Shown here: positions 1 through 55,172 of the stretch, one piece after another
Layout of the letters: each line of letters opens with the position of its first letter
How positions within the stretch are numbered: the first letter of the stretch is position 1
Source of the DNA: Embleya scabrispora DSM 41855
GTDB lineage: Bacteria > Actinomycetota > Actinomycetes > Streptomycetales > Streptomycetaceae
Assembly: GCF_000372745.1 (NCBI RefSeq)
Contig: NZ_KB889701.1
Location: forward strand, 1-55,172
Direction of reading: 5' to 3'
DNA length: 55,172 nt
Program-made: the position numbers and the translations under genes
The notes under the pieces: model-generated
Databases searched by the model: none
What the model saw: the letters and a program-made list of their open reading frames with translations, nothing else
What the model was told of the DNA's origin: nothing

Positions 1-172
1 CCTCTTTCTCTCCCCCGCTTCGCTCCTCCGAGAAAGAGGCGGCCCCTCGCTCGTGACGGCGTGTCCCTCCGCTTCGCTCCGGGCCACACCGTCCACACTG
101 GCGGCTCCGCCGCTCTCCGCGCTTCGCGCGTCGATCACCGAGGGCGGCGCGGGTCGGGGGCGCTGACGCGCC
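1..172 (+). repeat. Left arm of a long imperfect inverted repeat
   Basis: This segment matches the reverse complement of 8272-8444 over its whole length. The first 44 bases are identical and the rest has scattered substitutions. It carries a perfect 10-bp hairpin, CCTCTTTCTC at 1-10 against GAGAAAGAGG at 30-39. A second hairpin follows around a GACGGYGTG/CACACCGTC pair, then a GCGGC-TCC-GCCGC palindrome. It has no coding content. The window edge cuts it, so its true left end is unknown. Confidence 0.9.
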
Positions 173-360
173 TGGGGCGGGCGGACTCGGTGGGCCGGGG
201 AGAGTTTCCTTGCTTACGAGTTGAACTGCCTGCCGGCGGCGGCCGCGTCGGGGGCTGAGGGGTCGGAGCGGAATCCTCGGAGCCTGTGAGGGCCCAACCT
301 TCGTGGCGGAAGGAACAGGTGGAGGGGGTGGGTACACAAAGCCGCACAACCGACGTGGGG

Positions 361-444
361 TCAGGCTCCGTTCTCGGGGGTCGAGTCGTGGCGTTGCAGG
401 AGCTCGATCCAGTAGCAGGTCCATCGGTGGAGCAACTCGGTCAT
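361..444 (-). CDS. Putative 27-residue small protein
   Basis: An ATG at 444 opens a 27-codon frame (begins MTELLHRWTCYW, ends TPENGA). An AAGGAAAG-type ribosome site lies a few bases upstream. Nearly every third codon position is G or C, as in real genes of this genome, although the surrounding DNA has no long frame with that bias. The peptide is amphipathic and Trp-rich with no obvious signal peptide. It lies about 170 bp downstream of the membrane hydrolase gene on the same strand and could be co-transcribed with it. I do not recognise a family. It could be chance. Confidence 0.4.
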   Translation of the reverse strand: MTELLHRWTCYWIELLQRHDSTPENGA

Positions 445-610
445 GGGGCTTTCCTTGAGTACGGGTCGCTGCCGGGGTGGCGGCGATCGGGGGTTGGGTC
501 GTTGCGCCGAGGCTCTCATGTCTTGGGTGGGCAAGGCGCGCTGGGTGTAAGGAAGTTGAATGGGCTTGGGTAGACGATGTCGATGAACTGTCCTGCGTCG
601 GTGGAAGGGG

Positions 611-1405
611 TCAGCCGAGGTAGCCGAGCGCGCCGACGGCGCCCAGGCCGCCGGCGGCCATGAAGAGGGGCATCAGGACCTTGACTTCGACCTTGGCGCC
701 GGCGCGGAAGCGCATGGACTTCGGCGGACCCAGGGGGTACCAGCGCTTGCGGCCGATCGGTATGGGCCACAGGATCGGGCAGCCGGAGATGGTGAGCGCG
801 TCACCGATGCAGTGGGTCAGGGCGCCGAGGGCGATCGGGAGGCCGACCCACCAGTACTCCTGGCCGGGCTCGGTGAAGAACCAATTCGAGCCGTTGCCGG
901 GGCGGTTCAGAATCTCGACGAGCATCCAGGTGCTGGTACCACCCAGCAGCCAGACCAGGATGTCGCTGTGCAATCGGGCCTGGCGCCACAGCAGGCCCTC
1001 GATGGCGAGCACCATGTGGACGAACAGGACGCCCAGTACGCCCCAACGGCCGCCGTAGGCGCAGATCGCGGAGGCGCCGACGCCGACGAGCAGGGCCCAT
1101 ACCCAGGTGTGGGTGAGGGTGCGGTGGCCGCCGTTGCGGCGGGGGTCGCCCTTCTTGCGGGTGGCCTTGTAGGTGGCGGTGGCGAGGGCGTCGACCAGGC
1201 CGCAGAGGATCAGGGATATCGGCCCGAACGAGCGGGAGACGGTGGCGGCCTTGTGATCCAGGTCCGGGCCGAGGGCGGCGCCGGCGCAGATCAGGCCGCC
1301 GACCACCAGGACGGGCCAGGGCATCGGCCGACCGTAGGCATCGGCGGCGGCACCCGCGGCCATCCACGCGCATGCTCCGGACAGGGAATGGGCCGGCCCC
1401 ATCAT
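611..1405 (-). CDS. Membrane-bound metal-dependent hydrolase, DUF457/YdjM-like
   Basis: The product is about 264 residues with several hydrophobic segments. His/Asp motifs typical of this integral-membrane family are visible: an early HSLSGACAW, GPDLDHKAAT around residue 50, GGHRTLTHTW around 95 and LTHCIGDALT near 215. Paired His and Asp residues are expected to bind metal, as in phosphatase-like or hydrolase-like membrane enzymes. The substrate is unknown. The ATG at 1405 was chosen because GAGGAG lies about 8 bases upstream. The frame stays open much further upstream, but that stretch has no family resemblance and is taken as spurious. The family often serves phage- or LPS-related roles in other bacteria, and nothing here decides between them. 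Confidence 0.8.
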   Translation of the reverse strand: MMGPAHSLSGACAWMAAGAAADAYGRPMPWPVLVVGGLICAGAALGPDLDHKAATVSRSFGPISLILCGLVDALATATYKATRKKGDPRRNGGHRTLTHTWVWALLVGVGASAICAYGGRWGVLGVLFVHMVLAIEGLLWRQARLHSDILVWLLGGTSTWMLVEILNRPGNGSNWFFTEPGQEYWWVGLPIALGALTHCIGDALTISGCPILWPIPIGRKRWYPLGPPKSMRFRAGAKVEVKVLMPLFMAAGGLGAVGALGYLG

Positions 1406-2087
1406 GTGGTCGTGCTCCTCTGTTGAACCCGGGCGAACCCCGAGCCCGCACAGTGGCCGCAGTTTAGCGGTGGTGATCACGGCGGCCGTGAACGCCCATG
1501 GGGAGATGTGTCTTTGGTGGCCGACCCGCGAAGTCTGTGGCCGGCCGGGCGCGATGCCGAAGGCGCACGCCGACGTCCCTGGTGTGTCGACGTCTTCGGT
1601 TTGGCGCGTACACGATGCCTGCGGTGGTGCCCCATCAACGGGCGGGTGGATCTCGCTCGGCGTCCGCGGCACCGCGCTGATCGGGCACGACACCCGGGAG
1701 CCCACCCGAAACCGGCGGGGTGATCGACGCCTGCCGTGTTGCCTCTCCGGATGGGATTTCCGGCCGTTTTTCGGAAGCCACTCTTTTCTCTTGTGAGAAA
1801 ATGGTATCGGTGAGACCGGATTTGACGTTTGGCCGGAGAGCAAAATTCTCTCGCCCGGCAGGGCTCGCAGTGTTGTCGTATTTTCATCGAATGATTTCGC
1901 TGACCGGAAAGCAACCCGGTGCATGGCCCGTTTATCTCTCATCGGGGTGCGCAGCCCGCCTGTAGCGTCTGCGCGGGGTGCTCGATTCCCTGGCGGTGTG
2001 CACTTCCGAACGGCCGAGCATTTTTTGCACGTGCGGTGGTTCGGCCGGTGATCCGAGGAGTGCGGCCTGCCCGACGAGAGGATGCAT
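1406..2087. other. Intergenic region with an AT-richer core
   Basis: This stretch of about 680 bp separates the divergent membrane hydrolase and lectin-like genes. Bases 1740-1900 are clearly richer in A and T than the rest, with an imperfect stem around GAGAG (1836-1840) and CTCTC (1848-1852). A TTGACG at 1822-1827 could be a -35 box, but no convincing -10 follows. Frames that stay open here lack the third-position GC bias of real genes. Its likely role is divergent regulation. Confidence 0.5.
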
Positions 2088-2585
2088 ATGGTCAGCCTGC
2101 CCATACCCCGAGGCCCGCAACTGATCATCCAGTCGGTATCCGGAATGCACATCACTCCGCTCGGATGGGCCGACGGTGACGTATCGGCCGTCGTGTGGCG
2201 AGACGCCGCCGCGTCGGCGTACAAGATGTCGCAGTGGGAGCTCATCCCCGAGGTCGGATACGGCGACCGCGTCGTACGCATCAGGAACGCCGCATACAAC
2301 AAGGACACCGGTGCTTTCGATCGGAGCCTCGCCATCGTCGGGGAAACCCCCGAGAGCGGTGCGGCCGTGCTGTCGAGCAAGTCCGACAGCAAGAGCGAAG
2401 GGCAACTGTGGCGCCTGGTCTCGATGGACAGCGCTCAGGCGGACTTCGTGATCAAGCCGCTGGGGGTCGACGGCTTGGTGGTCGCCACGCGCCAGAGTTA
2501 TCAGGGAGGGAATGCCGTCCTACAGCTTGAGGAAGTCGGGCCGTGGACGGACCAGTTCTGGCGCTGGCAGAAGGCATACGGCTGA
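2088..2585 (+). CDS. Predicted ricin-B-like beta-trefoil lectin-type protein
   Basis: The product is about 165 residues with no signal peptide and no membrane segment. QLW (mid-protein) and QFWRW (C-terminus) resemble the Q-x-W motifs of ricin-type beta-trefoil domains, and the protein is rich in short beta-like hydrophobic stretches. Carbohydrate binding is therefore an inference from a weak motif. Two ATGs are in frame, at 2082 and 2088. The GAGAGG site at 2076-2081 abuts the first but is well spaced for the second, so 2088 is preferred. It is monocistronic, followed by a strong hairpin. Confidence 0.6.
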   Translation: MVSLPIPRGPQLIIQSVSGMHITPLGWADGDVSAVVWRDAAASAYKMSQWELIPEVGYGDRVVRIRNAAYNKDTGAFDRSLAIVGETPESGAAVLSSKSDSKSEGQLWRLVSMDSAQADFVIKPLGVDGLVVATRQSYQGGNAVLQLEEVGPWTDQFWRWQKAYG

Positions 2586-2929
2586 CGGCCGACCTCGATC
2601 CGTGTTGAGATTTCCCCGCACCGCTCTTTGTCGGGCGGTGCGGGGCTCGGGCCGGCAGGAGGGGCCGGTCCCCGGTCTTTGGCCAAGGTTGGAGACCGGT
2701 AGGTTTGTGTGGCCGAGAGCTCCGGAGGCCGGGCTCCCCATTGCGGAGCCGCCGAAAAGGTAATGGCGAATTCCGCTCGGCCCTACCTCTGCGAGGACTT
2801 GTCCACTCGGCCGGTACTTGCGCTCTGATCCGGCACGGTCGAACAAGGGACGGCGATTTCAGTCGACGAGTACCCCGAGGTCGAATGGGCCGAGTCCGGG
2901 CCGGGTTCGTGTTGGTCGCCGTGCGAGTG
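2586..2929. other. Convergent intergenic region
   Basis: This stretch of 344 bp lies between two convergent genes. It holds the hairpin listed separately at 2614-2645. I see nothing else in it. Confidence 0.5.
2614..2645. terminator. Hairpin terminator
   Basis: A perfect 11-bp stem (CCCCGCACCGC at 2614-2624, complement at 2635-2645) with a 10-base loop follows the lectin-like gene by about 30 bp. There is no T-tract, as is usual in high-GC actinobacteria. It may also stop transcription of the convergent methyltransferase gene. Confidence 0.75.
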
Positions 2930-3697
2930 CTATTCGCTGTGGCGTTGGTCGGTACGTAGCCGGAAGACCGTGTAGTCGGCGTCGTCCTCGGTGGTGTTGC
3001 CGTCCGCGTCCGTGACGGACACCGTGGTGAGCCCGGCGGATGCGGCGAGTGCCTCGAATCCGGGGCGGGTGTACCAGTGGAGCAACCATGGGCGCTCCGC
3101 GACGGTGCTCGCTTCTGGTGTGTGGCGTTCGTAGCGCAGCAGGGACGTCTGGGTTCGTCGGGCCTCGTTGCGTTCCTCGGACACCAGGGAGAACCGCAAC
3201 TCCGCGCCGTCGTCGGCGATGGCGGTGTGTACTTCCCCGATCCGATCGGCCGGGCTGGGGGAAGGGACGTGCAGTGGGATCAACGCGGTACCGCCGTCGA
3301 CCAGGTGGCGGCGAATGCCTTCGAGGGCGGCGGTGGCCGCGCTGTCGTCCGGAAGCAGGTTGAAGGTCGGGCCGGCCAGGAAGATCGCCCGGAATTTGCG
3401 GGGCAGGTCGAGCGCCTCCATCCGCTGATGGTGGAGGGTGACGGCGATTCCCGCCTCGCCGGCCCGACGCCGGCAGCGCGCCAACATGTCGGCGGAGGAG
3501 TCGACGCCCTCGACGTCCAGGCCGTGTCGGCGCAGCGCGAGCAGCGGATCGCCGTCTCCGCAGCCCAACTCCAGGGCCGGGGCGCCGGTTTCGCGGAGGA
3601 AGGCGGCGTAGGTTTCGGGGTCCGGGGAGAAGGATCTCAATGGGGCATAGGACTCCGCGACGATCCCGGTGTAGAAATCAGCCGGATCCAGGTCCAT
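2930..3697 (-). CDS. Class I SAM-dependent methyltransferase
   Basis: The product has 255 residues. Motif I is ALELGCGDGDPLLAL around residue 42, followed by the acidic residue of motif II (VEGVDSSADML) and a motif IV-like AIFLAGPTFNLL. These build the Rossmann fold that binds S-adenosylmethionine. The substrate is unknown; the C-terminal half resembles stand-alone small-molecule methyltransferases. GGAAGGA lies about 8 bases before the ATG at 3697. The gene is alone, convergent with the lectin-like gene. Confidence 0.88.
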   Translation of the reverse strand: MDLDPADFYTGIVAESYAPLRSFSPDPETYAAFLRETGAPALELGCGDGDPLLALRRHGLDVEGVDSSADMLARCRRRAGEAGIAVTLHHQRMEALDLPRKFRAIFLAGPTFNLLPDDSAATAALEGIRRHLVDGGTALIPLHVPSPSPADRIGEVHTAIADDGAELRFSLVSEERNEARRTQTSLLRYERHTPEASTVAERPWLLHWYTRPGFEALAASAGLTTVSVTDADGNTTEDDADYTVFRLRTDQRHSE

Positions 3698-3856
3698 TCG
3701 TCCGTCCTTCCGCCGGTTCTTCGACGACCGCCGGGCACGGCAGTGATCCGGTCGGCGTTGTCGGCGCAGGGTAGTGCGCGGCGGACCGGAGTCACCAGCG
3801 AATTGGCGTCCCAGGTCGTGGGGCCCGGGCGCACTGCGGGCCGATTCCCGTGCGTC

Positions 3857-4249
3857 CTAATTCACTTCCCCGACGACGGCCCGGCCCTCGGCGGCGGCCG
3901 CGACGTAGAAGCGGGCGATTTCGAGGAAGCCGGTCCAGCCTTCGTCGGCGAGACCTGTGGCCACGCGCGCGACCTCGTCCGCAGTCAGGACGAAGGCGGC
4001 CCCGCCGCCGGGGTCGGACGCCTCGACAGCGGCGCATCCGTTGCCGGTTGCCCGGGCCAAGGCGGGATACACGCTCATCCATTCGGCCGTGCCCTCCTCG
4101 ACCTCGGCCCGGCCCTCGGCGATGTCGCAGAGGGCGCGGTAGTCCTCGCCGTGCGCCTCGTGGGTGCCGCGCAATTCAGCGACCGGATGCGGACGTTCCC
4201 GCGCTTTACCCGGCAGCGCGGGCTCGATCTTCACCAGCGTCAACCACAT
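3857..4249 (-). CDS. Hypothetical protein, about 130 residues
   Basis: The predicted product starts MWLTLVKIEP and ends EGRAVVGEVN. Its central segment (EWMSVYPALA) and C-terminal segment (EGWTGFLEIARFYVAAAAEGR) look like a compact soluble alpha/beta protein. Third positions are strongly GC-biased from the ATG at 4249 onward and less so upstream, which supports this start, but no clear ribosome site precedes it. I do not recognise the family. Confidence 0.5.
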   Translation of the reverse strand: MWLTLVKIEPALPGKARERPHPVAELRGTHEAHGEDYRALCDIAEGRAEVEEGTAEWMSVYPALARATGNGCAAVEASDPGGGAAFVLTADEVARVATGLADEGWTGFLEIARFYVAAAAEGRAVVGEVN

Positions 4250-4453
4250 GGACACGGCTACAGCGCCTCTCGATCGTGGGCCCGTCCCTCGCTGTCGTTC
4301 AAGCGTGCGGAAAGTACCGGCCCGCGCCGACAACGCCCGCACCGCGCCGGGCTCCAACAGGCCGAGGGCCGGCGCGGCTCCGCCCTTGCGCGCGGGCACC
4401 GGACGTTATCCTGGCGTCGTCGTCGAGCCGGGTCAGGAGCCGAACTGCTCCGT

Positions 4454-4819
4454 GTGGGCGGGAGGAGTGGGGACGCTGGAACCGCTGCCGTCCTCGGGCT
4501 CTTCGGCCGGGCCGACCGCAGGCGCCGGGCCGCGGTCGAGGCGCAACTCGACGCCAACGCAGCGTTGGTGCGGACCGCCGCGGTCCCCGACGACGTCCGG
4601 CGTGCGCTGCTCGGTTTCTGGGCCCAGGAACTGGCCGAGTTGCTCCGCCGGGACCCCGCCGGCCGCGAGGACCTCGCCCGGCTGACCCACGAGGTCGGCG
4701 GTGCGCTCCCGGCCGACCGCCGGGCGTTCGTCCTCGAACAGAGCAACACCGCTCGCGACTTCGGCACGGTCTTCGCCGTCCAGCACGGCGACCTGCACAC
4801 GCCCGGAACCGGGGCATGA
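4454..4819 (+). CDS. Small actinobacterial hypothetical protein, possibly N-terminally truncated
   Basis: The frame encodes about 121 residues, with a helical core (RRAAVEAQLDANAALV, ELAELLRRDP) and a C-terminus reading TARDFGTVFAVQHGDLH. This resembles, from memory, a common streptomycete family of small proteins with a helical N-terminal part and a GxVhxxQxGD-type tail. Family members usually begin with about 20 more residues before LGLFGR. Here the sequence before that point does not fit and no good ribosome site is present, so the 5' end may be lost. The GTG at 4454 is a tentative start. Confidence 0.5.
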   Translation: MGGRSGDAGTAAVLGLFGRADRRRRAAVEAQLDANAALVRTAAVPDDVRRALLGFWAQELAELLRRDPAGREDLARLTHEVGGALPADRRAFVLEQSNTARDFGTVFAVQHGDLHTPGTGA

Positions 4820-4962
4820 GCAATCCGCGGACCGCACCCTCCACGTCCTCGGCGTAGATTCGTGCAGGCCCGGGGTGGTACGCCCCCGGCGGTGAGGCAG
4901 CCGGTCCTCCCGGGCCTTCCGTCCATACGGGAGCCTGCGCCGTCCGTCCGACCCGACGACGA

Positions 4963-5646
4963 CTATCGCAACCCGGCCCCGCCCGCCGCGGCGAAGCCGC
5001 CCTCATATGCGGCGATCACCGCCTGGGTCCGGTCGCGCACACCCAACTTGCCCAGTACACGGGCCACATGCGTCTTGACCGTCTCCGGGCCCAGGCCGGT
5101 CCGATCGGCTATCTCGGTGTTGGACAGGCCGCAGGTGATCAGGCGCAACACCTCCCGCTCGCGGTCGGTGAGGCGGGCGAGGCGGGTTCGCAGTCCGGCG
5201 TTCGCGGTGCGGGCCGACGCGTGGCTGAGCGCCAGGTCGCGGATGGCGGATGGGAAGAGGAGCGAATCGCCGCGGGCCACGGTGCGGATCGCGTGCACCA
5301 TTTCATCCGCCTTCGCCCGCTTCAGGAGGAAGCCGTGGGCGCCGGCGCGCAGGGCGTCGTAGACGTAGTCGTCGTTTTCGAAGGTGGTCACGATCAGCAC
5401 CCTCGGCTGCGGGCTCGGGGTTTCGTGCAGGATTCTGGCGGTGGCTTCGATGCCGTTCAGGTCGGGCATGCGGACATCCATCAGGATCAGGTCGGGGCGT
5501 AGTTCGAGTGCACCCGCGACCGCCTCCGTTCCGGTGGCGGCCTCGCCGACCACCGCCAGGTCGGGTTCGGCGGCGACGATGGCGGACAGGCCGGCGCGGA
5601 CCAGGCTTTCGTCGTCGGCGATCAGGACGCGTACCGGGTCGTTCAC
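4963..5646 (-). CDS. NarL/FixJ-type response regulator with LuxR HTH
   Basis: The product has 227 residues. The receiver domain has the acidic pair at D11/D12, the phospho-acceptor D57 in LILMDVRMPD, a conserved Thr around T87 and K109. A C-terminal LuxR helix-turn-helix follows (LTDREREVLRLITCG... ETVKTHVARVL). It is a phosphorylation-dependent transcription factor paired with the kinase gene just upstream: its GTG start at 5646 overlaps that gene's stop as GTGA. Targets are unknown; in this class they are often neighbouring membrane proteins, here the first gene of the operon. Confidence 0.95.
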   Translation of the reverse strand: MNDPVRVLIADDESLVRAGLSAIVAAEPDLAVVGEAATGTEAVAGALELRPDLILMDVRMPDLNGIEATARILHETPSPQPRVLIVTTFENDDYVYDALRAGAHGFLLKRAKADEMVHAIRTVARGDSLLFPSAIRDLALSHASARTANAGLRTRLARLTDREREVLRLITCGLSNTEIADRTGLGPETVKTHVARVLGKLGVRDRTQAVIAAYEGGFAAAGGAGLR

Positions 5647-6881
5647 GGATGTCCTTCCAGGGGGATGCGGGCGCTCAGGTGCCACGACCCGTCACGTGGG
5701 CCGGCGGTGAAGGTGCCGCGCAGTACGGCGATGCGCTCGGCGGCGCCGCGCAGGCCGCGTCCGCCACCGCGTCGGGTGGTGCGGGCCTCGGCCGCCGGAT
5801 TGGCCAGGTCGATCGCCAACTCGCCGTCGATCACCGCGATTCGGAGGCGGACCGGGACCTCGCCGGCGTGCCGCAGTACGTTGCCCAGGCCCTCCTGGAC
5901 GATTCGGTACGCCTCCCGGGAGACCGGCTTCGGCACGACGGACACCGCGCCCACCAGGTCGAGTTCGACGTCGGCTCCCGCCGCCCGGGTACGCGCGACC
6001 AGGCCGGTCACATCGGCCAGGGAGGGCGTCGGGGCGGTGGTGGCGTCGGATTCCTCGCGCAACAGGCCCAACACGTGGTCGAGTTCGGCCACCGCATCGC
6101 GGGCGGTGTCCTCGATCGCGGCCAACGCCCGGGCGGCGAAAGCCGGATCACGCTCCAGGAGCCGACTCGCGGCAGCCGCCTGGATGCCGACCGCGCTGAG
6201 CGCGTGGCCGACCGAGTCGTGCAGGTCGCGGGCGATCCGGGCGCGTTCGGCGAGGCGTTCGGCGCGTTGCTCGGCGAGCGCGAGACGGTCGGCGGGGGTC
6301 GGGCCGAGCAGGGTCGGAGCGAGTCGGGCCAACCAGGAGCCGGCAACGGCGGACAGGGGCAACGGAAGCAGCACCAGCACCAGGCCGACCGGCAGCCAGG
6401 CGATCGGGAGCGCGTTCGCCGGTTCGGCCCACGGGAACACCTTGGCGAGGGCCGGGGCCAACGGCAGCACCAACAACACCACACCCCCGGGCGGCGCGGC
6501 GAGCGAGACACCGGCGACCACACCGCCCAGGAGCGCATGCGACGTGAACCACGCGGAGGCCCGCCGCCGCGCCGCCGCACTGGTCGCCGGGACGCCGAGC
6601 ACCTCACCGTGCGGGGCGCACAACACTCGTGCGGCGCTCCCTTCCAGGGTGCGGACGAGCGGGACCAGGCCGGCCACGGCCACGAACGGCAGCGCCAACG
6701 CCAGCGCGACCAACTGCGAGGTGAGCGGCTCCGCCGGCGTGCCCCGAAGCAGTCCGGTGGCGGTGAGCACGGTGAGCGCGGCCAGATGAAAGGGCATCAA
6801 CAGGGCACCCCCCAAAACCAGATGCACCCACCGCAACCGCGCCTGCCGCCCGAGCAGCCGCCGCCCGAGCCCCCCGATCAT
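5643..6881 (-). CDS. HisKA_3 sensor histidine kinase
   Basis: The product has 412 residues. About six hydrophobic segments fill the first 190 residues with no clear extracellular sensor domain. The dimerisation and phosphotransfer helix then carries DLHDSVGH with the phospho-acceptor His at 221. The HATPase domain has an N-box (RIVQEGLGNVLRHA) in which G replaces a common Thr or Ser, and a G-box GGGRGLRGAAERI. Such membrane-embedded kinases typically sense the membrane itself or a partner membrane protein. The upstream gene stops inside this start (ATGA at 6878-6881), so the two are translationally coupled and the upstream protein may be the sensing partner. Confidence 0.93.
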   Translation of the reverse strand: MIGGLGRRLLGRQARLRWVHLVLGGALLMPFHLAALTVLTATGLLRGTPAEPLTSQLVALALALPFVAVAGLVPLVRTLEGSAARVLCAPHGEVLGVPATSAAARRRASAWFTSHALLGGVVAGVSLAAPPGGVVLLVLPLAPALAKVFPWAEPANALPIAWLPVGLVLVLLPLPLSAVAGSWLARLAPTLLGPTPADRLALAEQRAERLAERARIARDLHDSVGHALSAVGIQAAAASRLLERDPAFAARALAAIEDTARDAVAELDHVLGLLREESDATTAPTPSLADVTGLVARTRAAGADVELDLVGAVSVVPKPVSREAYRIVQEGLGNVLRHAGEVPVRLRIAVIDGELAIDLANPAAEARTTRRGGGRGLRGAAERIAVLRGTFTAGPRDGSWHLSARIPLEGHP

Positions 6882-8023
6882 CCGGCCGACAACTCACTCC
6901 GACACCCGTTCCCACCGGACGGCTGCGACTGCGTCGGGGCGGGCCGCGCGACGATGGCGGCGTGCCGGGCGTATTCGGCCAGGAAGAACCAGCCGATGGT
7001 CAACGCCAGCACACCGGAGATCATTTCGGCAGTGTAGACAAAGTGGAGCAGCGAAGAAGTCCGCTCCGCCAACGTGCTTTCGGGCGCGGCCCCGGCACTG
7101 ATCAGCCCCATCCAGCCGCCCCACCCGAACGCGCTGCCCGCGCCGAACCAGGCCATCGCCAACGGACCCCGAACCCGCGCGCCACCGATCCGATACACCA
7201 GCACGATCAGGCCCACCGCGCCGATCAGGGCGAGACCACCCTGTACGCCGTCCATCCACCGCCCGGTCGCGTCGCGATCGGCGACCCAGCGCTCGCTCAT
7301 CCCGAGGTCCGAACCCAGCGCCCACGTCATCCGCAGCACCCCGGCGACGCCGAGCAGCACCGCGGCGGCCGTACCGAGGACTCGCTGCGCGTCGCGTGTG
7401 CCGGCCGGATCCGGCAGCGCCCGAACCCGCACCCGCAACAGCGCACCCCAACGTTCGTGGACGTAGAGCCCGAAGGCCGCCAACAACACCGCGCCTTCCA
7501 CGATGAAGCCGCCGTAGACGACCGCGTACACCCAGGGCCGCAGGAAATCGTCGCCCGCGAACGGGTTGCCGGTACTCCCGACCGCCGCGCCCAGCAGGCT
7601 GAGCGGGACGGCCGTCATGATCACCACGAGCAGCCCCGAGGCCACCCACAGCGGCAGCGTGATCAGCCAGGCCCGGATCCGGGCCTCGCGCGGCCGACTG
7701 AGTGTGTACGCGATCAGCGCCGCGATCGTGTCCATCCCGAACGTGAGCGCGTTCGCGGCCACCCACTGCGCGCGATTCAACTCGTCGGGATGCACCACAC
7801 CCACGTCGACGCCGACCACCCAGAGCAGCTTCAACAACAGGTACGGCGAACACGCGAGCACCGCCGACCACGCAAGCCGCCGCCGCAACGCACCCCGCCC
7901 GGCGGCGTCCGGTACGTCGGCGCGTGGGCCCGCCTGCGCGGGATCCGGGGCGGCGGTGTCCGCGCATGTCGGATCGGGCGCCGCCGAGTGCGGGTCGGAA
8001 TGCGTGGGCTCTCTGCTCTCCAT
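6878..8023 (-). CDS. Multi-pass membrane protein of a two-component operon
   Basis: The product is about 381 residues. A Pro/Ala-rich cytoplasmic N-terminus of about 45 residues is followed by roughly eight hydrophobic segments, among them SAVLACSPYLLLKLLWVVGV and WVYAVVYGGFIVEGAVLLAAF. A short polar C-terminus follows. I do not recognise a named family. ATG 8023 is preceded by GGAAGG at normal spacing. It is the promoter-proximal gene of the three-gene operon with the kinase and response regulator, so it may be a co-sensor or the regulated target. Confidence 0.8.
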   Translation of the reverse strand: MESREPTHSDPHSAAPDPTCADTAAPDPAQAGPRADVPDAAGRGALRRRLAWSAVLACSPYLLLKLLWVVGVDVGVVHPDELNRAQWVAANALTFGMDTIAALIAYTLSRPREARIRAWLITLPLWVASGLLVVIMTAVPLSLLGAAVGSTGNPFAGDDFLRPWVYAVVYGGFIVEGAVLLAAFGLYVHERWGALLRVRVRALPDPAGTRDAQRVLGTAAAVLLGVAGVLRMTWALGSDLGMSERWVADRDATGRWMDGVQGGLALIGAVGLIVLVYRIGGARVRGPLAMAWFGAGSAFGWGGWMGLISAGAAPESTLAERTSSLLHFVYTAEMISGVLALTIGWFFLAEYARHAAIVARPAPTQSQPSGGNGCRSELSAG

Positions 8024-8271
8024 GCGGACCAGCCTTCCGCCGACCCAGCCCCGCCCGCGTCGCCGCACACGCCGATCCCGATCCCCCGGATGGGGGACGC
8101 CCCCTCATCGGCATACCTACCGACCCCGAACAGGTCCGCGCCGGATCGCGGCCACGTCTCGGCCACTGGGATGTGCACCCACCCGCTCCACCCATCGCGT
8201 TCGGCGCGGAGGTTGGGCTTCCACAGGCGCCCGGGCCTCGAGCGCGGCTGCCCGCCCGCCGTCGCACGAGC

Positions 8272-8444
8272 CGGCGCGTCAGCGCCCCCGACCCAGCCCA
8301 CCCCAGCGATCGACGCGCGAAGCGCGGAGAGCGGCGGAGCCGCAGAACTTGGACGGTGTGACCCGGAGCGAAGCGGAGGGGCACACCGTCCCGAGCGAGG
8401 GGCCGCCTCTTTCTCGGAGGAGCGAAGCGGGGGAGAGAAAGAGG
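8272..8444 (-). repeat. Right arm of the long imperfect inverted repeat
   Basis: This is the reverse complement of 1-172, identical over 8401-8444 and about 85-90% identical by eye elsewhere. It contains a perfect 10-bp stem, GGACGGTGTG at 8351-8360 against CACACCGTCC at 8382-8391, and the CCTCTTTCTC/GAGAAAGAGG stem. It is a composite of several hairpins with no coding content. Confidence 0.9.
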
Positions 8445-8500
8445 TGGTGCCTCGCGAGCCGGCGACGAAGTCGCCCAACAAGCAGCAACGCCGCGCTCGC

Positions 8501-8794
8501 GACTCCGGCTCCGCCCCTTCGCTTCCCGCGCGTCGCGCGTCGCGCGTCCCGGCCGAGCCCGCGACTCCCGCCTCTCCCTCGCCGCGCCCACGATCCCGGC
8601 TCCGCCCCTTGCTTCACGCGCGTCGCGCGTCCCGGCCGAGCCCGCGACCCCCGCCTCTCCCTCGCCGCGCCCACGACCCCGGCTCCGCCCCCTCGCTTCC
8701 CGCGCGTCGCGCGTCGCGCGTCGCGCGTCCCGGCCGAGCCCGCGACCCCCGCCTCCCCCTCGCTGCGCCCACGACCCCGGCTCCGCCCCTCGTC
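8501..8794 (+). repeat. Tandem repeat, units of 91, 83 and 98 bp plus a partial unit
   Basis: Units begin GAYYCCGGCTCCGCCCC at 8501, 8592, 8675 and 8773 (partial). Length differences come mainly from a 7-bp word, CGCGCGT, present three, two and four times in units 1 to 3. Each unit ends with CTCCCTCGCCGCGCCCAC or a near variant. The array is non-coding, immediately beyond the right inverted-repeat arm and upstream of steA. Confidence 0.9.
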
Positions 8795-9087
8795 ACCCCG
8801 CGCCCCGCGCCCCCGTGTAACAGCCCCGCTCCGGTTTCACCCCCGTCCCCGTCCGTGACGCAGGCCACGTCGCCCCGGAGCGCCATCGTGAGCTCGACCC
8901 ACTCGTATCCCCGGGCTGCTGCGAATTCGGCGCCATCCCGGCGTGTCAGCGCCCACGACTTGATCGTCGACAAGGGATCGACGAGCTCGCGAGGAGAGCG
9001 GTGGAGCCGCCACACCGGGCCCGAGGGGCCGTTTCCCGAAGCGGTCGCCGGCCGCCCACGAATACTGTGCATGGCAGGATTGCGCCG

Positions 9088-10263
9088 GTGAGGATTCCCG
9101 CGCTTCGTCGTCGACGGCATACCGAGGTCACCGGTTCGTTTGCCCGGGTCGATCGGCGTACCAAGGACCTCACCAAGCGGCTTCGCCCCGGGGACGTCGC
9201 CATCATCAACCACGGCGATCTCGACCGGGTCGCCGCCGAGGCGCTGGTCAAGTGTCGGCCCGCCGCCGTCGTCAACGCCGCCGAGAGCATCAGCGGGCGC
9301 TACCCCAACATCGGGCCGCAGCTGCTCGTGGAGGCCGGCGTACCGCTCCTGGACGCCGTCGGCGGGAGCGTGCTCGACCGGATCCGTGAGGGTGAGCTGG
9401 TTCGGGTCGAGGACAACGTCCTCTATCGCGGCGACGACCCGATCGCCGTCGGCACCCTGCTCGACGCGGAATCGGTGGCGGCGGCGATGGAGAAGGCCCG
9501 GGCCGGGCTGTCCGAGCAGATCGAGGCGTTCGCCGAGAACACCCTCAAGTACATCCGCGAGGAGCGCGAACTGCTCCTCGACGGTGTCGGCGTCCCCGAG
9601 ATCCGGACCCGGATCGACGGCCGGCAGGTGCTCATCGTGGTCCGCGGCTACCACTACCGCGAGGACATCGCCGCGCTGCGGCCGTACATCCGCGAGTACC
9701 GCCCGGTGATGATCGGCGTGGACGGCGGCGCCGACGCGCTGCTTCAGGCCGGCTACAAGCCCGACATGATCGTCGGCGACATGGACTCGGTGTCCGACCA
9801 GGCGCTGCGCTGCGGCGCGGAGATCATCGTGCACGCGTACCGCGACGGGCGCGCCCCCGGGATGGAACGCCTCGAGGAGCTCGGTGTGGACGGGATCGCC
9901 TTCCCCGCCACCGGCACCAGCGAGGACATCGCGATGTTGCTCGCCGACGACGGCGGCGCGAGCCTGATCGTCGCGGTCGGTACGCACCTCACGCTCGTCG
10001 AGTTCCTGGACAAGGGCCGGGCCGGCATGGCGAGCACCTTCCTCACGCGGCTGCGGGTGGGCGGCAAGCTTGTGGACGCCAAGGGCGTCAGCCGTCTGTA
10101 CCGCAGCCGCATCTCCACGACATCGCTGCTCATGTTGTGCCTCGCCGCGCTGATCACCATCGCGGTCACCGTGCGGGTCACCCCGCTCGGGCGCGCGTAC
10201 TTCCACGTGTTCGGGGCACAGTGGGACGCCTTCGTCTACTGGCTCCAGGGACTGTTCAGTTGA
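9088..10263 (+). CDS. steA: SteA-like putative cytokinetic-ring protein
   Basis: The product is about 391 residues. The body contains a thiamin-pyrophosphokinase-like fold region (VGVDGGADALLQAGYKPDM, IVGDMDSVSD) and a long conserved stretch ending RVGGKLVDAKGVSRLYRSR. One transmembrane helix sits at about 347-365, close to the C-terminus. In Corynebacteriales the SteA/SteB pair works in cell separation at the septum, and the streptomycete homologue is the same length. GTG 9088 follows AGGA at 9075-9078 with good spacing and starts the typical VRIPALRRRR sequence. The next gene overlaps its stop, fitting an operon with the following MctB-type protein, which occupies the usual SteB-like position. 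Confidence 0.9.
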   Translation: MRIPALRRRRHTEVTGSFARVDRRTKDLTKRLRPGDVAIINHGDLDRVAAEALVKCRPAAVVNAAESISGRYPNIGPQLLVEAGVPLLDAVGGSVLDRIREGELVRVEDNVLYRGDDPIAVGTLLDAESVAAAMEKARAGLSEQIEAFAENTLKYIREERELLLDGVGVPEIRTRIDGRQVLIVVRGYHYREDIAALRPYIREYRPVMIGVDGGADALLQAGYKPDMIVGDMDSVSDQALRCGAEIIVHAYRDGRAPGMERLEELGVDGIAFPATGTSEDIAMLLADDGGASLIVAVGTHLTLVEFLDKGRAGMASTFLTRLRVGGKLVDAKGVSRLYRSRISTTSLLMLCLAALITIAVTVRVTPLGRAYFHVFGAQWDAFVYWLQGLFS

Positions 10264-11414
10264 TCGACTTCAGATATCACGTCGTCTCCATCATCGCGGT
10301 CTTCCTGGCCCTGTCGGTCGGGCTCGTACTCGGCGCGTCCTTCCTCAAGGAGGCGGCCGTCACCGGGCTCGACACGCAGGTTCAGGACCTGGCCCGGAAC
10401 AACGAAGGGCTGCGTCGCGAACTCGACCGGGCGAACGCCGGTACGAGGTACCTGAACGGCATCATGAACACCGTCGGGCCCGAGCTGGTCAAGGGCAAGC
10501 TCGCCGGCCACAAGGCGGTCGTGGTCGCGCTGCCCGGCGCGGACACCAAGCTGACCGACAGCATGGTCAAGCTGCTCGACGGCGCCTCCGCGACGGTCAC
10601 CGGCCAGGTGGGGATCAAGGGCGCCTGGACCGACCCCAAGCGCGAGGCCGAACTGGTCACCGCGCTCGGCACCAACGCCACCGCGTTCCCGACCGGGTCG
10701 GCGACCGAGCGGGCGGCGCGGGTGCTCGCGGGCGCGATCACCGAGACGCTGCCGCCGGTGCAGAGCGGTACGCCCGGCGGAACCTCGACCCAGCCGCCCG
10801 TGAGCGGTTCGCCGGCCGGCTCGACGCCCCCCGGCACGTCCGCGTCGGGCGCGCCGCCGACCGGCGCGGGAACCACGTCCGCGCCGCCGAGCGGCCAGAC
10901 GCCCGGCCAGACCCCGGGCTCGGGCACCCCGGGCCAGAACACCAACCAGAACAACGGCACCACCACGCCCGCGACGCACAACACGCAGGCCGCGACCGAG
11001 ACGCTGACCAGGCTCAAGGAGGCCGGCTTCGTCGACGTCAAGGACAACCCGGCCACCGGCGCCGACCTGGTCGTGATCGTCGCGCCGTCCGGGGCCACCG
11101 GCGGGGACGACCCGGGGCGAATCAACAACATCCATCTTTCGCTCGCGCGCGCCCTGGACACCGGCGACGACGGTACGGTCATGGCCGGTACCGCGTCCGC
11201 CGCGCAGGAGAACGGCGTGATCTGGGCGCTGCGCCGTAACGATCAGACCGCCAAGGCCGTTTCCACCGTGGACACCGCCGACACGCCTGTGGGGCAGGTC
11301 GCGGTCGTGTGGTCCCTGATAGTCGAGGACAAGCAGGGCAGTTCCGGTCAATACGGTACGACGGGCACCACCGACGGTCCGTTGCCGGAGCTGCCGAAGA
11401 AGGAGACGTCGTGA
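10260..11414 (+). CDS. Copper transporter MctB-like / SteB-like membrane protein
   Basis: The product is about 384 residues. It starts at a TTG (TTGA overlap with the SteA stop), giving the family's hallmark N-terminus IDFRYHVVSIIAVFLALSVG: one membrane helix followed by a coiled coil (LDTQVQDLARNNEGLRREL) outside the membrane. Members are annotated as copper transporter MctB, and the partner of SteA is of the same type. Position next to steA favours a division role here. A long Pro/Thr/Ser/Gly-rich insert at about 165-245 breaks the family domain in two, and looks like a surface-exposed linker. Confidence 0.85.
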   Translation: MIDFRYHVVSIIAVFLALSVGLVLGASFLKEAAVTGLDTQVQDLARNNEGLRRELDRANAGTRYLNGIMNTVGPELVKGKLAGHKAVVVALPGADTKLTDSMVKLLDGASATVTGQVGIKGAWTDPKREAELVTALGTNATAFPTGSATERAARVLAGAITETLPPVQSGTPGGTSTQPPVSGSPAGSTPPGTSASGAPPTGAGTTSAPPSGQTPGQTPGSGTPGQNTNQNNGTTTPATHNTQAATETLTRLKEAGFVDVKDNPATGADLVVIVAPSGATGGDDPGRINNIHLSLARALDTGDDGTVMAGTASAAQENGVIWALRRNDQTAKAVSTVDTADTPVGQVAVVWSLIVEDKQGSSGQYGTTGTTDGPLPELPKKETS

Positions 11415-12346
11415 CGAAGGCCGCTGCCCCCGCTCGTGTCGCGGACCGTGTCGGGGCCCCGGTCGCGGCCCGCCGAGGCCGGCCGGGTCGCCTGGCGACC
11501 GCGCTGGCCGCGACCGGCGCGGCGCGGGCCGCGTACGCCGCGTTGACCCGCCGCCCGCCGGGCGAGGCCGCGCTGTGGGAGCGGCGCAACCACCGCGGCG
11601 AGGTGCTGACCCTGCTCGAAGGGCCCGCGACGGCGGTCGGTACGGCCGTCGCCGCCGCGTGTGCCCCGGGGGTGCCGGGTCGGTGGCGTGCGGCCGGTGT
11701 GCTGGCGGCGGTCGCGGGGGCCGGGTTCGGGACCTACGACGACATGGCCGGGTCGAGCGATCGGCGCGGGTTCAAGGGCCACCTCGGCGCGCTCGCCAAG
11801 GGCGAACTGACCAGCGGCGGCGTCAAGATCGTCGGACTCGGCGTGGCCGGCCTCGCGGCGGGCGCGCTCGTGCAGCGGCGGCCGGTGGACAAGCTGCTCG
11901 CGGGCGGGGTGGTCGCGGGTACGGCCAACCTGATCAACCTGTTCGACCTGCGGCCGGGCCGCGCGGCCAAGGCGGTCCTGATCGCGGGCGCGCCGCGCGT
12001 GCTCCGGGGCGGACCGGCGGCGGCCCTCGCGGCGGCCCCGGTGGGTGCGGCGGCGGCGCTGCTGCCGGAGGACCTGGGCGAGAAGTCGATGCTCGGCGAC
12101 GCGGGCGCGAACGCGCTGGGCGCGGCCCTGGGCGTGGCCCTCGCGGCCGGCTCCGGGCGCGGGGGGCTGGTGGCCAAGGCGCTCGTGCTGGCCGCGCTCA
12201 CCGCCGCCAGCGAGAAGGTCAGCTTCACCAAGGTCATCGCCGGCAACCGGCCGCTGAACGCGATCGACATGCTCGGCCGCCGTGCGCCCGCCGCGACCCC
12301 GGTGCCCCGGCAGCCGGCCGCCGAGGGAGCCGTCGCACCGGCATGA
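11411..12346 (+). CDS. MraY/WecA-like (glycosyltransferase family 4-type) membrane protein
   Basis: The product is about 311 residues with many hydrophobic segments. It has the Asp motifs of prenyl-phosphate phosphoglycosyl transferases in shortened form: TYDDMAG, NLINLFDLRPG and SMLGDAGANALGA. These enzymes move a phospho-sugar from UDP-sugar to a polyprenyl phosphate in the membrane. The GTG at 11411 overlaps the preceding stop (GTGA). Streptomycete homologues lie in the same spot between the MctB-like gene and murJ. The catalytic aspartates appear retained, but the substrate is unknown. Confidence 0.8.
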   Translation: MTKAAAPARVADRVGAPVAARRGRPGRLATALAATGAARAAYAALTRRPPGEAALWERRNHRGEVLTLLEGPATAVGTAVAAACAPGVPGRWRAAGVLAAVAGAGFGTYDDMAGSSDRRGFKGHLGALAKGELTSGGVKIVGLGVAGLAAGALVQRRPVDKLLAGGVVAGTANLINLFDLRPGRAAKAVLIAGAPRVLRGGPAAALAAAPVGAAAALLPEDLGEKSMLGDAGANALGAALGVALAAGSGRGGLVAKALVLAALTAASEKVSFTKVIAGNRPLNAIDMLGRRAPAATPVPRQPAAEGAVAPA

Positions 12347-12482
12347 CCGGCAACGACCGACGGCCCGTGGGCGCGCGACGGGGCGTGCCCACGAGCGGTA
12401 CGCGGATGACCGGCGTCCCGACCCGGCCGGCCGCCTGGACCGCCCGCACCCGCCCTCCACTCCCGACGGGTGAGGTCGACGG

Positions 12483-14528
12483 ATGACGGCCACCCGAGGC
12501 CACTCTCGCCGGCCGCACGGCAGCGAAGCGGACGCAGGACCTGCCGGGACCGGGACCGGGGCCGGGACCGGCGGCGTGCGTCCCGAGCCCGGAGCGGGTG
12601 CCCCGCCTGCCGATGGCGAAGCCGACGCCGTGCCCGAGGCCGCCGCGTCCGCCGCCGACGACAGGGGAGCCGCCGGCGTACCCGATGAGCCCGCCACCGG
12701 CGCCGCGCCTGCCGATGAGGGAGCCGACGCCGCGCTCGCCGAGCCCCGGACCGGCGGCGTGCCCTCCGAGCCCGGGGCCGACACCCCGCCTCGCGGGCAG
12801 GCCGACGAGCCCGCCACCGACGGCAAGGGAGCCGACGGCGTAAACCCCGAGTCCGCCGCCGGCGCCGCACCCCCCGCCGCCGCCTCCCGCCCCCGCGGCG
12901 TGGTCCGTGGTATCGCCGGGGCCGCCGCGTTGATGGCCGTGGTCACCGTGTTCGCCCGGTTGGCCGGGTTCGGGCGGCAGTTGGTGTTTTCCGGGACGGT
13001 GGGTGACACCGTCCTGGGCACCGCGTACAGCACGGTCAACTCGGTGCCCAACATCGTCTTCGAGATCGTCGCCGGCGGGGCGCTGGCGAGTGTGGTGGTG
13101 CCGGTGCTGGCCGGCCCGGTGGCCAAGGGCGCACGTCAGGACGCCGGGCGGATCGCGTCGGCGCTGCTCACCTGGGTCGTCCTGGTGCTGACCCCGATCG
13201 TGCTGCTCGGCGCGCTGCTCGCCCGCCCGATCGCCGAACTGCTGTTGGCCGGCAAGGCGGACGGACCCGGCGTCGCGGACGTCGCCTCCCGGATGTTGCT
13301 CGTCTTCGTGCCGCAGGTGCTGCTGTACGGGATCGCCGTGGTCGCCGGCGGCATTCTCCAGGCCCATCACCGCTTCCTGGCCGGGACGCTCGCGCCGCTC
13401 GTGTCCAGCCTGGTCGTGGCCGGCAGCTACCTGCTCTTCGCGAACCGGTACGACGTCGACCTCGACAACCTGGCCGCCCTGCCGCGCGGCGCCGAACTGA
13501 CCCTGTCGCTGGGCACCACCGCCGGCGTCCTGGCCCTGGCGCTGGTCACCGTCGTACCGCTGCGCTCGACCGGCCTGCGACTGCGCCCCACGCTGCGCTT
13601 CCCGGACGGCGTGGCCCATCGGGTGCGCACCCTCGCGCTGGCCGGCGTCGCGACGCTGATCGCCCAGCAGGCCGCGACGATCGCGGTGATCCTGCTCGCC
13701 AACGGGCGCGGTACGCACGGATCCCTGGTCGTCTACCAGACCACGTGGATGGTCTACCTCCTCCCGTACGCGGTGCTCGCGGTGCCGATCGCCACCGCCG
13801 CCTTCCCGCGGCTGAGCGCGCACGCGCACGACGGCGACCGGGACGCGTTCGCGGACGCGGTCGCCGCGACCACCCGCACCGTGCTCCTGGTCGGCGCGGC
13901 CGGCACCTCGCTGCTGCTGGCCGCCGCCGCGCCGCTGGGTCGGTTCTTCGCGCTGTTCATGGCCGGTTCCACCGAGCCCGAACAAATGGCCTGGGCGCTG
14001 GCCGCCTTCGCGCCCGGCCTGATCGGGTACGCGCTGATCGCGCACCTGGGCCGTGCGCTGAACGCCTCCGGCCACGGTCGCGCCGCCGCCGGCTGCGTGG
14101 TCGCCGGGTGGTGCGTGGTCGTGGTCGCCGACGTCGCGCTCGCCTTCGCGCTGCCCGCGCGCTGGACGGTGGCCGCGCTCGGCCTGGGCAACACGATCGG
14201 GATGACCGTGGCGGGACTGCTGCTGGCCTACGCCGTGGTCCGCACGGCCGGCCCGCGGGCGTTGTCCGGCGCCGCGATGGTCCGGACGGCGGTGTGCGCG
14301 TCGGCGGCCGCGTTCGCCGGTGGCGCGGCCGGGTTCGGGGCGTCGCGGGCATTCGGGACCGGCGGCATCGTCTTCACGTTGATCATCGCGGCGGTTGCCG
14401 CCATCGTGGGCACCCTGGTGTTCGCGGGAGTCGTATCCGTGACCGTCGGCGAGGCCGTCAGGGCCACGCTGCGCGGGAGGCGGACGGCCGAATCGGAAGG
14501 GGAGCAGCGACGTGGACACGACGACTGA
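12483..14528 (+). CDS. murJ: MurJ/MviN-type lipid II flippase
   Basis: The product is 681 residues. A low-complexity cytoplasmic extension of about 140 residues, rich in Ala, Pro, Asp and Glu with repeats such as GVPSEPGA and GVPDEPATGA, precedes about 14 membrane helices starting at GIAGAAALMAVVTVFARLAGFGRQ. That opening and the MOP-superfamily helix pattern identify a MurJ-type flippase, which moves the peptidoglycan precursor lipid II across the membrane. Streptomycetes often have several paralogues, so this may be a secondary copy. It is followed by a 17-bp overlap with the glycosyltransferase gene. Confidence 0.88.
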   Translation: MTATRGHSRRPHGSEADAGPAGTGTGAGTGGVRPEPGAGAPPADGEADAVPEAAASAADDRGAAGVPDEPATGAAPADEGADAALAEPRTGGVPSEPGADTPPRGQADEPATDGKGADGVNPESAAGAAPPAAASRPRGVVRGIAGAAALMAVVTVFARLAGFGRQLVFSGTVGDTVLGTAYSTVNSVPNIVFEIVAGGALASVVVPVLAGPVAKGARQDAGRIASALLTWVVLVLTPIVLLGALLARPIAELLLAGKADGPGVADVASRMLLVFVPQVLLYGIAVVAGGILQAHHRFLAGTLAPLVSSLVVAGSYLLFANRYDVDLDNLAALPRGAELTLSLGTTAGVLALALVTVVPLRSTGLRLRPTLRFPDGVAHRVRTLALAGVATLIAQQAATIAVILLANGRGTHGSLVVYQTTWMVYLLPYAVLAVPIATAAFPRLSAHAHDGDRDAFADAVAATTRTVLLVGAAGTSLLLAAAAPLGRFFALFMAGSTEPEQMAWALAAFAPGLIGYALIAHLGRALNASGHGRAAAGCVVAGWCVVVVADVALAFALPARWTVAALGLGNTIGMTVAGLLLAYAVVRTAGPRALSGAAMVRTAVCASAAAFAGGAAGFGASRAFGTGGIVFTLIIAAVAAIVGTLVFAGVVSVTVGEAVRATLRGRRTAESEGEQRRGHDD

Positions 14529-15645
14529 GGCGCGAGAGCGCACCGAGCCGGCCCGGCTGCGGGCCGTCCTTGTCCTGGCCACGTCCACCGGCGGGATCGG
14601 CGCGCACGTGCGCTCGCTGGCGGCCGGCCTGGTCGGGCGCGGGGTCGCGGTGACCGTGTGCGGCCCGGCCTCGACCGAGGAGCACTTCGACTTCGCGGGC
14701 ACCGGCGCCCGATTTCGGGTCGTCGAGATCGGTTCGGGGCCGCGACCCACCGATCGGGCGGCGCTGCGCGAGCTGCGCGCGGCCTGCGCACCCGCGCACG
14801 TGGTGCACGCGCACGGACTGCGCGCCGGGTTGGCGGCGGGCAACGCTCTCGGTCGGCATCGGGTGCGCCGCAGGCCGCTGGTGCTCACACTGCACAACGC
14901 GGTCCTGGTCGGCGGCGCGAAGGGTGCGTTGACCCGGGTGCTGGAGGGCCGCGCGGTACGGGCGGCCGACGTCGTCCTGGGCGCCTCGACCGATTTGGTC
15001 GACCGGGCCAGGCAGCTCGGCGCGCGTGACGCCCGGCTGGGACCGGTATCGGCTCCGCCGCTGCCGCCGGCCGAGCGAGACCGGGCCGCGGTGCGGGCCG
15101 AATTCGACGCCGGGGACCGGCCGCTGCTGGTCGCCGTGGGCAGATTGGCCCCGCAGAAGGACTACCCGGTGCTCCTGGACGCCGCGCGGCAGTGGTCGGA
15201 CGAACGACCGGCGCCCCTGCTCGTGATCGCCGGAGACGGGCCGCTGCGGGAATCGCTCCAGGACCGGATCGACGCCGAGTCGTTGCCGGTTCGCCTGCTC
15301 GGCCATCGTGCGGACGTGGCCGACCTGCTCGGCGCCGCCGATCTCGCGGTCCTGCCCAGCCGCTGGGAGGCCCGGGCACTGGTCGCCCAGGAGGCGCTGC
15401 GCACCGGTGTGGCACTGGTTGCCACACAGGTCGGCGGAATCCCGGAGCTGGTCGGCGACGCGGCGGTACTGGTTCCGGCCGGCCGGCCGGACGACCTCGC
15501 CGCCGCGGTCCGCGACCTGCTCGCCGACCCGACCCGGCGCGCCGAACTCGTCGAGGCGGGCCGCGCCCAGGCCGTGACCTGGCCCGACGAGCGGGAGACC
15601 ATCGCCCAGGTGCTGAGCATCTACGAGGAACTCGGCCCGGTGTGA
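14512..15645 (+). CDS. GT4-family glycosyltransferase
   Basis: The product is about 377 residues with a GT-B fold: a Gly-rich N-terminal loop (STGGIGAHVRSLAAGL), an inter-domain linker near 185, VGRLAPQKDY opening the donor-binding domain, and the signature LPSRWEARALVAQEALRTGV. The E-x7-E pattern of retaining GT4 enzymes is present in the last segment. It transfers a sugar from a nucleotide donor; acceptor unknown, though the flippase and prenyl-phosphate transferase next to it suggest envelope glycan work. GTG 14512 follows GGAAGGGGAG. Confidence 0.9.
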   Translation: MDTTTEARERTEPARLRAVLVLATSTGGIGAHVRSLAAGLVGRGVAVTVCGPASTEEHFDFAGTGARFRVVEIGSGPRPTDRAALRELRAACAPAHVVHAHGLRAGLAAGNALGRHRVRRRPLVLTLHNAVLVGGAKGALTRVLEGRAVRAADVVLGASTDLVDRARQLGARDARLGPVSAPPLPPAERDRAAVRAEFDAGDRPLLVAVGRLAPQKDYPVLLDAARQWSDERPAPLLVIAGDGPLRESLQDRIDAESLPVRLLGHRADVADLLGAADLAVLPSRWEARALVAQEALRTGVALVATQVGGIPELVGDAAVLVPAGRPDDLAAAVRDLLADPTRRAELVEAGRAQAVTWPDERETIAQVLSIYEELGPV

Positions 15646-15720
15646 CCCCGCGCCCGTCGTGGGGGCCGGTGCACCGCGCCGGACCGGCGGGTCGACGGCA
15701 ACGGCGACACGGGCGACGAG

Positions 15721-15754
15721 AAGGGGCGACGAGCCGGTCGGCTCGTCGCCCCTT
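15721..15754. terminator. Bidirectional hairpin terminator
   Basis: A perfect 15-bp stem (15721-15735 with 15740-15754) closes on a 4-base GGTC loop between the converging glycosyltransferase and GH15 genes. The stem opens AAGGGGCGAC and ends GTCGCCCCTT, so it has a short A-run or T-run in either direction. Confidence 0.92.
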
Positions 15755-15895
15755 GTGGTGGTCGTCAAACGTGGTCCGCGGGACATGGCGTCGGGGAGGT
15801 ACCGCCCGGGATCGGTGCGCACACCTGCACAGGGCGCCCACCCGACCCACTCGTCCCGCCGCCGCGGTGTCCCGCCGCCGTGACGCCCGCCGCGA

Positions 15896-17716
15896 TCAGT
15901 CCTGCTCGCCCACCTCGGTGCGCATCGTCGCGGTCAGCCGCAGCGCCGTGTCGATCAGCGGCACGTGGCTGAACGCCTGCGGGAAGTTGCCCACCTGGCG
16001 CTGGAGCCGCGGGTCCCACTCCTCGGCGAGCAGGCCCAGGTCGTTGCGCAGCGCGAGCAGACGTTCGAACAGCTCGCGTGCCTCCTCCACCCGGCCGATC
16101 ATCGCCAGGTCGTCGGCCAGCCAGAACGAGCAGGCCAGGAACGCCCCTTCGTCACCCGGCAGGCCGTCCAGGCCGACGCTGGTGCCGTTGGTGGGGTAGC
16201 GGCGCACGAAGCCGTCCTCGGTCAGCTCGCGCTGGATCGCCTCGATCGTGCCGATCACCCGCTTGTCCTCCGGCGGCAGGAAGCCCACCTGCGGGATCAG
16301 CAGCAGCGACGCGTCCAACTCGGTCGAGCCGTAGTACTGGGTGAAGGTGTTGCGGTCCGCGTCGTACCCGTACGCGCACACCTCGCGGTGGATCTCCTCG
16401 CGCACCCCCTTGAGGTGTTCGAGCATCTTGCCGGTGTCGGAGTCCATCGGCTCGTCCACCAGCATCTTGATGGTGCGGTCCACCGCGACCCAGGCCATCA
16501 CCTTGGAGTGCACGAAGTGCCGGCGCGGTCCGCGCACCTCCCAGATGCCCTCGTCCGGGTCGCGCCAGTGCTGCTCCATGTAGTCCATCAGTTTGAGCTG
16601 GAGCGCGTGAGCGTGGTCGTTGCCCTCCATGCCGGCCTGCCGACCCAGGTGCAGCGCGTCGATGACCTCGCCGTAGACGTCGAGCTGGAACTGCTCGGCG
16701 GCGGCGTTGCCGATCCGGACCGGGTGCGAGCCCTCGTAGCCCGGCAGCCAGGTCGCCTCGTACTCGGTGAGTCGGCGCTCGCCGCCCACGCCGTACATGA
16801 TCTGGAGGTTCTCCGGGTCGCCCGCGACCGCCCGCAGCAGCCACTCGCGCCACGCCTTGGCCTCGTCCACGAAACCGGTCTTGAGCAGTGCGCCCAGCGT
16901 CATCGCCGCGTCCCGCAGCCACGTGTAGCGGTAGTCCCAGTTGCGCACCCCGCCCACGTCCTCGGGCAGCGACGTGGTCGGCGCCGCGACGATCCCGCCG
17001 GTCGGCGCGTAGGTGAGCGCCTTGAGCGTGATCAGCGAGCGCACCACCGGCTCGCGCCACGGACCCCGGTAGGTGCAGCGGGTCATCCAGTCGGTCCAGA
17101 ACGCCTCGGTGTCCGCGAGGGCGGCGAGCGCGTCGGTGGGCAGCGGGCCCTCGACGTGCGAGGGGTGCCACGTGAGGGTGAACGTGACCCGGTCGCCCTC
17201 GCCGACGGTGACGTCCGAATAGGTGGTCAGGCCGCGCCCGTAGGTCTCGGTGTCACTGGCGAACCACACCGCGTCCGGGCCGGCCACCGCGACGGTGCGT
17301 CCGTCCTCCTCGCGGCGCACCCACGGCACGACCTTGCCGTAGTGGAACCGCATGCGCAGTTCCGAGCGCACCGGCACCCGACCCGACACGCCCTCCACGA
17401 TCCGCACCACGACCGGCGCGCCGACAAGCGCGTCCGCCGGAGGCATGAAATCGATCACCCGAATGGTCCCCCGCGGGGTCTCCCATTCCGATTCGAGGAT
17501 CAGCGAGTCGCCGCGATACCGGCGGCGTGTCGCGGGGCCGCCGGAAAGCGGCGCGACCCGCCACGAGCCGTGTTCCTCGCTGCCGAGCAGGCCCGCGAAC
17601 ACGGCGGGGGAATCGAAGCGGGGGAGGCAGAGCCAATCCATGGAACCGTCGCGGCCTACGAGAGCGGCGGTCTGCATGTCCCCGATGAGGGCGTAGTCCT
17701 CGATGCGGCTGGTCAC
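15896..17716 (-). CDS. Glycoside hydrolase family 15 (trehalase/glucoamylase-type)
   Basis: The product is about 606 residues. The N-terminal beta-sandwich begins SRIEDYALIGDMQTAALVG, and the (alpha/alpha)6 barrel carries LPEDVGGVRNWDYRYTWLRD, GVGGERRLTEYEATWL and the C-terminal EEWDPRLQRQVGNFPQAFSH expected for GH15. Mycobacterial trehalases of this family split trehalose to glucose; related enzymes cut alpha-glucans. No signal peptide is seen, so it acts in the cytosol. GTG 17716 with GGAAAGCG upstream gives the family-typical start; the frame is open for 29 codons further but that part is repetitive. Confidence 0.92.
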   Translation of the reverse strand: MTSRIEDYALIGDMQTAALVGRDGSMDWLCLPRFDSPAVFAGLLGSEEHGSWRVAPLSGGPATRRRYRGDSLILESEWETPRGTIRVIDFMPPADALVGAPVVVRIVEGVSGRVPVRSELRMRFHYGKVVPWVRREEDGRTVAVAGPDAVWFASDTETYGRGLTTYSDVTVGEGDRVTFTLTWHPSHVEGPLPTDALAALADTEAFWTDWMTRCTYRGPWREPVVRSLITLKALTYAPTGGIVAAPTTSLPEDVGGVRNWDYRYTWLRDAAMTLGALLKTGFVDEAKAWREWLLRAVAGDPENLQIMYGVGGERRLTEYEATWLPGYEGSHPVRIGNAAAEQFQLDVYGEVIDALHLGRQAGMEGNDHAHALQLKLMDYMEQHWRDPDEGIWEVRGPRRHFVHSKVMAWVAVDRTIKMLVDEPMDSDTGKMLEHLKGVREEIHREVCAYGYDADRNTFTQYYGSTELDASLLLIPQVGFLPPEDKRVIGTIEAIQRELTEDGFVRRYPTNGTSVGLDGLPGDEGAFLACSFWLADDLAMIGRVEEARELFERLLALRNDLGLLAEEWDPRLQRQVGNFPQAFSHVPLIDTALRLTATMRTEVGEQD

Positions 17717-18362
17717 GGGCAACGCTTTCCGTTCCTGGTCGTCCTGATGGTGCCGGTCGTCCCGTCGTGCGTACCGGGTTCGGCTGAGGGGCTGGGCTCG
17801 CACGTGACTGGCTCGTACGTGCTGCGTTCGTGAGTGCTGTGTTCGTGCGTACCGCGCTCGCTGTTCGACGTGTTCTGATCAGCGATTGATCGATTCATTC
17901 CAGAGTGCACCACGCGCGCGTGATCGACCGCCGTAACGGTGGTCGGATCGACCGGTGCTCCCGAAATGTCGTCCCGTCGGGATCCGGGGGACGCGCACCC
18001 GTCGCGCGCGTGTGCCCACCGCTGCGCGCGGGTGTCGGCGAACGGAGAGAGGCTCGTGCACCGCCTGCGTAGCATAGTGCGCCATCGGCGCTGAAACGTG
18101 CCTGCTTTCGCCGACCCGATCGTTGACTCTGTGTCGAATCCGACTCGGCCGATCCGTCGGCATGTGCCCGGAATCTCCCGTGCGTTGTCACTCTGGGCAA
18201 TCGCCGTATGGTGTCGCAGTTGTTCCGCACCGGGTGCGGGACCTCGGCCCCGGACGCTGTTAGGCTGGTATCCCGTGGACTTGGTGGGACTGTTCCGGGC
18301 CCGCATCGGCCCAGCAGCGTCCCCTTCGAAATCCCCTCGATCGCAACCACGGGAGCCCCTCC
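17717..18362. other. Divergent promoter region between the GH15 gene and pyrG
   Basis: This is a stretch of about 645 bp. Bases 17765-17865 carry a degenerate short repeat built on CTCGTACGTG and TTCGTGCGTACC words. A candidate pyrG promoter is listed separately at 18185-18212. The frames open here show no protein-like composition. Confidence 0.55.
18185..18212 (+). promoter_or_regulatory. Candidate pyrG promoter
   Basis: TTGTCA at 18185-18190 and TATGGT at 18207-18212 are separated by 16 bases, matching an HrdB-type promoter. A leader of about 145 bases would precede the pyrG start. A second -10-like TAGGCT lies further downstream near 18260. Confidence 0.4.
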
Positions 18363-20045
18363 TTGGCAGTGCCTCAGACGCCCAGTCGCGCCCGGCAGGC
18401 GAAGCACCTTTTCGTCACCGGAGGCGTCGCCTCCTCGCTCGGCAAGGGGCTCACCGCGTCGAGCCTCGGAGCGCTCCTCAAGGCGCGCGGCCTGCGGGTC
18501 ACGATGCAAAAGCTCGACCCCTACCTCAACGTCGACCCCGGGACGATGAACCCGTTCCAGCACGGGGAGGTGTTCGTCACCAACGACGGCGCCGAGACCG
18601 ACCTGGACGTCGGCCACTACGAGCGCTTCCTCGATGTCGACCTGCACGGCTCGGCCAACGTGACGACCGGTCAGGTCTACTCGACGGTCATCGCCAAGGA
18701 GCGTCGCGGCGAGTACCTCGGTGACACCGTGCAGGTCATCCCGCACATCACGAACGAGATCAAGTCGCGGATCCGGGCCATGGCCGTGGACGACGTGGAC
18801 ATCGTGATCACCGAGGTCGGCGGCACCGTCGGCGACATCGAGTCGCTGCCCTTCCTCGAATCGATCCGCCAGGTCCGGCACGAGGTCGGCCGGGACAACG
18901 TGTTCTTCCTGCACGTCTCGCTGCTGCCCTACATCGGCCCGTCGGGCGAGCTGAAGACCAAGCCGACCCAGCATTCGGTCGCCGCGCTGCGCAGCATCGG
19001 CATCCAGCCGGACGCGATCGTGCTGCGTGCGGACCGGGCGGTGCCGCAGGACATCAAGCGCAAGATCTCGCTGATGTGCGACGTGGACGAGGAGGCCGTG
19101 GTCGCGGCCATCGACGCGCCGTCCATCTACGACATCCCCAAGGTCCTGCACTCCGAGGGCTTGGACGCGTATGTGGTGCGCCGGCTCGGGCTGAACTTCC
19201 GGGACGTGGACTGGACCCAGTGGGACGACCTGCTGCGCCGGGTGCACCAGCCCGAGCGCGAGGTCACCGTCGCGTTGGTCGGCAAGTACATCGACCTGCC
19301 CGACGCCTACCTCTCGGTCACCGAGGCGATCCGCGCGGGCGGCTTCGCGAACAACGTTCGGACCCGGATCAAGTGGGTGACGTCGGACAACACCGCGACG
19401 CCGGAGGGCGCCGCGCGTGAGCTCGGCGACTGCGACGCGGTGCTGATCCCCGGCGGGTTCGGCGACCGCGGCGTCGAGGGCAAGGTGCAGGCGATCGCCT
19501 ACGCCCGCGAGCACCGGATCCCGACCCTGGGCATCTGTCTGGGCCTGCAGTGCATGGTGATCGAGGCCGCGCGCAACCTGGCGGGCCTGGCCGGCGCGAA
19601 CTCGCTCGAGTTCGACCCTCAGGCCGCGCACCCGGTGGTGGCGACCATGGCCGACCAGCTCGACATCGTCGCGGGCCAGGGCGACCTGGGCGGCACGATG
19701 CGGCTCGGCCTGTACACGGCGGACCTGGCCGCGGGCTCGATCGCCCGCGAGGTCTACGGCGCGGCACAGTCCGAGGAGCGGCACCGGCACCGCTACGAGG
19801 TCAACAACGCCTACCGCGGGCAGTTGGAGGAGACCGGCCTGGTCTTCTCCGGCCTCTCGCCCGACGGCCGCCTGGTGGAGTACGTGGAACTGCCGCGCGA
19901 GCAGCACCCGTACTTCATCGCCACCCAGGCCCACCCGGAACTCAAGTCCCGCCCGACCCGCCCGCACCCGCTCTTCGCGGGCCTGGTCGCGGCGGCGGTC
20001 CGCCGGATCAAGGGCGAGGACCGCGTCGCGGAGACCACGTCCTGA
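18363..20045 (+). CDS. pyrG: CTP synthase
   Basis: The product is 560 residues, normal for the family. The synthetase domain (about 12-280) starts [20 protein letters not shown], the P-loop-like segment, and has the [15 protein letters not shown] and [13 protein letters not shown] motifs. The glutamine amidotransferase domain (about 300-550) has the nucleophile Cys in GICLGLQCM and the His/Glu pair in THE-equivalent AHPEL near the end. It makes CTP from UTP, ATP and glutamine. The TTG at 18363 follows GGGAG by about 8 bases; a GTG two codons later is an equally possible start. Confidence 0.97.
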
Positions 20046-20097
20046 CGCACGGCCGGCGCCCGACCGACAAGCCGACAGGCCGGTAGGCCGACAACAC

Positions 20098-20137
20098 AAG
20101 GAGCCACCCGCCCGGATGATCGGGCCGGTGGCTCCTT
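20098..20137. terminator. Bidirectional hairpin terminator
   Basis: An 11-bp perfect outer stem, AAGGAGCCACC (20098-20108) with GGTGGCTCCTT (20127-20137), encloses a smaller CCCG/CGGG stem. It lies between the converging pyrG and DUF397 genes. Confidence 0.92.
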
Positions 20138-20159
20138 GGCGTCGGGTCCTCGACGGCGT

Positions 20160-20345
20160 CTACTTCAGCGCACTCACGAAGCGCGCCCAGGGTGCCTCTC
20201 CGAAGCCCAGAACCGGGCCCAGGACCACTTTCGAGTCCCGCGCGCGAACGACGTCGCGATCGGGCGCGACCTCGACGCAGTCACTGTCCTGGGTGCTGTG
20301 GTGGCTCTTTCTCCACGCCAGATGTGCTTCAGAACTCACGGTCAC
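20160..20345 (-). CDS. DUF397 domain small protein
   Basis: The product is 61 residues, with the family pattern AWRKSHHSTQDSDCVEVAP and a later RDSKVVLGPVLGF. It is nearly always encoded immediately after an XRE regulator with a DUF5753 domain, as here, where it overlaps the regulator's end by 17 bp. The pair has been linked in streptomycetes to developmental control and to an antitoxin/toxin-like arrangement. Its molecular action is unsettled. Confidence 0.9.
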   Translation of the reverse strand: MTVSSEAHLAWRKSHHSTQDSDCVEVAPDRDVVRARDSKVVLGPVLGFGEAPWARFVSALK

Positions 20346-21195
20346 TCCACTTTGTGACGTATTGCCGGATCATGGCGACGGATTCTCCCGGGGCGAGTCC
20401 CGCGCCCATCAGTCTGTCGATCAGTCGTTGGCCGCGCTGAATATAGGACGGCTCGTCGGTTGCCGGAAAGGGGCCTGCGGCACCGGCGTTGATGATCACG
20501 CTCGGCTCTTCGTCGGGGTAGTCGAACTTCGTGAACCCGGATCCCAGAATGGCGACGGCAGCGGATCCGAAAGGGATCACGACGAGGTGGACGTTGGGCA
20601 ACTCGGCCAGAATCAGCAGGTGTTGCAGCTGTTCACGCATCACCCGCTCGCCGCCGACGTCGATTCGGAGAGCCGCTTCGGTGATGAACGCGGTCATCCG
20701 CAAGGGCGGGTCGGCGTACAGACGTTTCTGGCGCAGCAACCGCACCTCCGTGAAGATGGCGGTGCGCTCCTCGCCGCCACCGTCGGTCTGGGCGGTGAGG
20801 GCCCTCGCGTAGCGCTCTGTCTGCGTCAGGCCCGGGAGGCCGAGAGGCGTGAACGTCTGGCATTCGATCGCGGTGTGCTCGGCGCGGATGAATTCGGCGT
20901 AGGCGCTGGAGACCGTGTCGCCGTAGGCGTCCCACCACTGTTCGACCTCCTGGCGGCAGGTTTCCCAGAGGGCGAGCACGGCCCGGGTGTCATCGTCGCT
21001 TGCGCCGTATCTGCGTAGCAGGACCCAGACGGTCTGCTCGTCGATGTCCTTCTTCTTGCCGAGTTCGAGGCGACTGAACGTCGCGACTGACATGTCGACT
21101 TCGCTGTGTACGTCGACCATGGACAGCTTCGCGGCCACCCGGAGGCGGCGCAGCTCCTGCCCGAGCTTGACGTGTCGAGGGCTGGATAGGGCCAT
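20329..21195 (-). CDS. XRE-family regulator with DUF5753 domain
   Basis: The product is about 288 residues from ATG 21195 (MALSSPRHVKLGQEL). An N-terminal helix-turn-helix of about 60 residues (LSMVDVHSEVDMSVATFSRLELGKK) is followed by the DUF5753 domain (EHTAIECQTFTPLGLPGL, ANV-like NVHLVVIPF). In-frame ATGs at 21240 and 21264 could lengthen it, but the last lies inside the operator-like palindrome. It is a DNA-binding regulator acting with the DUF397 protein, and divergent from the HATPase gene that it probably controls. Confidence 0.9.
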   Translation of the reverse strand: MALSSPRHVKLGQELRRLRVAAKLSMVDVHSEVDMSVATFSRLELGKKKDIDEQTVWVLLRRYGASDDDTRAVLALWETCRQEVEQWWDAYGDTVSSAYAEFIRAEHTAIECQTFTPLGLPGLTQTERYARALTAQTDGGGEERTAIFTEVRLLRQKRLYADPPLRMTAFITEAALRIDVGGERVMREQLQHLLILAELPNVHLVVIPFGSAAVAILGSGFTKFDYPDEEPSVIINAGAAGPFPATDEPSYIQRGQRLIDRLMGAGLAPGESVAMIRQYVTKWSDREF

Positions 21196-21240
21196 GCCGC
21201 TCAGTCTGCCGCCGGAAGAGCGACGCAAGTCGGCTGCCAT

Positions 21241-21269
21241 GAGAATTCTTGTCCAGATTGACAATTCTC
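21241..21269. promoter_or_regulatory. Operator-like inverted repeat in the divergent promoter
   Basis: GAGAATT (21241-21247) and AATTCTC (21263-21269) form a perfect 7-bp inverted repeat with 15 bases between. The AT-rich pair stands out from its GC-rich surroundings. TTGACA lies just inside on the plus strand and TTGTCA on the minus strand, so a bound protein would cover both -35 regions. The XRE protein next door is the natural candidate ligand. Confidence 0.5.
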
Positions 21270-21390
21270 ATGCGAAGCGGAACGGTAGAGGGGCGCTACG
21301 TACTGCATCCGTATGCATGCGAGGCGTGATTTCGCTGTCGTCCTCAGGACGGACCCATCACACCCTCGGTGTCACATCTCGGGAGCTGCC

Positions 21391-21885
21391 ATGCAGCCGT
21401 GTGCCCAGAAGTTCGATCTTCCGTTGTCCGTCCACTCCGTCAAGACGGCTCGTGGTCTCGTTCGGGACTTCTGCATACGGCATGGCTTCCCGGAGCGGGT
21501 CGGGGACGGGGCCCTGCTGATCGTGTCCGAGTTGGTGACCAACTCCGTCGTACACGTGAAGCCACAGGTGGGCGCGCCGCAGGAGTGTCAGTTGATGCTC
21601 ACCTGGCAGCGGCGGGAGTTCGAGATGGGAGTCTGGGACTACGACCCCATGCCATGCCCGGTGATCCGACCCGCCGGCGCCGAACTCGAGTGCGGGCGGG
21701 GCCTTGCCATTGTGCTTGGCCTGGCTGAAGGCTTCACGTGGATGAAGGCCACCAACGGGAAGTTGGTAGCAGCTCGGTTGCGGGTGGCCCCGGCTCCCGG
21801 GTCCGTCGCCTCCGCGTGGGATGGCGCGGAAGGTCTGCTCGGGTCATGGTCCGCAGTGTTCGAACAGTCTTCGGAGGCGTCATGA
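21391..21885 (+). CDS. ATP-binding protein, RsbW/SpoIIAB-like HATPase
   Basis: The product is about 164 residues. The Bergerat-fold N-box is ELVTNSVVHV, the D-box VWDYDP and the G-box CGRGLAIV. Stand-alone HATPases of this kind act as anti-sigma factors or kinases of anti-anti-sigma proteins, and in streptomycetes many sit beside XRE/DUF397 pairs. ATG 21391 follows GGGAG by five bases; the frame is open upstream but without a better start. No sigma factor gene is nearby, so its partner is unknown. Confidence 0.9.
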   Translation: MQPCAQKFDLPLSVHSVKTARGLVRDFCIRHGFPERVGDGALLIVSELVTNSVVHVKPQVGAPQECQLMLTWQRREFEMGVWDYDPMPCPVIRPAGAELECGRGLAIVLGLAEGFTWMKATNGKLVAARLRVAPAPGSVASAWDGAEGLLGSWSAVFEQSSEAS

Positions 21886-21897
21886 CACCGAAGGTTC

Positions 21898-22074
21898 GTG
21901 GTGGATACGTCGCTGGTGATTCGAGTCGGAGACCGACACGCCGATCACGCGGATGGATCGGAGCGGGTTGCGCACGGGCGGCCCACGTCGTCTTCGACGC
22001 TGCCCGGCTTGGTGGTCGACATGATTTCGTTGGCGCAACCGGCGCCGGAATCCGAGGTGTTGGAGATCGGCACC
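21898..22074 (+). pseudogene. 5' fragment of a PCMT-type methyltransferase gene
   Basis: The frame 21898-22074 reads ...ERVAHGRPTSSSTLPGLV followed by VDMISLAQPAPESEVLEIGT. This matches the region before and into SAM motif I of protein-L-isoaspartate-type methyltransferases, where the usual text is TSSxSxPxLVxxML ... RVLEIGTGTGY. The similarity stops exactly at VLEIGT. The continuation GSGYGTALLASRFG is found 0.9 kb downstream, so the gene is interrupted. The N-terminal part is also missing or unrecognisable. Confidence 0.65.
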
Positions 22075-22089
22075 GAGTTGTCGACCGGA

Positions 22090-22476
22090 CTAGCGGGCGA
22101 CAACGCCGCGAGTGAGTACGTCCCCCGCATGGCCTGGTCGGTAGACGTCGCGCATCCGAACGATGAAGGAGCGCAACAGAGTTGGACGCAACATCTCGTG
22201 ACACAAGCCGCGCACGATCAGGCACAGCAACGCCGTGATCCGCGGCTTCCACGAGTTCTGGATCGCATCGGGTAGCGGTCCGCTGGTCAATCCGGTGCCG
22301 TTGGCCAGGAGCGTGAGGCGGCGCCCGACGCCCATCACAATCCACTGGGTCCGTATGGCGGCGAGGGGCGGCTGCGCTACAACCCCAAGGTCCCACGGCG
22401 CCTGCCGCGACAGATGCCGGACGAGCGATGGAACGAACGGCTTCGAGACGGCGGTCGCGAGGTCGACGTTACTCAT
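22090..22476 (-). CDS. Hypothetical protein downstream of the Imm51 gene
   Basis: The product from ATG 22476 is about 128 residues, opening MSNVDLATAVSKPFVPSL and ending GDVLTRGVVAR. Third positions are mostly G or C from this ATG on, which supports coding. An upstream TTG at 22554 would overlap the immunity gene's stop and couple the two, but the intervening codons are less biased. It is basic, with no membrane helix or signal. I do not recognise the family. Confidence 0.45.
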   Translation of the reverse strand: MSNVDLATAVSKPFVPSLVRHLSRQAPWDLGVVAQPPLAAIRTQWIVMGVGRRLTLLANGTGLTSGPLPDAIQNSWKPRITALLCLIVRGLCHEMLRPTLLRSFIVRMRDVYRPGHAGDVLTRGVVAR

Positions 22477-22543
22477 CTTCACGCCCACGTCCCCGCGTGC
22501 TGAAGAAGGTCGACCCGTGAGCGGGGAGCCGGCCCAAGCGGGG

Positions 22544-22891
22544 TCAGTCGTCAAAGAAGTCCGGATCGACCGAGGTCAGAAGGATGCCCAATTGCTCGGG
22601 CGATCGATACAGATCGCGCATGAGGACGCCCAGAGCTTCAAGGACCTCGCGATTCGACGAGTACACGGCGAACATCCCGGACTCGGAATCGTGTTCCAAC
22701 CGGTCCGCCGCATCGGGCAGGTGCCGGGCCACGAGAAGTCGCGCGATGCCTTCCCAGGTATAGCCGTTGCCTTCTCGGCCCGCGGCCTGGATCACCGGCA
22801 TCAGCTCACGCCAGTCCGTGAGTCGAAGGCTGTGACCGGGATCGAACTCGATGTCTTCGAGTAGAAACGGAGCCAGATCATGCGTGGTCAT
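22544..22891 (-). CDS. Imm51-like immunity protein
   Basis: The product is about 115 residues, acidic and soluble. The sequence EGNGYTWEGIARLL followed by SESGMFAVYSSNREVLEAL is the pattern I associate with immunity protein 51, a family that protects against secreted polymorphic toxins. No toxin or secretion gene lies nearby, so this is an orphan immunity gene. ATG 22891 has GGAT-type spacing upstream. It sits inside the broken methyltransferase gene, on the opposite strand. Confidence 0.7.
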   Translation of the reverse strand: MTTHDLAPFLLEDIEFDPGHSLRLTDWRELMPVIQAAGREGNGYTWEGIARLLVARHLPDAADRLEHDSESGMFAVYSSNREVLEALGVLMRDLYRSPEQLGILLTSVDPDFFDD

Positions 22892-22967
22892 GGCGCAACG
22901 ATATCCATCGTCGCAGTGCCGCAACACGGAGTGAACGCCACGGCACGAGGTCGTCGTCTCAGTCCGG

Positions 22968-23313
22968 AAAAGGGTCGGGATATGGGACAGCGCTGTTGGC
23001 GTCCCGCTTCGGAGCCGGGCGGATCACCAGCATCGATGTCGATGACTACCCGGTCGAGGTGGCGCAACGACGCCTCCAATCGATCGGACTGTCCCCCCGG
23101 GTCCTGGTCGGCAGTGCGCTGGAGTCGCTTCCGGGCAGGTTCGATCGCATCGTCGCCACGGTCGGGATGCCTCGGAATCCTCGGACCTGGCTCGAAGCAC
23201 TCAATCCGGGTGGCCGTCTCGTGACGACGATCGCAGGCACCTCGGTCGTCATGCGACAACCGGCGGGGAAACGCCTGGTGAATGCCTCGGCCAACCATGG
23301 CGCTTGTTGGTGA
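22968..23313 (+). pseudogene. 3' fragment of the PCMT-type methyltransferase gene
   Basis: From 22968 the frame reads KGSGYGTALLASRFGAG, ITSIDVDDYPVEVAQRRL, then RFDRIVATVGMPRNPRTW and LNPGGRLVTTIAG. These are SAM motif I (second half), motif II and the later strands of a protein-L-isoaspartate O-methyltransferase fold. It has no proper N-terminus and ends early at a TGA. With the fragment at 21898-22074 it would restore VLEIGTGSGYGTALL, so both pieces come from one gene. Such enzymes occur in streptomycete loci with XRE and HATPase genes like the ones just upstream. Confidence 0.8.
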
Positions 23314-23428
23314 CAGGTCGTCAGGATCTGATCCGCGTCGCCCGCGGCGTGTGGGGTCCGGGGAGGTCCGGGCGCCGATGCCCGCACTCGGGATCGCGGC
23401 CTCCGCCGTTGCACGTGGGGGGTCGGCG

Positions 23429-23707
23429 ATGGTGACTCGCGCACGAGTGGGTCTGGTCGGGGTCGTGATTCTTTGGGCCGGCACGTCGTGGCTCACGCAG
23501 CACTGGTGGCAGGAGGTCGCCCGTCGACTCATCGACCCGAACACCTCGGTCGACGTGGCCGTCGACCAGACCCCGAGAACGGCGACCAGTCCGGCACTCG
23601 TGCGGAGTCGGGAGCGGCCGGGAACGATCGGCACGCGTCCGGCTGCGGGCTGCGCCGGGCTTCGGCTTGTCGGAGCCGGGCGGGGTGATCCGGGAGCACT
23701 AGGCTGA
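23429..23707 (+). CDS. Possible small single-pass membrane protein
   Basis: The predicted product is 92 residues. One hydrophobic helix, VGLVGVVILWAGTSWL, at about 7-23 is followed by a Trp-rich and then polar C-terminus. A G-rich site precedes ATG 23429 and third positions are GC-biased. It has no recognisable family and could be a chance frame in a decaying region. Confidence 0.3.
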   Translation: MVTRARVGLVGVVILWAGTSWLTQHWWQEVARRLIDPNTSVDVAVDQTPRTATSPALVRSRERPGTIGTRPAAGCAGLRLVGAGRGDPGALG

Positions 23708-23757
23708 CCGGTCGGGCGGCGGTATTCGGCCGGCGGCCGGTTGAAGGGGAGCGCATC

Positions 23758-24399
23758 GTGAACGACCCGGGCACTCGGGCGAGGATCGTCGACACCGCCG
23801 AGGCGTGGCCCGTCGCGGAGAGCGAGACGCCGTTCAAGGGGCGGGCCTGGTCGATGCGCAGTGACGTGGTCGAGATGCCGGACGGCAGCAGTGCGCGGCG
23901 CGACTACCTGGACCACCCCGGGGCGGTGGGCGTGGCGGCGTTGGACGAGCAGGGGCGGCTGCTGGTGCTGCGCCAATATCGGCATCCGGTGCGGCACAAG
24001 TTGTGGGAGATCCCGGCCGGACTGTTGGACGTGCCGGGGGAGAACCCGCTGCACGCCGCCCAACGGGAGTTGTTCGAGGAGGCCCACCACGAGGCCGGCA
24101 CCTGGAACGTGCTGGTGGACGTCTACACCACACCCGGTTCCTCGGGCGAGGCGATCCGGGTGTTCCTCGCGCGCGGGTTGTCCGAGTCGCGGGCCGAGCG
24201 GTTCGCGGTCGAGCACGAGGAGGTCGGGATGGAACTGGCCTGGCTGCCGCTGGACGAGGCGATCACCGGGATCCTCGCCGGCGAACTGCACAACCCGATA
24301 CTGGTTTCGGGAGCGCTCGCGCTCTCGGCCGCGTTGGCGGGGGACGGGCTGGACGCGCTCCGGGCCGCGGATGCGCCCTGGCCCGCTCGGCCTTATTGA
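23758..24399 (+). CDS. Nudix hydrolase, ADP-ribose pyrophosphatase-like
   Basis: The product is about 213 residues. The Nudix box reads GLLDVPGENPLHAAQREL followed by FEEAHHEAG. The glutamates that hold the divalent metal are present, while the Gly before the last hydrophobic residue of the classic REUXEEXGU box is replaced, as in several actinobacterial ADP-ribose pyrophosphatases. It splits a nucleoside diphosphate linked to another group, most likely ADP-ribose. GTG 23758 is preceded by AAGGGGAG. In Streptomyces it lies next to pyrG, as here apart from the accessory block between. Confidence 0.92.
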   Translation: MNDPGTRARIVDTAEAWPVAESETPFKGRAWSMRSDVVEMPDGSSARRDYLDHPGAVGVAALDEQGRLLVLRQYRHPVRHKLWEIPAGLLDVPGENPLHAAQRELFEEAHHEAGTWNVLVDVYTTPGSSGEAIRVFLARGLSESRAERFAVEHEEVGMELAWLPLDEAITGILAGELHNPILVSGALALSAALAGDGLDALRAADAPWPARPY

Positions 24400-24531
24400 C
24401 AGGCCACGATCGCGTCTTGGTGGGCCGGGGATCTTTCGTGCCCGCCCCCACCCGTCGCCTCGGGGTGGAAAGGCCGCGGATTCGGCGCCTCGGGGTTGGC
24501 GAGTCGGACCTCCCGGGCCGGTACGTGGCCG

Positions 24532-24537
24532 TAATCT
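24532..24537 (+). promoter_or_regulatory. Candidate -10 box of the NB-ARC/TPR gene
   Basis: TAATCT lies 9 bases before the GTG at 24547. Transcription would start at about 24544, so the mRNA may be leaderless or nearly so. No good -35 is seen. Confidence 0.35.
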
Positions 24538-24546
24538 GCGCGATGG

Positions 24547-26694
24547 GTGTGGGTGAGACAGGGGGCGTCTGCGGTGGCTGTGACCGGGGAGTCCGGGGTC
24601 GGGTGCGCGACGGCCGAGGGGCTGGTTCCCGGAATGCGCGCGCCGGTCGAGGCGTTGCCCGCGATCGTGGACCAACTGCCGCCCGGAGGACCCGACTTCG
24701 TCGGCCGCGCCGACGAACTCGACACCATCTACGGCTGGGTGACCGGACCCGGCGCGGCGATCCCCGCGCAGCTCGCGCCGACCGACCCCGAACACCCGGG
24801 CACCACCCGTACGGTGTGGCTGCCTCGGGATCGGGTGGTCGCGATCACCGGACCGGTGGGCGTGGGTCGCACCGAGTTCGCGGTGCGGCTGGCCCACCGG
24901 CTGGCCCCGCACTTCCCGGACGGCCGACTGTATGCCCGCCTCACCGGGCCGCGCGGCGAGCTGATCCCGCCCGGCGACGTGCTCGAATCGATGTTGTACG
25001 CGCTCGGCACGGTGGCCATACCGTCCGCCCACGAGGAACGCATCAGGCTTTTTCGGCAGCATCTGGACGGGAAACATTTCCTGATCCTGCTGGAGGACGT
25101 GACCGGGACCGCGCAGCTGCGCCCGCTGCTCCCGGAGAGTCCCACCGCGCTGGTGGTGACCACCTCGGTGTCCCCGCTCACCGGGCTCGGCCGGGCCGCG
25201 GCCGTGCGGACCTGCGCGCTGGACATGCTGGACGCGCGCGCCTCGGCCGAACTGCTCGGCAACCTGGCCGGACACACCCGGGTGGCGTGCGATCCGCGCG
25301 CCGCGGACGAGCTGGCCGCACTGTGCGACTTCCACCCGGCCGCGCTACGGATGGCCGGTGCCTGGTTGCGGGCCCGGCCGCGCTACGCGATGGCCGACGT
25401 GGGTCGCCGGTTGCGGGCCGAACGGTTGCGGTTGCACGAGCAGGCCGGCGACGACCTCGCGGTGCGCGCGTGTTTCTCGCTGATCCACCGCGAACTGGTG
25501 CCCTCCGCCGCGCGGCTGCTGCGGCTGCTCGCGCTGGTGCCCGGGCGCGAGTTCGGTGCGGACGCCGCCGCCGCGCTCGCCGACTGCGGGCCCGACGCGG
25601 CCACCCGGTCGCTGATCGAACTGCGCGAGTTGCATCTGCTGGAGCAGGGCTCGGTACCGGGCCGGTTCCGCTTCCACGACCTGGTGCGCGGCTATGTACA
25701 AGAGCGCCTGGACGCGGAGGAGCGGCCGGGCGAGCGACGCAACGCGCGGGTGCGCCTGCTCGACCGGTACGTGCGGCTGGCCCGCTCGGCCGAGCGGATC
25801 ATCGTCGGCGCGGACGGCCCGGATCCGGGTGCCGACGTGCGCTTCGAGTCCGCCGACGAGGCCCGCGCGTGGTTGCGTGACGAGCGGCCGGAGCTGCTGG
25901 CCGCCGCCCGGGTCGCCGCGGCCGCCGGCCTGGACGCGGCCACCCGCCGGCTGGTCTCGGTGCTGACCCGGCTGCTGGACCGCCGCGCGCACTGGAGCGA
26001 CGTGCGCGAGCTGCACGAACTCGCGCTGACCACCGCACGCCGGGCCGGTTCCGGCCGGCAGGAGGCGGTCGCCCTGCTCAACCTGGGCAATCTGCACGTC
26101 GCGCGCCAGGAACTGGAGGAAGCGCTGTCCTGCTACCGCGCGGCCCTGGAGGTCTCCCGCGGACTGGGCGACCCGGCCGGCGAGGGCCGCGCGATGGTCA
26201 ACCTCGGCAACGCCTACGCCGACCTGGGCGACCTGCAGCGCGCCGCGGACTGGTACGACCGCTCGCTGCTGCTGCGTCGCACCATCGGCGACGCGGCCGG
26301 CCAGGCCCGGGTGTTGTCCCACCTGGGCCGGCTGCACGCGCGGATGGGCCGATTCGAACAGTCGATCCGCGACCACCGGGCCGCGCTCGGGGTGCGCCGT
26401 CGGATCGGCGACCCCGCCGACATCGGCCGGGTGCTGACCGACATCGCCGCCGTGCTCGGCGAAGCGGGCCGCGCGCAGGAGGCGCTCGCGGTCTATCGGG
26501 ACGCGCTGGAGGCGTTTCGGGCGGCGGGCGACGAGCGCCTGGAGGCACTCGCCCTGTTGCAGAGCGCCGAACTGGCGCTGGAAGCCGGCGACGTCCGGGA
26601 CGCCCGCTTGCGCCGCCGGCAGGCATTGGCCCTGCTCGTGGACGCGGGCGCGCCCGAAGTCGACGAGGTTCGTCGCTTCCTGGGTGACGAATAG
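24547..26694 (+). CDS. NB-ARC-type NTPase with TPR domain (STAND-like)
   Basis: The product is 715 residues. FVGRADELDTIYGWV is followed by a P-loop VVAITGPVGVGRTEF in which Arg replaces the usual Walker A Lys. HFLILLEDV is the Walker B region, and a winged-helix-like section ends the NTPase part at about 400. The last 220 residues are tetratricopeptide repeats (ALLNLGNLHVARQELEEAL, MVNLGNAYADLGDLQRAADW, VLSHLGRLHARMGRFEQSI). Such STAND proteins act as ligand-gated switches. A homologue occupies this slot in Streptomyces. The GTG at 24547 is tentative; ATG 24634 is the main alternative and would still keep the NTPase. Confidence 0.85.
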   Translation: MWVRQGASAVAVTGESGVGCATAEGLVPGMRAPVEALPAIVDQLPPGGPDFVGRADELDTIYGWVTGPGAAIPAQLAPTDPEHPGTTRTVWLPRDRVVAITGPVGVGRTEFAVRLAHRLAPHFPDGRLYARLTGPRGELIPPGDVLESMLYALGTVAIPSAHEERIRLFRQHLDGKHFLILLEDVTGTAQLRPLLPESPTALVVTTSVSPLTGLGRAAAVRTCALDMLDARASAELLGNLAGHTRVACDPRAADELAALCDFHPAALRMAGAWLRARPRYAMADVGRRLRAERLRLHEQAGDDLAVRACFSLIHRELVPSAARLLRLLALVPGREFGADAAAALADCGPDAATRSLIELRELHLLEQGSVPGRFRFHDLVRGYVQERLDAEERPGERRNARVRLLDRYVRLARSAERIIVGADGPDPGADVRFESADEARAWLRDERPELLAAARVAAAAGLDAATRRLVSVLTRLLDRRAHWSDVRELHELALTTARRAGSGRQEAVALLNLGNLHVARQELEEALSCYRAALEVSRGLGDPAGEGRAMVNLGNAYADLGDLQRAADWYDRSLLLRRTIGDAAGQARVLSHLGRLHARMGRFEQSIRDHRAALGVRRRIGDPADIGRVLTDIAAVLGEAGRAQEALAVYRDALEAFRAAGDERLEALALLQSAELALEAGDVRDARLRRRQALALLVDAGAPEVDEVRRFLGDE

Positions 26695-26785
26695 CGGCCC
26701 TGCGGGTACTCGCTCTCGTCCATCTTTCCCGGGCGCAACCTACGAAATAGACAAGCGGTCGACCCCTCACTGCCACTTTGTAAGG

Positions 26786-26814
26786 TTGGCGGGGCGTTCC
26801 AACCGCACTAAGCT
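26786..26814 (+). promoter_or_regulatory. Candidate ald promoter
   Basis: TTGGCG (26786-26791) and TAAGCT (26809-26814) have a 17-base spacing, about 80 bases before the ald start. GTTCC (26796-26800) and GGAAC (26816-26820) form an inverted repeat over the -10, a possible operator. Confidence 0.45.
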
Positions 26815-26895
26815 AGGAACACCACGAGGTTCGGCGTGCATTCGCATGCCCGGGCTCGCTGGTGCCCAACCCTCTGTCGACAGGACTTGATAGCC

Positions 26896-28011
26896 GTGAA
26901 GGTCGGTATCCCCCGCGAGGTCAAGAACCACGAGTACCGCGTGGCGATCACGCCCGCCGGCGTGCACGAGCTCGTGCGCAACGGTCACGAGGTCTACATC
27001 GAGCACGACGCGGGCGTCGGCTCCTCCATCCCGAACGAGGAGTATGTGGCCGCGGGGGCGACCATTCTCCCCACAGCGGACGACGTCTGGGCGACCGGCG
27101 ACCTGATCCTCAAGGTCAAGGAGCCGATCGCGTCGGAGTTCGGGCGGCTGCGCAAGGACCAGACGCTCTTCACCTACCTGCACCTCGCCGCAGGTAAGGA
27201 GTGCACCGAGGCCCTGCTCAACGCCGGCACCACGTCCATCGCGTACGAGACGGTGCAGCTGCCCAACGGCGCGCTGCCGCTGCTCGCCCCGATGTCCGAG
27301 GTGGCCGGTCGGCTCGCGCCGCAGGTCGGCTCGTACCACCTGATGGCGCAGGGCGGCGGTCGCGGCACCCTGATGGGTGGCGTCTCCGGTGTCTACGCCG
27401 CGAAGGTCGTCGTGATCGGCGCCGGTGTCTCGGGCATGAACGCGGCGGCGATCGCCCTGGGCATGCAGGCCGAGGTGCTCCTGCTGGACCGCAACATCCA
27501 GGCGCTGCGCGACGCGGACCGGATCTACCAGGGCCACCTGCAGACCGTCGCCTCGAACACGTACGAGATCGAGAAGGCCGTGCTGGACGCGGACCTGGTC
27601 ATCGGCGCGGTGCTGATCCCGGGCGCCAAGGCCCCGAAGCTGATCACCAACGAGCTGGTGTCGCGGATGAAGCCGGGCTCCGTGCTCGTCGACATCGCGA
27701 TCGACCAGGGCGGCTGCTTCGAGGACTCGCACGCCACGACGCACGACGACCCGGTGTACAAGGTGCACAACTCGATCTTCTACTGCGTCGCGAACATGCC
27801 GGGCGCGGTCCCGCACACCTCGACCTACGCGCTCACCAACGCGACGCTGCCGTACATCGTGCAGCTCGCGAACCGTGGCTGGCGCGACGCGGCGAAGGCG
27901 GACCGGGCACTTGCCCTCGGCCTGTCGACGCACGAGGGTCGGCTCACGAACGCCGCGGTCGGCGAGGCGCTCGGCCTGCCGGCTGTGTCGTTGGAAGACG
28001 TGCTGGGTTAG
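26896..28011 (+). CDS. ald: L-alanine dehydrogenase
   Basis: The product is 371 residues, the standard family length. The N-terminus [20 protein letters not shown], the substrate-binding FTYLHLAAG with its catalytic His, the NAD-binding [20 protein letters not shown] and the [11 protein letters not shown] segment with the catalytic Asp are all intact. It interconverts L-alanine with pyruvate and ammonia using NAD. GTG 26896 follows AGGA with 10-base spacing. It stands alone between two promoters, with two hairpins after it. Confidence 0.97.
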
Positions 28012-28027
28012 GACCGGCCATTGGCCA

Positions 28028-28067
28028 CAAGCGCCGGCCGGGCCGGGTTTTGCTCGGCCGGTGCTTG
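28028..28067 (+). terminator. Hairpin terminator after ald
   Basis: CAAGCGCCGGCCG (28028-28040) pairs with CGGCCGGTGCTTG (28055-28067) with one mismatch, starting 17 bases after the ald stop. The word CAAGCGCCGGCCGGG recurs at about 28090, as often seen between streptomycete genes. Confidence 0.8.
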
Positions 28068-28174
28068 AGGGCTGCGGATCGGTCGGCCTCAAGCGCCGGC
28101 CGGGGCGGATTGCCTCGGGCCGGATTGGTTGGTTCGGTGCGGGGACAAAGGTGACCCCGGGCCGAAGACGGCCG

Positions 28175-28212
28175 CATGCCGTACACCCCCAATGACGTGG
28201 GTGTGCGGCATG
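28175..28212 (+). terminator. Second hairpin downstream of ald
   Basis: CATGCCGTACACCC (28175-28188) pairs with GGGTGTGCGGCATG (28199-28212) with one G-T wobble and a 10-base loop, followed by a T-containing tail. It is a likely back-up terminator protecting the parA region. Confidence 0.75.
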
Positions 28213-28396
28213 TGGTGTTTTGGGGCCGGAACGGGGTCGTGGACGCGGTGGTCGGGGCCTGTCCGGCTCGGGTGACGGGTGAGCGCGGGGTGGCGCGGAA
28301 CACGTTGCTCGCCATCGGCGGGATCCGCGACGTTACCCCTCTTGTCCGGATGCGCGCGGGGTGTGTCCGGGCGCACCCGTCCTGGAGGCGCTCGAC

Positions 28397-28706
28397 GTGT
28401 ATCCGGTGCGGGCCCGCCCCGAACTCGCCGCCGCCGGGCGCGGCGGCACCGCCGTCCACCTCAACGCGCGAGGCCGCGGATCGTCACGGCGGAGCGGCTG
28501 CGCGGGCGCCGCCGCCGGACCCCATCTCCCCGCGTACGCTGCGGCGTTCGTTCGCCACGCATTTGCTCGACAGTGGGGCCGATGTCCGGGTCGTCCAGGA
28601 ACTCCTGGGTCATTCCTCGGTGTCCACGACCCGGGTCTACGGGCGCGAAACCTTCGACGGGCCCCGTCATGTGTACGCAGGATCCCACCCTCGGGCGCTT
28701 GACTAG
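28397..28706 (+). pseudogene. xerD: Decayed xerD tyrosine recombinase (C-terminal relic)
   Basis: Two frames carry XerD text. The first, about 28397-28498, reads [17 protein letters not shown] then [11 protein letters not shown]. The second, about 28528-28706, reads [38 protein letters not shown] and ends with [12 protein letters not shown]. They are in different frames, so at least one frameshift separates them. The box II motif LRHSF has become LRRSF, losing the conserved His, although the final catalytic Tyr remains. The first 200 or so residues are absent. Functional xerD, from memory, lies between the ald and parA genes in streptomycetes. Confidence 0.85.
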
Positions 28707-28742
28707 ATCGCCTCACATGTTGCATGCGTCGGGCGGTTCGCC

Positions 28743-28772
28743 TTGCTGCGACCGTCCGCAACGCCATAGAGT
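28743..28772 (+). promoter_or_regulatory. Candidate parA operon promoter
   Basis: TTGCTG (28743-28748) and TAGAGT (28767-28772) are separated by 18 bases, about 70 bases before the parA start and just past the xerD relic. Confidence 0.45.
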
Positions 28773-28844
28773 CGCGATCCGTCGGCAAGGATTCAGGCTG
28801 ACGAAGCAAGAAATGACCTGGTCGGCAAGGAGGTAAGACGACTT

Positions 28845-30026
28845 GTGAACGAGTCGACATTTGCTCCCGGGGGTGCCCAGCCAGGGGCGGCGCCGGGCCG
28901 TGCAGCGCCGACTACCTCTTCCTACGGGCCCGCCGACGGCCCGCAGGACCAGCAGGGGACGCGCACGGACAGCGCCGTTCAGGCGGGCCAGACTGCCCAG
29001 GCCGGGCAAGACGGGCTCGATGGTCCGGACGCGCACGAGTACGCCTACGACATGTACTACTACGACGACGAGTTGCGCTACGCCGAGGAACTGCGTGGCG
29101 GACCGTTCGACCCCGACGCGGACTACGAACCGGATCCGGAGTACGCCGCGACTCTCGCCCCCGACGCCGCCACGCAGCGGCGCGAGCGGGTCGGTCCCAC
29201 CGGCCGCGCCCTTCCGTACTTCCCGATTCCGGCGCCCGTGAGCGAACACGGCCCGGCGAAGATCATCGCGATGTGCAACCAGAAGGGCGGCGTCGGCAAG
29301 ACCACGTCGACCATCAACCTGGGTGCCGCGCTGGCCGAATACGGTCGACGAGTGCTGCTCGTGGACTTCGACCCCCAGGGCGCGCTGTCGGTGGGCCTGG
29401 GCGTCAACCCCATGGAACTCGAACTCACCGTCTACAACCTGCTGATGGAGAGTCACCTCAGCGCGGACGACGTCCTGCTGAAGACGATCATCCCCGGCAT
29501 GGATCTGTTGCCCAGCAACATCGACTTGTCGGCGGCGGAGGTGCAACTGGTCACCGAGGTGGCTCGTGAGACCACGCTCTCGCGCGCGATCCGGCCGCTG
29601 GTCAACGACTACGACTACATCATCATCGACTGCCAGCCCTCGCTCGGTCTGCTCACGGTCAACGCGCTCACCGCGGCGAACAGCGTCATCGTGCCGCTGG
29701 AGTGCGAGTTCTTCGCACTGCGCGGGGTCGCGCTGCTCACCGAGACGATCGAGAAGGTGCACGAGCGGCTGAACCCCGACCTCGTGCTCGACGGCATCCT
29801 GGCGACGATGTACGACGTGCGCACCGTGCACGGCCGGGAGGTACTGGCCCGCGTCACCGAGGCGTTCGGCGACCAGGTCTTCCACACCGTGATCGGACGC
29901 ACCGTCAGGTTCCCCGAGACCACCGTCGCGGGCGAACCGATCACCACCTACGCCTCCAACTCGGTGGGCGCAGCCGCCTATCGCCAACTGGCCAGGGAGG
30001 TGCTCGCCCGGTGTCGCGCCGAGTGA
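28845..30026 (+). CDS. ParA-family ATPase
   Basis: The product is 393 residues. Residues 1-135 form an unusual extension rich in Gly, Ala, Gln and Asp with a tyrosine cluster (YAYDMYYYDDELRYAEEL). The deviant Walker A CNQKGGVGKTT has K147 and K152, followed by VLLVDFDPQGAL (switch I) and IIIDCQPSLG (Walker B). It is a dimerising ATPase of the chromosome-partition type, but the second ParA gene that pairs with SMC-ScpAB genes rather than the oriC parAB. AAGGAGGT precedes GTG 28845. The next gene starts inside its last codons. Confidence 0.93.
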   Translation: MNESTFAPGGAQPGAAPGRAAPTTSSYGPADGPQDQQGTRTDSAVQAGQTAQAGQDGLDGPDAHEYAYDMYYYDDELRYAEELRGGPFDPDADYEPDPEYAATLAPDAATQRRERVGPTGRALPYFPIPAPVSEHGPAKIIAMCNQKGGVGKTTSTINLGAALAEYGRRVLLVDFDPQGALSVGLGVNPMELELTVYNLLMESHLSADDVLLKTIIPGMDLLPSNIDLSAAEVQLVTEVARETTLSRAIRPLVNDYDYIIIDCQPSLGLLTVNALTAANSVIVPLECEFFALRGVALLTETIEKVHERLNPDLVLDGILATMYDVRTVHGREVLARVTEAFGDQVFHTVIGRTVRFPETTVAGEPITTYASNSVGAAAYRQLAREVLARCRAE

Positions 30027-30574
30027 GTCTCCCGGGTGCCGACGAGCTGTTCCGGACCACCGGTGGTGCCATGCTGCGGCAACAGCAGCAGAGCGCCGGC
30101 GGGGATTCGGGAGAGTCGCGCGGCACCGTACCCGCGCAGGTTCCGCCGGTCGGAGCAGGCTCCGAGGGCACCGAACGACACGAGTCGTCCGGTCCGGACG
30201 GCGGCCCCGGCGAGGCCGAACAGCACGCCGTGCAACATCCCGTGCCCGGCCGCCGCGAGGCGCCCACGCCGTCGGGAGCGTCCTCGATGTCCGCCGCCGC
30301 AGCGGGCGTCGACCCGAACGCGCGCCCGGCCCACCGCCGCACACGTGCGCAGCGCCGCCCGAGCGGGCGCGAGCGACACGACGAGAAGATCACGGTCTAC
30401 GTGTCCGCCGAGGAACTGATGGACCTCGAACACGCGCGCCTGAGCCTGCGCGGCGACTACGGCCTGGCCGTGGACCGCGGTCGGATAGTGCGTGAAGCGG
30501 TCGCGGTGGTCCTGGCCGACCTGGAGGCGCGCGGCGAGGCGAGCATTCTCGTCCGTCGACTGCGTGGCTCTTAA
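30011..30574 (+). CDS. Ribbon-helix-helix-like partner of the ParA protein
   Basis: The product is about 187 residues. A disordered first 110 residues (Gly, Ser, Pro, Glu rich) lead to a conserved C-terminal section, HDEKITVYVSAEELMDLEHA then VDRGRIVREAVAVVLADLEARGEASILVRRL, that looks like a ribbon-helix-helix DNA-binding domain. GTG 30011 overlaps the parA end by 16 bases. The arrangement parA, RHH protein, scpA is shared by streptomycetes, so it probably acts as the DNA-binding partner of this ParA. Confidence 0.8.
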   Translation: MSRRVSLPGADELFRTTGGAMLRQQQQSAGGDSGESRGTVPAQVPPVGAGSEGTERHESSGPDGGPGEAEQHAVQHPVPGRREAPTPSGASSMSAAAAGVDPNARPAHRRTRAQRRPSGRERHDEKITVYVSAEELMDLEHARLSLRGDYGLAVDRGRIVREAVAVVLADLEARGEASILVRRLRGS

Positions 30575-30718
30575 GCGACATTCGAGCGAACCCGGCCGCG
30601 GCGCCGGCTTCGCGAAGTCTCGACGGACCCGCCGGTCCCCTGAGTGGCCCAATTCGGACCACCGCCCGGCGGGTCCGTGCCGTTTCCCGCAGTCGCGGCC
30701 CGCACCATTGAGCGCACC

Positions 30719-31702
30719 ATGTCCAACAGCAACGGTCCCGCCCCCAGCCGACGCGCGCTCGGGCGCGGCCCGGGTCGGCCCGCCGCCCCCCAGGGGCCGG
30801 CCGCGTCGGGCGTGCAGGCGGTGCCGGAGACCGTGTCGCAGCCCGGCCCGCCCGCCGTACCCGCTCCCGCCCCGGGGCTCCCGGCGGACGACGGCACCGG
30901 CTTCCGGGTCAACCTGGCCAACTTCGAGGGTCCGTTCGACCTGCTCCTGGGCCTGATCGCCAAGCACAAGATGGACGTCACCGAGGTCGCGCTCTCCCGG
31001 GTCACCGACGAGTTCATCGCCTGGATCCGGGCCCGGGGCGCGGACTGGGATCTGGGCCAGGCCACCGAGTTCCTGCTGATCGCGGCGACCCTGCTCGACC
31101 TGAAGACGGCCCGGCTGTTGCCGGCCGCCGAGGTCGAGGACGAGGAGGACCTGGCCCTGCTGGAGGCCCGGGACATCCTGTTCGCGCGGCTGCTCCAGTA
31201 CCGGGCGTACAAGCAGATCGCGGGCATCCTGGAGGAGCGCTGGGCCCGGGAGTCGCGCCGCCATCCGCGCGAGGTGGCGTTGGAGCCGCGCTACCGGGAC
31301 CTGCTGCCCGAGGTGGTGATCACCACGTCGCTGGAGCGATTCGCCCGGCTGGCGGCCAAGGCGATGACCCCCAAGGCACCGCGGATCGTGTCGATCGACC
31401 ACATCCACGTGCAGCGGGTGAGCGTGCGCGAGCAGGCGGCGATAGTGGTCGAGCGGTTGCGGCGCACCGGCAGCGCGACCTTCGCCGAGTTGGCCGAGGA
31501 CGCGCCGGACACGCTGCACGTGGTCGCCCGCTTCCTGGTGCTGCTCGAACTCTTTCGCGAGTTGGCGGTGGGGTTCGACCAGGTCGAGGCGTTGGGCGAG
31601 CTGACCGTGCGATGGACGGCCGGGACGGACGAGGACGTGGTGGTCGGCGACGGGTTCGACGAGTTCGACACGGTGGTGCGCGAGGGCGAGGAGGACGCGT
31701 GA
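30719..31702 (+). CDS. scpA: Segregation and condensation protein A
   Basis: The product is about 327 residues. A Pro-rich N-terminal 60 residues precedes the conserved VNLANFEGPFDLLLGLIAKHKMDVTEVALSRVTDEF. The middle is EFLLIAATLLDLKTARLLP and a C-terminal winged helix follows. As a kleisin it bridges the two heads of SMC and recruits ScpB. ATG 30719 was preferred over a GTG at 30644; neither has a strong ribosome site. The stop overlaps the scpB start. Confidence 0.95.
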   Translation: MSNSNGPAPSRRALGRGPGRPAAPQGPAASGVQAVPETVSQPGPPAVPAPAPGLPADDGTGFRVNLANFEGPFDLLLGLIAKHKMDVTEVALSRVTDEFIAWIRARGADWDLGQATEFLLIAATLLDLKTARLLPAAEVEDEEDLALLEARDILFARLLQYRAYKQIAGILEERWARESRRHPREVALEPRYRDLLPEVVITTSLERFARLAAKAMTPKAPRIVSIDHIHVQRVSVREQAAIVVERLRRTGSATFAELAEDAPDTLHVVARFLVLLELFRELAVGFDQVEALGELTVRWTAGTDEDVVVGDGFDEFDTVVREGEEDA

Positions 31703-32529
31703 GCGACGACGAGGGATTTCGGCTCGAGCCGGGCGGCGAGATCGCGTCGGAGCCGGCGGCCGATGCCGCCGCGGTGTCGCGGCCCGAGCGGCCGACCCCC
31801 GCCGAGGCCGCCGTGCCCGCCGCGCGGGTCGCCCGGGGCAAGACCCCGCCGCCCGCCCTGCCGGTGTCGGACAGTCCGCTCCCGGCGGCCCTGGAGGCCA
31901 TTTTGATGGTGGTCCAGGAACCGGTCTCCGAACACCTGCTCGCCGAGGTGCTCGACCACCCGCTCGCCGACGTGCTGGCCACGCTGCGCACGCTGTCGCT
32001 GGAGTACACCGCCCAGGGCCGCGGCTTCGACCTGCGCGAGGTGGCCGGCGGCTGGCGGTTCTACAGTCGTCCCGAGCACGCCGCCGCGGTCGAGCGCTTC
32101 GTCCTGGACGGGCAGCAGTCCAAGCTGACCCAGGCCGCCCTGGAGACGCTCGCCGTGGTCGCCTACCGCCAGCCGGTCAGCCGCGGCCGGATCTCCTCGG
32201 TGCGCGGGGTCAACTGCGACGGCGTGATGCGTACCCTCCTGGCGCGTGGCCTGGTGGAGGAATACGGCATCGAATACGAGACCCAGGCCACCCTCTACCG
32301 CACCACCGAGTTCTTCCTGGAGCGGATGGGCCTGCGCTCGCTGGACGAGTTGCCGGAATTGGCCCCTTTCCTGCCCGAGATCGAGGCGCTGGAGGCGGAG
32401 AGCGGGGGGGCTTGGGACGGCTTCCCGCACCGCGCGGCGTCCCCGGTTGCGCGGAGCGGGGATACTGGGAGGGATACCGGGGCGGTGCACGCCGACCTCG
32501 ACGACGGCGAGACGACTACGGAAGTTTGA
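31699..32529 (+). CDS. scpB: Segregation and condensation protein B
   Basis: The product is about 276 residues. Two winged-helix domains follow a polar N-terminus: LPAALEAILMVVQEPVSEHLLAEVL, then AALETLAVVAYRQPVSRGRISSVRGVN and LVEEYGIEYETQATLYRTTEFFLERMGL. It forms a dimer on ScpA within the SMC complex. GTG 31699 overlaps the scpA stop (GTGA) with GAGGAGGA upstream. Confidence 0.95.
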   Translation: MSDDEGFRLEPGGEIASEPAADAAAVSRPERPTPAEAAVPAARVARGKTPPPALPVSDSPLPAALEAILMVVQEPVSEHLLAEVLDHPLADVLATLRTLSLEYTAQGRGFDLREVAGGWRFYSRPEHAAAVERFVLDGQQSKLTQAALETLAVVAYRQPVSRGRISSVRGVNCDGVMRTLLARGLVEEYGIEYETQATLYRTTEFFLERMGLRSLDELPELAPFLPEIEALEAESGGAWDGFPHRAASPVARSGDTGRDTGAVHADLDDGETTTEV

Positions 32530-33515
32530 TGGCACCCACCAACAGGCAAGGCTCCGGCGGCAACGACCGAGGCAACGAACGCTCGGTGAACAAGCGCGGG
32601 GGCACCGGGCGCGGCAGCAACACTCCGCAGCCCCGCCGGGTCGCCGACGACAATCGTCGAGGCGGCGCGGGTGGGCAGCCGAAGTCGGGCGCGGCGGGTG
32701 GCAAGGATCGCCGCCCGTCGGCGAGCACCGGTCGCCCGGACCGTCGCCCCACCACGATGCGCTCCACCGAGCGCAACGAGCGTGAGAAGCAGGAGGGCGT
32801 TCGCCTGCAGAAGGTGATGGCGGACGCGGGCATCGGCAGCCGTCGGCACTGCGAGAACCTGATCGAGGCGGGCCGGGTCCAGGTCAACGACGAGCGGGTC
32901 ACCGAGCAGGGCAAGCGGGTCGACCCGGACACGGTGGAGATCAAGGTCGACGGGATGCGCATCCCGACTCGTCCGGCGGAGACCTACATCGCGTTCAACA
33001 AGCCGACCGGCGTGGTGTCCACCATGTTCGACCCGGACGGCCGGTTCACCATCGCCGACTACATCACCGAGTTCGAGCAGCGCCTGTTCCATGTCGGCCG
33101 GTTGGACACCGAGACCGAGGGCCTGATCCTGCTCACCAACCACGGCGAGCTGTCCAACCGACTGACCCACCCTCGGTACGAGGTGCGCAAGACCTACCTC
33201 GCCTCGATCCAGGGCCCGATCCCGCGCGACCTGGGCAAGAAGCTCAAGGCCGGGGTCGAACTGGAGGACGGCGTCGCGCGTGCCGACAGCTTCCGGATCG
33301 TGGACAGCGTCGGGAACAACTTCCTCGTCGAGGTGGTGCTGCACGAGGGCCGCAAGCACATCGTCCGGCGGATGCTGGCCGAGTTGGGCTTCCCGGTCGA
33401 GCGACTGGTGCGCACGCAGTTCGGTCCGATCCAGCTGGGCGACCAGAAGCCGGGCCGCACCCGCAGGTTGTCCAACGAGGAGATCGGCCTGCTGTTCCGC
33501 CAGGTCGATCTGTAG
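32529..33515 (+). CDS. rluB: RluB-type 23S rRNA pseudouridine synthase
   Basis: The product is about 328 residues. A basic, Gly/Arg-rich N-terminal tail of about 95 residues precedes an S4 domain (VRLQKVMADAGIGSRRHCENLIEAGRVQVN). The catalytic domain with Asp in VGRLDTETEGLILLTN follows. It isomerises a uridine in 23S rRNA. The ATG at 32529 shares its first base with the scpB stop. It closes the scp operon and is followed by a very strong terminator. Confidence 0.94.
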   Translation: MAPTNRQGSGGNDRGNERSVNKRGGTGRGSNTPQPRRVADDNRRGGAGGQPKSGAAGGKDRRPSASTGRPDRRPTTMRSTERNEREKQEGVRLQKVMADAGIGSRRHCENLIEAGRVQVNDERVTEQGKRVDPDTVEIKVDGMRIPTRPAETYIAFNKPTGVVSTMFDPDGRFTIADYITEFEQRLFHVGRLDTETEGLILLTNHGELSNRLTHPRYEVRKTYLASIQGPIPRDLGKKLKAGVELEDGVARADSFRIVDSVGNNFLVEVVLHEGRKHIVRRMLAELGFPVERLVRTQFGPIQLGDQKPGRTRRLSNEEIGLLFRQVDL

Positions 33516-33823
33516 TCGCCGGCGCGGCGTCTCGGCAACGGCAGCCAACTGCCCCGACGGCCGCAGCGGTTCCACTTCCGAGTGGAACCGCTGCGGCCGT
33601 TGTTCGTATCTGGCCGATTCGGTTCCGCCACACTGCCCGATGGTGCATCGTGGAAGCCCGCACGGGGGTGCACGGGCATTGGCTGATAACGGTTCGGAAC
33701 CGAGCGTGTGCCAGTGATCGCGAACGGTGCCCGTAACCCCCCACGTTGCTGCTAGAAACGTTGCCGAATACCCGAGGTGTGCCTCGCGCCCGCGGGGCCG
33801 ACAGCAGGGGGGACGCCACTTTG
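33516..33823 (+). other. Leader region of the seven-gene vWA/tubulin-like system
   Basis: About 308 bp between rluB and the vWA gene. It holds the rluB terminator (33557-33600) and a perfect 13-base palindrome CGGTTC-G-GAACCG at 33690-33702, a possible operator. A weak promoter candidate, TTGCTG (33746-33751), 17 bases, TACCCG (33769-33774), would place the start of transcription about 40 bases before the vWA start. Confidence 0.4.
33557..33600 (+). terminator. Very strong hairpin terminator after rluB
   Basis: A perfect 20-bp stem (33557-33576 with 33581-33600) closes on a 4-base loop, followed by TGTTCG. It ends the parA-scp-rluB transcript and insulates the system that follows. Confidence 0.95.
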
Positions 33824-36199
33824 GTGCTGCCTGTCCGCCGGGGAGCGCCACGGCCGGCGCCCTCCACACGGCATCCACGACGGTTGGCCACCGCAGTTCT
33901 GCTCGGCGCGCTCGCACTGGCGCTGACCCCCGGCGCGGCCAGGGCGGCGGATCCCACGGTGGGGGATCCGAGCCTGAAGGTCGCGCCGATCTCGTACGCG
34001 GTCCTGGTCGACGAGTCCGGCAGCCTCAAGGGCGCCGATCTGGACCGGGAGAAGGACGCCGCCGCGCTGGCCGCGATCGGCGAACTCTCGCCGGAATCGC
34101 GGGTGGGGGTGATCGGCTTCGGCAGCGGCGCCGACGGGAAACCGCCGGTGGACGTGGTCTGCGAGCCGACCGCGGTGTCCGATCCGGCGGCTGCCCGGTG
34201 CGCCGACAAGCTGCACGCGCGCACCGACCAGGAGGGCAACAACACCGACATCCCGGCCGCGATCCGGCAGGGCGTGAGCATGCTGGCCAAGGCTCCCGCC
34301 GGGCAACCCAGGGTCCTGTTCGTGCTGACCGACGGCGCGATGGCGGTCGCGCCCGGCGAGGGCTACGGCAACGACGCCGCGCGCATCCCGGGTGAGCTGG
34401 ACAAGGGCCTGGGCACCGCACTGGCCCAGGCGAAGGCGGCGGGCGTACAGATCTGGCCACTGGGCTTCGGCAGCGCGATCGACGCCGCACAACTGGCCCG
34501 GATGGCGGATGGCGGCGCGCCGTCGATGTGCTCGGAACGGCCCGAGGACAAGCCCAAGGCGATCACGGTCAAGGACTCCGGTGAGGTCGTGCAGACCCTG
34601 CGCAGGGCGTTCGCGACCGCGCGCTGCGCGGGGGTGACCCAGACCGACTCGACCGAAGTGAACGGCGAGGCCGACCTGCACGTGACGATTCCGGCGATCG
34701 CCACCGACGTGGTCATCCAGGTGCAGAAGGCCAACGAGCGGATCGAGACCACGTTCTTCGACCCGGACGGCAAGCAGGTCGACAACGCGCCCGGCACCGA
34801 ACAGCGCGGGCAGGGCTCGCGGACCGAGACGCTGCGGATCACCGATCCCGTGGCGGGCAAGTGGCGGATCCACCTCAAGGCACCCGCCGGCTTCTCCGGA
34901 CCGGTCAGCGCGGCCGCGCTGTGGCAGGGCGTGGTCAAGTCCTACGTCCAGCTCAACCCGCCCCAGCCGAGCGCGGGCGAGTCGGTCAGATTCAGCGTCT
35001 TCCTGCAGACCCGGGAGAAGAACCTGACCGATCCGGCCGCGCTCAAGGGCGTCACGGTGTCGGGCCACGTCGAGGGACCCGGGCTCAAGGCGGACATCCC
35101 GCTCCGGCCCGGCGACAAGGGCGAGTTCTTCAGCGACTACAAGATCCCGGGCGACACCACCGGCCGGGTCGGCTTCACCGGCACGATCAGTGCACCGGGC
35201 GTGGCCGGCACCCGTGAGGTCAAGACGGTCACCCTCGGCGGGGGACCGGCCGCGGTCTCGGCCGAGATCAAGTGGGGCGACGGCACGATCGAACCCGGCG
35301 GCAGCGTCGCCGGCACCGTGTCCTGGAAGGTGAACGACGCCAAGCCGCACACGCTGCGGGTGGTCGCCGACTTCCCGGCGAACACCGGGCTGCGGATCAC
35401 CGGGGCCGAGCAGCGGGTCACGGCCGGCTCCGACAAGTTCGATTTCGAGCTCGCGTTCGGCAAGGACATCGCCAAGGGCGACCACACCGGCCGGGTCAGG
35501 GTGTTGGACACCACCGACGGCGACAAGGTGCTCTTCGAGACCACCCGCACGGTCACCGTCGAACCGCCGCCCGGCTTCTGGGACGAGTACCTGTGGCTGG
35601 TGATCGGGGGCGTCGTGCTGCTCGCGCTGCTGCTCGCACTGCTCGCCTTCCTCGCCAAGCGGCGCGGGCGGGCGCGTCGGATCGGACCGATCGCGCTGCG
35701 CCTGTACCGCGACGGGCAGCCGATCGGCGTGGAGACCCGGCCGCTGGACGAGCGCGCCGAGGCGATGTGGTTCCGGCTGGACACCACCGGCTTCCCGCCC
35801 CAGTTGATCCCGCTGTACCAGCACGAACCCGGAACCGCGTGGATCGTGCGGCGGACCGCGGCGACCGGCACTCTGGACGTGGAGACCCCGCTCGGCACCC
35901 ACCTGCACCTGGACTCGGGCCGGCCCACCGAGATCGAGCCCGGGCTCGCGCTCGGCTTCACGGACGACCGGGTCCACAACGCGGCGCCGCCGAGCGGGAG
36001 TTCCGGGTCGGGCGAGCCCTACAGCCCGTACGGCTCCGCCGCGCCCGCGGCCGCGCCCCCGCGGCCGTACGGCGAGGGAGCCTACGGATCCGACCAGCCG
36101 TACAACCCGTACGGTCCGTACGGCTCGGGACCCGCCGCGGATCCCGGAGCCGGCCCGGGCCCCGACGACACCACGTTCGGCTACGGACCCCCGCGCTAG
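33824..36199 (+). CDS. Secreted, membrane-anchored von Willebrand factor A protein
   Basis: The product is about 791 residues. A signal peptide with RR and a hydrophobic core (LATAVLLGALALALTPG) is probably cleaved after ARA at residue 41. The vWA domain (about 57-250) has an intact metal site: D63-E-S65-G-S67, Thr in NNTDIPAAI and Asp in VLTDG. Three to four beta-sandwich stretches follow outside the membrane. A single helix at about 590-612 (LWLVIGGVVLLALLLALLAFLA) leads to RRGRAR and a cytoplasmic beta-rich domain, then a tail of PYG repeats. A TTG three bases upstream is an alternative start; AGGGGGGA at 33806 serves either. It is the likely surface sensor or adhesion subunit of the operon. 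Confidence 0.88.
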   Translation: MLPVRRGAPRPAPSTRHPRRLATAVLLGALALALTPGAARAADPTVGDPSLKVAPISYAVLVDESGSLKGADLDREKDAAALAAIGELSPESRVGVIGFGSGADGKPPVDVVCEPTAVSDPAAARCADKLHARTDQEGNNTDIPAAIRQGVSMLAKAPAGQPRVLFVLTDGAMAVAPGEGYGNDAARIPGELDKGLGTALAQAKAAGVQIWPLGFGSAIDAAQLARMADGGAPSMCSERPEDKPKAITVKDSGEVVQTLRRAFATARCAGVTQTDSTEVNGEADLHVTIPAIATDVVIQVQKANERIETTFFDPDGKQVDNAPGTEQRGQGSRTETLRITDPVAGKWRIHLKAPAGFSGPVSAAALWQGVVKSYVQLNPPQPSAGESVRFSVFLQTREKNLTDPAALKGVTVSGHVEGPGLKADIPLRPGDKGEFFSDYKIPGDTTGRVGFTGTISAPGVAGTREVKTVTLGGGPAAVSAEIKWGDGTIEPGGSVAGTVSWKVNDAKPHTLRVVADFPANTGLRITGAEQRVTAGSDKFDFELAFGKDIAKGDHTGRVRVLDTTDGDKVLFETTRTVTVEPPPGFWDEYLWLVIGGVVLLALLLALLAFLAKRRGRARRIGPIALRLYRDGQPIGVETRPLDERAEAMWFRLDTTGFPPQLIPLYQHEPGTAWIVRRTAATGTLDVETPLGTHLHLDSGRPTEIEPGLALGFTDDRVHNAAPPSGSSGSGEPYSPYGSAAPAAAPPRPYGEGAYGSDQPYNPYGPYGSGPAADPGAGPGPDDTTFGYGPPR

Positions 36200-36277
36200 T
36201 GCCGTTGCAGTACCAGTCCCGGACGCGGGGGTCCGGGCACCTGAACTCGCACGTCACGCACTTTTCGAGGAGGGCCC

Positions 36278-39200
36278 GTGGCAGCGCAAGGCCGCAGGGG
36301 CATGTCCATCCACCAGTCCATGCTGTTCGTGGGCCTGGGCGGTACCGGATGTCTGATCGGAGCCGAACTCGAACGACGGCTGCGCGAGGAACTGTGCGGT
36401 GCCGACGGCACCGGCTTGATGCAGCGGCTCGGTGGCCAACTGGCCCCGTACCAACTGCCCAACTGCATCCAGTTCGTCTACGCCGACCTCAACGAGAACG
36501 AGTTGCAGCGCCAGCGGCTGCGTGCCGCGCCGCCCGCGCACCGGGCCGCCGCCGACCGCAACGCGCACCTGACCACCCAGCTGGTGCCGCCGCTGAACAC
36601 CTATCCCGAGGTGGCCCGTTCGTTGCGGATCAACGCGGCGGAGGAGACCATCCCGTGGTTGCCCGCCCGGGAGGGCGAGCCGCGGGTGACGCCGCTGCGG
36701 CGCGGCGCGGGGCAGTTGCCCACCGTCGGGCGCGCGGCACTGTTCGAGACCTTCCGGCACGGACTCGCGCCCGCGATGGACCCGTTGCGCCGCGCGGTCG
36801 GCCTGATCAGCAACGGCAACGACCACCTGATGGCGCTCAGCGGCAGCCAGAACAACCGCAACACGTGCGACGTGTTCGTCGCCTTCTCGATCGCCGGCGG
36901 CACCGGTTGCGGGATCTTCTACGACTACCTGCACCTGATCGGCGAGGCGTTCTCGCAGGGCTACGACGGGATCAAGATCTACCCGCTGGTGCTGATGCCG
37001 TCCGCGTTCGACGAGGAGCGCGGCGGCGGGCGACCCGCGGTGCTCAACGCCGGTCGTGCGCTGCTCGACCTGTTCCAACTGGTCGACGACCAGAACGGGC
37101 AGTACGCGCAGGAGGAACTCGACACCGGGCTCGGCGCGCCGGCGGGCAACCTGGCCGTGCGCTATCCCGGTCTGGAGTCCACCCGGCTCAAGGCCGGCAC
37201 CGTCCAGACCGGCTTCCTGTTCAGCCGCACCAGCGGGATCGAGCGCGAGGACCTGCACCGCTCGGTGGTGTCCCTGGTGATGTCGCTGATCGGCACCGGG
37301 CTCAACCCGGGTGGGCCCGAGTTGGAGAACGCGGTCATCCAGGGCGACCTGTACCAGTCGTTCGCGGACAGCTTCATCAACGAGGGGGTCCGCCGGGAGG
37401 TCCCGGCGCCGAGTGGGATCGGCGCCTGCGGGGTGTCCACCAGCCTGGTCGCCTCGATGACCGTACCGGTGGACGAACTCGCCGACATCGTCGCCGGCCG
37501 ACTGCTCGCCCAGGCCGTGCGCGATCTGACCTCGGACGTCCGGGTGTCCTCCGAGGCCAACCTGGAGCAGATCAAGTCCTTCATGTCGGTGTCCGGCCTG
37601 GGCGAACTGTGGCTGTGCGCACCGCCGCACGTGGCCGATCCGTCGCCGGCCAAGGGTGCGGCGGCCATCATGCAGGCGCTCAACGCGCGCACCCGGGCGA
37701 TGGAGCAGGCACTGCGCCAACAGGAGGCCCAACTGCGGGCGCACACCGCACAGTTGGCCGAGGAGTTCAACCACGCTCGCGGGATTCGACAACTGCTCGC
37801 CGACGGCGACCTGTTCCGGGCCCGCCGGGTGCTCTTCGGCGACCGGCGGCTGTACAGCGACACGGACCGGCCCGGGGTGGCCGGGCTGCTCGCGCACTGC
37901 AGCACCGAGCCGACGCCGCCGCCCGGGATCACCGTGAACGCGCCGCACATACCCGCGATCAAGGACCGCGCGGGCGGGGTGGTCAAGGCCAAGTGGGGCG
38001 ACCCCGAGGTGCAGCGCGCGCTGGGTGCGCAGCAGCAGTGGTTCGAGTGGCGGTCACGGCGCAACTGGCATGCCCAGTGGGGCGGTCAGGCCGAGGTGTG
38101 GGATCGCAGGATGATCTACCTGCGGCACGTCGTGGACGGCCTGGGGCAGGCGTTCAACGACCACCGCGACCAGGAGGAGGCGAACTTCGGCCGGGCCACC
38201 CGCGAGTTGTACCGCCAGCGCTCCGGGGTCTCCTACCTGCTGCCGCCGCAGGGCAACCTGGAGTCGTTCTACCGCCAGGTGTTGCGCCGCTTCGTGGACC
38301 GCGAGCGGCTGCCCGAGACGGCCGGCGCCGCGCAGATCGTCGGCAAGCTGCTCGGCGCGGGCATCTGGCAGCGCGCCTACGAGCTGGGCGAGGAGCGTGA
38401 GGGCGGCCCGGCCGCCGTCACCTACGTGCGCGACCAGATCAAGCAGCACGTCAAGACCCTGTTCGTGCAGGCAGGCGAACTCAACGCGCAGCCGCTGCTG
38501 CCGCCGGTGCGCGATCTGCTCACCCGCGCGGCGACCCGGCGCGGTGCCGCGGTGGGCGAGGAGGACCTCGAACAGTTCGTGCAAAAGCTCGCGGGCATGC
38601 TGCCCAACGGCTTCTCGCCCGAGGGCAGCGGCGAACTCAAGGTGCTGATCGCCCACCCGGGCACCTCGCACGACTCGGACGTGCGGCAATACCTGGAACG
38701 CATGCTGAACATCCCCAATGAGCCGTCCCGCAAGATCGAGTTCCGCGCGGTCGAGCAGGAGTCGATCGTGGTGGTGCTCTTCCGCAGCGCGATGAGCCTG
38801 ACCGAGGTGCCCGAGGTGCGCCAGGTGCTCGCGCAGTGGTCGCGCTCGCTGGACCGACAGGATCCGGTCGACTTCCTCAAGTGGCGCCAGCGGCTGGGCT
38901 TCACCTACGACTGGCTGGCCACCACCGAGGGTCATCGGGCGTACATCCTGCACCGGCTGCTGTGCGCGATGTGGAACGGGCAGGTCGAGGTCGCGCGTGG
39001 GGACCGGTCCTCGCCCGAGGTGATCGACATCCGGCTGCCGCACGGGCCGACCGTGATGAAGCTGCCGCTGCGCCCGTTCGACCGGGCCTCCTCGTGGGGC
39101 AGCCTGCTGCGCGCCTACGAGGAGTGGACGCTGACCGACGACGCCTCGGTGCGCCGGGAGTTCGCCAAGCAGCTGATGCTCACCTATCCCGAGGGCCTGG

Positions 39201-40300
39201 GCTCGCGGGTGCGCGAACCCTCGCCGCTGTACCGGCACTTCGTGCACGACGTCGCGCCGCGCCAGGTCAAGGTGCTCAAGGAACTGCGCGACCGGTTGCC
39301 GGAGCGCAGCCGGGGCTGGGCGGAGGAACTGCTGCGGCTGTGGCAGGTCACGCTGCCCGCCGCACTCGACCTGTCCTTCTCGCACCAGGGCGCCAACCGG
39401 GACTCGCTGCGCGAACTGGACCACGCCGAAAGGGCGGCGGACGACGACGAGGTGTTCGGCGGGCGCGGTGACGTGCGTGACCGGGGGCCGCGGGACCGGG
39501 ATCGGGACCGGAACGAGCGCGGCAGCGTGCGGGACCGGGATCAGGGTTGGGACGAACGCGGCAACGAGCGGCCTCGGCGGGCTGCCGAACGGGTGCGCGA
39601 CGACGACCGGGACGACCGTGACGACCGGGAGGAGTGGGCCGAGCGACGGGAGTCGCGACCGACGAGGCGAAATCGGGACGACCGGGATGACCGCGGCGAC
39701 CGCGGCGACCGGGAGTGGGAGCGGCGGGCCGGACGCGAGTCGGGTGGTCCGGTGTTCGACAAGGGCGACCCGGATCGGCGGGACGGCCGTGAGCCGAGGG
39801 AGCCGAGGGGCCCGCGGGCATGGCGGGACGAACAGGAGCGGGACGAGCAGGGCCCGAGCGGTCCGCGCGAGTGGCGCGACCGCGCGCCGCGTGACCCGCA
39901 GGAGTGGGGGCGGGTGCCCGAGTTGCCGGAGACCGGCGATCTGGGCCGGCCGAACCTGGACAAACCCGAGCGACGCGACCGCGGCCGAGACGATCGGGAC
40001 GGCCCGGACCGGCCGCCGGCCGCCGAGCGAGGGACCCGGCGGGAGCCGTACGACCCCTACGATCCGTACGACCCGGGGGAGTCGCGCGAGAACCGCGGGC
40101 CGCTGGGGACGCGGGGCGCGGGCGATCCGCACGACCCGTACCGGGCCCGCGACGCACGGGGCCCGTTCGACCCGCGTGACGGGGCCGGGCGCGACGACGC
40201 GGATCCCGAGGACCGCACGGTGCGGCTGGACGGCCTGGACCGGACCCTGCCGCTGCCGGACGAGCACGACGAGCGCGAGACGCCCGGGGGTGGCTGGTGA
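36278..40300 (+). CDS. Tubulin/FtsZ-like GTPase with long charged tail
   Basis: The product is 1340 residues. It opens MSMLFVGLGG-type text (GLGGTGC at 19-25, a Rossmann-like glycine loop) and has the tubulin signature SIAGGTGCGIF at 204-214, matching the GGGTGSG nucleotide loop. This fits the Tubulin_2-type proteins known from genomes only. A large helical middle of about 600 residues has no family I recognise. From about 1055 the protein is a disordered tail of Asp/Arg repeats (RDRDRDRNERG, DRDDRDDREEW) ending in PYDPYDPYDP. It probably forms filaments or a scaffold fuelled by GTP. AGGAGGG precedes GTG 36278. Its end overlaps the next gene as GTGA. Confidence 0.85.
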   Translation: MAAQGRRGMSIHQSMLFVGLGGTGCLIGAELERRLREELCGADGTGLMQRLGGQLAPYQLPNCIQFVYADLNENELQRQRLRAAPPAHRAAADRNAHLTTQLVPPLNTYPEVARSLRINAAEETIPWLPAREGEPRVTPLRRGAGQLPTVGRAALFETFRHGLAPAMDPLRRAVGLISNGNDHLMALSGSQNNRNTCDVFVAFSIAGGTGCGIFYDYLHLIGEAFSQGYDGIKIYPLVLMPSAFDEERGGGRPAVLNAGRALLDLFQLVDDQNGQYAQEELDTGLGAPAGNLAVRYPGLESTRLKAGTVQTGFLFSRTSGIEREDLHRSVVSLVMSLIGTGLNPGGPELENAVIQGDLYQSFADSFINEGVRREVPAPSGIGACGVSTSLVASMTVPVDELADIVAGRLLAQAVRDLTSDVRVSSEANLEQIKSFMSVSGLGELWLCAPPHVADPSPAKGAAAIMQALNARTRAMEQALRQQEAQLRAHTAQLAEEFNHARGIRQLLADGDLFRARRVLFGDRRLYSDTDRPGVAGLLAHCSTEPTPPPGITVNAPHIPAIKDRAGGVVKAKWGDPEVQRALGAQQQWFEWRSRRNWHAQWGGQAEVWDRRMIYLRHVVDGLGQAFNDHRDQEEANFGRATRELYRQRSGVSYLLPPQGNLESFYRQVLRRFVDRERLPETAGAAQIVGKLLGAGIWQRAYELGEEREGGPAAVTYVRDQIKQHVKTLFVQAGELNAQPLLPPVRDLLTRAATRRGAAVGEEDLEQFVQKLAGMLPNGFSPEGSGELKVLIAHPGTSHDSDVRQYLERMLNIPNEPSRKIEFRAVEQESIVVVLFRSAMSLTEVPEVRQVLAQWSRSLDRQDPVDFLKWRQRLGFTYDWLATTEGHRAYILHRLLCAMWNGQVEVARGDRSSPEVIDIRLPHGPTVMKLPLRPFDRASSWGSLLRAYEEWTLTDDASVRREFAKQLMLTYPEGLGSRVREPSPLYRHFVHDVAPRQVKVLKELRDRLPERSRGWAEELLRLWQVTLPAALDLSFSHQGANRDSLRELDHAERAADDDEVFGGRGDVRDRGPRDRDRDRNERGSVRDRDQGWDERGNERPRRAAERVRDDDRDDRDDREEWAERRESRPTRRNRDDRDDRGDRGDREWERRAGRESGGPVFDKGDPDRRDGREPREPRGPRAWRDEQERDEQGPSGPREWRDRAPRDPQEWGRVPELPETGDLGRPNLDKPERRDRGRDDRDGPDRPPAAERGTRREPYDPYDPYDPGESRENRGPLGTRGAGDPHDPYRARDARGPFDPRDGAGRDDADPEDRTVRLDGLDRTLPLPDEHDERETPGGGW

Positions 40301-42753
40301 CCGACTCCGTCGACGCGGGCGCGCCGCGCCCGCTGGTGGTCGTGGTCGACCTGCGCACCGAGTACGAAGCGGTCATGGCGGCCCGGCGGTTCGCCGACGT
40401 GCAGACCGCGTACGCGCGTACCCGGGTGCCCGCCGGCACCCTGAACGTGGCCGCCGACCGCGTGCTCGTGCTCGACTCCGTGGACGACCTGGTCGCCCAC
40501 CGGCGGGCGTACGAACGCATCTTCGGCGGCGACTACATCAAGGTCGTGTGCGTCGCGGTCGGCTCGCCCGTGGACGGCTCGATCGTGCTGCGCCGCCCGG
40601 GCCAACTCGTCGGCAGCGACGCGGCCACGCTGTGGGTCGGCGACGTCCGGGGCACCGACTGGGAGCCGGGCCGGGCGCCCGGGACCACCCTGCGGCCGGA
40701 CGACGCCGACGCGCTCGCCCCGCTGGTCGACGTGCTCACCCAGCCCGAGGTGTTCGATCACGTGCTCGCCGGGGTGACCGAGATGCCCCGCTCGATCGCG
40801 GCGCCGGGGCTGAACGCGTTCGTGCACCGGATCCGCGACGACGCGGTACAGCGGGCCCGGATCCGCGCGGCGCAGCGGCTGGTCGGTGCCGAGGGCGGCG
40901 TCGACGAACCGTGGCCCGAGCCGCTCGCGGCTCTCGCCGACAACCAGGGCACCGGGCTCGCCGCGGTCGGCGGCGGCATCCGCGAATGTGTGCGCGCCGA
41001 CAGCCCTCTGGGTGCCCGGTGGGCGCACGTCGACCAGGGCTTCGGGCAGGCGCAGCGGCGTCTGTCGCTGCTGGCCGGCCCACTCGCGCTGTACGGCTCG
41101 GCCGGCCGCGACGGGCGATCGATCCACGATCAGGTCGTCGACTCCGCGACCGCGCTGGGTGAATACCGGGACCTGGTCCGGCAGACCGTGGGCCAGGGCA
41201 CGGCCGGCTTCGACGCGGACGCGCGGGCCTGGCTGGACCAGATCGGCGTGCTGATCCCGGAGCCGCCCGGACTGAGCGTGACCTCGGTGGCCGCGGCGCT
41301 GCGCGAGCGCACCGCCGCCGCCTTCGACCGACCCGAGGGGTTGCGCGGACTGGCCGAGAGACTGCGCGAGTTGGCCGACCGGGTCGGTCCGGGCGCGGGC
41401 GCCTCGCGGGCGTTCGAGGTGGATCAGACCTGCTCGGACGGCTTCCTCGGGCACTACCTGCGCCCGGCCGCGTTCCCGCTCGGTCCGGCCCACATCGGGG
41501 TCGTCGGCGGGCTCCTGGTCGGCTCGTTCCTGACCGCGCTGTGGCCCGCCTTCGCGGTGGTCGGCGCCACCCTCGCGGTGCTGCTCGCGGTGTTCGGGTC
41601 GACCCTGATCGCGCTGCGCCGCCCCGACCGCGGGGGCGGCGCGATGCTGCCCGCCGAGGCGTTGTCGATGATCGTGCCGGCCGGCCTGGTCGCGCTGATC
41701 GGCGCGGTCGGCGGAGTGCTCGCCGGGCGCGCGTGGGGGCCGCCGACCGGCGTCGGCCCGCTCGCCCTCGTGCTCGGCCTGGCCGTGCTCGTCGTGCTGC
41801 CCGGGGTGGACTGGACGGTGCGGGTGCGGCGCTGGGAGCGCACGCTGGCGCTCGGCGCGGCCGGTCGGGCGCTGCACGCACTGCACGCGCTGCTCGTCCG
41901 CACCGTGTGGAACGACTGGGCACTGGCGGGTCCGCGCCGTGAGGCGGTGGACCGGGCGATCGTGCTGGCCGCGCTGCTGGAGGAGAGCGCCAAGGTGCTC
42001 GCCGAGGACGCGACCGCGATCGAGCGGCAACTCGTGCGTGAGCCGGCCGGTCCCGAGCCGACCCCGACGGGATACGACACCGGCAGCCCTTTGCCGCCCG
42101 GTCGGCCCGCACCGCCCTCGACGCCGCCGCCGAGCGCGGGCCCGAGTCTGTACGACGTCGTGCTCGGCGACCTGGTGGACGGGCTGCATGCCGCGTTCGA
42201 ACCGATGTGGTCGCTGCTCGAAGGGGATCCGGCGGAGGCGTCCCGGCAGGGCGCGGAACGCGAACTGCGGCGCGTGTTGCGCTCGTACGCCGACCACCTC
42301 GCCCACCACGGAGTCCAGGCCGCGCCGCCGTTCGCACGTCGCAGGAAGGACCGCCCGCATGTCGGCAACACGGCCGGCGGCGACGCGGACCGGATCGCCG
42401 GACTGCTCGCCCTGCCCGCGGACCGGTCCATGCTGCAACTGTGCGCGACCGACCAGTTGATGCTGCTCGACCACGTCCCCACGCACATTCGCAGTGTGCG
42501 CTTCGCGCCGCGCGGGGTGCGCCCGGCCGTCCGCGAGGCCCTGCGCGAGCGCGGCGACGGGCAACTCGTGGACCACGAGCTGGTGTGGACCGGGGCCGGC
42601 CGGATGGCCGGGGTGCTGCGCCTGCTGCCGCTGCTGCCGGGTTCGGTGGACGACGCGCGGATGTGGGAGGAAAGCGTCGACGGCGCGCCGGGCGGTGGCC
42701 CGGACCACGCGGGCGGATCGGCTGCCCGCCGCGACGACGGACGGGCCTCGTGA
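40297..42753 (+). CDS. Four-helix membrane protein of the tubulin-like system
   Basis: The product is 818 residues. A soluble N-terminal part of about 395 residues starts with an alpha/beta segment (RPLVVVVDLRTEYEAVMAARR, VLVLDSVDDLV). Four membrane helices lie at about 399-440 (two), 456-480 and 487-505. A helical C-terminal part with a Pro-rich linker (PPSTPPPSAG) follows. I do not recognise a named family. GTGA overlaps with both neighbours show strict co-expression. It is well placed to tether the tubulin-like protein to the membrane or to pass signals from the vWA subunit. Confidence 0.8.
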   Translation: MTDSVDAGAPRPLVVVVDLRTEYEAVMAARRFADVQTAYARTRVPAGTLNVAADRVLVLDSVDDLVAHRRAYERIFGGDYIKVVCVAVGSPVDGSIVLRRPGQLVGSDAATLWVGDVRGTDWEPGRAPGTTLRPDDADALAPLVDVLTQPEVFDHVLAGVTEMPRSIAAPGLNAFVHRIRDDAVQRARIRAAQRLVGAEGGVDEPWPEPLAALADNQGTGLAAVGGGIRECVRADSPLGARWAHVDQGFGQAQRRLSLLAGPLALYGSAGRDGRSIHDQVVDSATALGEYRDLVRQTVGQGTAGFDADARAWLDQIGVLIPEPPGLSVTSVAAALRERTAAAFDRPEGLRGLAERLRELADRVGPGAGASRAFEVDQTCSDGFLGHYLRPAAFPLGPAHIGVVGGLLVGSFLTALWPAFAVVGATLAVLLAVFGSTLIALRRPDRGGGAMLPAEALSMIVPAGLVALIGAVGGVLAGRAWGPPTGVGPLALVLGLAVLVVLPGVDWTVRVRRWERTLALGAAGRALHALHALLVRTVWNDWALAGPRREAVDRAIVLAALLEESAKVLAEDATAIERQLVREPAGPEPTPTGYDTGSPLPPGRPAPPSTPPPSAGPSLYDVVLGDLVDGLHAAFEPMWSLLEGDPAEASRQGAERELRRVLRSYADHLAHHGVQAAPPFARRRKDRPHVGNTAGGDADRIAGLLALPADRSMLQLCATDQLMLLDHVPTHIRSVRFAPRGVRPAVREALRERGDGQLVDHELVWTGAGRMAGVLRLLPLLPGSVDDARMWEESVDGAPGGGPDHAGGSAARRDDGRAS

Positions 42754-43835
42754 GCACGGCGGGAGCGCCCGGGCGGCCGGGCGAGTCCGGGGAGGAGAAG
42801 CTCGGATACACCGACCCCGAGGGTCGATCGGTGGAGCGCCGCGTCGAGTTCGGCCCGGACCGACCGGCCGCTTCGGGCCGTCCCTTTCGCATCCGCGACG
42901 TTCGGGACGTGGAGGACGGCAGCACGTTCGTGCAAAAGCGGCTCGCTCCGCTGGACGCGCGGCGCCGGATCGGCGCGGAGGCGGGCCTGGAGACCGAGAT
43001 CCGGGTGCTGCTGCGGCTCGCGCGCACGTTCGGGCCGGCCGACCATCCGCGCGAGCTGGCCCGCATCGCCGGGCACGACTTCGACGGCGTCGAGCCGTTC
43101 CTGCTGCTGGAGGCGGTGCCCTGCCCGCCCGCCGAGGATGTGGTGGGCAAGTTGCTGACCGAGGAACAGGACGCCTTTCGGCGTGCGCTCTTTCGCACCG
43201 TCCGCCACCTGGAGACGGCCGGTGTCGTGCACGGCGACCTGACCCCCACCAGCGTGCGCTGGCAGCGCGAGCAGCGCCGGCTGTACATCGCCGACTTCGA
43301 CCACGCCGCACTCGCGGGCGAGCCCCGCAGCAGCCTGGGCACCGCGCTGTGGGCCGCGCCGGGCCCACTGCGCGGACCCGGACCCGCCGACCCGCGCGAC
43401 GATCTGTGGTCGGCCGCCCAGGTCGCCTACCACGTCACCGTCGGCCGCCCGGTTCGCCAGGGCATGGTTCCGGCCGGGGTGGAGAGCCAGGGTCTGCTGT
43501 TCGACCTGTTCCAGGGTGTGTTCGAGACGGACCCGCAGCGTCGACCGAGCGCGGCGGAGCTGCTGCGCCGGCTCAACGAACCGGACCCGTACGTGCATGG
43601 CCACGCCCACTACGACCCGCTCGCCGAGGGCCGGCGCGGCTACGAGGCGGCCCTGCAGCGCAAACGGCAGCGCATGCCCCTGGCGGGCCAACCGGCGCCG
43701 CCGGCCGCCCCCGACGCCCCGCCGTCCGCCTTCGTCCCACCGCCGGGCGGCGTCCCGCCCAAACCGGCGAACCCGCCGGTCACCGAGCCGAGGCCGGGCC
43801 GGTTCCGGCTCTTCGGAAAGAACCAACCGAGTTGA
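42750..43835 (+). CDS. Compact protein kinase-like protein
   Basis: The product is about 361 residues. FVQKRLAP near 52 carries the likely VAIK-type lysine and GLETEIRVL the pairing Glu. The catalytic loop is VVHGDLTPTSV with H161 and D163, where HRD has become HGD. The metal motif is ADFDHA with D182, where DFG has become DFD. DPRDDLWSAAQVAYHV matches the helix F Asp. The fold is thus complete but non-canonical, so activity is likely though not certain. A Pro-rich tail of about 60 residues ends in a basic RFRLFGKNQPS. The GTG at 42750 overlaps the preceding stop. Confidence 0.82.
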   Translation: MSTAGAPGRPGESGEEKLGYTDPEGRSVERRVEFGPDRPAASGRPFRIRDVRDVEDGSTFVQKRLAPLDARRRIGAEAGLETEIRVLLRLARTFGPADHPRELARIAGHDFDGVEPFLLLEAVPCPPAEDVVGKLLTEEQDAFRRALFRTVRHLETAGVVHGDLTPTSVRWQREQRRLYIADFDHAALAGEPRSSLGTALWAAPGPLRGPGPADPRDDLWSAAQVAYHVTVGRPVRQGMVPAGVESQGLLFDLFQGVFETDPQRRPSAAELLRRLNEPDPYVHGHAHYDPLAEGRRGYEAALQRKRQRMPLAGQPAPPAAPDAPPSAFVPPPGGVPPKPANPPVTEPRPGRFRLFGKNQPS

Positions 43836-43860
43836 ACGCGACGGCAGGTGAGGTCGGCTG

Positions 43861-46002
43861 ATGTTGCATCAGATCGTGTACCGCTGGGACCCCGACGGGT
43901 TGCTCGGGCGCCGCGGCATCGTCCCGGTCGCCACGTCCCTGGGCCGCGACGACCTCTTCGGCTGGCACACCCGCACCCGGCTGGCCGACGCGGTCACGAT
44001 GGACTACGGCGACCCGGCCTGCCCGGCCTCCAGCGTGTGTCTGCTCGACACCCCGCTGGGCGTCGCGCTGGTGCGTCGCGCGTTCACCGCCGACGCTCGC
44101 CGGCAGCGGCTGAACAACTCCGCGCACGTCCTGGTCGGCCCCCGGGACAGCATCGCGCCGTTCGACGCCATCGCGTGGGGCTCGCTGGAAGCGCGGGCCC
44201 CCGGCGCGCTCGACCCGGACCGGGTCCCGGCCGGTTACGGCCTCAAGCCGCTCGCCGACGAGCGGCTCGCCGAGGCGTTCGAACTCGCCGCCGGCGGCCT
44301 GCACGAGCGGGCCCGCCGGCTCGGCGACCCGCTGGAGGTGTTCACCGCCGCGGTGCTGCGCCGGCCCCGGGCCAAGGTGGCCCTGCTGCCGGCCACCGCC
44401 GAGGACGCCACGGCGCTGCTGTGGGGCCTGCAACACCTGCTCACCGCGCTACTGCCGGGGCCGTGGACGTTCTCCACGTTCGAGGTCGACGACACGGCCC
44501 CCGATCCCAAGGGCGCACCCCGCTTCATCACCCTGCCCCGGGGGCCCGGTAGCGGGCCCGGGACCCGGGTGCGGGTCGATCTGACCGGCCGCGACGAGCC
44601 GTTCGACGCGTATCGCGAACTCGCCCGGCGCATGGTGAAGCACTACGTGGGCGAGGGATGGGCGGGTTTCCACCGGCTGCTCAACGTGCCCACCGAGGTG
44701 CACACGATGCCCGAGGCGACCCGGGTGGAGGAGATCCGGGGCCGGTTGGACGCGCTCGGCGCCCGCCAGGAGGCGCGGACCAAGCCGCGCACGCCGCCCG
44801 GGACCCGCTCCGAGCCACCGCCGGAGGAGGGCACCCGACAGACGCCCCGCGTGCCACCCCAGGCGCCGCCTCCCGGCGCCCAACCGACCGCCGCCCCGGC
44901 GGCCGGTCCCATCGACCCGAATCGACCCGAGGTGCGCTGCCCCTACTGCCTGGACCTGATCCGGTGGAACGAGAACGATCTCTACGAGCGCGACGAACGG
45001 CTGCGCTACGAACGGGTGAACCTGAGCACGGTCACCGACCCGGTCAAGCGGCACGACCGGCTGCGCGCGACCTTCATGCGCTGCCCCAACCCGGCCGGGG
45101 ACGAGGAGCGCGAGCACTACCTGCCGACCAACTACCTGATCCACGAACCGCCGCTGGTGATCGGGCTGATCGGTGACGGTCTCTCCGGCAAGACGCACCT
45201 GCTCGCCGCGATGATCGCCGAGATCGACGCCGGCGGGTTGCGTCCGTACGGCGTCACGCATCAGCCGGTGGACCCCGATCAGCATCAGGACTACCTGCGC
45301 AACCGGGTCGACCCGCTCCAGCGCGGGACCATGCTCGCGACCACGGTCAACCACCAGGGCAACCTGGTGCAGTTCGCCGACGCGCTGCTGCTGCGCTCGG
45401 CCGGCCGGACCCGGCCGATCGCGTTCTTCGACGTCAGCGGCGAGGACTTGGCCAGGGGTGGCCGGGAGATGCAATTCCTGGCCGCTGCCGACGCGTTCGT
45501 CTTCGTGGTGGACCCGGTGGTGGCGGTCGACCTGCCGGAGTTGCGCAGGCTCACCGGCGACGGCGACGATCCACCCGGTACGCGCCGGGGCGACCGGACG
45601 TTCGCCGCGGTGATGGACCGGCTGCCGCGTACGGCCGAGTTGCTCGGCCAGCCGGTCGCGGTCGCGGTGACCAAGTCCGACCTGATCCGGTTCGAGCCGC
45701 CCGTGGACGCCTGGTTGGGCTCGCAGCCGCCCAAGCCCGGACGGTTGGATCCGGCGAGGGTGGCCGCCGAGAGCCGCGACGTGTACTCCTTCCTGTACGC
45801 CCACGACGCGGTGGCCTGGCTCAGTCCGTTCGAGGAATTCCGGCGCTGCACGATGCACTTCGTGTCGGCCACGGGCGCCCGGGACCGGGACGGCCGCTTC
45901 CCCGGCGGCATCCGGCCGCGTCGTGTTCTCGAACCCGTCGTGTCGATCCTGGCGATGTGCGACATGCTCGATCAGGCCGGGGTCGAGCGCGTGGGGGTGT
46001 GA
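43861..46002 (+). CDS. Three-part protein: GAP1-like N-module, zinc-ribbon-like segment, P-loop GTPase
   Basis: The product is 713 residues. The N-terminal module (about 1-290) starts HQIVYRWDPDGLLGRRG and contains LNNSAHVLVGP and PGPWTFSTFEVDD. It is shared with the next two genes. After a Pro-rich linker, C360-PY-C363 and C408 suggest a zinc-ribbon-like knuckle. The GTPase domain has GDGLSGKT (438-445), DVSGED (D524, G527) and TKSD (604-607), the G1, G3 and G4 motifs. I recall families called GTPase-associated protein 1 and double-GTPase with this arrangement. GGTGAGGT precedes ATG 43861, 25 bases after the kinase gene. Confidence 0.85.
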   Translation: MLHQIVYRWDPDGLLGRRGIVPVATSLGRDDLFGWHTRTRLADAVTMDYGDPACPASSVCLLDTPLGVALVRRAFTADARRQRLNNSAHVLVGPRDSIAPFDAIAWGSLEARAPGALDPDRVPAGYGLKPLADERLAEAFELAAGGLHERARRLGDPLEVFTAAVLRRPRAKVALLPATAEDATALLWGLQHLLTALLPGPWTFSTFEVDDTAPDPKGAPRFITLPRGPGSGPGTRVRVDLTGRDEPFDAYRELARRMVKHYVGEGWAGFHRLLNVPTEVHTMPEATRVEEIRGRLDALGARQEARTKPRTPPGTRSEPPPEEGTRQTPRVPPQAPPPGAQPTAAPAAGPIDPNRPEVRCPYCLDLIRWNENDLYERDERLRYERVNLSTVTDPVKRHDRLRATFMRCPNPAGDEEREHYLPTNYLIHEPPLVIGLIGDGLSGKTHLLAAMIAEIDAGGLRPYGVTHQPVDPDQHQDYLRNRVDPLQRGTMLATTVNHQGNLVQFADALLLRSAGRTRPIAFFDVSGEDLARGGREMQFLAAADAFVFVVDPVVAVDLPELRRLTGDGDDPPGTRRGDRTFAAVMDRLPRTAELLGQPVAVAVTKSDLIRFEPPVDAWLGSQPPKPGRLDPARVAAESRDVYSFLYAHDAVAWLSPFEEFRRCTMHFVSATGARDRDGRFPGGIRPRRVLEPVVSILAMCDMLDQAGVERVGV

Positions 46003-46003
46003 G

Positions 46004-47983
46004 ATGGCGTCGGAGACCGGAGCGGACGAGCGGGATCCGCTGGATCAGGTCGTGTATCGCTGGAGCTACGGGGATCTGTTCGGTGGCCAGGGCATGGGCC
46101 CGGTCGCCGCCTCGCTGGACCGCGAACGGCTGCGGGAATGGGACCGGGGCCTGAACAGCCATGTCTCGATGGACCGTTCGCTGCCGGAGACCCCCGACTG
46201 GAGCATGTGCCAGGTGCACCTGCCGGGGGACCGGCATGCGCTGATCCTGCGCGAGGCCGCGATCCACGCCAGCAACCGGCCCGGCAACAACGCGCACGTG
46301 CTGCTCGACCCCGAGCGGATGATCCGGCCGCACACCATGCTGGCGGCCGTATGGCTGCACGACCGGTACGACGGCGGGCTGACCGGATCGGGGATCCCGA
46401 GCCTGGACGTGCGCGAAGACGTGGCGCTGGGTGGGGTGTCGATCCGCCCGGAGGCGTACCGCGTCGACGTGCACGAGACGATCCGCGCCCAGGCGCGGGA
46501 GCATGCGGAACTGGTCGAAGTCGTGCTCGCGGCGGTGATGCGCAACGAGGGGCAGAAGTTCACGCTGCTCACGGAGCATGTCGGTGAAGGCATCGTGCCC
46601 GTGCTGTGGGGGGTGTTCGATCTGGCCCGGTGGGTGGCGCCGGGAGGCAGGACCTTCTCCACGTACGAGACCAGCGACGCGGCGATGAAGCCGAGCTTCG
46701 TGCTGGTGCCGCGCTGGCCCAATACCCCGGAGCCGGCGAACCGGGTCCGGATCGTCCCGGCCGCCGAACCGGGGCAGGACGTGTTCCGGCTGGCCGCACG
46801 GATCCTGGTGCGGCGCTACTGCGAGTGGTCGTGGGAGGAGATGCTGGGCACGCTGCGGGAGCTCAACGACGCGGTCGGGACCCATGCGTCGAACCCGGAG
46901 CGGGCCAACCACGTGCTCGAACCCGCCCGTGGGGCCACGCCTGCGGTGCCGGCGACCGGCCGGGTGTCGCGGGACGACCCGGCGGGTGAGGTGGACAGCC
47001 CGGTCGTGGGGTGGTCGAAGCTGGGGTATTCGCAGGACCTCCAGACGACCGAGTACACGGACACCTGGACCCAGGAGCACGACGAACACGACGAACACGA
47101 CGAATACGATGCGTATGACGAACACGATGAACAGGGCGAGTCGGGCGAATACTTCGATCCGGACGCGCCGGATCGGGCGGGTGCCTACGACGCGCGTGCC
47201 CGGCGGGACGCCCCCACGGCGGGGGGCTCGGGCGGTGCGTCCGCATCGTGGGCGGACTGGATCGGCAGCGGTCCGATCGTGCCCGGGCCGACGCGTCCCG
47301 ATCGGCCGACGACTCCGGCGGGGTCGACCCGCCGCGAGGCCGGCGGGTCGACGAACCGTCCCGAACTTCCGCAGGACACGCCGGCTCGGTCCGCGCGAGG
47401 CAGGTGGGACTGGGACGCGTGGGACGACTTGACGGCGACCTGGGACGGATTCGTGGCGCTTGGGCAGGCCGCCGAACAGATGGCCGAGGACGGCCGGGAG
47501 ACCCGCCGGGTCGGCAAGGCGATCGATCGGGCCGACACCGGATCGCTCGCGGTCGCACTGCTGCTCGTCGAGCGGCCACTGCTCGAAGCGGTGGTGCGAA
47601 GCCTGGCCGTCCGGGTCGATCGCGAGTACGCGAATCCGCGGCGTGAATGGCGCTCCCTGCGTGCCTACGCCGAGGTGCTCGGACGACTGCACGAGGGCCT
47701 CGCCGCCGTGGCCGGCTGTCGGCTGGAGGAGGACGTGCTGCACGCCCTGTTGTGGAAGATGACCCGGATGGTCGCCGAGGACAGCGATCGGTTCCCGTAC
47801 TTCGTCGCCGGCGTCGCGGGCACGGTCATGCGGCTTCGCACGTTCGACGGAGAGTGGGCGCGGTATCAACGCGTCCTGGTGGACGCGATGTCGGCCACCG
47901 ACTGCTATGGGCCGTTCCAGCGCGAATGCGGTCGGCTCCTGATCGAGGAACTCGGCATCACGCCATACAGGATGGAAGCGTAG
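46004..47983 (+). CDS. Second GAP1-like module protein with helical C-terminus
   Basis: The product is about 659 residues. The N-terminal module matches the previous gene's: QVVYRWSYGDLFGGQG, NNAHVLLDPERMIRP, LWGVFDLARWVAPG and RTFSTYETSDAAMKPSF. An acidic linker follows with a run of DEHDEHDEYDAYDEHDE coded by a 9-base repeat, and then a helical C-terminal domain of about 180 residues (SLAVALLLVERPLLEAVVRSL, ARYQRVLVDAMSATD). No GTPase motif is present. It begins one base after the GTPase gene's stop (ATG 46004) and probably works with it. Confidence 0.82.
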   Translation: MASETGADERDPLDQVVYRWSYGDLFGGQGMGPVAASLDRERLREWDRGLNSHVSMDRSLPETPDWSMCQVHLPGDRHALILREAAIHASNRPGNNAHVLLDPERMIRPHTMLAAVWLHDRYDGGLTGSGIPSLDVREDVALGGVSIRPEAYRVDVHETIRAQAREHAELVEVVLAAVMRNEGQKFTLLTEHVGEGIVPVLWGVFDLARWVAPGGRTFSTYETSDAAMKPSFVLVPRWPNTPEPANRVRIVPAAEPGQDVFRLAARILVRRYCEWSWEEMLGTLRELNDAVGTHASNPERANHVLEPARGATPAVPATGRVSRDDPAGEVDSPVVGWSKLGYSQDLQTTEYTDTWTQEHDEHDEHDEYDAYDEHDEQGESGEYFDPDAPDRAGAYDARARRDAPTAGGSGGASASWADWIGSGPIVPGPTRPDRPTTPAGSTRREAGGSTNRPELPQDTPARSARGRWDWDAWDDLTATWDGFVALGQAAEQMAEDGRETRRVGKAIDRADTGSLAVALLLVERPLLEAVVRSLAVRVDREYANPRREWRSLRAYAEVLGRLHEGLAAVAGCRLEEDVLHALLWKMTRMVAEDSDRFPYFVAGVAGTVMRLRTFDGEWARYQRVLVDAMSATDCYGPFQRECGRLLIEELGITPYRMEA

Positions 47984-47985
47984 CC

Positions 47986-50223
47986 ATGACGGCACGGGCA
48001 TCGCAGCCGCGAGGGGACCATCCGCCGACCGCTGCCGACGCGGACGGGTTTCGGCAGATCGTCTATCGACGCCAGGACGACAGCCTGCTCGGCGGACGTG
48101 GCCTGGGGCCGATCGCCTCCTCGGTGTCCCGGGACGAACTTCTCTCCTGGCACGACGACTTGCGCGAGCACGTGGCGGTCGACGTGGACGACCGCGGCGC
48201 GCCGGTGACCAGTGTCGCGCTGGTGCACACCGGTCGGGGCGCCGCGGTGATCCGGCGCGAGTACGTGGTCGAGGGCAACAACGCGCGCGTCCTCCTCGAC
48301 CCGGGCCGCGACCTGGGCCCGCATCGCGCGCTGGTGCTCACCCAGGACGCGGTGTGGGCGGAGGAGGCGGCCCTGGAGGACATCCCGCGCGGCTATGGCC
48401 TGGCCCCGATCGCCCGGGACTTCGTGGAGGCCGCGCTGGACGGCAACGCCGAACGGCTGCGCGGGCGGGCCCGTGACCAGGCACACCTGCTGGAGGTCAC
48501 GGTGGCCGCGGTGCTGCGCCACCCGAGCCGCTTCTTCTCGTTCCGGCAGGCGGACGTCGGGATCGACCCGGTGCCGGTGCTGTGGGGGCTCGCCGATCTG
48601 CTCCCGCGGCTGGTTCCGGGGGCGTTCACGTTCTCCACGTTCGAGACGTTGGCTCACTCGGCCAAGCCGAGGTTCGTGGTGCTGCCGCGCCGGCCGCGGG
48701 ACGCACAGCCGTGGGCGGGTCGGTACGGATTGCTGGTGCGGGAGGAGCCCAAGTCGGGTTCGGATGTGCACGCGCACGCGGCCGGGCTGCTGGTGAGCCG
48801 GTACGTCGACACCGACTGGTCGGGTGTCCACCAACTCCTGGAGGGCATGCTCGACCTGCGTCGGTTCCCGCACGAGCGGGCCGAGGAGCGGTCCCGGGAG
48901 ATCTGCACCCGGTTGAGCCGGTGGATCGCCGCGCCCCGGGTGTCGGGCGCCGAGATCGCGGCACCAGGAGCGGAGCGGGCTCCCGAACCGGCGCCGTCGG
49001 CCACCCCGGCGCCGGGCCGGGCGGAGCGGCCGGAGCGCAACGCATCGATCGAACGGGCTGCGCGGGCACGACGGGTCGAACCGGTTCAATCAGTCGAACC
49101 GGTCGAACCGGTCGAATCGGTCGAGCGCGCCGGGCGGGCCGGGCAAGCGGAGCGGGCCGGGCGGGTGGAGCACGCCGGGCGCGTCGAGCGGGCCCCGCGC
49201 GAGCCGCGGGTGGTCACCGTGGCGGGGGCCGCCGAGGAGGAGCCGGCCTTCCCGTACGCGGCGGAGCCGGCCCGGACCACGGTCTCCGCGAAGGAGCGGG
49301 TGCCGCGCCCGACGGTGGCCGCCGAGGCGCCGCCGGAGCCGGTGCGGGCGAACGAACCGGTGCGGGCGACCGAGCCGGTGCGCCCGGTCGAGCCTGCCGA
49401 GCCGGCCGAGACTCCGGACGTGATCTGGTACGCCGACGACGGCGCGGTGTTCGAGGAGATCGAGGACGCCTTCACCGGGCCGTGGCCGGGCTTCGAGGAG
49501 GAGCGCGGCGAACTGCCGATACCCGCGCTGCCACTCACCGAGGACGACCCGGACGCAGCTCCGGACACCGACCCGGATCGCGAGGCCGGCGGCGCGACGG
49601 GGAGCCCGCCGACCCCGGGCACGCTGCCCGCCAGCGCCCGGAACGCGCCGTGGAGTTCGTGGGCCGAGTACGGCATCCCGGACACCGAGGTGGACAAGAT
49701 ACGGCGCGCGGTCAAGCGCCTGCCGGACAAGCCCACGCTGCGCGAACGCGCGCTCGGCGGCGGCGCGGCCAAGACCGAGGTCGCGGGCATCGACAACATC
49801 GTCACGCTCGCGGTCGCGCTGCGGCTCGCCGACCTGCGGGTGTTGCCGGTGATCGCGGATCGGCTGACCACGCGCCTGGAACAGCGCCGCCGGCAGCTCG
49901 CGCCGGAGGCGTGGAACCCGGACGACCTGCGGGCGATGCGCGAAACCCTGCTGGACGCCGAGCAGTTCGGCGACCGCCTGGAAGCGGCCGGCGCGGGCGA
50001 CAAACGCACCCGTAAGCTCCTCGAACAACTGCTCGTGGTGGTGCTGGCACCCAAGACCGACACGAAGGGCGTGTTGCGCCAGATCGCGATCTGCGTGCTC
50101 TCCGATCGCCGGGACCGGTCGCCGAACCCGCTGATCGAGGAGATTCTACTGAACTCCCAATGGGGCGAGGACTTCCGCACCGAACTCGGGCGCCGCTGGG
50201 CGGAGCAGAACCCACCGCGCTGA
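47986..50223 (+). CDS. Third GAP1-like module protein with helical C-terminus
   Basis: The product is about 745 residues. The N-terminal module again reads QIVYRRQDDSLLGGRG, GNNARVLLDPGRDLGP, LWGLADLLPRLVPG and AFTFSTFETLAHSAKPRF. The linker of about 200 residues is Ala/Glu/Arg/Pro rich with VEPVEPVESVE-type and RAGRAG-type repeats. The C-terminal domain of about 180 residues is helical (IVTLAVALRLADLRVLPVIADRL, RKLLEQLLVVVLAPKTDT). It starts two bases after the preceding stop, with GGATGGAAG upstream of ATG 47986. It is the last gene of the system. Confidence 0.82.
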   Translation: MTARASQPRGDHPPTAADADGFRQIVYRRQDDSLLGGRGLGPIASSVSRDELLSWHDDLREHVAVDVDDRGAPVTSVALVHTGRGAAVIRREYVVEGNNARVLLDPGRDLGPHRALVLTQDAVWAEEAALEDIPRGYGLAPIARDFVEAALDGNAERLRGRARDQAHLLEVTVAAVLRHPSRFFSFRQADVGIDPVPVLWGLADLLPRLVPGAFTFSTFETLAHSAKPRFVVLPRRPRDAQPWAGRYGLLVREEPKSGSDVHAHAAGLLVSRYVDTDWSGVHQLLEGMLDLRRFPHERAEERSREICTRLSRWIAAPRVSGAEIAAPGAERAPEPAPSATPAPGRAERPERNASIERAARARRVEPVQSVEPVEPVESVERAGRAGQAERAGRVEHAGRVERAPREPRVVTVAGAAEEEPAFPYAAEPARTTVSAKERVPRPTVAAEAPPEPVRANEPVRATEPVRPVEPAEPAETPDVIWYADDGAVFEEIEDAFTGPWPGFEEERGELPIPALPLTEDDPDAAPDTDPDREAGGATGSPPTPGTLPASARNAPWSSWAEYGIPDTEVDKIRRAVKRLPDKPTLRERALGGGAAKTEVAGIDNIVTLAVALRLADLRVLPVIADRLTTRLEQRRRQLAPEAWNPDDLRAMRETLLDAEQFGDRLEAAGAGDKRTRKLLEQLLVVVLAPKTDTKGVLRQIAICVLSDRRDRSPNPLIEEILLNSQWGEDFRTELGRRWAEQNPPR

Positions 50224-50525
50224 GCCCGGCCGGCGGAGCGGTCCGCCCGGAGCGGTCGCGCCGCGTCCCGGTCGGATCCGTGCCGAGCCCGGGCCCGGCG
50301 CGGTGACCCGCGTGGAGCGGTCGCGTCGGCAGGCGCCCGCACGGACCGGTTTGCGCCGCGCCCTGAACGGATCCGCGCCGAGCCCGGCCCGCGGCGCGAC
50401 CCGCACGGGCCGGCCGCGCCGCGTCCGGGCGAATCCGCCGCGCTCGCACGGGCGAATCCGCCGCGCGCGTCCGTGGTTGACGCCCGAACAGGTCGACGGG
50501 GGCCACCGGCGGGCGGGCCCGGGTG
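50224..50525. repeat. Degenerate tandem repeat between convergent genes
   Basis: About 300 bp of very GC-rich DNA. A unit around GGATCCGYGCCGAGCCCG occurs at 50274 and 50369 (period 95), and CGGGCGAATCCGCCGCG occurs twice near 50430-50480. A short hairpin GGCGGA-GCGG-TCCGCC at 50232-50247 directly after the last gene of the system may be a weak terminator. No gene is seen. Confidence 0.5.
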
Positions 50526-51611
50526 TCAGCGTTGCACGGTCCAGCCGCCGGCCCGCAGCGCCGTTGTGAGCGCCTCCGCCCGCCGCGGGTCCACCTGGAG
50601 CTCGACCAGGCCGGCCGGCCGGCCCTGGGCGTGGTCGATCCGGATGTCCTCGATGTTGACCTCGGCCCGGCCCACGTCGGCGAACAGCCGGGCCAACTCG
50701 CCCGGCCGGTCGGGGACGACCACCGGGACGGCCTCGTACCGCGCGGCCGGCTGCCCGTGCTTGCCCGGGATCCGGCCGTGCCCCACGTTGCCGCGGCGCA
50801 GCAGTGCCTCCACACCGCGCGAACCCAGTTCGCGCTTGGCCTCGTCCTCGGCGCCGAGCGAACGCAACGCGCCGACCACGGTGTCCAGATCGGTCGCCAG
50901 GCCGGCAAGCACGTCGGCGACCGCGTTCGCGTTGGCGCCCAGGATGTCTATCCACAACCGCGGATCCGAGCCCGCGACCCGGGTCACGTCCCGCACACCC
51001 TGGCCCGCGAGCCGGGTGTCGGTGTCCTGCGCGTGCTCCAGGCGCGCGGCCATCAGCGCGGACACCAGGTGCGGCGCGTGCGAGACGAGCGCGACCGCGT
51101 GGTCGTGGTCGCGCGGCGCCATCACCACCGGCACCGCGCGGCACAACGACACCATCTCCAGCGCCCGATTCAGCGTCTCGGTGTCGGTCTCGCGCGAGGG
51201 GGTGAGCACCCACGGCCGGCCGTCGAACAGGTCGGCCCGCGCGGCCAGCGGCCCGGAACGCTCGCGCCCGGCCAGCGGATGGCCGCCGATGTAGCGCGTC
51301 GCGTCGCAGCCCAGCTCCGCCATCTCCCGGAGCGGCTGCTCCTTGACGCTGGCCACGTCCGTGTAGCTGAGCGCGAGCCGCTCCGCCTGCACCAGCCGCA
51401 GCGTCTCGGCGATCCGCCCCGGTGGCACCGCGAGTACGGCCAGGTCCACCGGCTCCGGCGGTGTCGCCTCCAGCCCCGCGCCCATCGCCGCCGCCGTCTG
51501 TACCGCGGTGCTGTCCCGATCCCGCAGATACACGGTGACCCCGCGTGCGGTCAGCGCGAGCGCGACGGATGTACCGATCAGTCCGGTGCCGACCACGGCG
51601 GCGGTACGCAC
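50526..51611 (-). CDS. tyrA: Prephenate dehydrogenase
   Basis: The product is 361 residues. The NAD(P)-binding loop is VVGTGLIGTS, followed by the substrate region YIGGHPLAGRERSG and RDHDHAVALVSHAPHLVSAL. A C-terminal ACT domain (VPVVVPDRPGELARLF ... VNIEDIRI) suggests feedback by an aromatic amino acid. It decarboxylates prephenate to 4-hydroxyphenylpyruvate on the way to tyrosine. GTG 51611 follows GGAG. It is divergent from cmk, with only about 170 bp between; in Streptomyces, from memory, it is co-directional with cmk and preceded by a chorismate mutase gene that is absent here. Confidence 0.94.
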   Translation of the reverse strand: MRTAAVVGTGLIGTSVALALTARGVTVYLRDRDSTAVQTAAAMGAGLEATPPEPVDLAVLAVPPGRIAETLRLVQAERLALSYTDVASVKEQPLREMAELGCDATRYIGGHPLAGRERSGPLAARADLFDGRPWVLTPSRETDTETLNRALEMVSLCRAVPVVMAPRDHDHAVALVSHAPHLVSALMAARLEHAQDTDTRLAGQGVRDVTRVAGSDPRLWIDILGANANAVADVLAGLATDLDTVVGALRSLGAEDEAKRELGSRGVEALLRRGNVGHGRIPGKHGQPAARYEAVPVVVPDRPGELARLFADVGRAEVNIEDIRIDHAQGRPAGLVELQVDPRRAEALTTALRAGGWTVQR

Positions 51612-51780
51612 GACGGGAACTCCAAGGGACAGGTGACGGAATAATGGGGGAACCGATCAAGGCTATCCGTGACGGTACCCTCGGGCGGTGTCCTATCGCC
51701 CCGCGGCATCCATCGCGCCGCCCGGTTCGGCAATACCCGTGACGGCCCCCGTGCCGGCAACAAGCGAAAGGTCGGCGACC

Positions 51781-52467
51781 GTGGAAGCCCGTACGCCGCT
51801 CGCGACCGCCGTGGTCGCCATCGACGGTCCGTCAGGGTCCGGCAAGTCCAGCGTCTCGCGCGCGGTCGCCGCCCGGCTGGGCCTGCGCTACCTGGACACG
51901 GGTGCGATGTACCGGGCGATGACGTGGTGGATGCTCACCAACGACATCGACATCCACGACCCCGCCGCCGTGGCCGCCGTCGCGGACAAGCCGCAGATCG
52001 TCTCCGGGACCGCGCCGGAGGGGCCCACCATCACGGTGGACGGCAAGGACGCGGCCGGCCCCATCCGTACCGACGAGGTGACCAAGGCGGTCAGCGCGGT
52101 CAGCGCCGTGCCGCAGGTGCGCACCCGCCTGGTCGACCTTCAGCGGGCCGTGATCGGTGCGGGCGGCATCGTGGTCGAGGGCCGTGACATCGCGAGCGTG
52201 GTGGCGCCCGACGCGGCGGTCAAGGTCTACCTGACCGCGTCGGAGGCGGCCCGCGCCGCCCGCCGCAACGCCGAGCTGCTCGGCGTGCAGGCCACCAGCG
52301 TCGAGGCGACCCGGGCCGACCTGGCCCGCCGGGACGCGCTGGACTCCGGTCGCGCGGTCGCGCCGGCCGGGATGGCCGAGGGCGCGATCCTGGTGGACAC
52401 CACCGAACTCGACCGTGATCAGGTGGTCGACCACCTGCTCGCCCTGGTCGCGGAACACGTGCGGTGA
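51781..52467 (+). CDS. cmk: Cytidylate kinase
   Basis: The product is about 228 residues. The P-loop GPSGSGKSS is at 16-24, and YLDTGAMYRAMTWWML and VVEGRDIASVV are the CMP-binding and conserved core segments. It phosphorylates CMP and dCMP with ATP. The GTG at 51781 was chosen because AAAGG is at the right distance; GTGs at 51688 and 51739 are also in frame. Its stop overlaps the next start. Confidence 0.94.
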   Translation: MEARTPLATAVVAIDGPSGSGKSSVSRAVAARLGLRYLDTGAMYRAMTWWMLTNDIDIHDPAAVAAVADKPQIVSGTAPEGPTITVDGKDAAGPIRTDEVTKAVSAVSAVPQVRTRLVDLQRAVIGAGGIVVEGRDIASVVAPDAAVKVYLTASEAARAARRNAELLGVQATSVEATRADLARRDALDSGRAVAPAGMAEGAILVDTTELDRDQVVDHLLALVAEHVR

Positions 52468-53129
52468 CCGGGGCCTTCGGGACCACCTCGAAGCCCCCGC
52501 TCGCCGGGGCCGCGCACTTCATCGGCGAGCCGCTGCTGCGCAGTTTCTGGCGGGTGCGCGCGCTGGGCGCGTGGCACGTGCCGATGGCAGGCCCGGTGAT
52601 CCTGGCGGGCAATCACGCCAACTTCGTCGACGGGCCGATGCTCTTCGCCTTCGCGCCGCGGCCCACGCAGGTGCTGGTCAAGCGCGAGATGTTCACCGGC
52701 GCGCTCGGCCCGGTACTGCGCGGGATCGGCCACATCCCGGTCCAGCGCGGGGTCGCCGACCGCAAAATGATCACCGATTCGCTCGACGTACTGGCGCGCG
52801 GCGGCGCGCTCGGCGTGTTCCCGGAGGGCACTAGGGGACAGGCCGACTTCTCGGCAGTGCACAATGGACTTGCATATCTGGCATTGCGCTCCGGGGCACC
52901 CATCGTCCCGGTGGCGTGCCTCGGCACCGGTGCGCGGGGATCCTCGATCGGTGCATTGCCGGGTCTGCGCTCCCGGATCGACGTGGTCTACGGCAAGCCC
53001 TTCGAGGCGGTCGAGAACGCCGACCGCCGGGCCACCCGCAAGGCCGTCCAGGCCGCGTCCGACCGCATCGTCGAACGGCTCACCGCGCACCTGCGCGAGG
53101 CCGAGCGGATGACCGGCCGCGCCGGCTGA
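52464..53129 (+). CDS. plsC: 1-acyl-glycerol-3-phosphate acyltransferase
   Basis: The product is 221 residues. The catalytic NHANFVD (50-56, NHx4D) and the substrate-binding FPEGTR (119-124) are both intact. It acylates lysophosphatidic acid to phosphatidic acid at the membrane. The GTG at 52464 overlaps the cmk stop (GTGA). The cmk, plsC, der order is common in Streptomyces. Confidence 0.92.
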
Positions 53130-53173
53130 CCACGATCTTCACCCGTACCGCTACCCGAACGAGGAACACCCCC

Positions 53174-54643
53174 ATGGAGCAGCACGCCGACGCCACGACC
53201 GAGGGCGCCTTCGACCCGGAGGCGTGGGAGGCGGGCTACGACCCCGAGGAATGGGTCGACCTGGACGGGGACGCCCCCGACCGAGGCGAGCACGGCGACG
53301 AGTCCGGCGGACCGCTGCCGGTGCTCGCCGTCGTGGGCCGACCCAACGTGGGCAAGTCCACGCTGGTCAACCGGATCATCGGGCGCCGCGAAGCGGTCGT
53401 GGAGGACACCCCCGGGGTGACCCGCGACCGCGTGTACTACGAGGCCACCTGGAACGGCCGACGGTTCACCGTGGTCGACACCGGCGGCTGGGAGCGCGAC
53501 GTGGTCGGGATCGACCTGTCGGTCGCGGTCCAGGCCGAATACGCGATCGACTCGGCGGACGCGGTGATGTTCGTGGTCGACGCGATCGTCGGCCCCACCG
53601 ACAGCGACGAGGCCGTCGTCAGGGTGCTGCGCAAGTCCGGCAAGCCGGTCGTGCTGGCCGCCAACAAGGTCGACAACATGGCGCAGGAGGCGGACGCCGC
53701 CGCGCTGTGGTCGCTGGGCCTGGGCCAGCCCTGGCCGGTCTCGGCCGTGCACGGCCGAGGCAGCGGCGACCTGCTCGACGCCGCGCTGGCGGTGCTGCCG
53801 GAGGCCCCCGCGCAGCGCTTCGGCGTGATGGAGGGCGGCCCGCGCCGGGTCGCGCTGCTCGGCCGCCCGAACGTGGGCAAGTCGAGCATGCTGAACAAGG
53901 TCGCCGGCGAGAACCGGGTGGTCGTGGACAAGGTCGCGGGCACCACCCGCGACCCGGTCGACGAACTGATCCAGCTCGGCGGCAAGACCTGGAAGTTCAT
54001 CGACACCGCGGGCATCCGGCGGCGGGTGCACCTGACCCAGGGCGCCGACTTCTACGCGTCGCTGCGCACCACGGCCGCGCTGGAGAAGGCCGAGGTCGGG
54101 GTGATCCTGATCGACGCCAGCGAGCGGCTGACCGAGCAGGACACCCGGATCATCTCGCTCGCGGTCGAGGCGGGGCGCGCGATCGTGATCGCGTACAACA
54201 AGTGGGACCTGATGGACGAGGAGCGCCGCTACTACCTCGAACGCGAGATCGAGCAGGACCTGGTCCAGGTCACCTGGGCGCCCCGGGTGAACGTGTCGGC
54301 GCTGACCGGCCGGCACATGGAGAAGCTGGTCCCGGCCATCGAGACCGCGCTGGCCAGCTGGGAGAAGCGCATTCCCACCGGCCAGCTGAACGCGTTCCTG
54401 GGCACGCTGGTGGCCTCCCACCCGCACCCGATCCGCGGTGGCAAGCAGCCGCGCATCCTGTTCGGCACCCAGGCGGGCACCAAGCCGCCCCGCTTCGTGC
54501 TGTTCACCAGCGGCTTCCTGGAGGCTGGCTACCGCCGCTTCATCGAGCGCCGGCTGCGCGAGGAATTCGGCTTCCCGGGCACGCCGATCGAGATCCGGAT
54601 GAAGGTCAGGGAGAAGCGCGGCCGCAACAAGACCGGTCGCTGA
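53174..54643 (+). CDS. der: Ribosome-assembly GTPase Der (EngA)
   Basis: The product is about 489 residues. Two tandem GTPase domains each have G1 (GRPNVGKST at 55-63; GRPNVGKSS at about 230), G3 (DTGG, DTAG) and G4 (NKVD, NKWD), with a C-terminal KH-like domain ([17 protein letters not shown]). It aids maturation of the 50S subunit. A short acidic N-terminal extension of about 45 residues is typical of streptomycetes. GAGGAA precedes ATG 53174. Confidence 0.97.
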
Positions 54644-54666
54644 CCATGTAGTCGCCGACCACGCAC

Positions 54667-54709
54667 ACGAGGAGGGCCCGGACGCCGGTGGCGTCCGGGC
54701 CCTCCTCGT
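54667..54709. terminator. Bidirectional hairpin terminator
   Basis: A perfect 20-bp stem (54667-54686 with 54690-54709) with a 3-base loop sits between the converging der and hypothetical genes. ACGAGGAGGG opens the stem. Confidence 0.94.
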
Positions 54710-54739
54710 TTCCCGCCGGCTTCGCCCGGTCGAGGCACA

Positions 54740-55102
54740 TCAGAGCGGCAGGTGGCCGTGCGGGGCGGGTACGCGCGGGGGTTGGGCGGGCACCAGCGAG
54801 GCGCCGCGGTGTCGGCCGTACGTGGTGTAGCCGCCCTGGGTGGGCAGCGAGAAGTTCGGGAACGGCGGATCCTGCGCGTACGAGTGGCTGATCGCCGCGG
54901 GCGCGCCATAGGACGGGCGGCCCGCCGCGAAGTCCTCGTTCGAGCGCTCGTGCGGGACGGCGCGGAACATCCGCCGCCACTCGGTCTCCAGCGCGTTGTA
55001 GATCGGCGTCAGAACGTCGTGGGTAGGCGCCGCGGGAGCCCCCACGGCGACGACGGGATGGCCGAGGGCCCGACTGCTGATGGAGTCGTCGAAACTGAAC
55101 AT
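54740..55102 (-). CDS. Conserved streptomycete hypothetical protein
   Basis: The product is about 120 residues from ATG 55102 (MFSFDDSISSRAL). The section RALGHPVVAVGAPAAPTHDVLTPIYNALETEWRR is what I remember from the gene following der in Streptomyces. The C-terminus is Pro/Gly/His-rich and probably disordered. A GTG at 55129 would add nine residues; no clear ribosome site supports either start. Function unknown. Confidence 0.7.
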   Translation of the reverse strand: MFSFDDSISSRALGHPVVAVGAPAAPTHDVLTPIYNALETEWRRMFRAVPHERSNEDFAAGRPSYGAPAAISHSYAQDPPFPNFSLPTQGGYTTYGRHRGASLVPAQPPRVPAPHGHLPL

Positions 55103-55172
55103 ATCTGGCCCAACGACCGAAGCGGCCACCGGTTGCGGGGGCGATGTCGGGCGGTTTGGGTGGGTGCGGGGG

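Follow-up and report, generated by a model that had tools for sequence, protein, structure and literature searches.

In the window, the 55,172-nt stretch of Embleya scabrispora DNA analyzed here, seven genes (g1 to g7) lie on the + strand at positions 33824-50223, between rluB and tyrA of this Embleya-type genome (Table 1). Embleya is a hyphal soil bacterium. GTGA overlaps are found at 40297-40300 and 42750-42753, and the remaining gaps between the genes are 78, 25, 1, and 2 bp; the ORF coordinates thus bear out the tight one-directional arrangement proposed in the first-pass annotation. A degenerate repeat follows the gene set, as had been proposed. On the other side the 20-bp inverted repeat is present, but it was described as a terminator stem, and it carries no T-run and is not called by the terminator scan. 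An Rfam search of the whole window gives no match. Two extra genes after g7 in a related genome, G004, were considered as effector cargo and rejected, as Pfam assigns them to YCII and a sigma factor. A pair of genes with the same sizes as the G004 pair also follows g7 in G020.

Table 1. Genes and repeats of the locus, in window coordinates.
Feature	Position	Strand	Description	Basis
Inverted repeat	33557..33600	.	perfect 20-bp, 4-nt loop, 3' of rluB	boundary or terminator-like stem
g1	33824..36199	+	signal-peptide-like start, vWA, ectodomain, one TM, cytoplasmic domain, P/G/Y-rich tail	PF13519 2e-10
g2	36278..40300	+	tubulin-like protein, Tubulin_2 domain 36323-37522, long conserved rest, 282-aa R/D-rich tail	PF13809
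g3	40297..42753	+	818 aa; N-terminal alpha/beta domain, long helices, four-TM part, C-terminal domain	AlphaFold2 model
g4	42750..43835	+	kinase-like protein	PF00069 4.1e-9
g5	43861..46002	+	GAP1-like module (~43861-44760), putative zinc ribbon (~44938-45084), TRAFAC GTPase (DO-GTPase2-like)	PF19993 1.5e-8
g6	46004..47983	+	GAP1-like paralogue, C-terminal half fast-diverging	hhalign
g7	47986..50223	+	GAP1-like paralogue, C-terminal domain strongly conserved	hhalign
Direct repeats	50215..50469	.	degenerate, between g7 and tyrA	repeat scan

The g1 product starts with a hydrophobic stretch resembling a signal peptide, has a single C-terminal TM helix, and contains a Pfam vWA domain with a complete metal site, in agreement with the earlier annotation; its start codon is uncertain (GTG at 33824 or TTG at 33884). 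Among 88 aligned homologues, the D/S/S residues of the metal site are found in 87 and the T/D residues in all 88, and the C-terminal domain is also conserved. The tubulin signature of g2 is equally clear (PF13809, 1.2e-63, the sole match in its own genome), with the GTP-loop motifs GLGGTG and AGGTGxG invariant in 11 aligned sequences and conserved residues extending to about position 1040. A PDB sequence search with the tubulin profile returns nothing at E<=0.01. Hydrophobic stretches at residues ~398-504 of g3 fit the four membrane helices reported before. No known Pfam family matches g3, and its AlphaFold2 model (mean pLDDT 86.9) has no match at E<=0.001 in a PDB fold search, so its fold is left unnamed. 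The g3 alignment comprises the window sequence and 50 of 68 listed g3 rows.

The kinase fold of g4 is recognized by Pfam, and the Embleya copies keep the Lys, Glu, HGD, and DFD/DFG residues with Asn replaced by Ser; three copies keep both Asp residues, with Ser at the metal-binding Asn position. Among 78 distinct cassettes (89 rows, minus 8 outside the cassette and 3 duplicates), the catalytic HRD Asp is missing in 74 and present in 4. The catalytic loop read in the first-pass annotation therefore stands for the fold and for both Asp residues in Embleya, but not for the Asn or for most relatives. Phosphorylation as an output is not supported as written, and because the catalytic Asp is lost in most relatives, it is probably not the conserved step of the cassette. 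For the seven genes, PADLOC gives kinase-domain matches only, all to g4 (best 1e-9), and NCBIfam matches to the window genes are likewise kinase-domain matches to g4, all below cut-off.

The g5 GTPase matches DO-GTPase2 above the Pfam cut-off. Its G1, G3, and G4 residues are invariant in 35 aligned sequences (the window and 34 of 65 listed GTPase rows), which substantiates the GTPase motifs noticed earlier. C360, C363, and C408 are invariant in the same sequences, and their region is a putative zinc ribbon. The Walker B sequence is FDVSGED, and its Glu falls outside the invariant and 90% lists of this alignment. The GAP1-like modules of g5 (g5N), g6, and g7 give no Pfam GAP1 match above cut-off, the only signal being GAP1-M at 0.057 in g5, and PF20013 matches neither g5-g7 nor any other protein of this genome. 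PF20013 matches occur in 12/121 family genomes, two of which have a tubulin (G027 and G031), where the match lies on a distant stretch or on another contig than the tubulin. When 94 cassette modules are compared with 21 canonical GAP1-N2/M modules by hhalign, the probability is 93-95%, while four control profiles give below 1% in both directions. The comparison supports homology of the cassette modules to canonical GAP1-N2/M, distant and covering the N/M part only. The identity of g6 is 42-51% between Embleya-type species and 91% in the close pair G004-G020, and the last four 50-aa blocks of g7 are 93-98% identical to those of G004 and G020.

The same gene order (vWA, tubulin-like, 4-TM protein, kinase-like, TRAFAC GTPase, GAP1-like) recurs in full loci from several actinobacterial families. 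In 70 tubulin loci with full flanks, counted after the twice-fetched L061, L062, L067, and L135 were dropped, the vWA gene is directly upstream of the tubulin gene in 69, and the 4-TM, kinase-like, and GTPase genes follow downstream in all 70 and a GAP1-like gene in 66. The four loci with no recognized GAP1 have an unmatched gene in its position, of 569-830 aa in L069, L077, and L126 and of 244 aa in L123. In a sample of 197 class genomes, g3 has at least 7 full-length matches, each adjoining the tubulin match of that genome; the first pass of this search scored the best five candidates or fewer per genome. For one genome, G193 (L172), the high-GC caller returned no gene calls. The homologues thus co-occur rather than being scattered, recurrence of the order is confirmed to be far beyond chance, and the gene set holds as one conserved, membrane-linked NTPase set. 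In addition, the kinase-like protein is fused to the GTPase in 29/70 loci and GAP1 to the GTPase in 8/70 (GAP1 and GTPase are in cis in Embleya and five other loci), and these fusions point to a physical partnership.

In the available portions of Kaur, Burroughs, Iyer, and Aravind (2020; eLife 9:e52696, PMC7159879), DO-GTPase/GAP1 systems are predicted to be conflict systems, the DO-GTPase family has a conserved Glu in Walker B, and one or more zinc ribbons precede the GTPase in 60% of the systems. The cassette likewise has a GTPase (PF19993), a candidate zinc ribbon (Cys residues), and GAP1 (hhalign). Since hhalign ties its GAP1-like modules to canonical GAP1-N2/M, the nearest known kind, judged from sequence, is these predicted conflict systems, and the distant kinship proposed at first is sustained. 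As described in those portions, the GAP1-N2 tubulin theme has a single tubulin with a C-terminal helical part, a membrane vWA protein that also carries FNIII repeats and a beta-rich domain, and a second FNIII protein fused to HRDC, and genomes with this theme lack VMAP systems (PMC7159879). The cassette shares Tubulin_2, a membrane vWA protein, a zinc-ribbon TRAFAC GTPase, and GAP1, but its GAP1 is unmatched by PF20013, and it adds g3 and the kinase-like protein. Neither HRDC nor FNIII is matched in the seven proteins, g1 included, at E<=1 in Pfam. The cassette also co-exists with VMAP-C, which is found in 11/14 tubulin genomes (10/13 with the cassette) versus 79/107 other family genomes. L170, a locus that PF20013 matches directly, also begins with vWA and tubulin; its proteins score at the limit of detection against the cassette profiles (tubulin 6e-5, vWA 3e-5, GTPase 4e-15), and its best g3, kinase, and GAP1 matches are 0.02 or worse. 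With the PF20013 misses, no HRDC partner, and the failure of VMAP exclusivity, the cassette is, by these profiles, a diverged subtype. The GAP1-N2 kinase theme, described in the same portions as an active kinase with PP2C that does not overlap with the tubulin theme (PMC7159879), resembles the cassette in having a kinase-like gene beside DO-GTPase and GAP1. It differs in that the cassette pairs a tubulin with a kinase-like protein in 70/70 loci, the kinase is mostly degenerate, and no PP2C is matched among the seven genes in Pfam. VMAP/MoxR-vWA ternary systems, as far as that source describes them, also use vWA as a regulatory component, but neither MoxR nor VMAP is among the seven genes. Near a VMAP-C match, one family locus (L033) has a lone tubulin-like protein; it appears to be a VMAP-type locus, other than the cassette.

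The genes upstream of the cassette suggest an output in some lineages. Pycsar consists of the PycC cyclase and the PycTM effector. PycTM, identified with a local profile, lies just upstream of the cassette in 28 of the 67 loci whose upstream flank reaches 5.5 kb or more, many of them Streptomyces versions, and five of five candidates given to Pfam pass the cut-off. It accompanies 22/23 loci with a fused kinase-GTPase and 1/37 unfused ones. Loci with less than 5.5 kb upstream were excluded from this count; among the excluded family loci, PycTM is present in four fused ones (L024, L026, L027, and L031) and in L032, which is unfused. None is seen in two further fused loci, L098 and the excluded L025, or in three Streptomyces loci that lack the fusion (L068, L101, and L129). 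Pycsar differs from the cassette in that no cyclase is matched in the upstream partner proteins scanned in Pfam, and the window's seven genes contain neither a cyclase nor PycTM, nor any other effector recognized by Pfam or PADLOC. Another upstream family, "SPF", which by eye may be SPFH-like (25 of 29 listed rows aligned), has one chance-level match in a PDB sequence search and no consistent Pfam match, only scattered single ones such as FloA at 0.24 in 1/25.

We infer, tentatively and at close to an even chance, that the cassette is a diverged accessory subtype of tubulin-containing DO-GTPase/GAP1 systems, acting as a membrane-anchored, GTP-switched surveillance assembly. This reading is favored because of the co-occurrence and order of the genes, the GAP1 homology, the DO-GTPase2 match, the GTPase, metal-site, and tubulin motifs, the pseudokinase pattern of g4 relatives, the fusions, the PycTM association, the conflict roles predicted for kindred systems (PMC7159879), and the patchy distribution of Tubulin_2, which is found in 14/121 family genomes and in 13 of these within the cassette. 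Against it are the lack of an effector in the seven genes, the partial PycTM link, the PADLOC matches to g4 only, the PF20013 miss, and the mode of evolution described below.

Two GAP1 genes occupy the rluB-tyrA interval in G018 and G029 of a sister genus and adjoin tyrA in G001, and the 20 kb read in these genomes contains none of the other cassette genes; G018 and G029 also give no GTPase-profile or tubulin match. In the GAP1 tree (trees were built on chosen subsets, of 52 and 45 rows for GAP1 and 39 for tubulin), these genes and Embleya g5N, g6, and g7 form one clade of 15 rows (100/99). Three GAP1 copies are seen only in Embleya, but a simple Embleya-only triplication was dropped because the sister-genus pairs joined this clade; of the proposed triplicated module, the three GAP1-like copies stand. 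The seven contiguous genes may thus be two units by history, one a widespread cassette of tubulin, vWA, and GTPase genes and the other a g6-g7 GAP1 pair that resides at rluB-tyrA and can work alone, a serious if somewhat doubtful possibility. However, in Embleya the g5, g6, and g7 genes look co-transcribed, as their gaps are 1-2 bp and the GAP1 of g5 itself falls in this clade. The sister genus may equally well have lost the upstream genes, and the tree does not settle one-to-one orthology inside the clade.

The evolution of the cassette is not arms-race-like, because all genes have dN/dS values below 1 (highest in g6, 0.37-0.67) and so show purifying selection, the tubulin core is conserved (each 50-aa block 87-100% identical up to residue 1000 in Embleya-type genomes), Tubulin_2 is present in 4/4 genus genomes at one site, and the branching of the tubulin tree mostly agrees with taxonomy. 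Positive selection was considered and set aside on the same dN/dS values. These features, together with the many named hosts that presumably belong to hyphal genera, agree with a developmental or cell-envelope machine in which the surface vWA protein controls a tubulin-like protein that organizes membrane or wall zones of the hyphae, and which plays no part in immunity. We consider this rather unlikely, as Tubulin_2 is missing from most of the family, PycTM adjoins many Streptomyces cassettes, the GAP1 and GTPase are kin to those of predicted conflict systems, and the neighbors vary between loci in an unsystematic sample of selected loci (arginine deiminase in L109, helicase in L101). An apparatus for surface export or linked to secretion, regulated by GTP and with the vWA protein and g3 forming its envelope part, is very improbable: g1 and g3 span the envelope and the g5 model (mean pLDDT 74.9) weakly matches TagF in Foldseek (9t0n, E 7.8e-4, TM-score 0.17/0.29), but this match ranks 27th, below ordinary GTPases, with its aligned region not given, and Pfam recognizes no secretion ATPase or channel in the seven genes.

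In the favored surveillance assembly, the vWA ectodomain of g1, with its metal site, would bind an extracellular ligand or peptide, and g1 and the 4-TM g3 would relay the signal to the cytoplasm. The TRAFAC GTPase, its motifs intact, would dock to the GAP1-like modules and set the on/off threshold, and the tubulin-like protein could then assemble at the membrane, where the kinase-like protein would serve as a scaffold. The likely output of many Streptomyces versions would be the adjacent PycTM membrane effector; in the window, its place would have to be taken by the extra GAP1 modules or by an effector encoded elsewhere. Of the first interpretation as a whole, the conserved membrane-linked NTPase set remains, phosphorylation is not supported as written, and the seven-gene unit may be two units joined. 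A bolder version, which we regard as distinctly unlikely, would be a widespread actinobacterial machine in which a transmembrane vWA receptor acts through the TRAFAC GTPase, GAP1-like modules, and a pseudokinase scaffold on a tubulin-like polymer, and which in Streptomyces fires the membrane-disrupting PycTM effector, so that the immunity signal would travel by way of a tubulin and not a diffusible nucleotide. Among the literature matches listed (titles and abstract starts), there are predictions only and no experimental study of such a gene set. The sister-genus GAP1 pair without the GTPase offers a natural experiment on GAP1 acting alone. If true, the favored reading would mean that the NTP-driven conflict systems predicted for multicellular bacteria include a further, distinct subtype, which combines a tubulin with a surface receptor and, in many Streptomyces, a known membrane effector. 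Tubulin assembly, pseudokinase scaffolding, and PycTM triggering would then give concrete testable points to a class that appears among the listed papers as predictions only.

In the window, the interval between rluB and tyrA is filled by a seven-gene block, g1 to g7, and the gene spacing, the 20-bp stem and the repeats that the first-pass annotation had claimed around it are all borne out in the sequence. The window, taken here as Embleya-type Streptomycetaceae, has a high GC content and derives from an 11.4-Mb genome, one of four of its genus in the collection. A cytidylate kinase gene and then a putative der lie beyond tyrA; the names scpA, scpB and der around the block are our assumption, assigned from the usual gene order. 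About 7 kb ahead of the block, a STAND-like gene is another possible signalling or conflict gene.

Coordinates of the block, its neighbours and related loci (L, locus handles)
Feature	Location	Strand	Remark
STAND-like protein with TPR repeats	window 24547-26694	+	weak NB-ARC/AAA match
rluB	window 32529-33515	+	5' neighbour of block
Seven-gene block g1-g7	window 33824-50223	+	co-directional genes, rluB to tyrA
tyrA	window 50526-51611	-	3' neighbour of block
YCII-domain and sigma-factor genes	L034 3945-5508		between g7 and tyrA, genome G004
1651-aa protein, tubulin-like C-terminal part	L033 2556-7511		VMAP-C match ~1.6 kb before gene
Protein kinase, 649-657 aa	L058 9202-11151	-	Embleya-type genome
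Protein kinase, 649-657 aa	L059 6929-8902		Embleya-type genome
Protein kinase, 649-657 aa	L060 8834-10807		Embleya-type genome
Two adjacent GAP1-like genes	L215 11352-15714		beside tyrA, sister genus
Two adjacent GAP1-like genes	L216 7308-11471		rluB to tyrA interval, sister genus
Two adjacent GAP1-like genes	L217 4918-9548		rluB to tyrA interval, sister genus

We searched named genomes using an 11-tubulin alignment as query and kept the best 80 of 205 relatives, all of these 80 actinobacterial by record title. Adding the window and 13 loci from the family and removing 4 duplicates gives 90 distinct tubulin loci, 70 of them with full flanks. In these 70 loci, with relatives limited to the best 80 of 205, the vWA gene lies immediately 5' of tubulin in 69 and g3 immediately 3' in 70, and kinase-like (70/70), GTPase (70/70) and GAP1-like (66/70) genes follow within at most four co-directional genes downstream. 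Among 197 genomes sampled across the class, counting the window's own, 10 have Tubulin_2 and 9 have g3; the g3 search scored at most five first-look candidates per genome and may miss weak relatives. Each of the seven full-length g3 matches adjoins a tubulin match; genomes G157 and G271 hold short weak g3 pieces only, and G235 has an extra weak pair on a separate contig. Of the three remaining tubulin genomes (G286, G220, G193), neighbours were read in two: the tubulin locus of G286 has a direct GAP1-N2 match, and the tubulin of G220 has different neighbours. The results show that the shared multi-gene set is a conserved cassette.

The vWA protein g1 has a signal-peptide-like start and a single C-terminal transmembrane helix, and 87 or 88 of the 88 homologues in the alignment share its metal-site residues. 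The g2 protein matches Tubulin_2 (Pfam, 1.2e-63); the GLGGTG and AGGTGxG motifs are invariant across 11 sequences, and its R/D-rich C-terminal tail of 282 residues is poorly conserved even inside the genus. The predicted four-helix membrane protein g3 matches no known family, and its confident AlphaFold2 model (mean pLDDT 86.9), which shows an alpha/beta domain at the N-terminus, long helices and a C-terminal domain, gave no match at E<=0.001 in a PDB fold search. In g5, a GAP1-like module and a zinc ribbon are combined with a TRAFAC GTPase (DO-GTPase2, Pfam, 1.5e-8), and structure comparison of the g5 model (mean pLDDT 74.9) returns GTPase folds; g6 and g7 are additional GAP1-like proteins. 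GAP1 stands for GTPase-associated protein 1 (Kaur 2020, PMC7159879), not GTPase-activating protein. Against the Pfam GAP1 models, g5-g7 give nothing above cut-off (best GAP1-M, 0.057). Profile-profile comparison (hhalign) of 94 cassette modules with 21 canonical GAP1 gives a probability of 93-95% over 223-225 columns, and four control profiles stay below 1% in both directions. PF20013 (GAP1-N2) matches occur in 12/121 family genomes, and in the two that also hold tubulin (G027, G031) the match is on a distant stretch or another contig.

Judged by its residues, the kinase in the cassette is mostly degenerate. Among 78 distinct cassette kinases, a set excluding the G031 copy broken by a contig end, the HRD Asp is kept in 4 (the window, Embleya-type genomes G004 and G020, and locus L031), the DFG Asp in 24, the Lys in 13 and the alphaC Glu in 74; both catalytic Asp occur in 3, all Embleya. 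In 29/70 full loci (best 80 of 205), a single fused gene encodes both the kinase-like part and the GTPase. Because catalytic residues are mostly lost and such fusions occur, scaffolding is more likely than phosphorylation as the conserved role. Embleya g4 has the Lys, the Glu and both Asp, with Ser replacing the metal-binding Asn, and may be active as a kinase. The separate L058-type kinases of three Embleya-type genomes have intact catalytic motifs and a C-terminal part matching the GAP1-like module of g7; in G004 and G020 about 60 kb separate this gene and the cassette.

Directly 5' of the vWA gene in family loci, five genes encode PycTM, a Pycsar effector family (Pfam PF18967, 2.8e-13 to 3.8e-19). 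With a local profile, PycTM is found upstream in 28 of the 67 loci whose 5' flank spans at least 5.5 kb and, where the fusion state is readable, in 22/23 fused kinase-GTPase loci versus 1/37 unfused loci (both best 80 of 205). The exceptions are L098 and L025 (fused, without PycTM) and L138 and L032 (unfused, with PycTM); Streptomyces loci L068, L101 and L129 are also without it. In Streptomyces-type loci, PycTM usually follows a gene of 350-590 aa, its fold unknown, plus genes of ~850 and ~280 aa; one further locus carries a CHAT-like gene that stays below the Pfam cut-off (0.0014). The window has no PycTM, CHAT-like or accompanying upstream genes between rluB and g1. In four of the five loci L024, L026, L027, L031 and L032, the PycTM gene 5' of vWA is accompanied by a gene for a 360-480 aa protein; these proteins belong to one unknown family and may be a new partner for PycTM.

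Three GAP1 copies lie on one contig in three Embleya-type records and are divided between two contigs in G031. GAP1 also precedes the GTPase in L080, L081, L083, L102 and L108, each with one more GAP1, like Embleya; the modules of these five loci fall outside the Embleya clade of the tree, so the fusion probably has more than one origin. The sister genus, whose tyrA is 78-80% identical and closest after the window's own genus, has two GAP1 genes in the rluB-tyrA interval (G018, G029) or beside tyrA (G001, rluB being absent from the 20 kb read), and no other cassette gene in these 20-kb stretches. The G018 and G029 genomes give no match to the GTPase profile or to tubulin, and G001 has a separate cassette elsewhere. 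These GAP1 genes and Embleya g5N (the GAP1-like module of g5), g6 and g7 form a single clade of 15 rows (support 100/99), its inner order not resolved. In 8 of 30 tyrA loci (4/30 from the window's genus), only 499-1238 bp separate rluB from tyrA, which leaves no room for the cassette or two GAP1 genes; in the remaining loci rluB is absent within 1.5 kb around tyrA. Comparison of the window with G004 gives a dN/dS of 0.08-0.16 in rluB, tyrA, cmk and der and of 0.24-0.37 in g1-g5 and g7; g6 reaches 0.67, and the overall value never exceeds 1. The identity of g6 is 42-51% between species and 91% in the close pair G004-G020, and that of the g7 C-terminal domain is 93-98%. In the tubulin tree, the 18 Streptomycetaceae rows lie on one side of a branch (support 99), and the sister-genus cassette clusters with Streptomyces and Wenjunlia, not Embleya. 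The cassette looks like a long-resident accessory system that is often lost, not a fast-moving island. Where G004 has the YCII/sigma-factor pair, G020 has same-sized genes; the window is without the pair.

According to Kaur and colleagues (PMC7159879), the tubulin and kinase themes do not overlap, and the actinobacterial tubulin theme goes with an HRDC protein and excludes VMAP. In contrast, the cassette has tubulin and a kinase-like protein in 70/70 full loci (best 80 of 205), the window's seven proteins have no HRDC match (Pfam), and the VMAP marker VMAP-C occurs in 11/14 tubulin genomes versus 79/107 others; one of the 14, G006, holds a different tubulin locus, not the cassette. Some cassette loci may already be in their set. 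The L033 tubulin looks like an effector used by a VMAP system.

The established features are the co-occurrence, the topology motifs, the conserved vWA and GTP sites, the degenerate kinase, the fusions and the PycTM genes near some relatives. In the mechanism we propose, the vWA protein would sense a ligand and the signal would be relayed through g3, with the GTPase and GAP1 setting a threshold; the tubulin-like protein would then assemble and an effector would be released. A 2024 paper states that a DO-GTPase family protein is predicted to act in membrane-related stresses (PMC11237479). Morphogenesis is a plausible rival role for the cassette. A conflict role is suggested by the cassette's kinship to the systems predicted by Kaur and colleagues (PMC7159879) and by PycTM.
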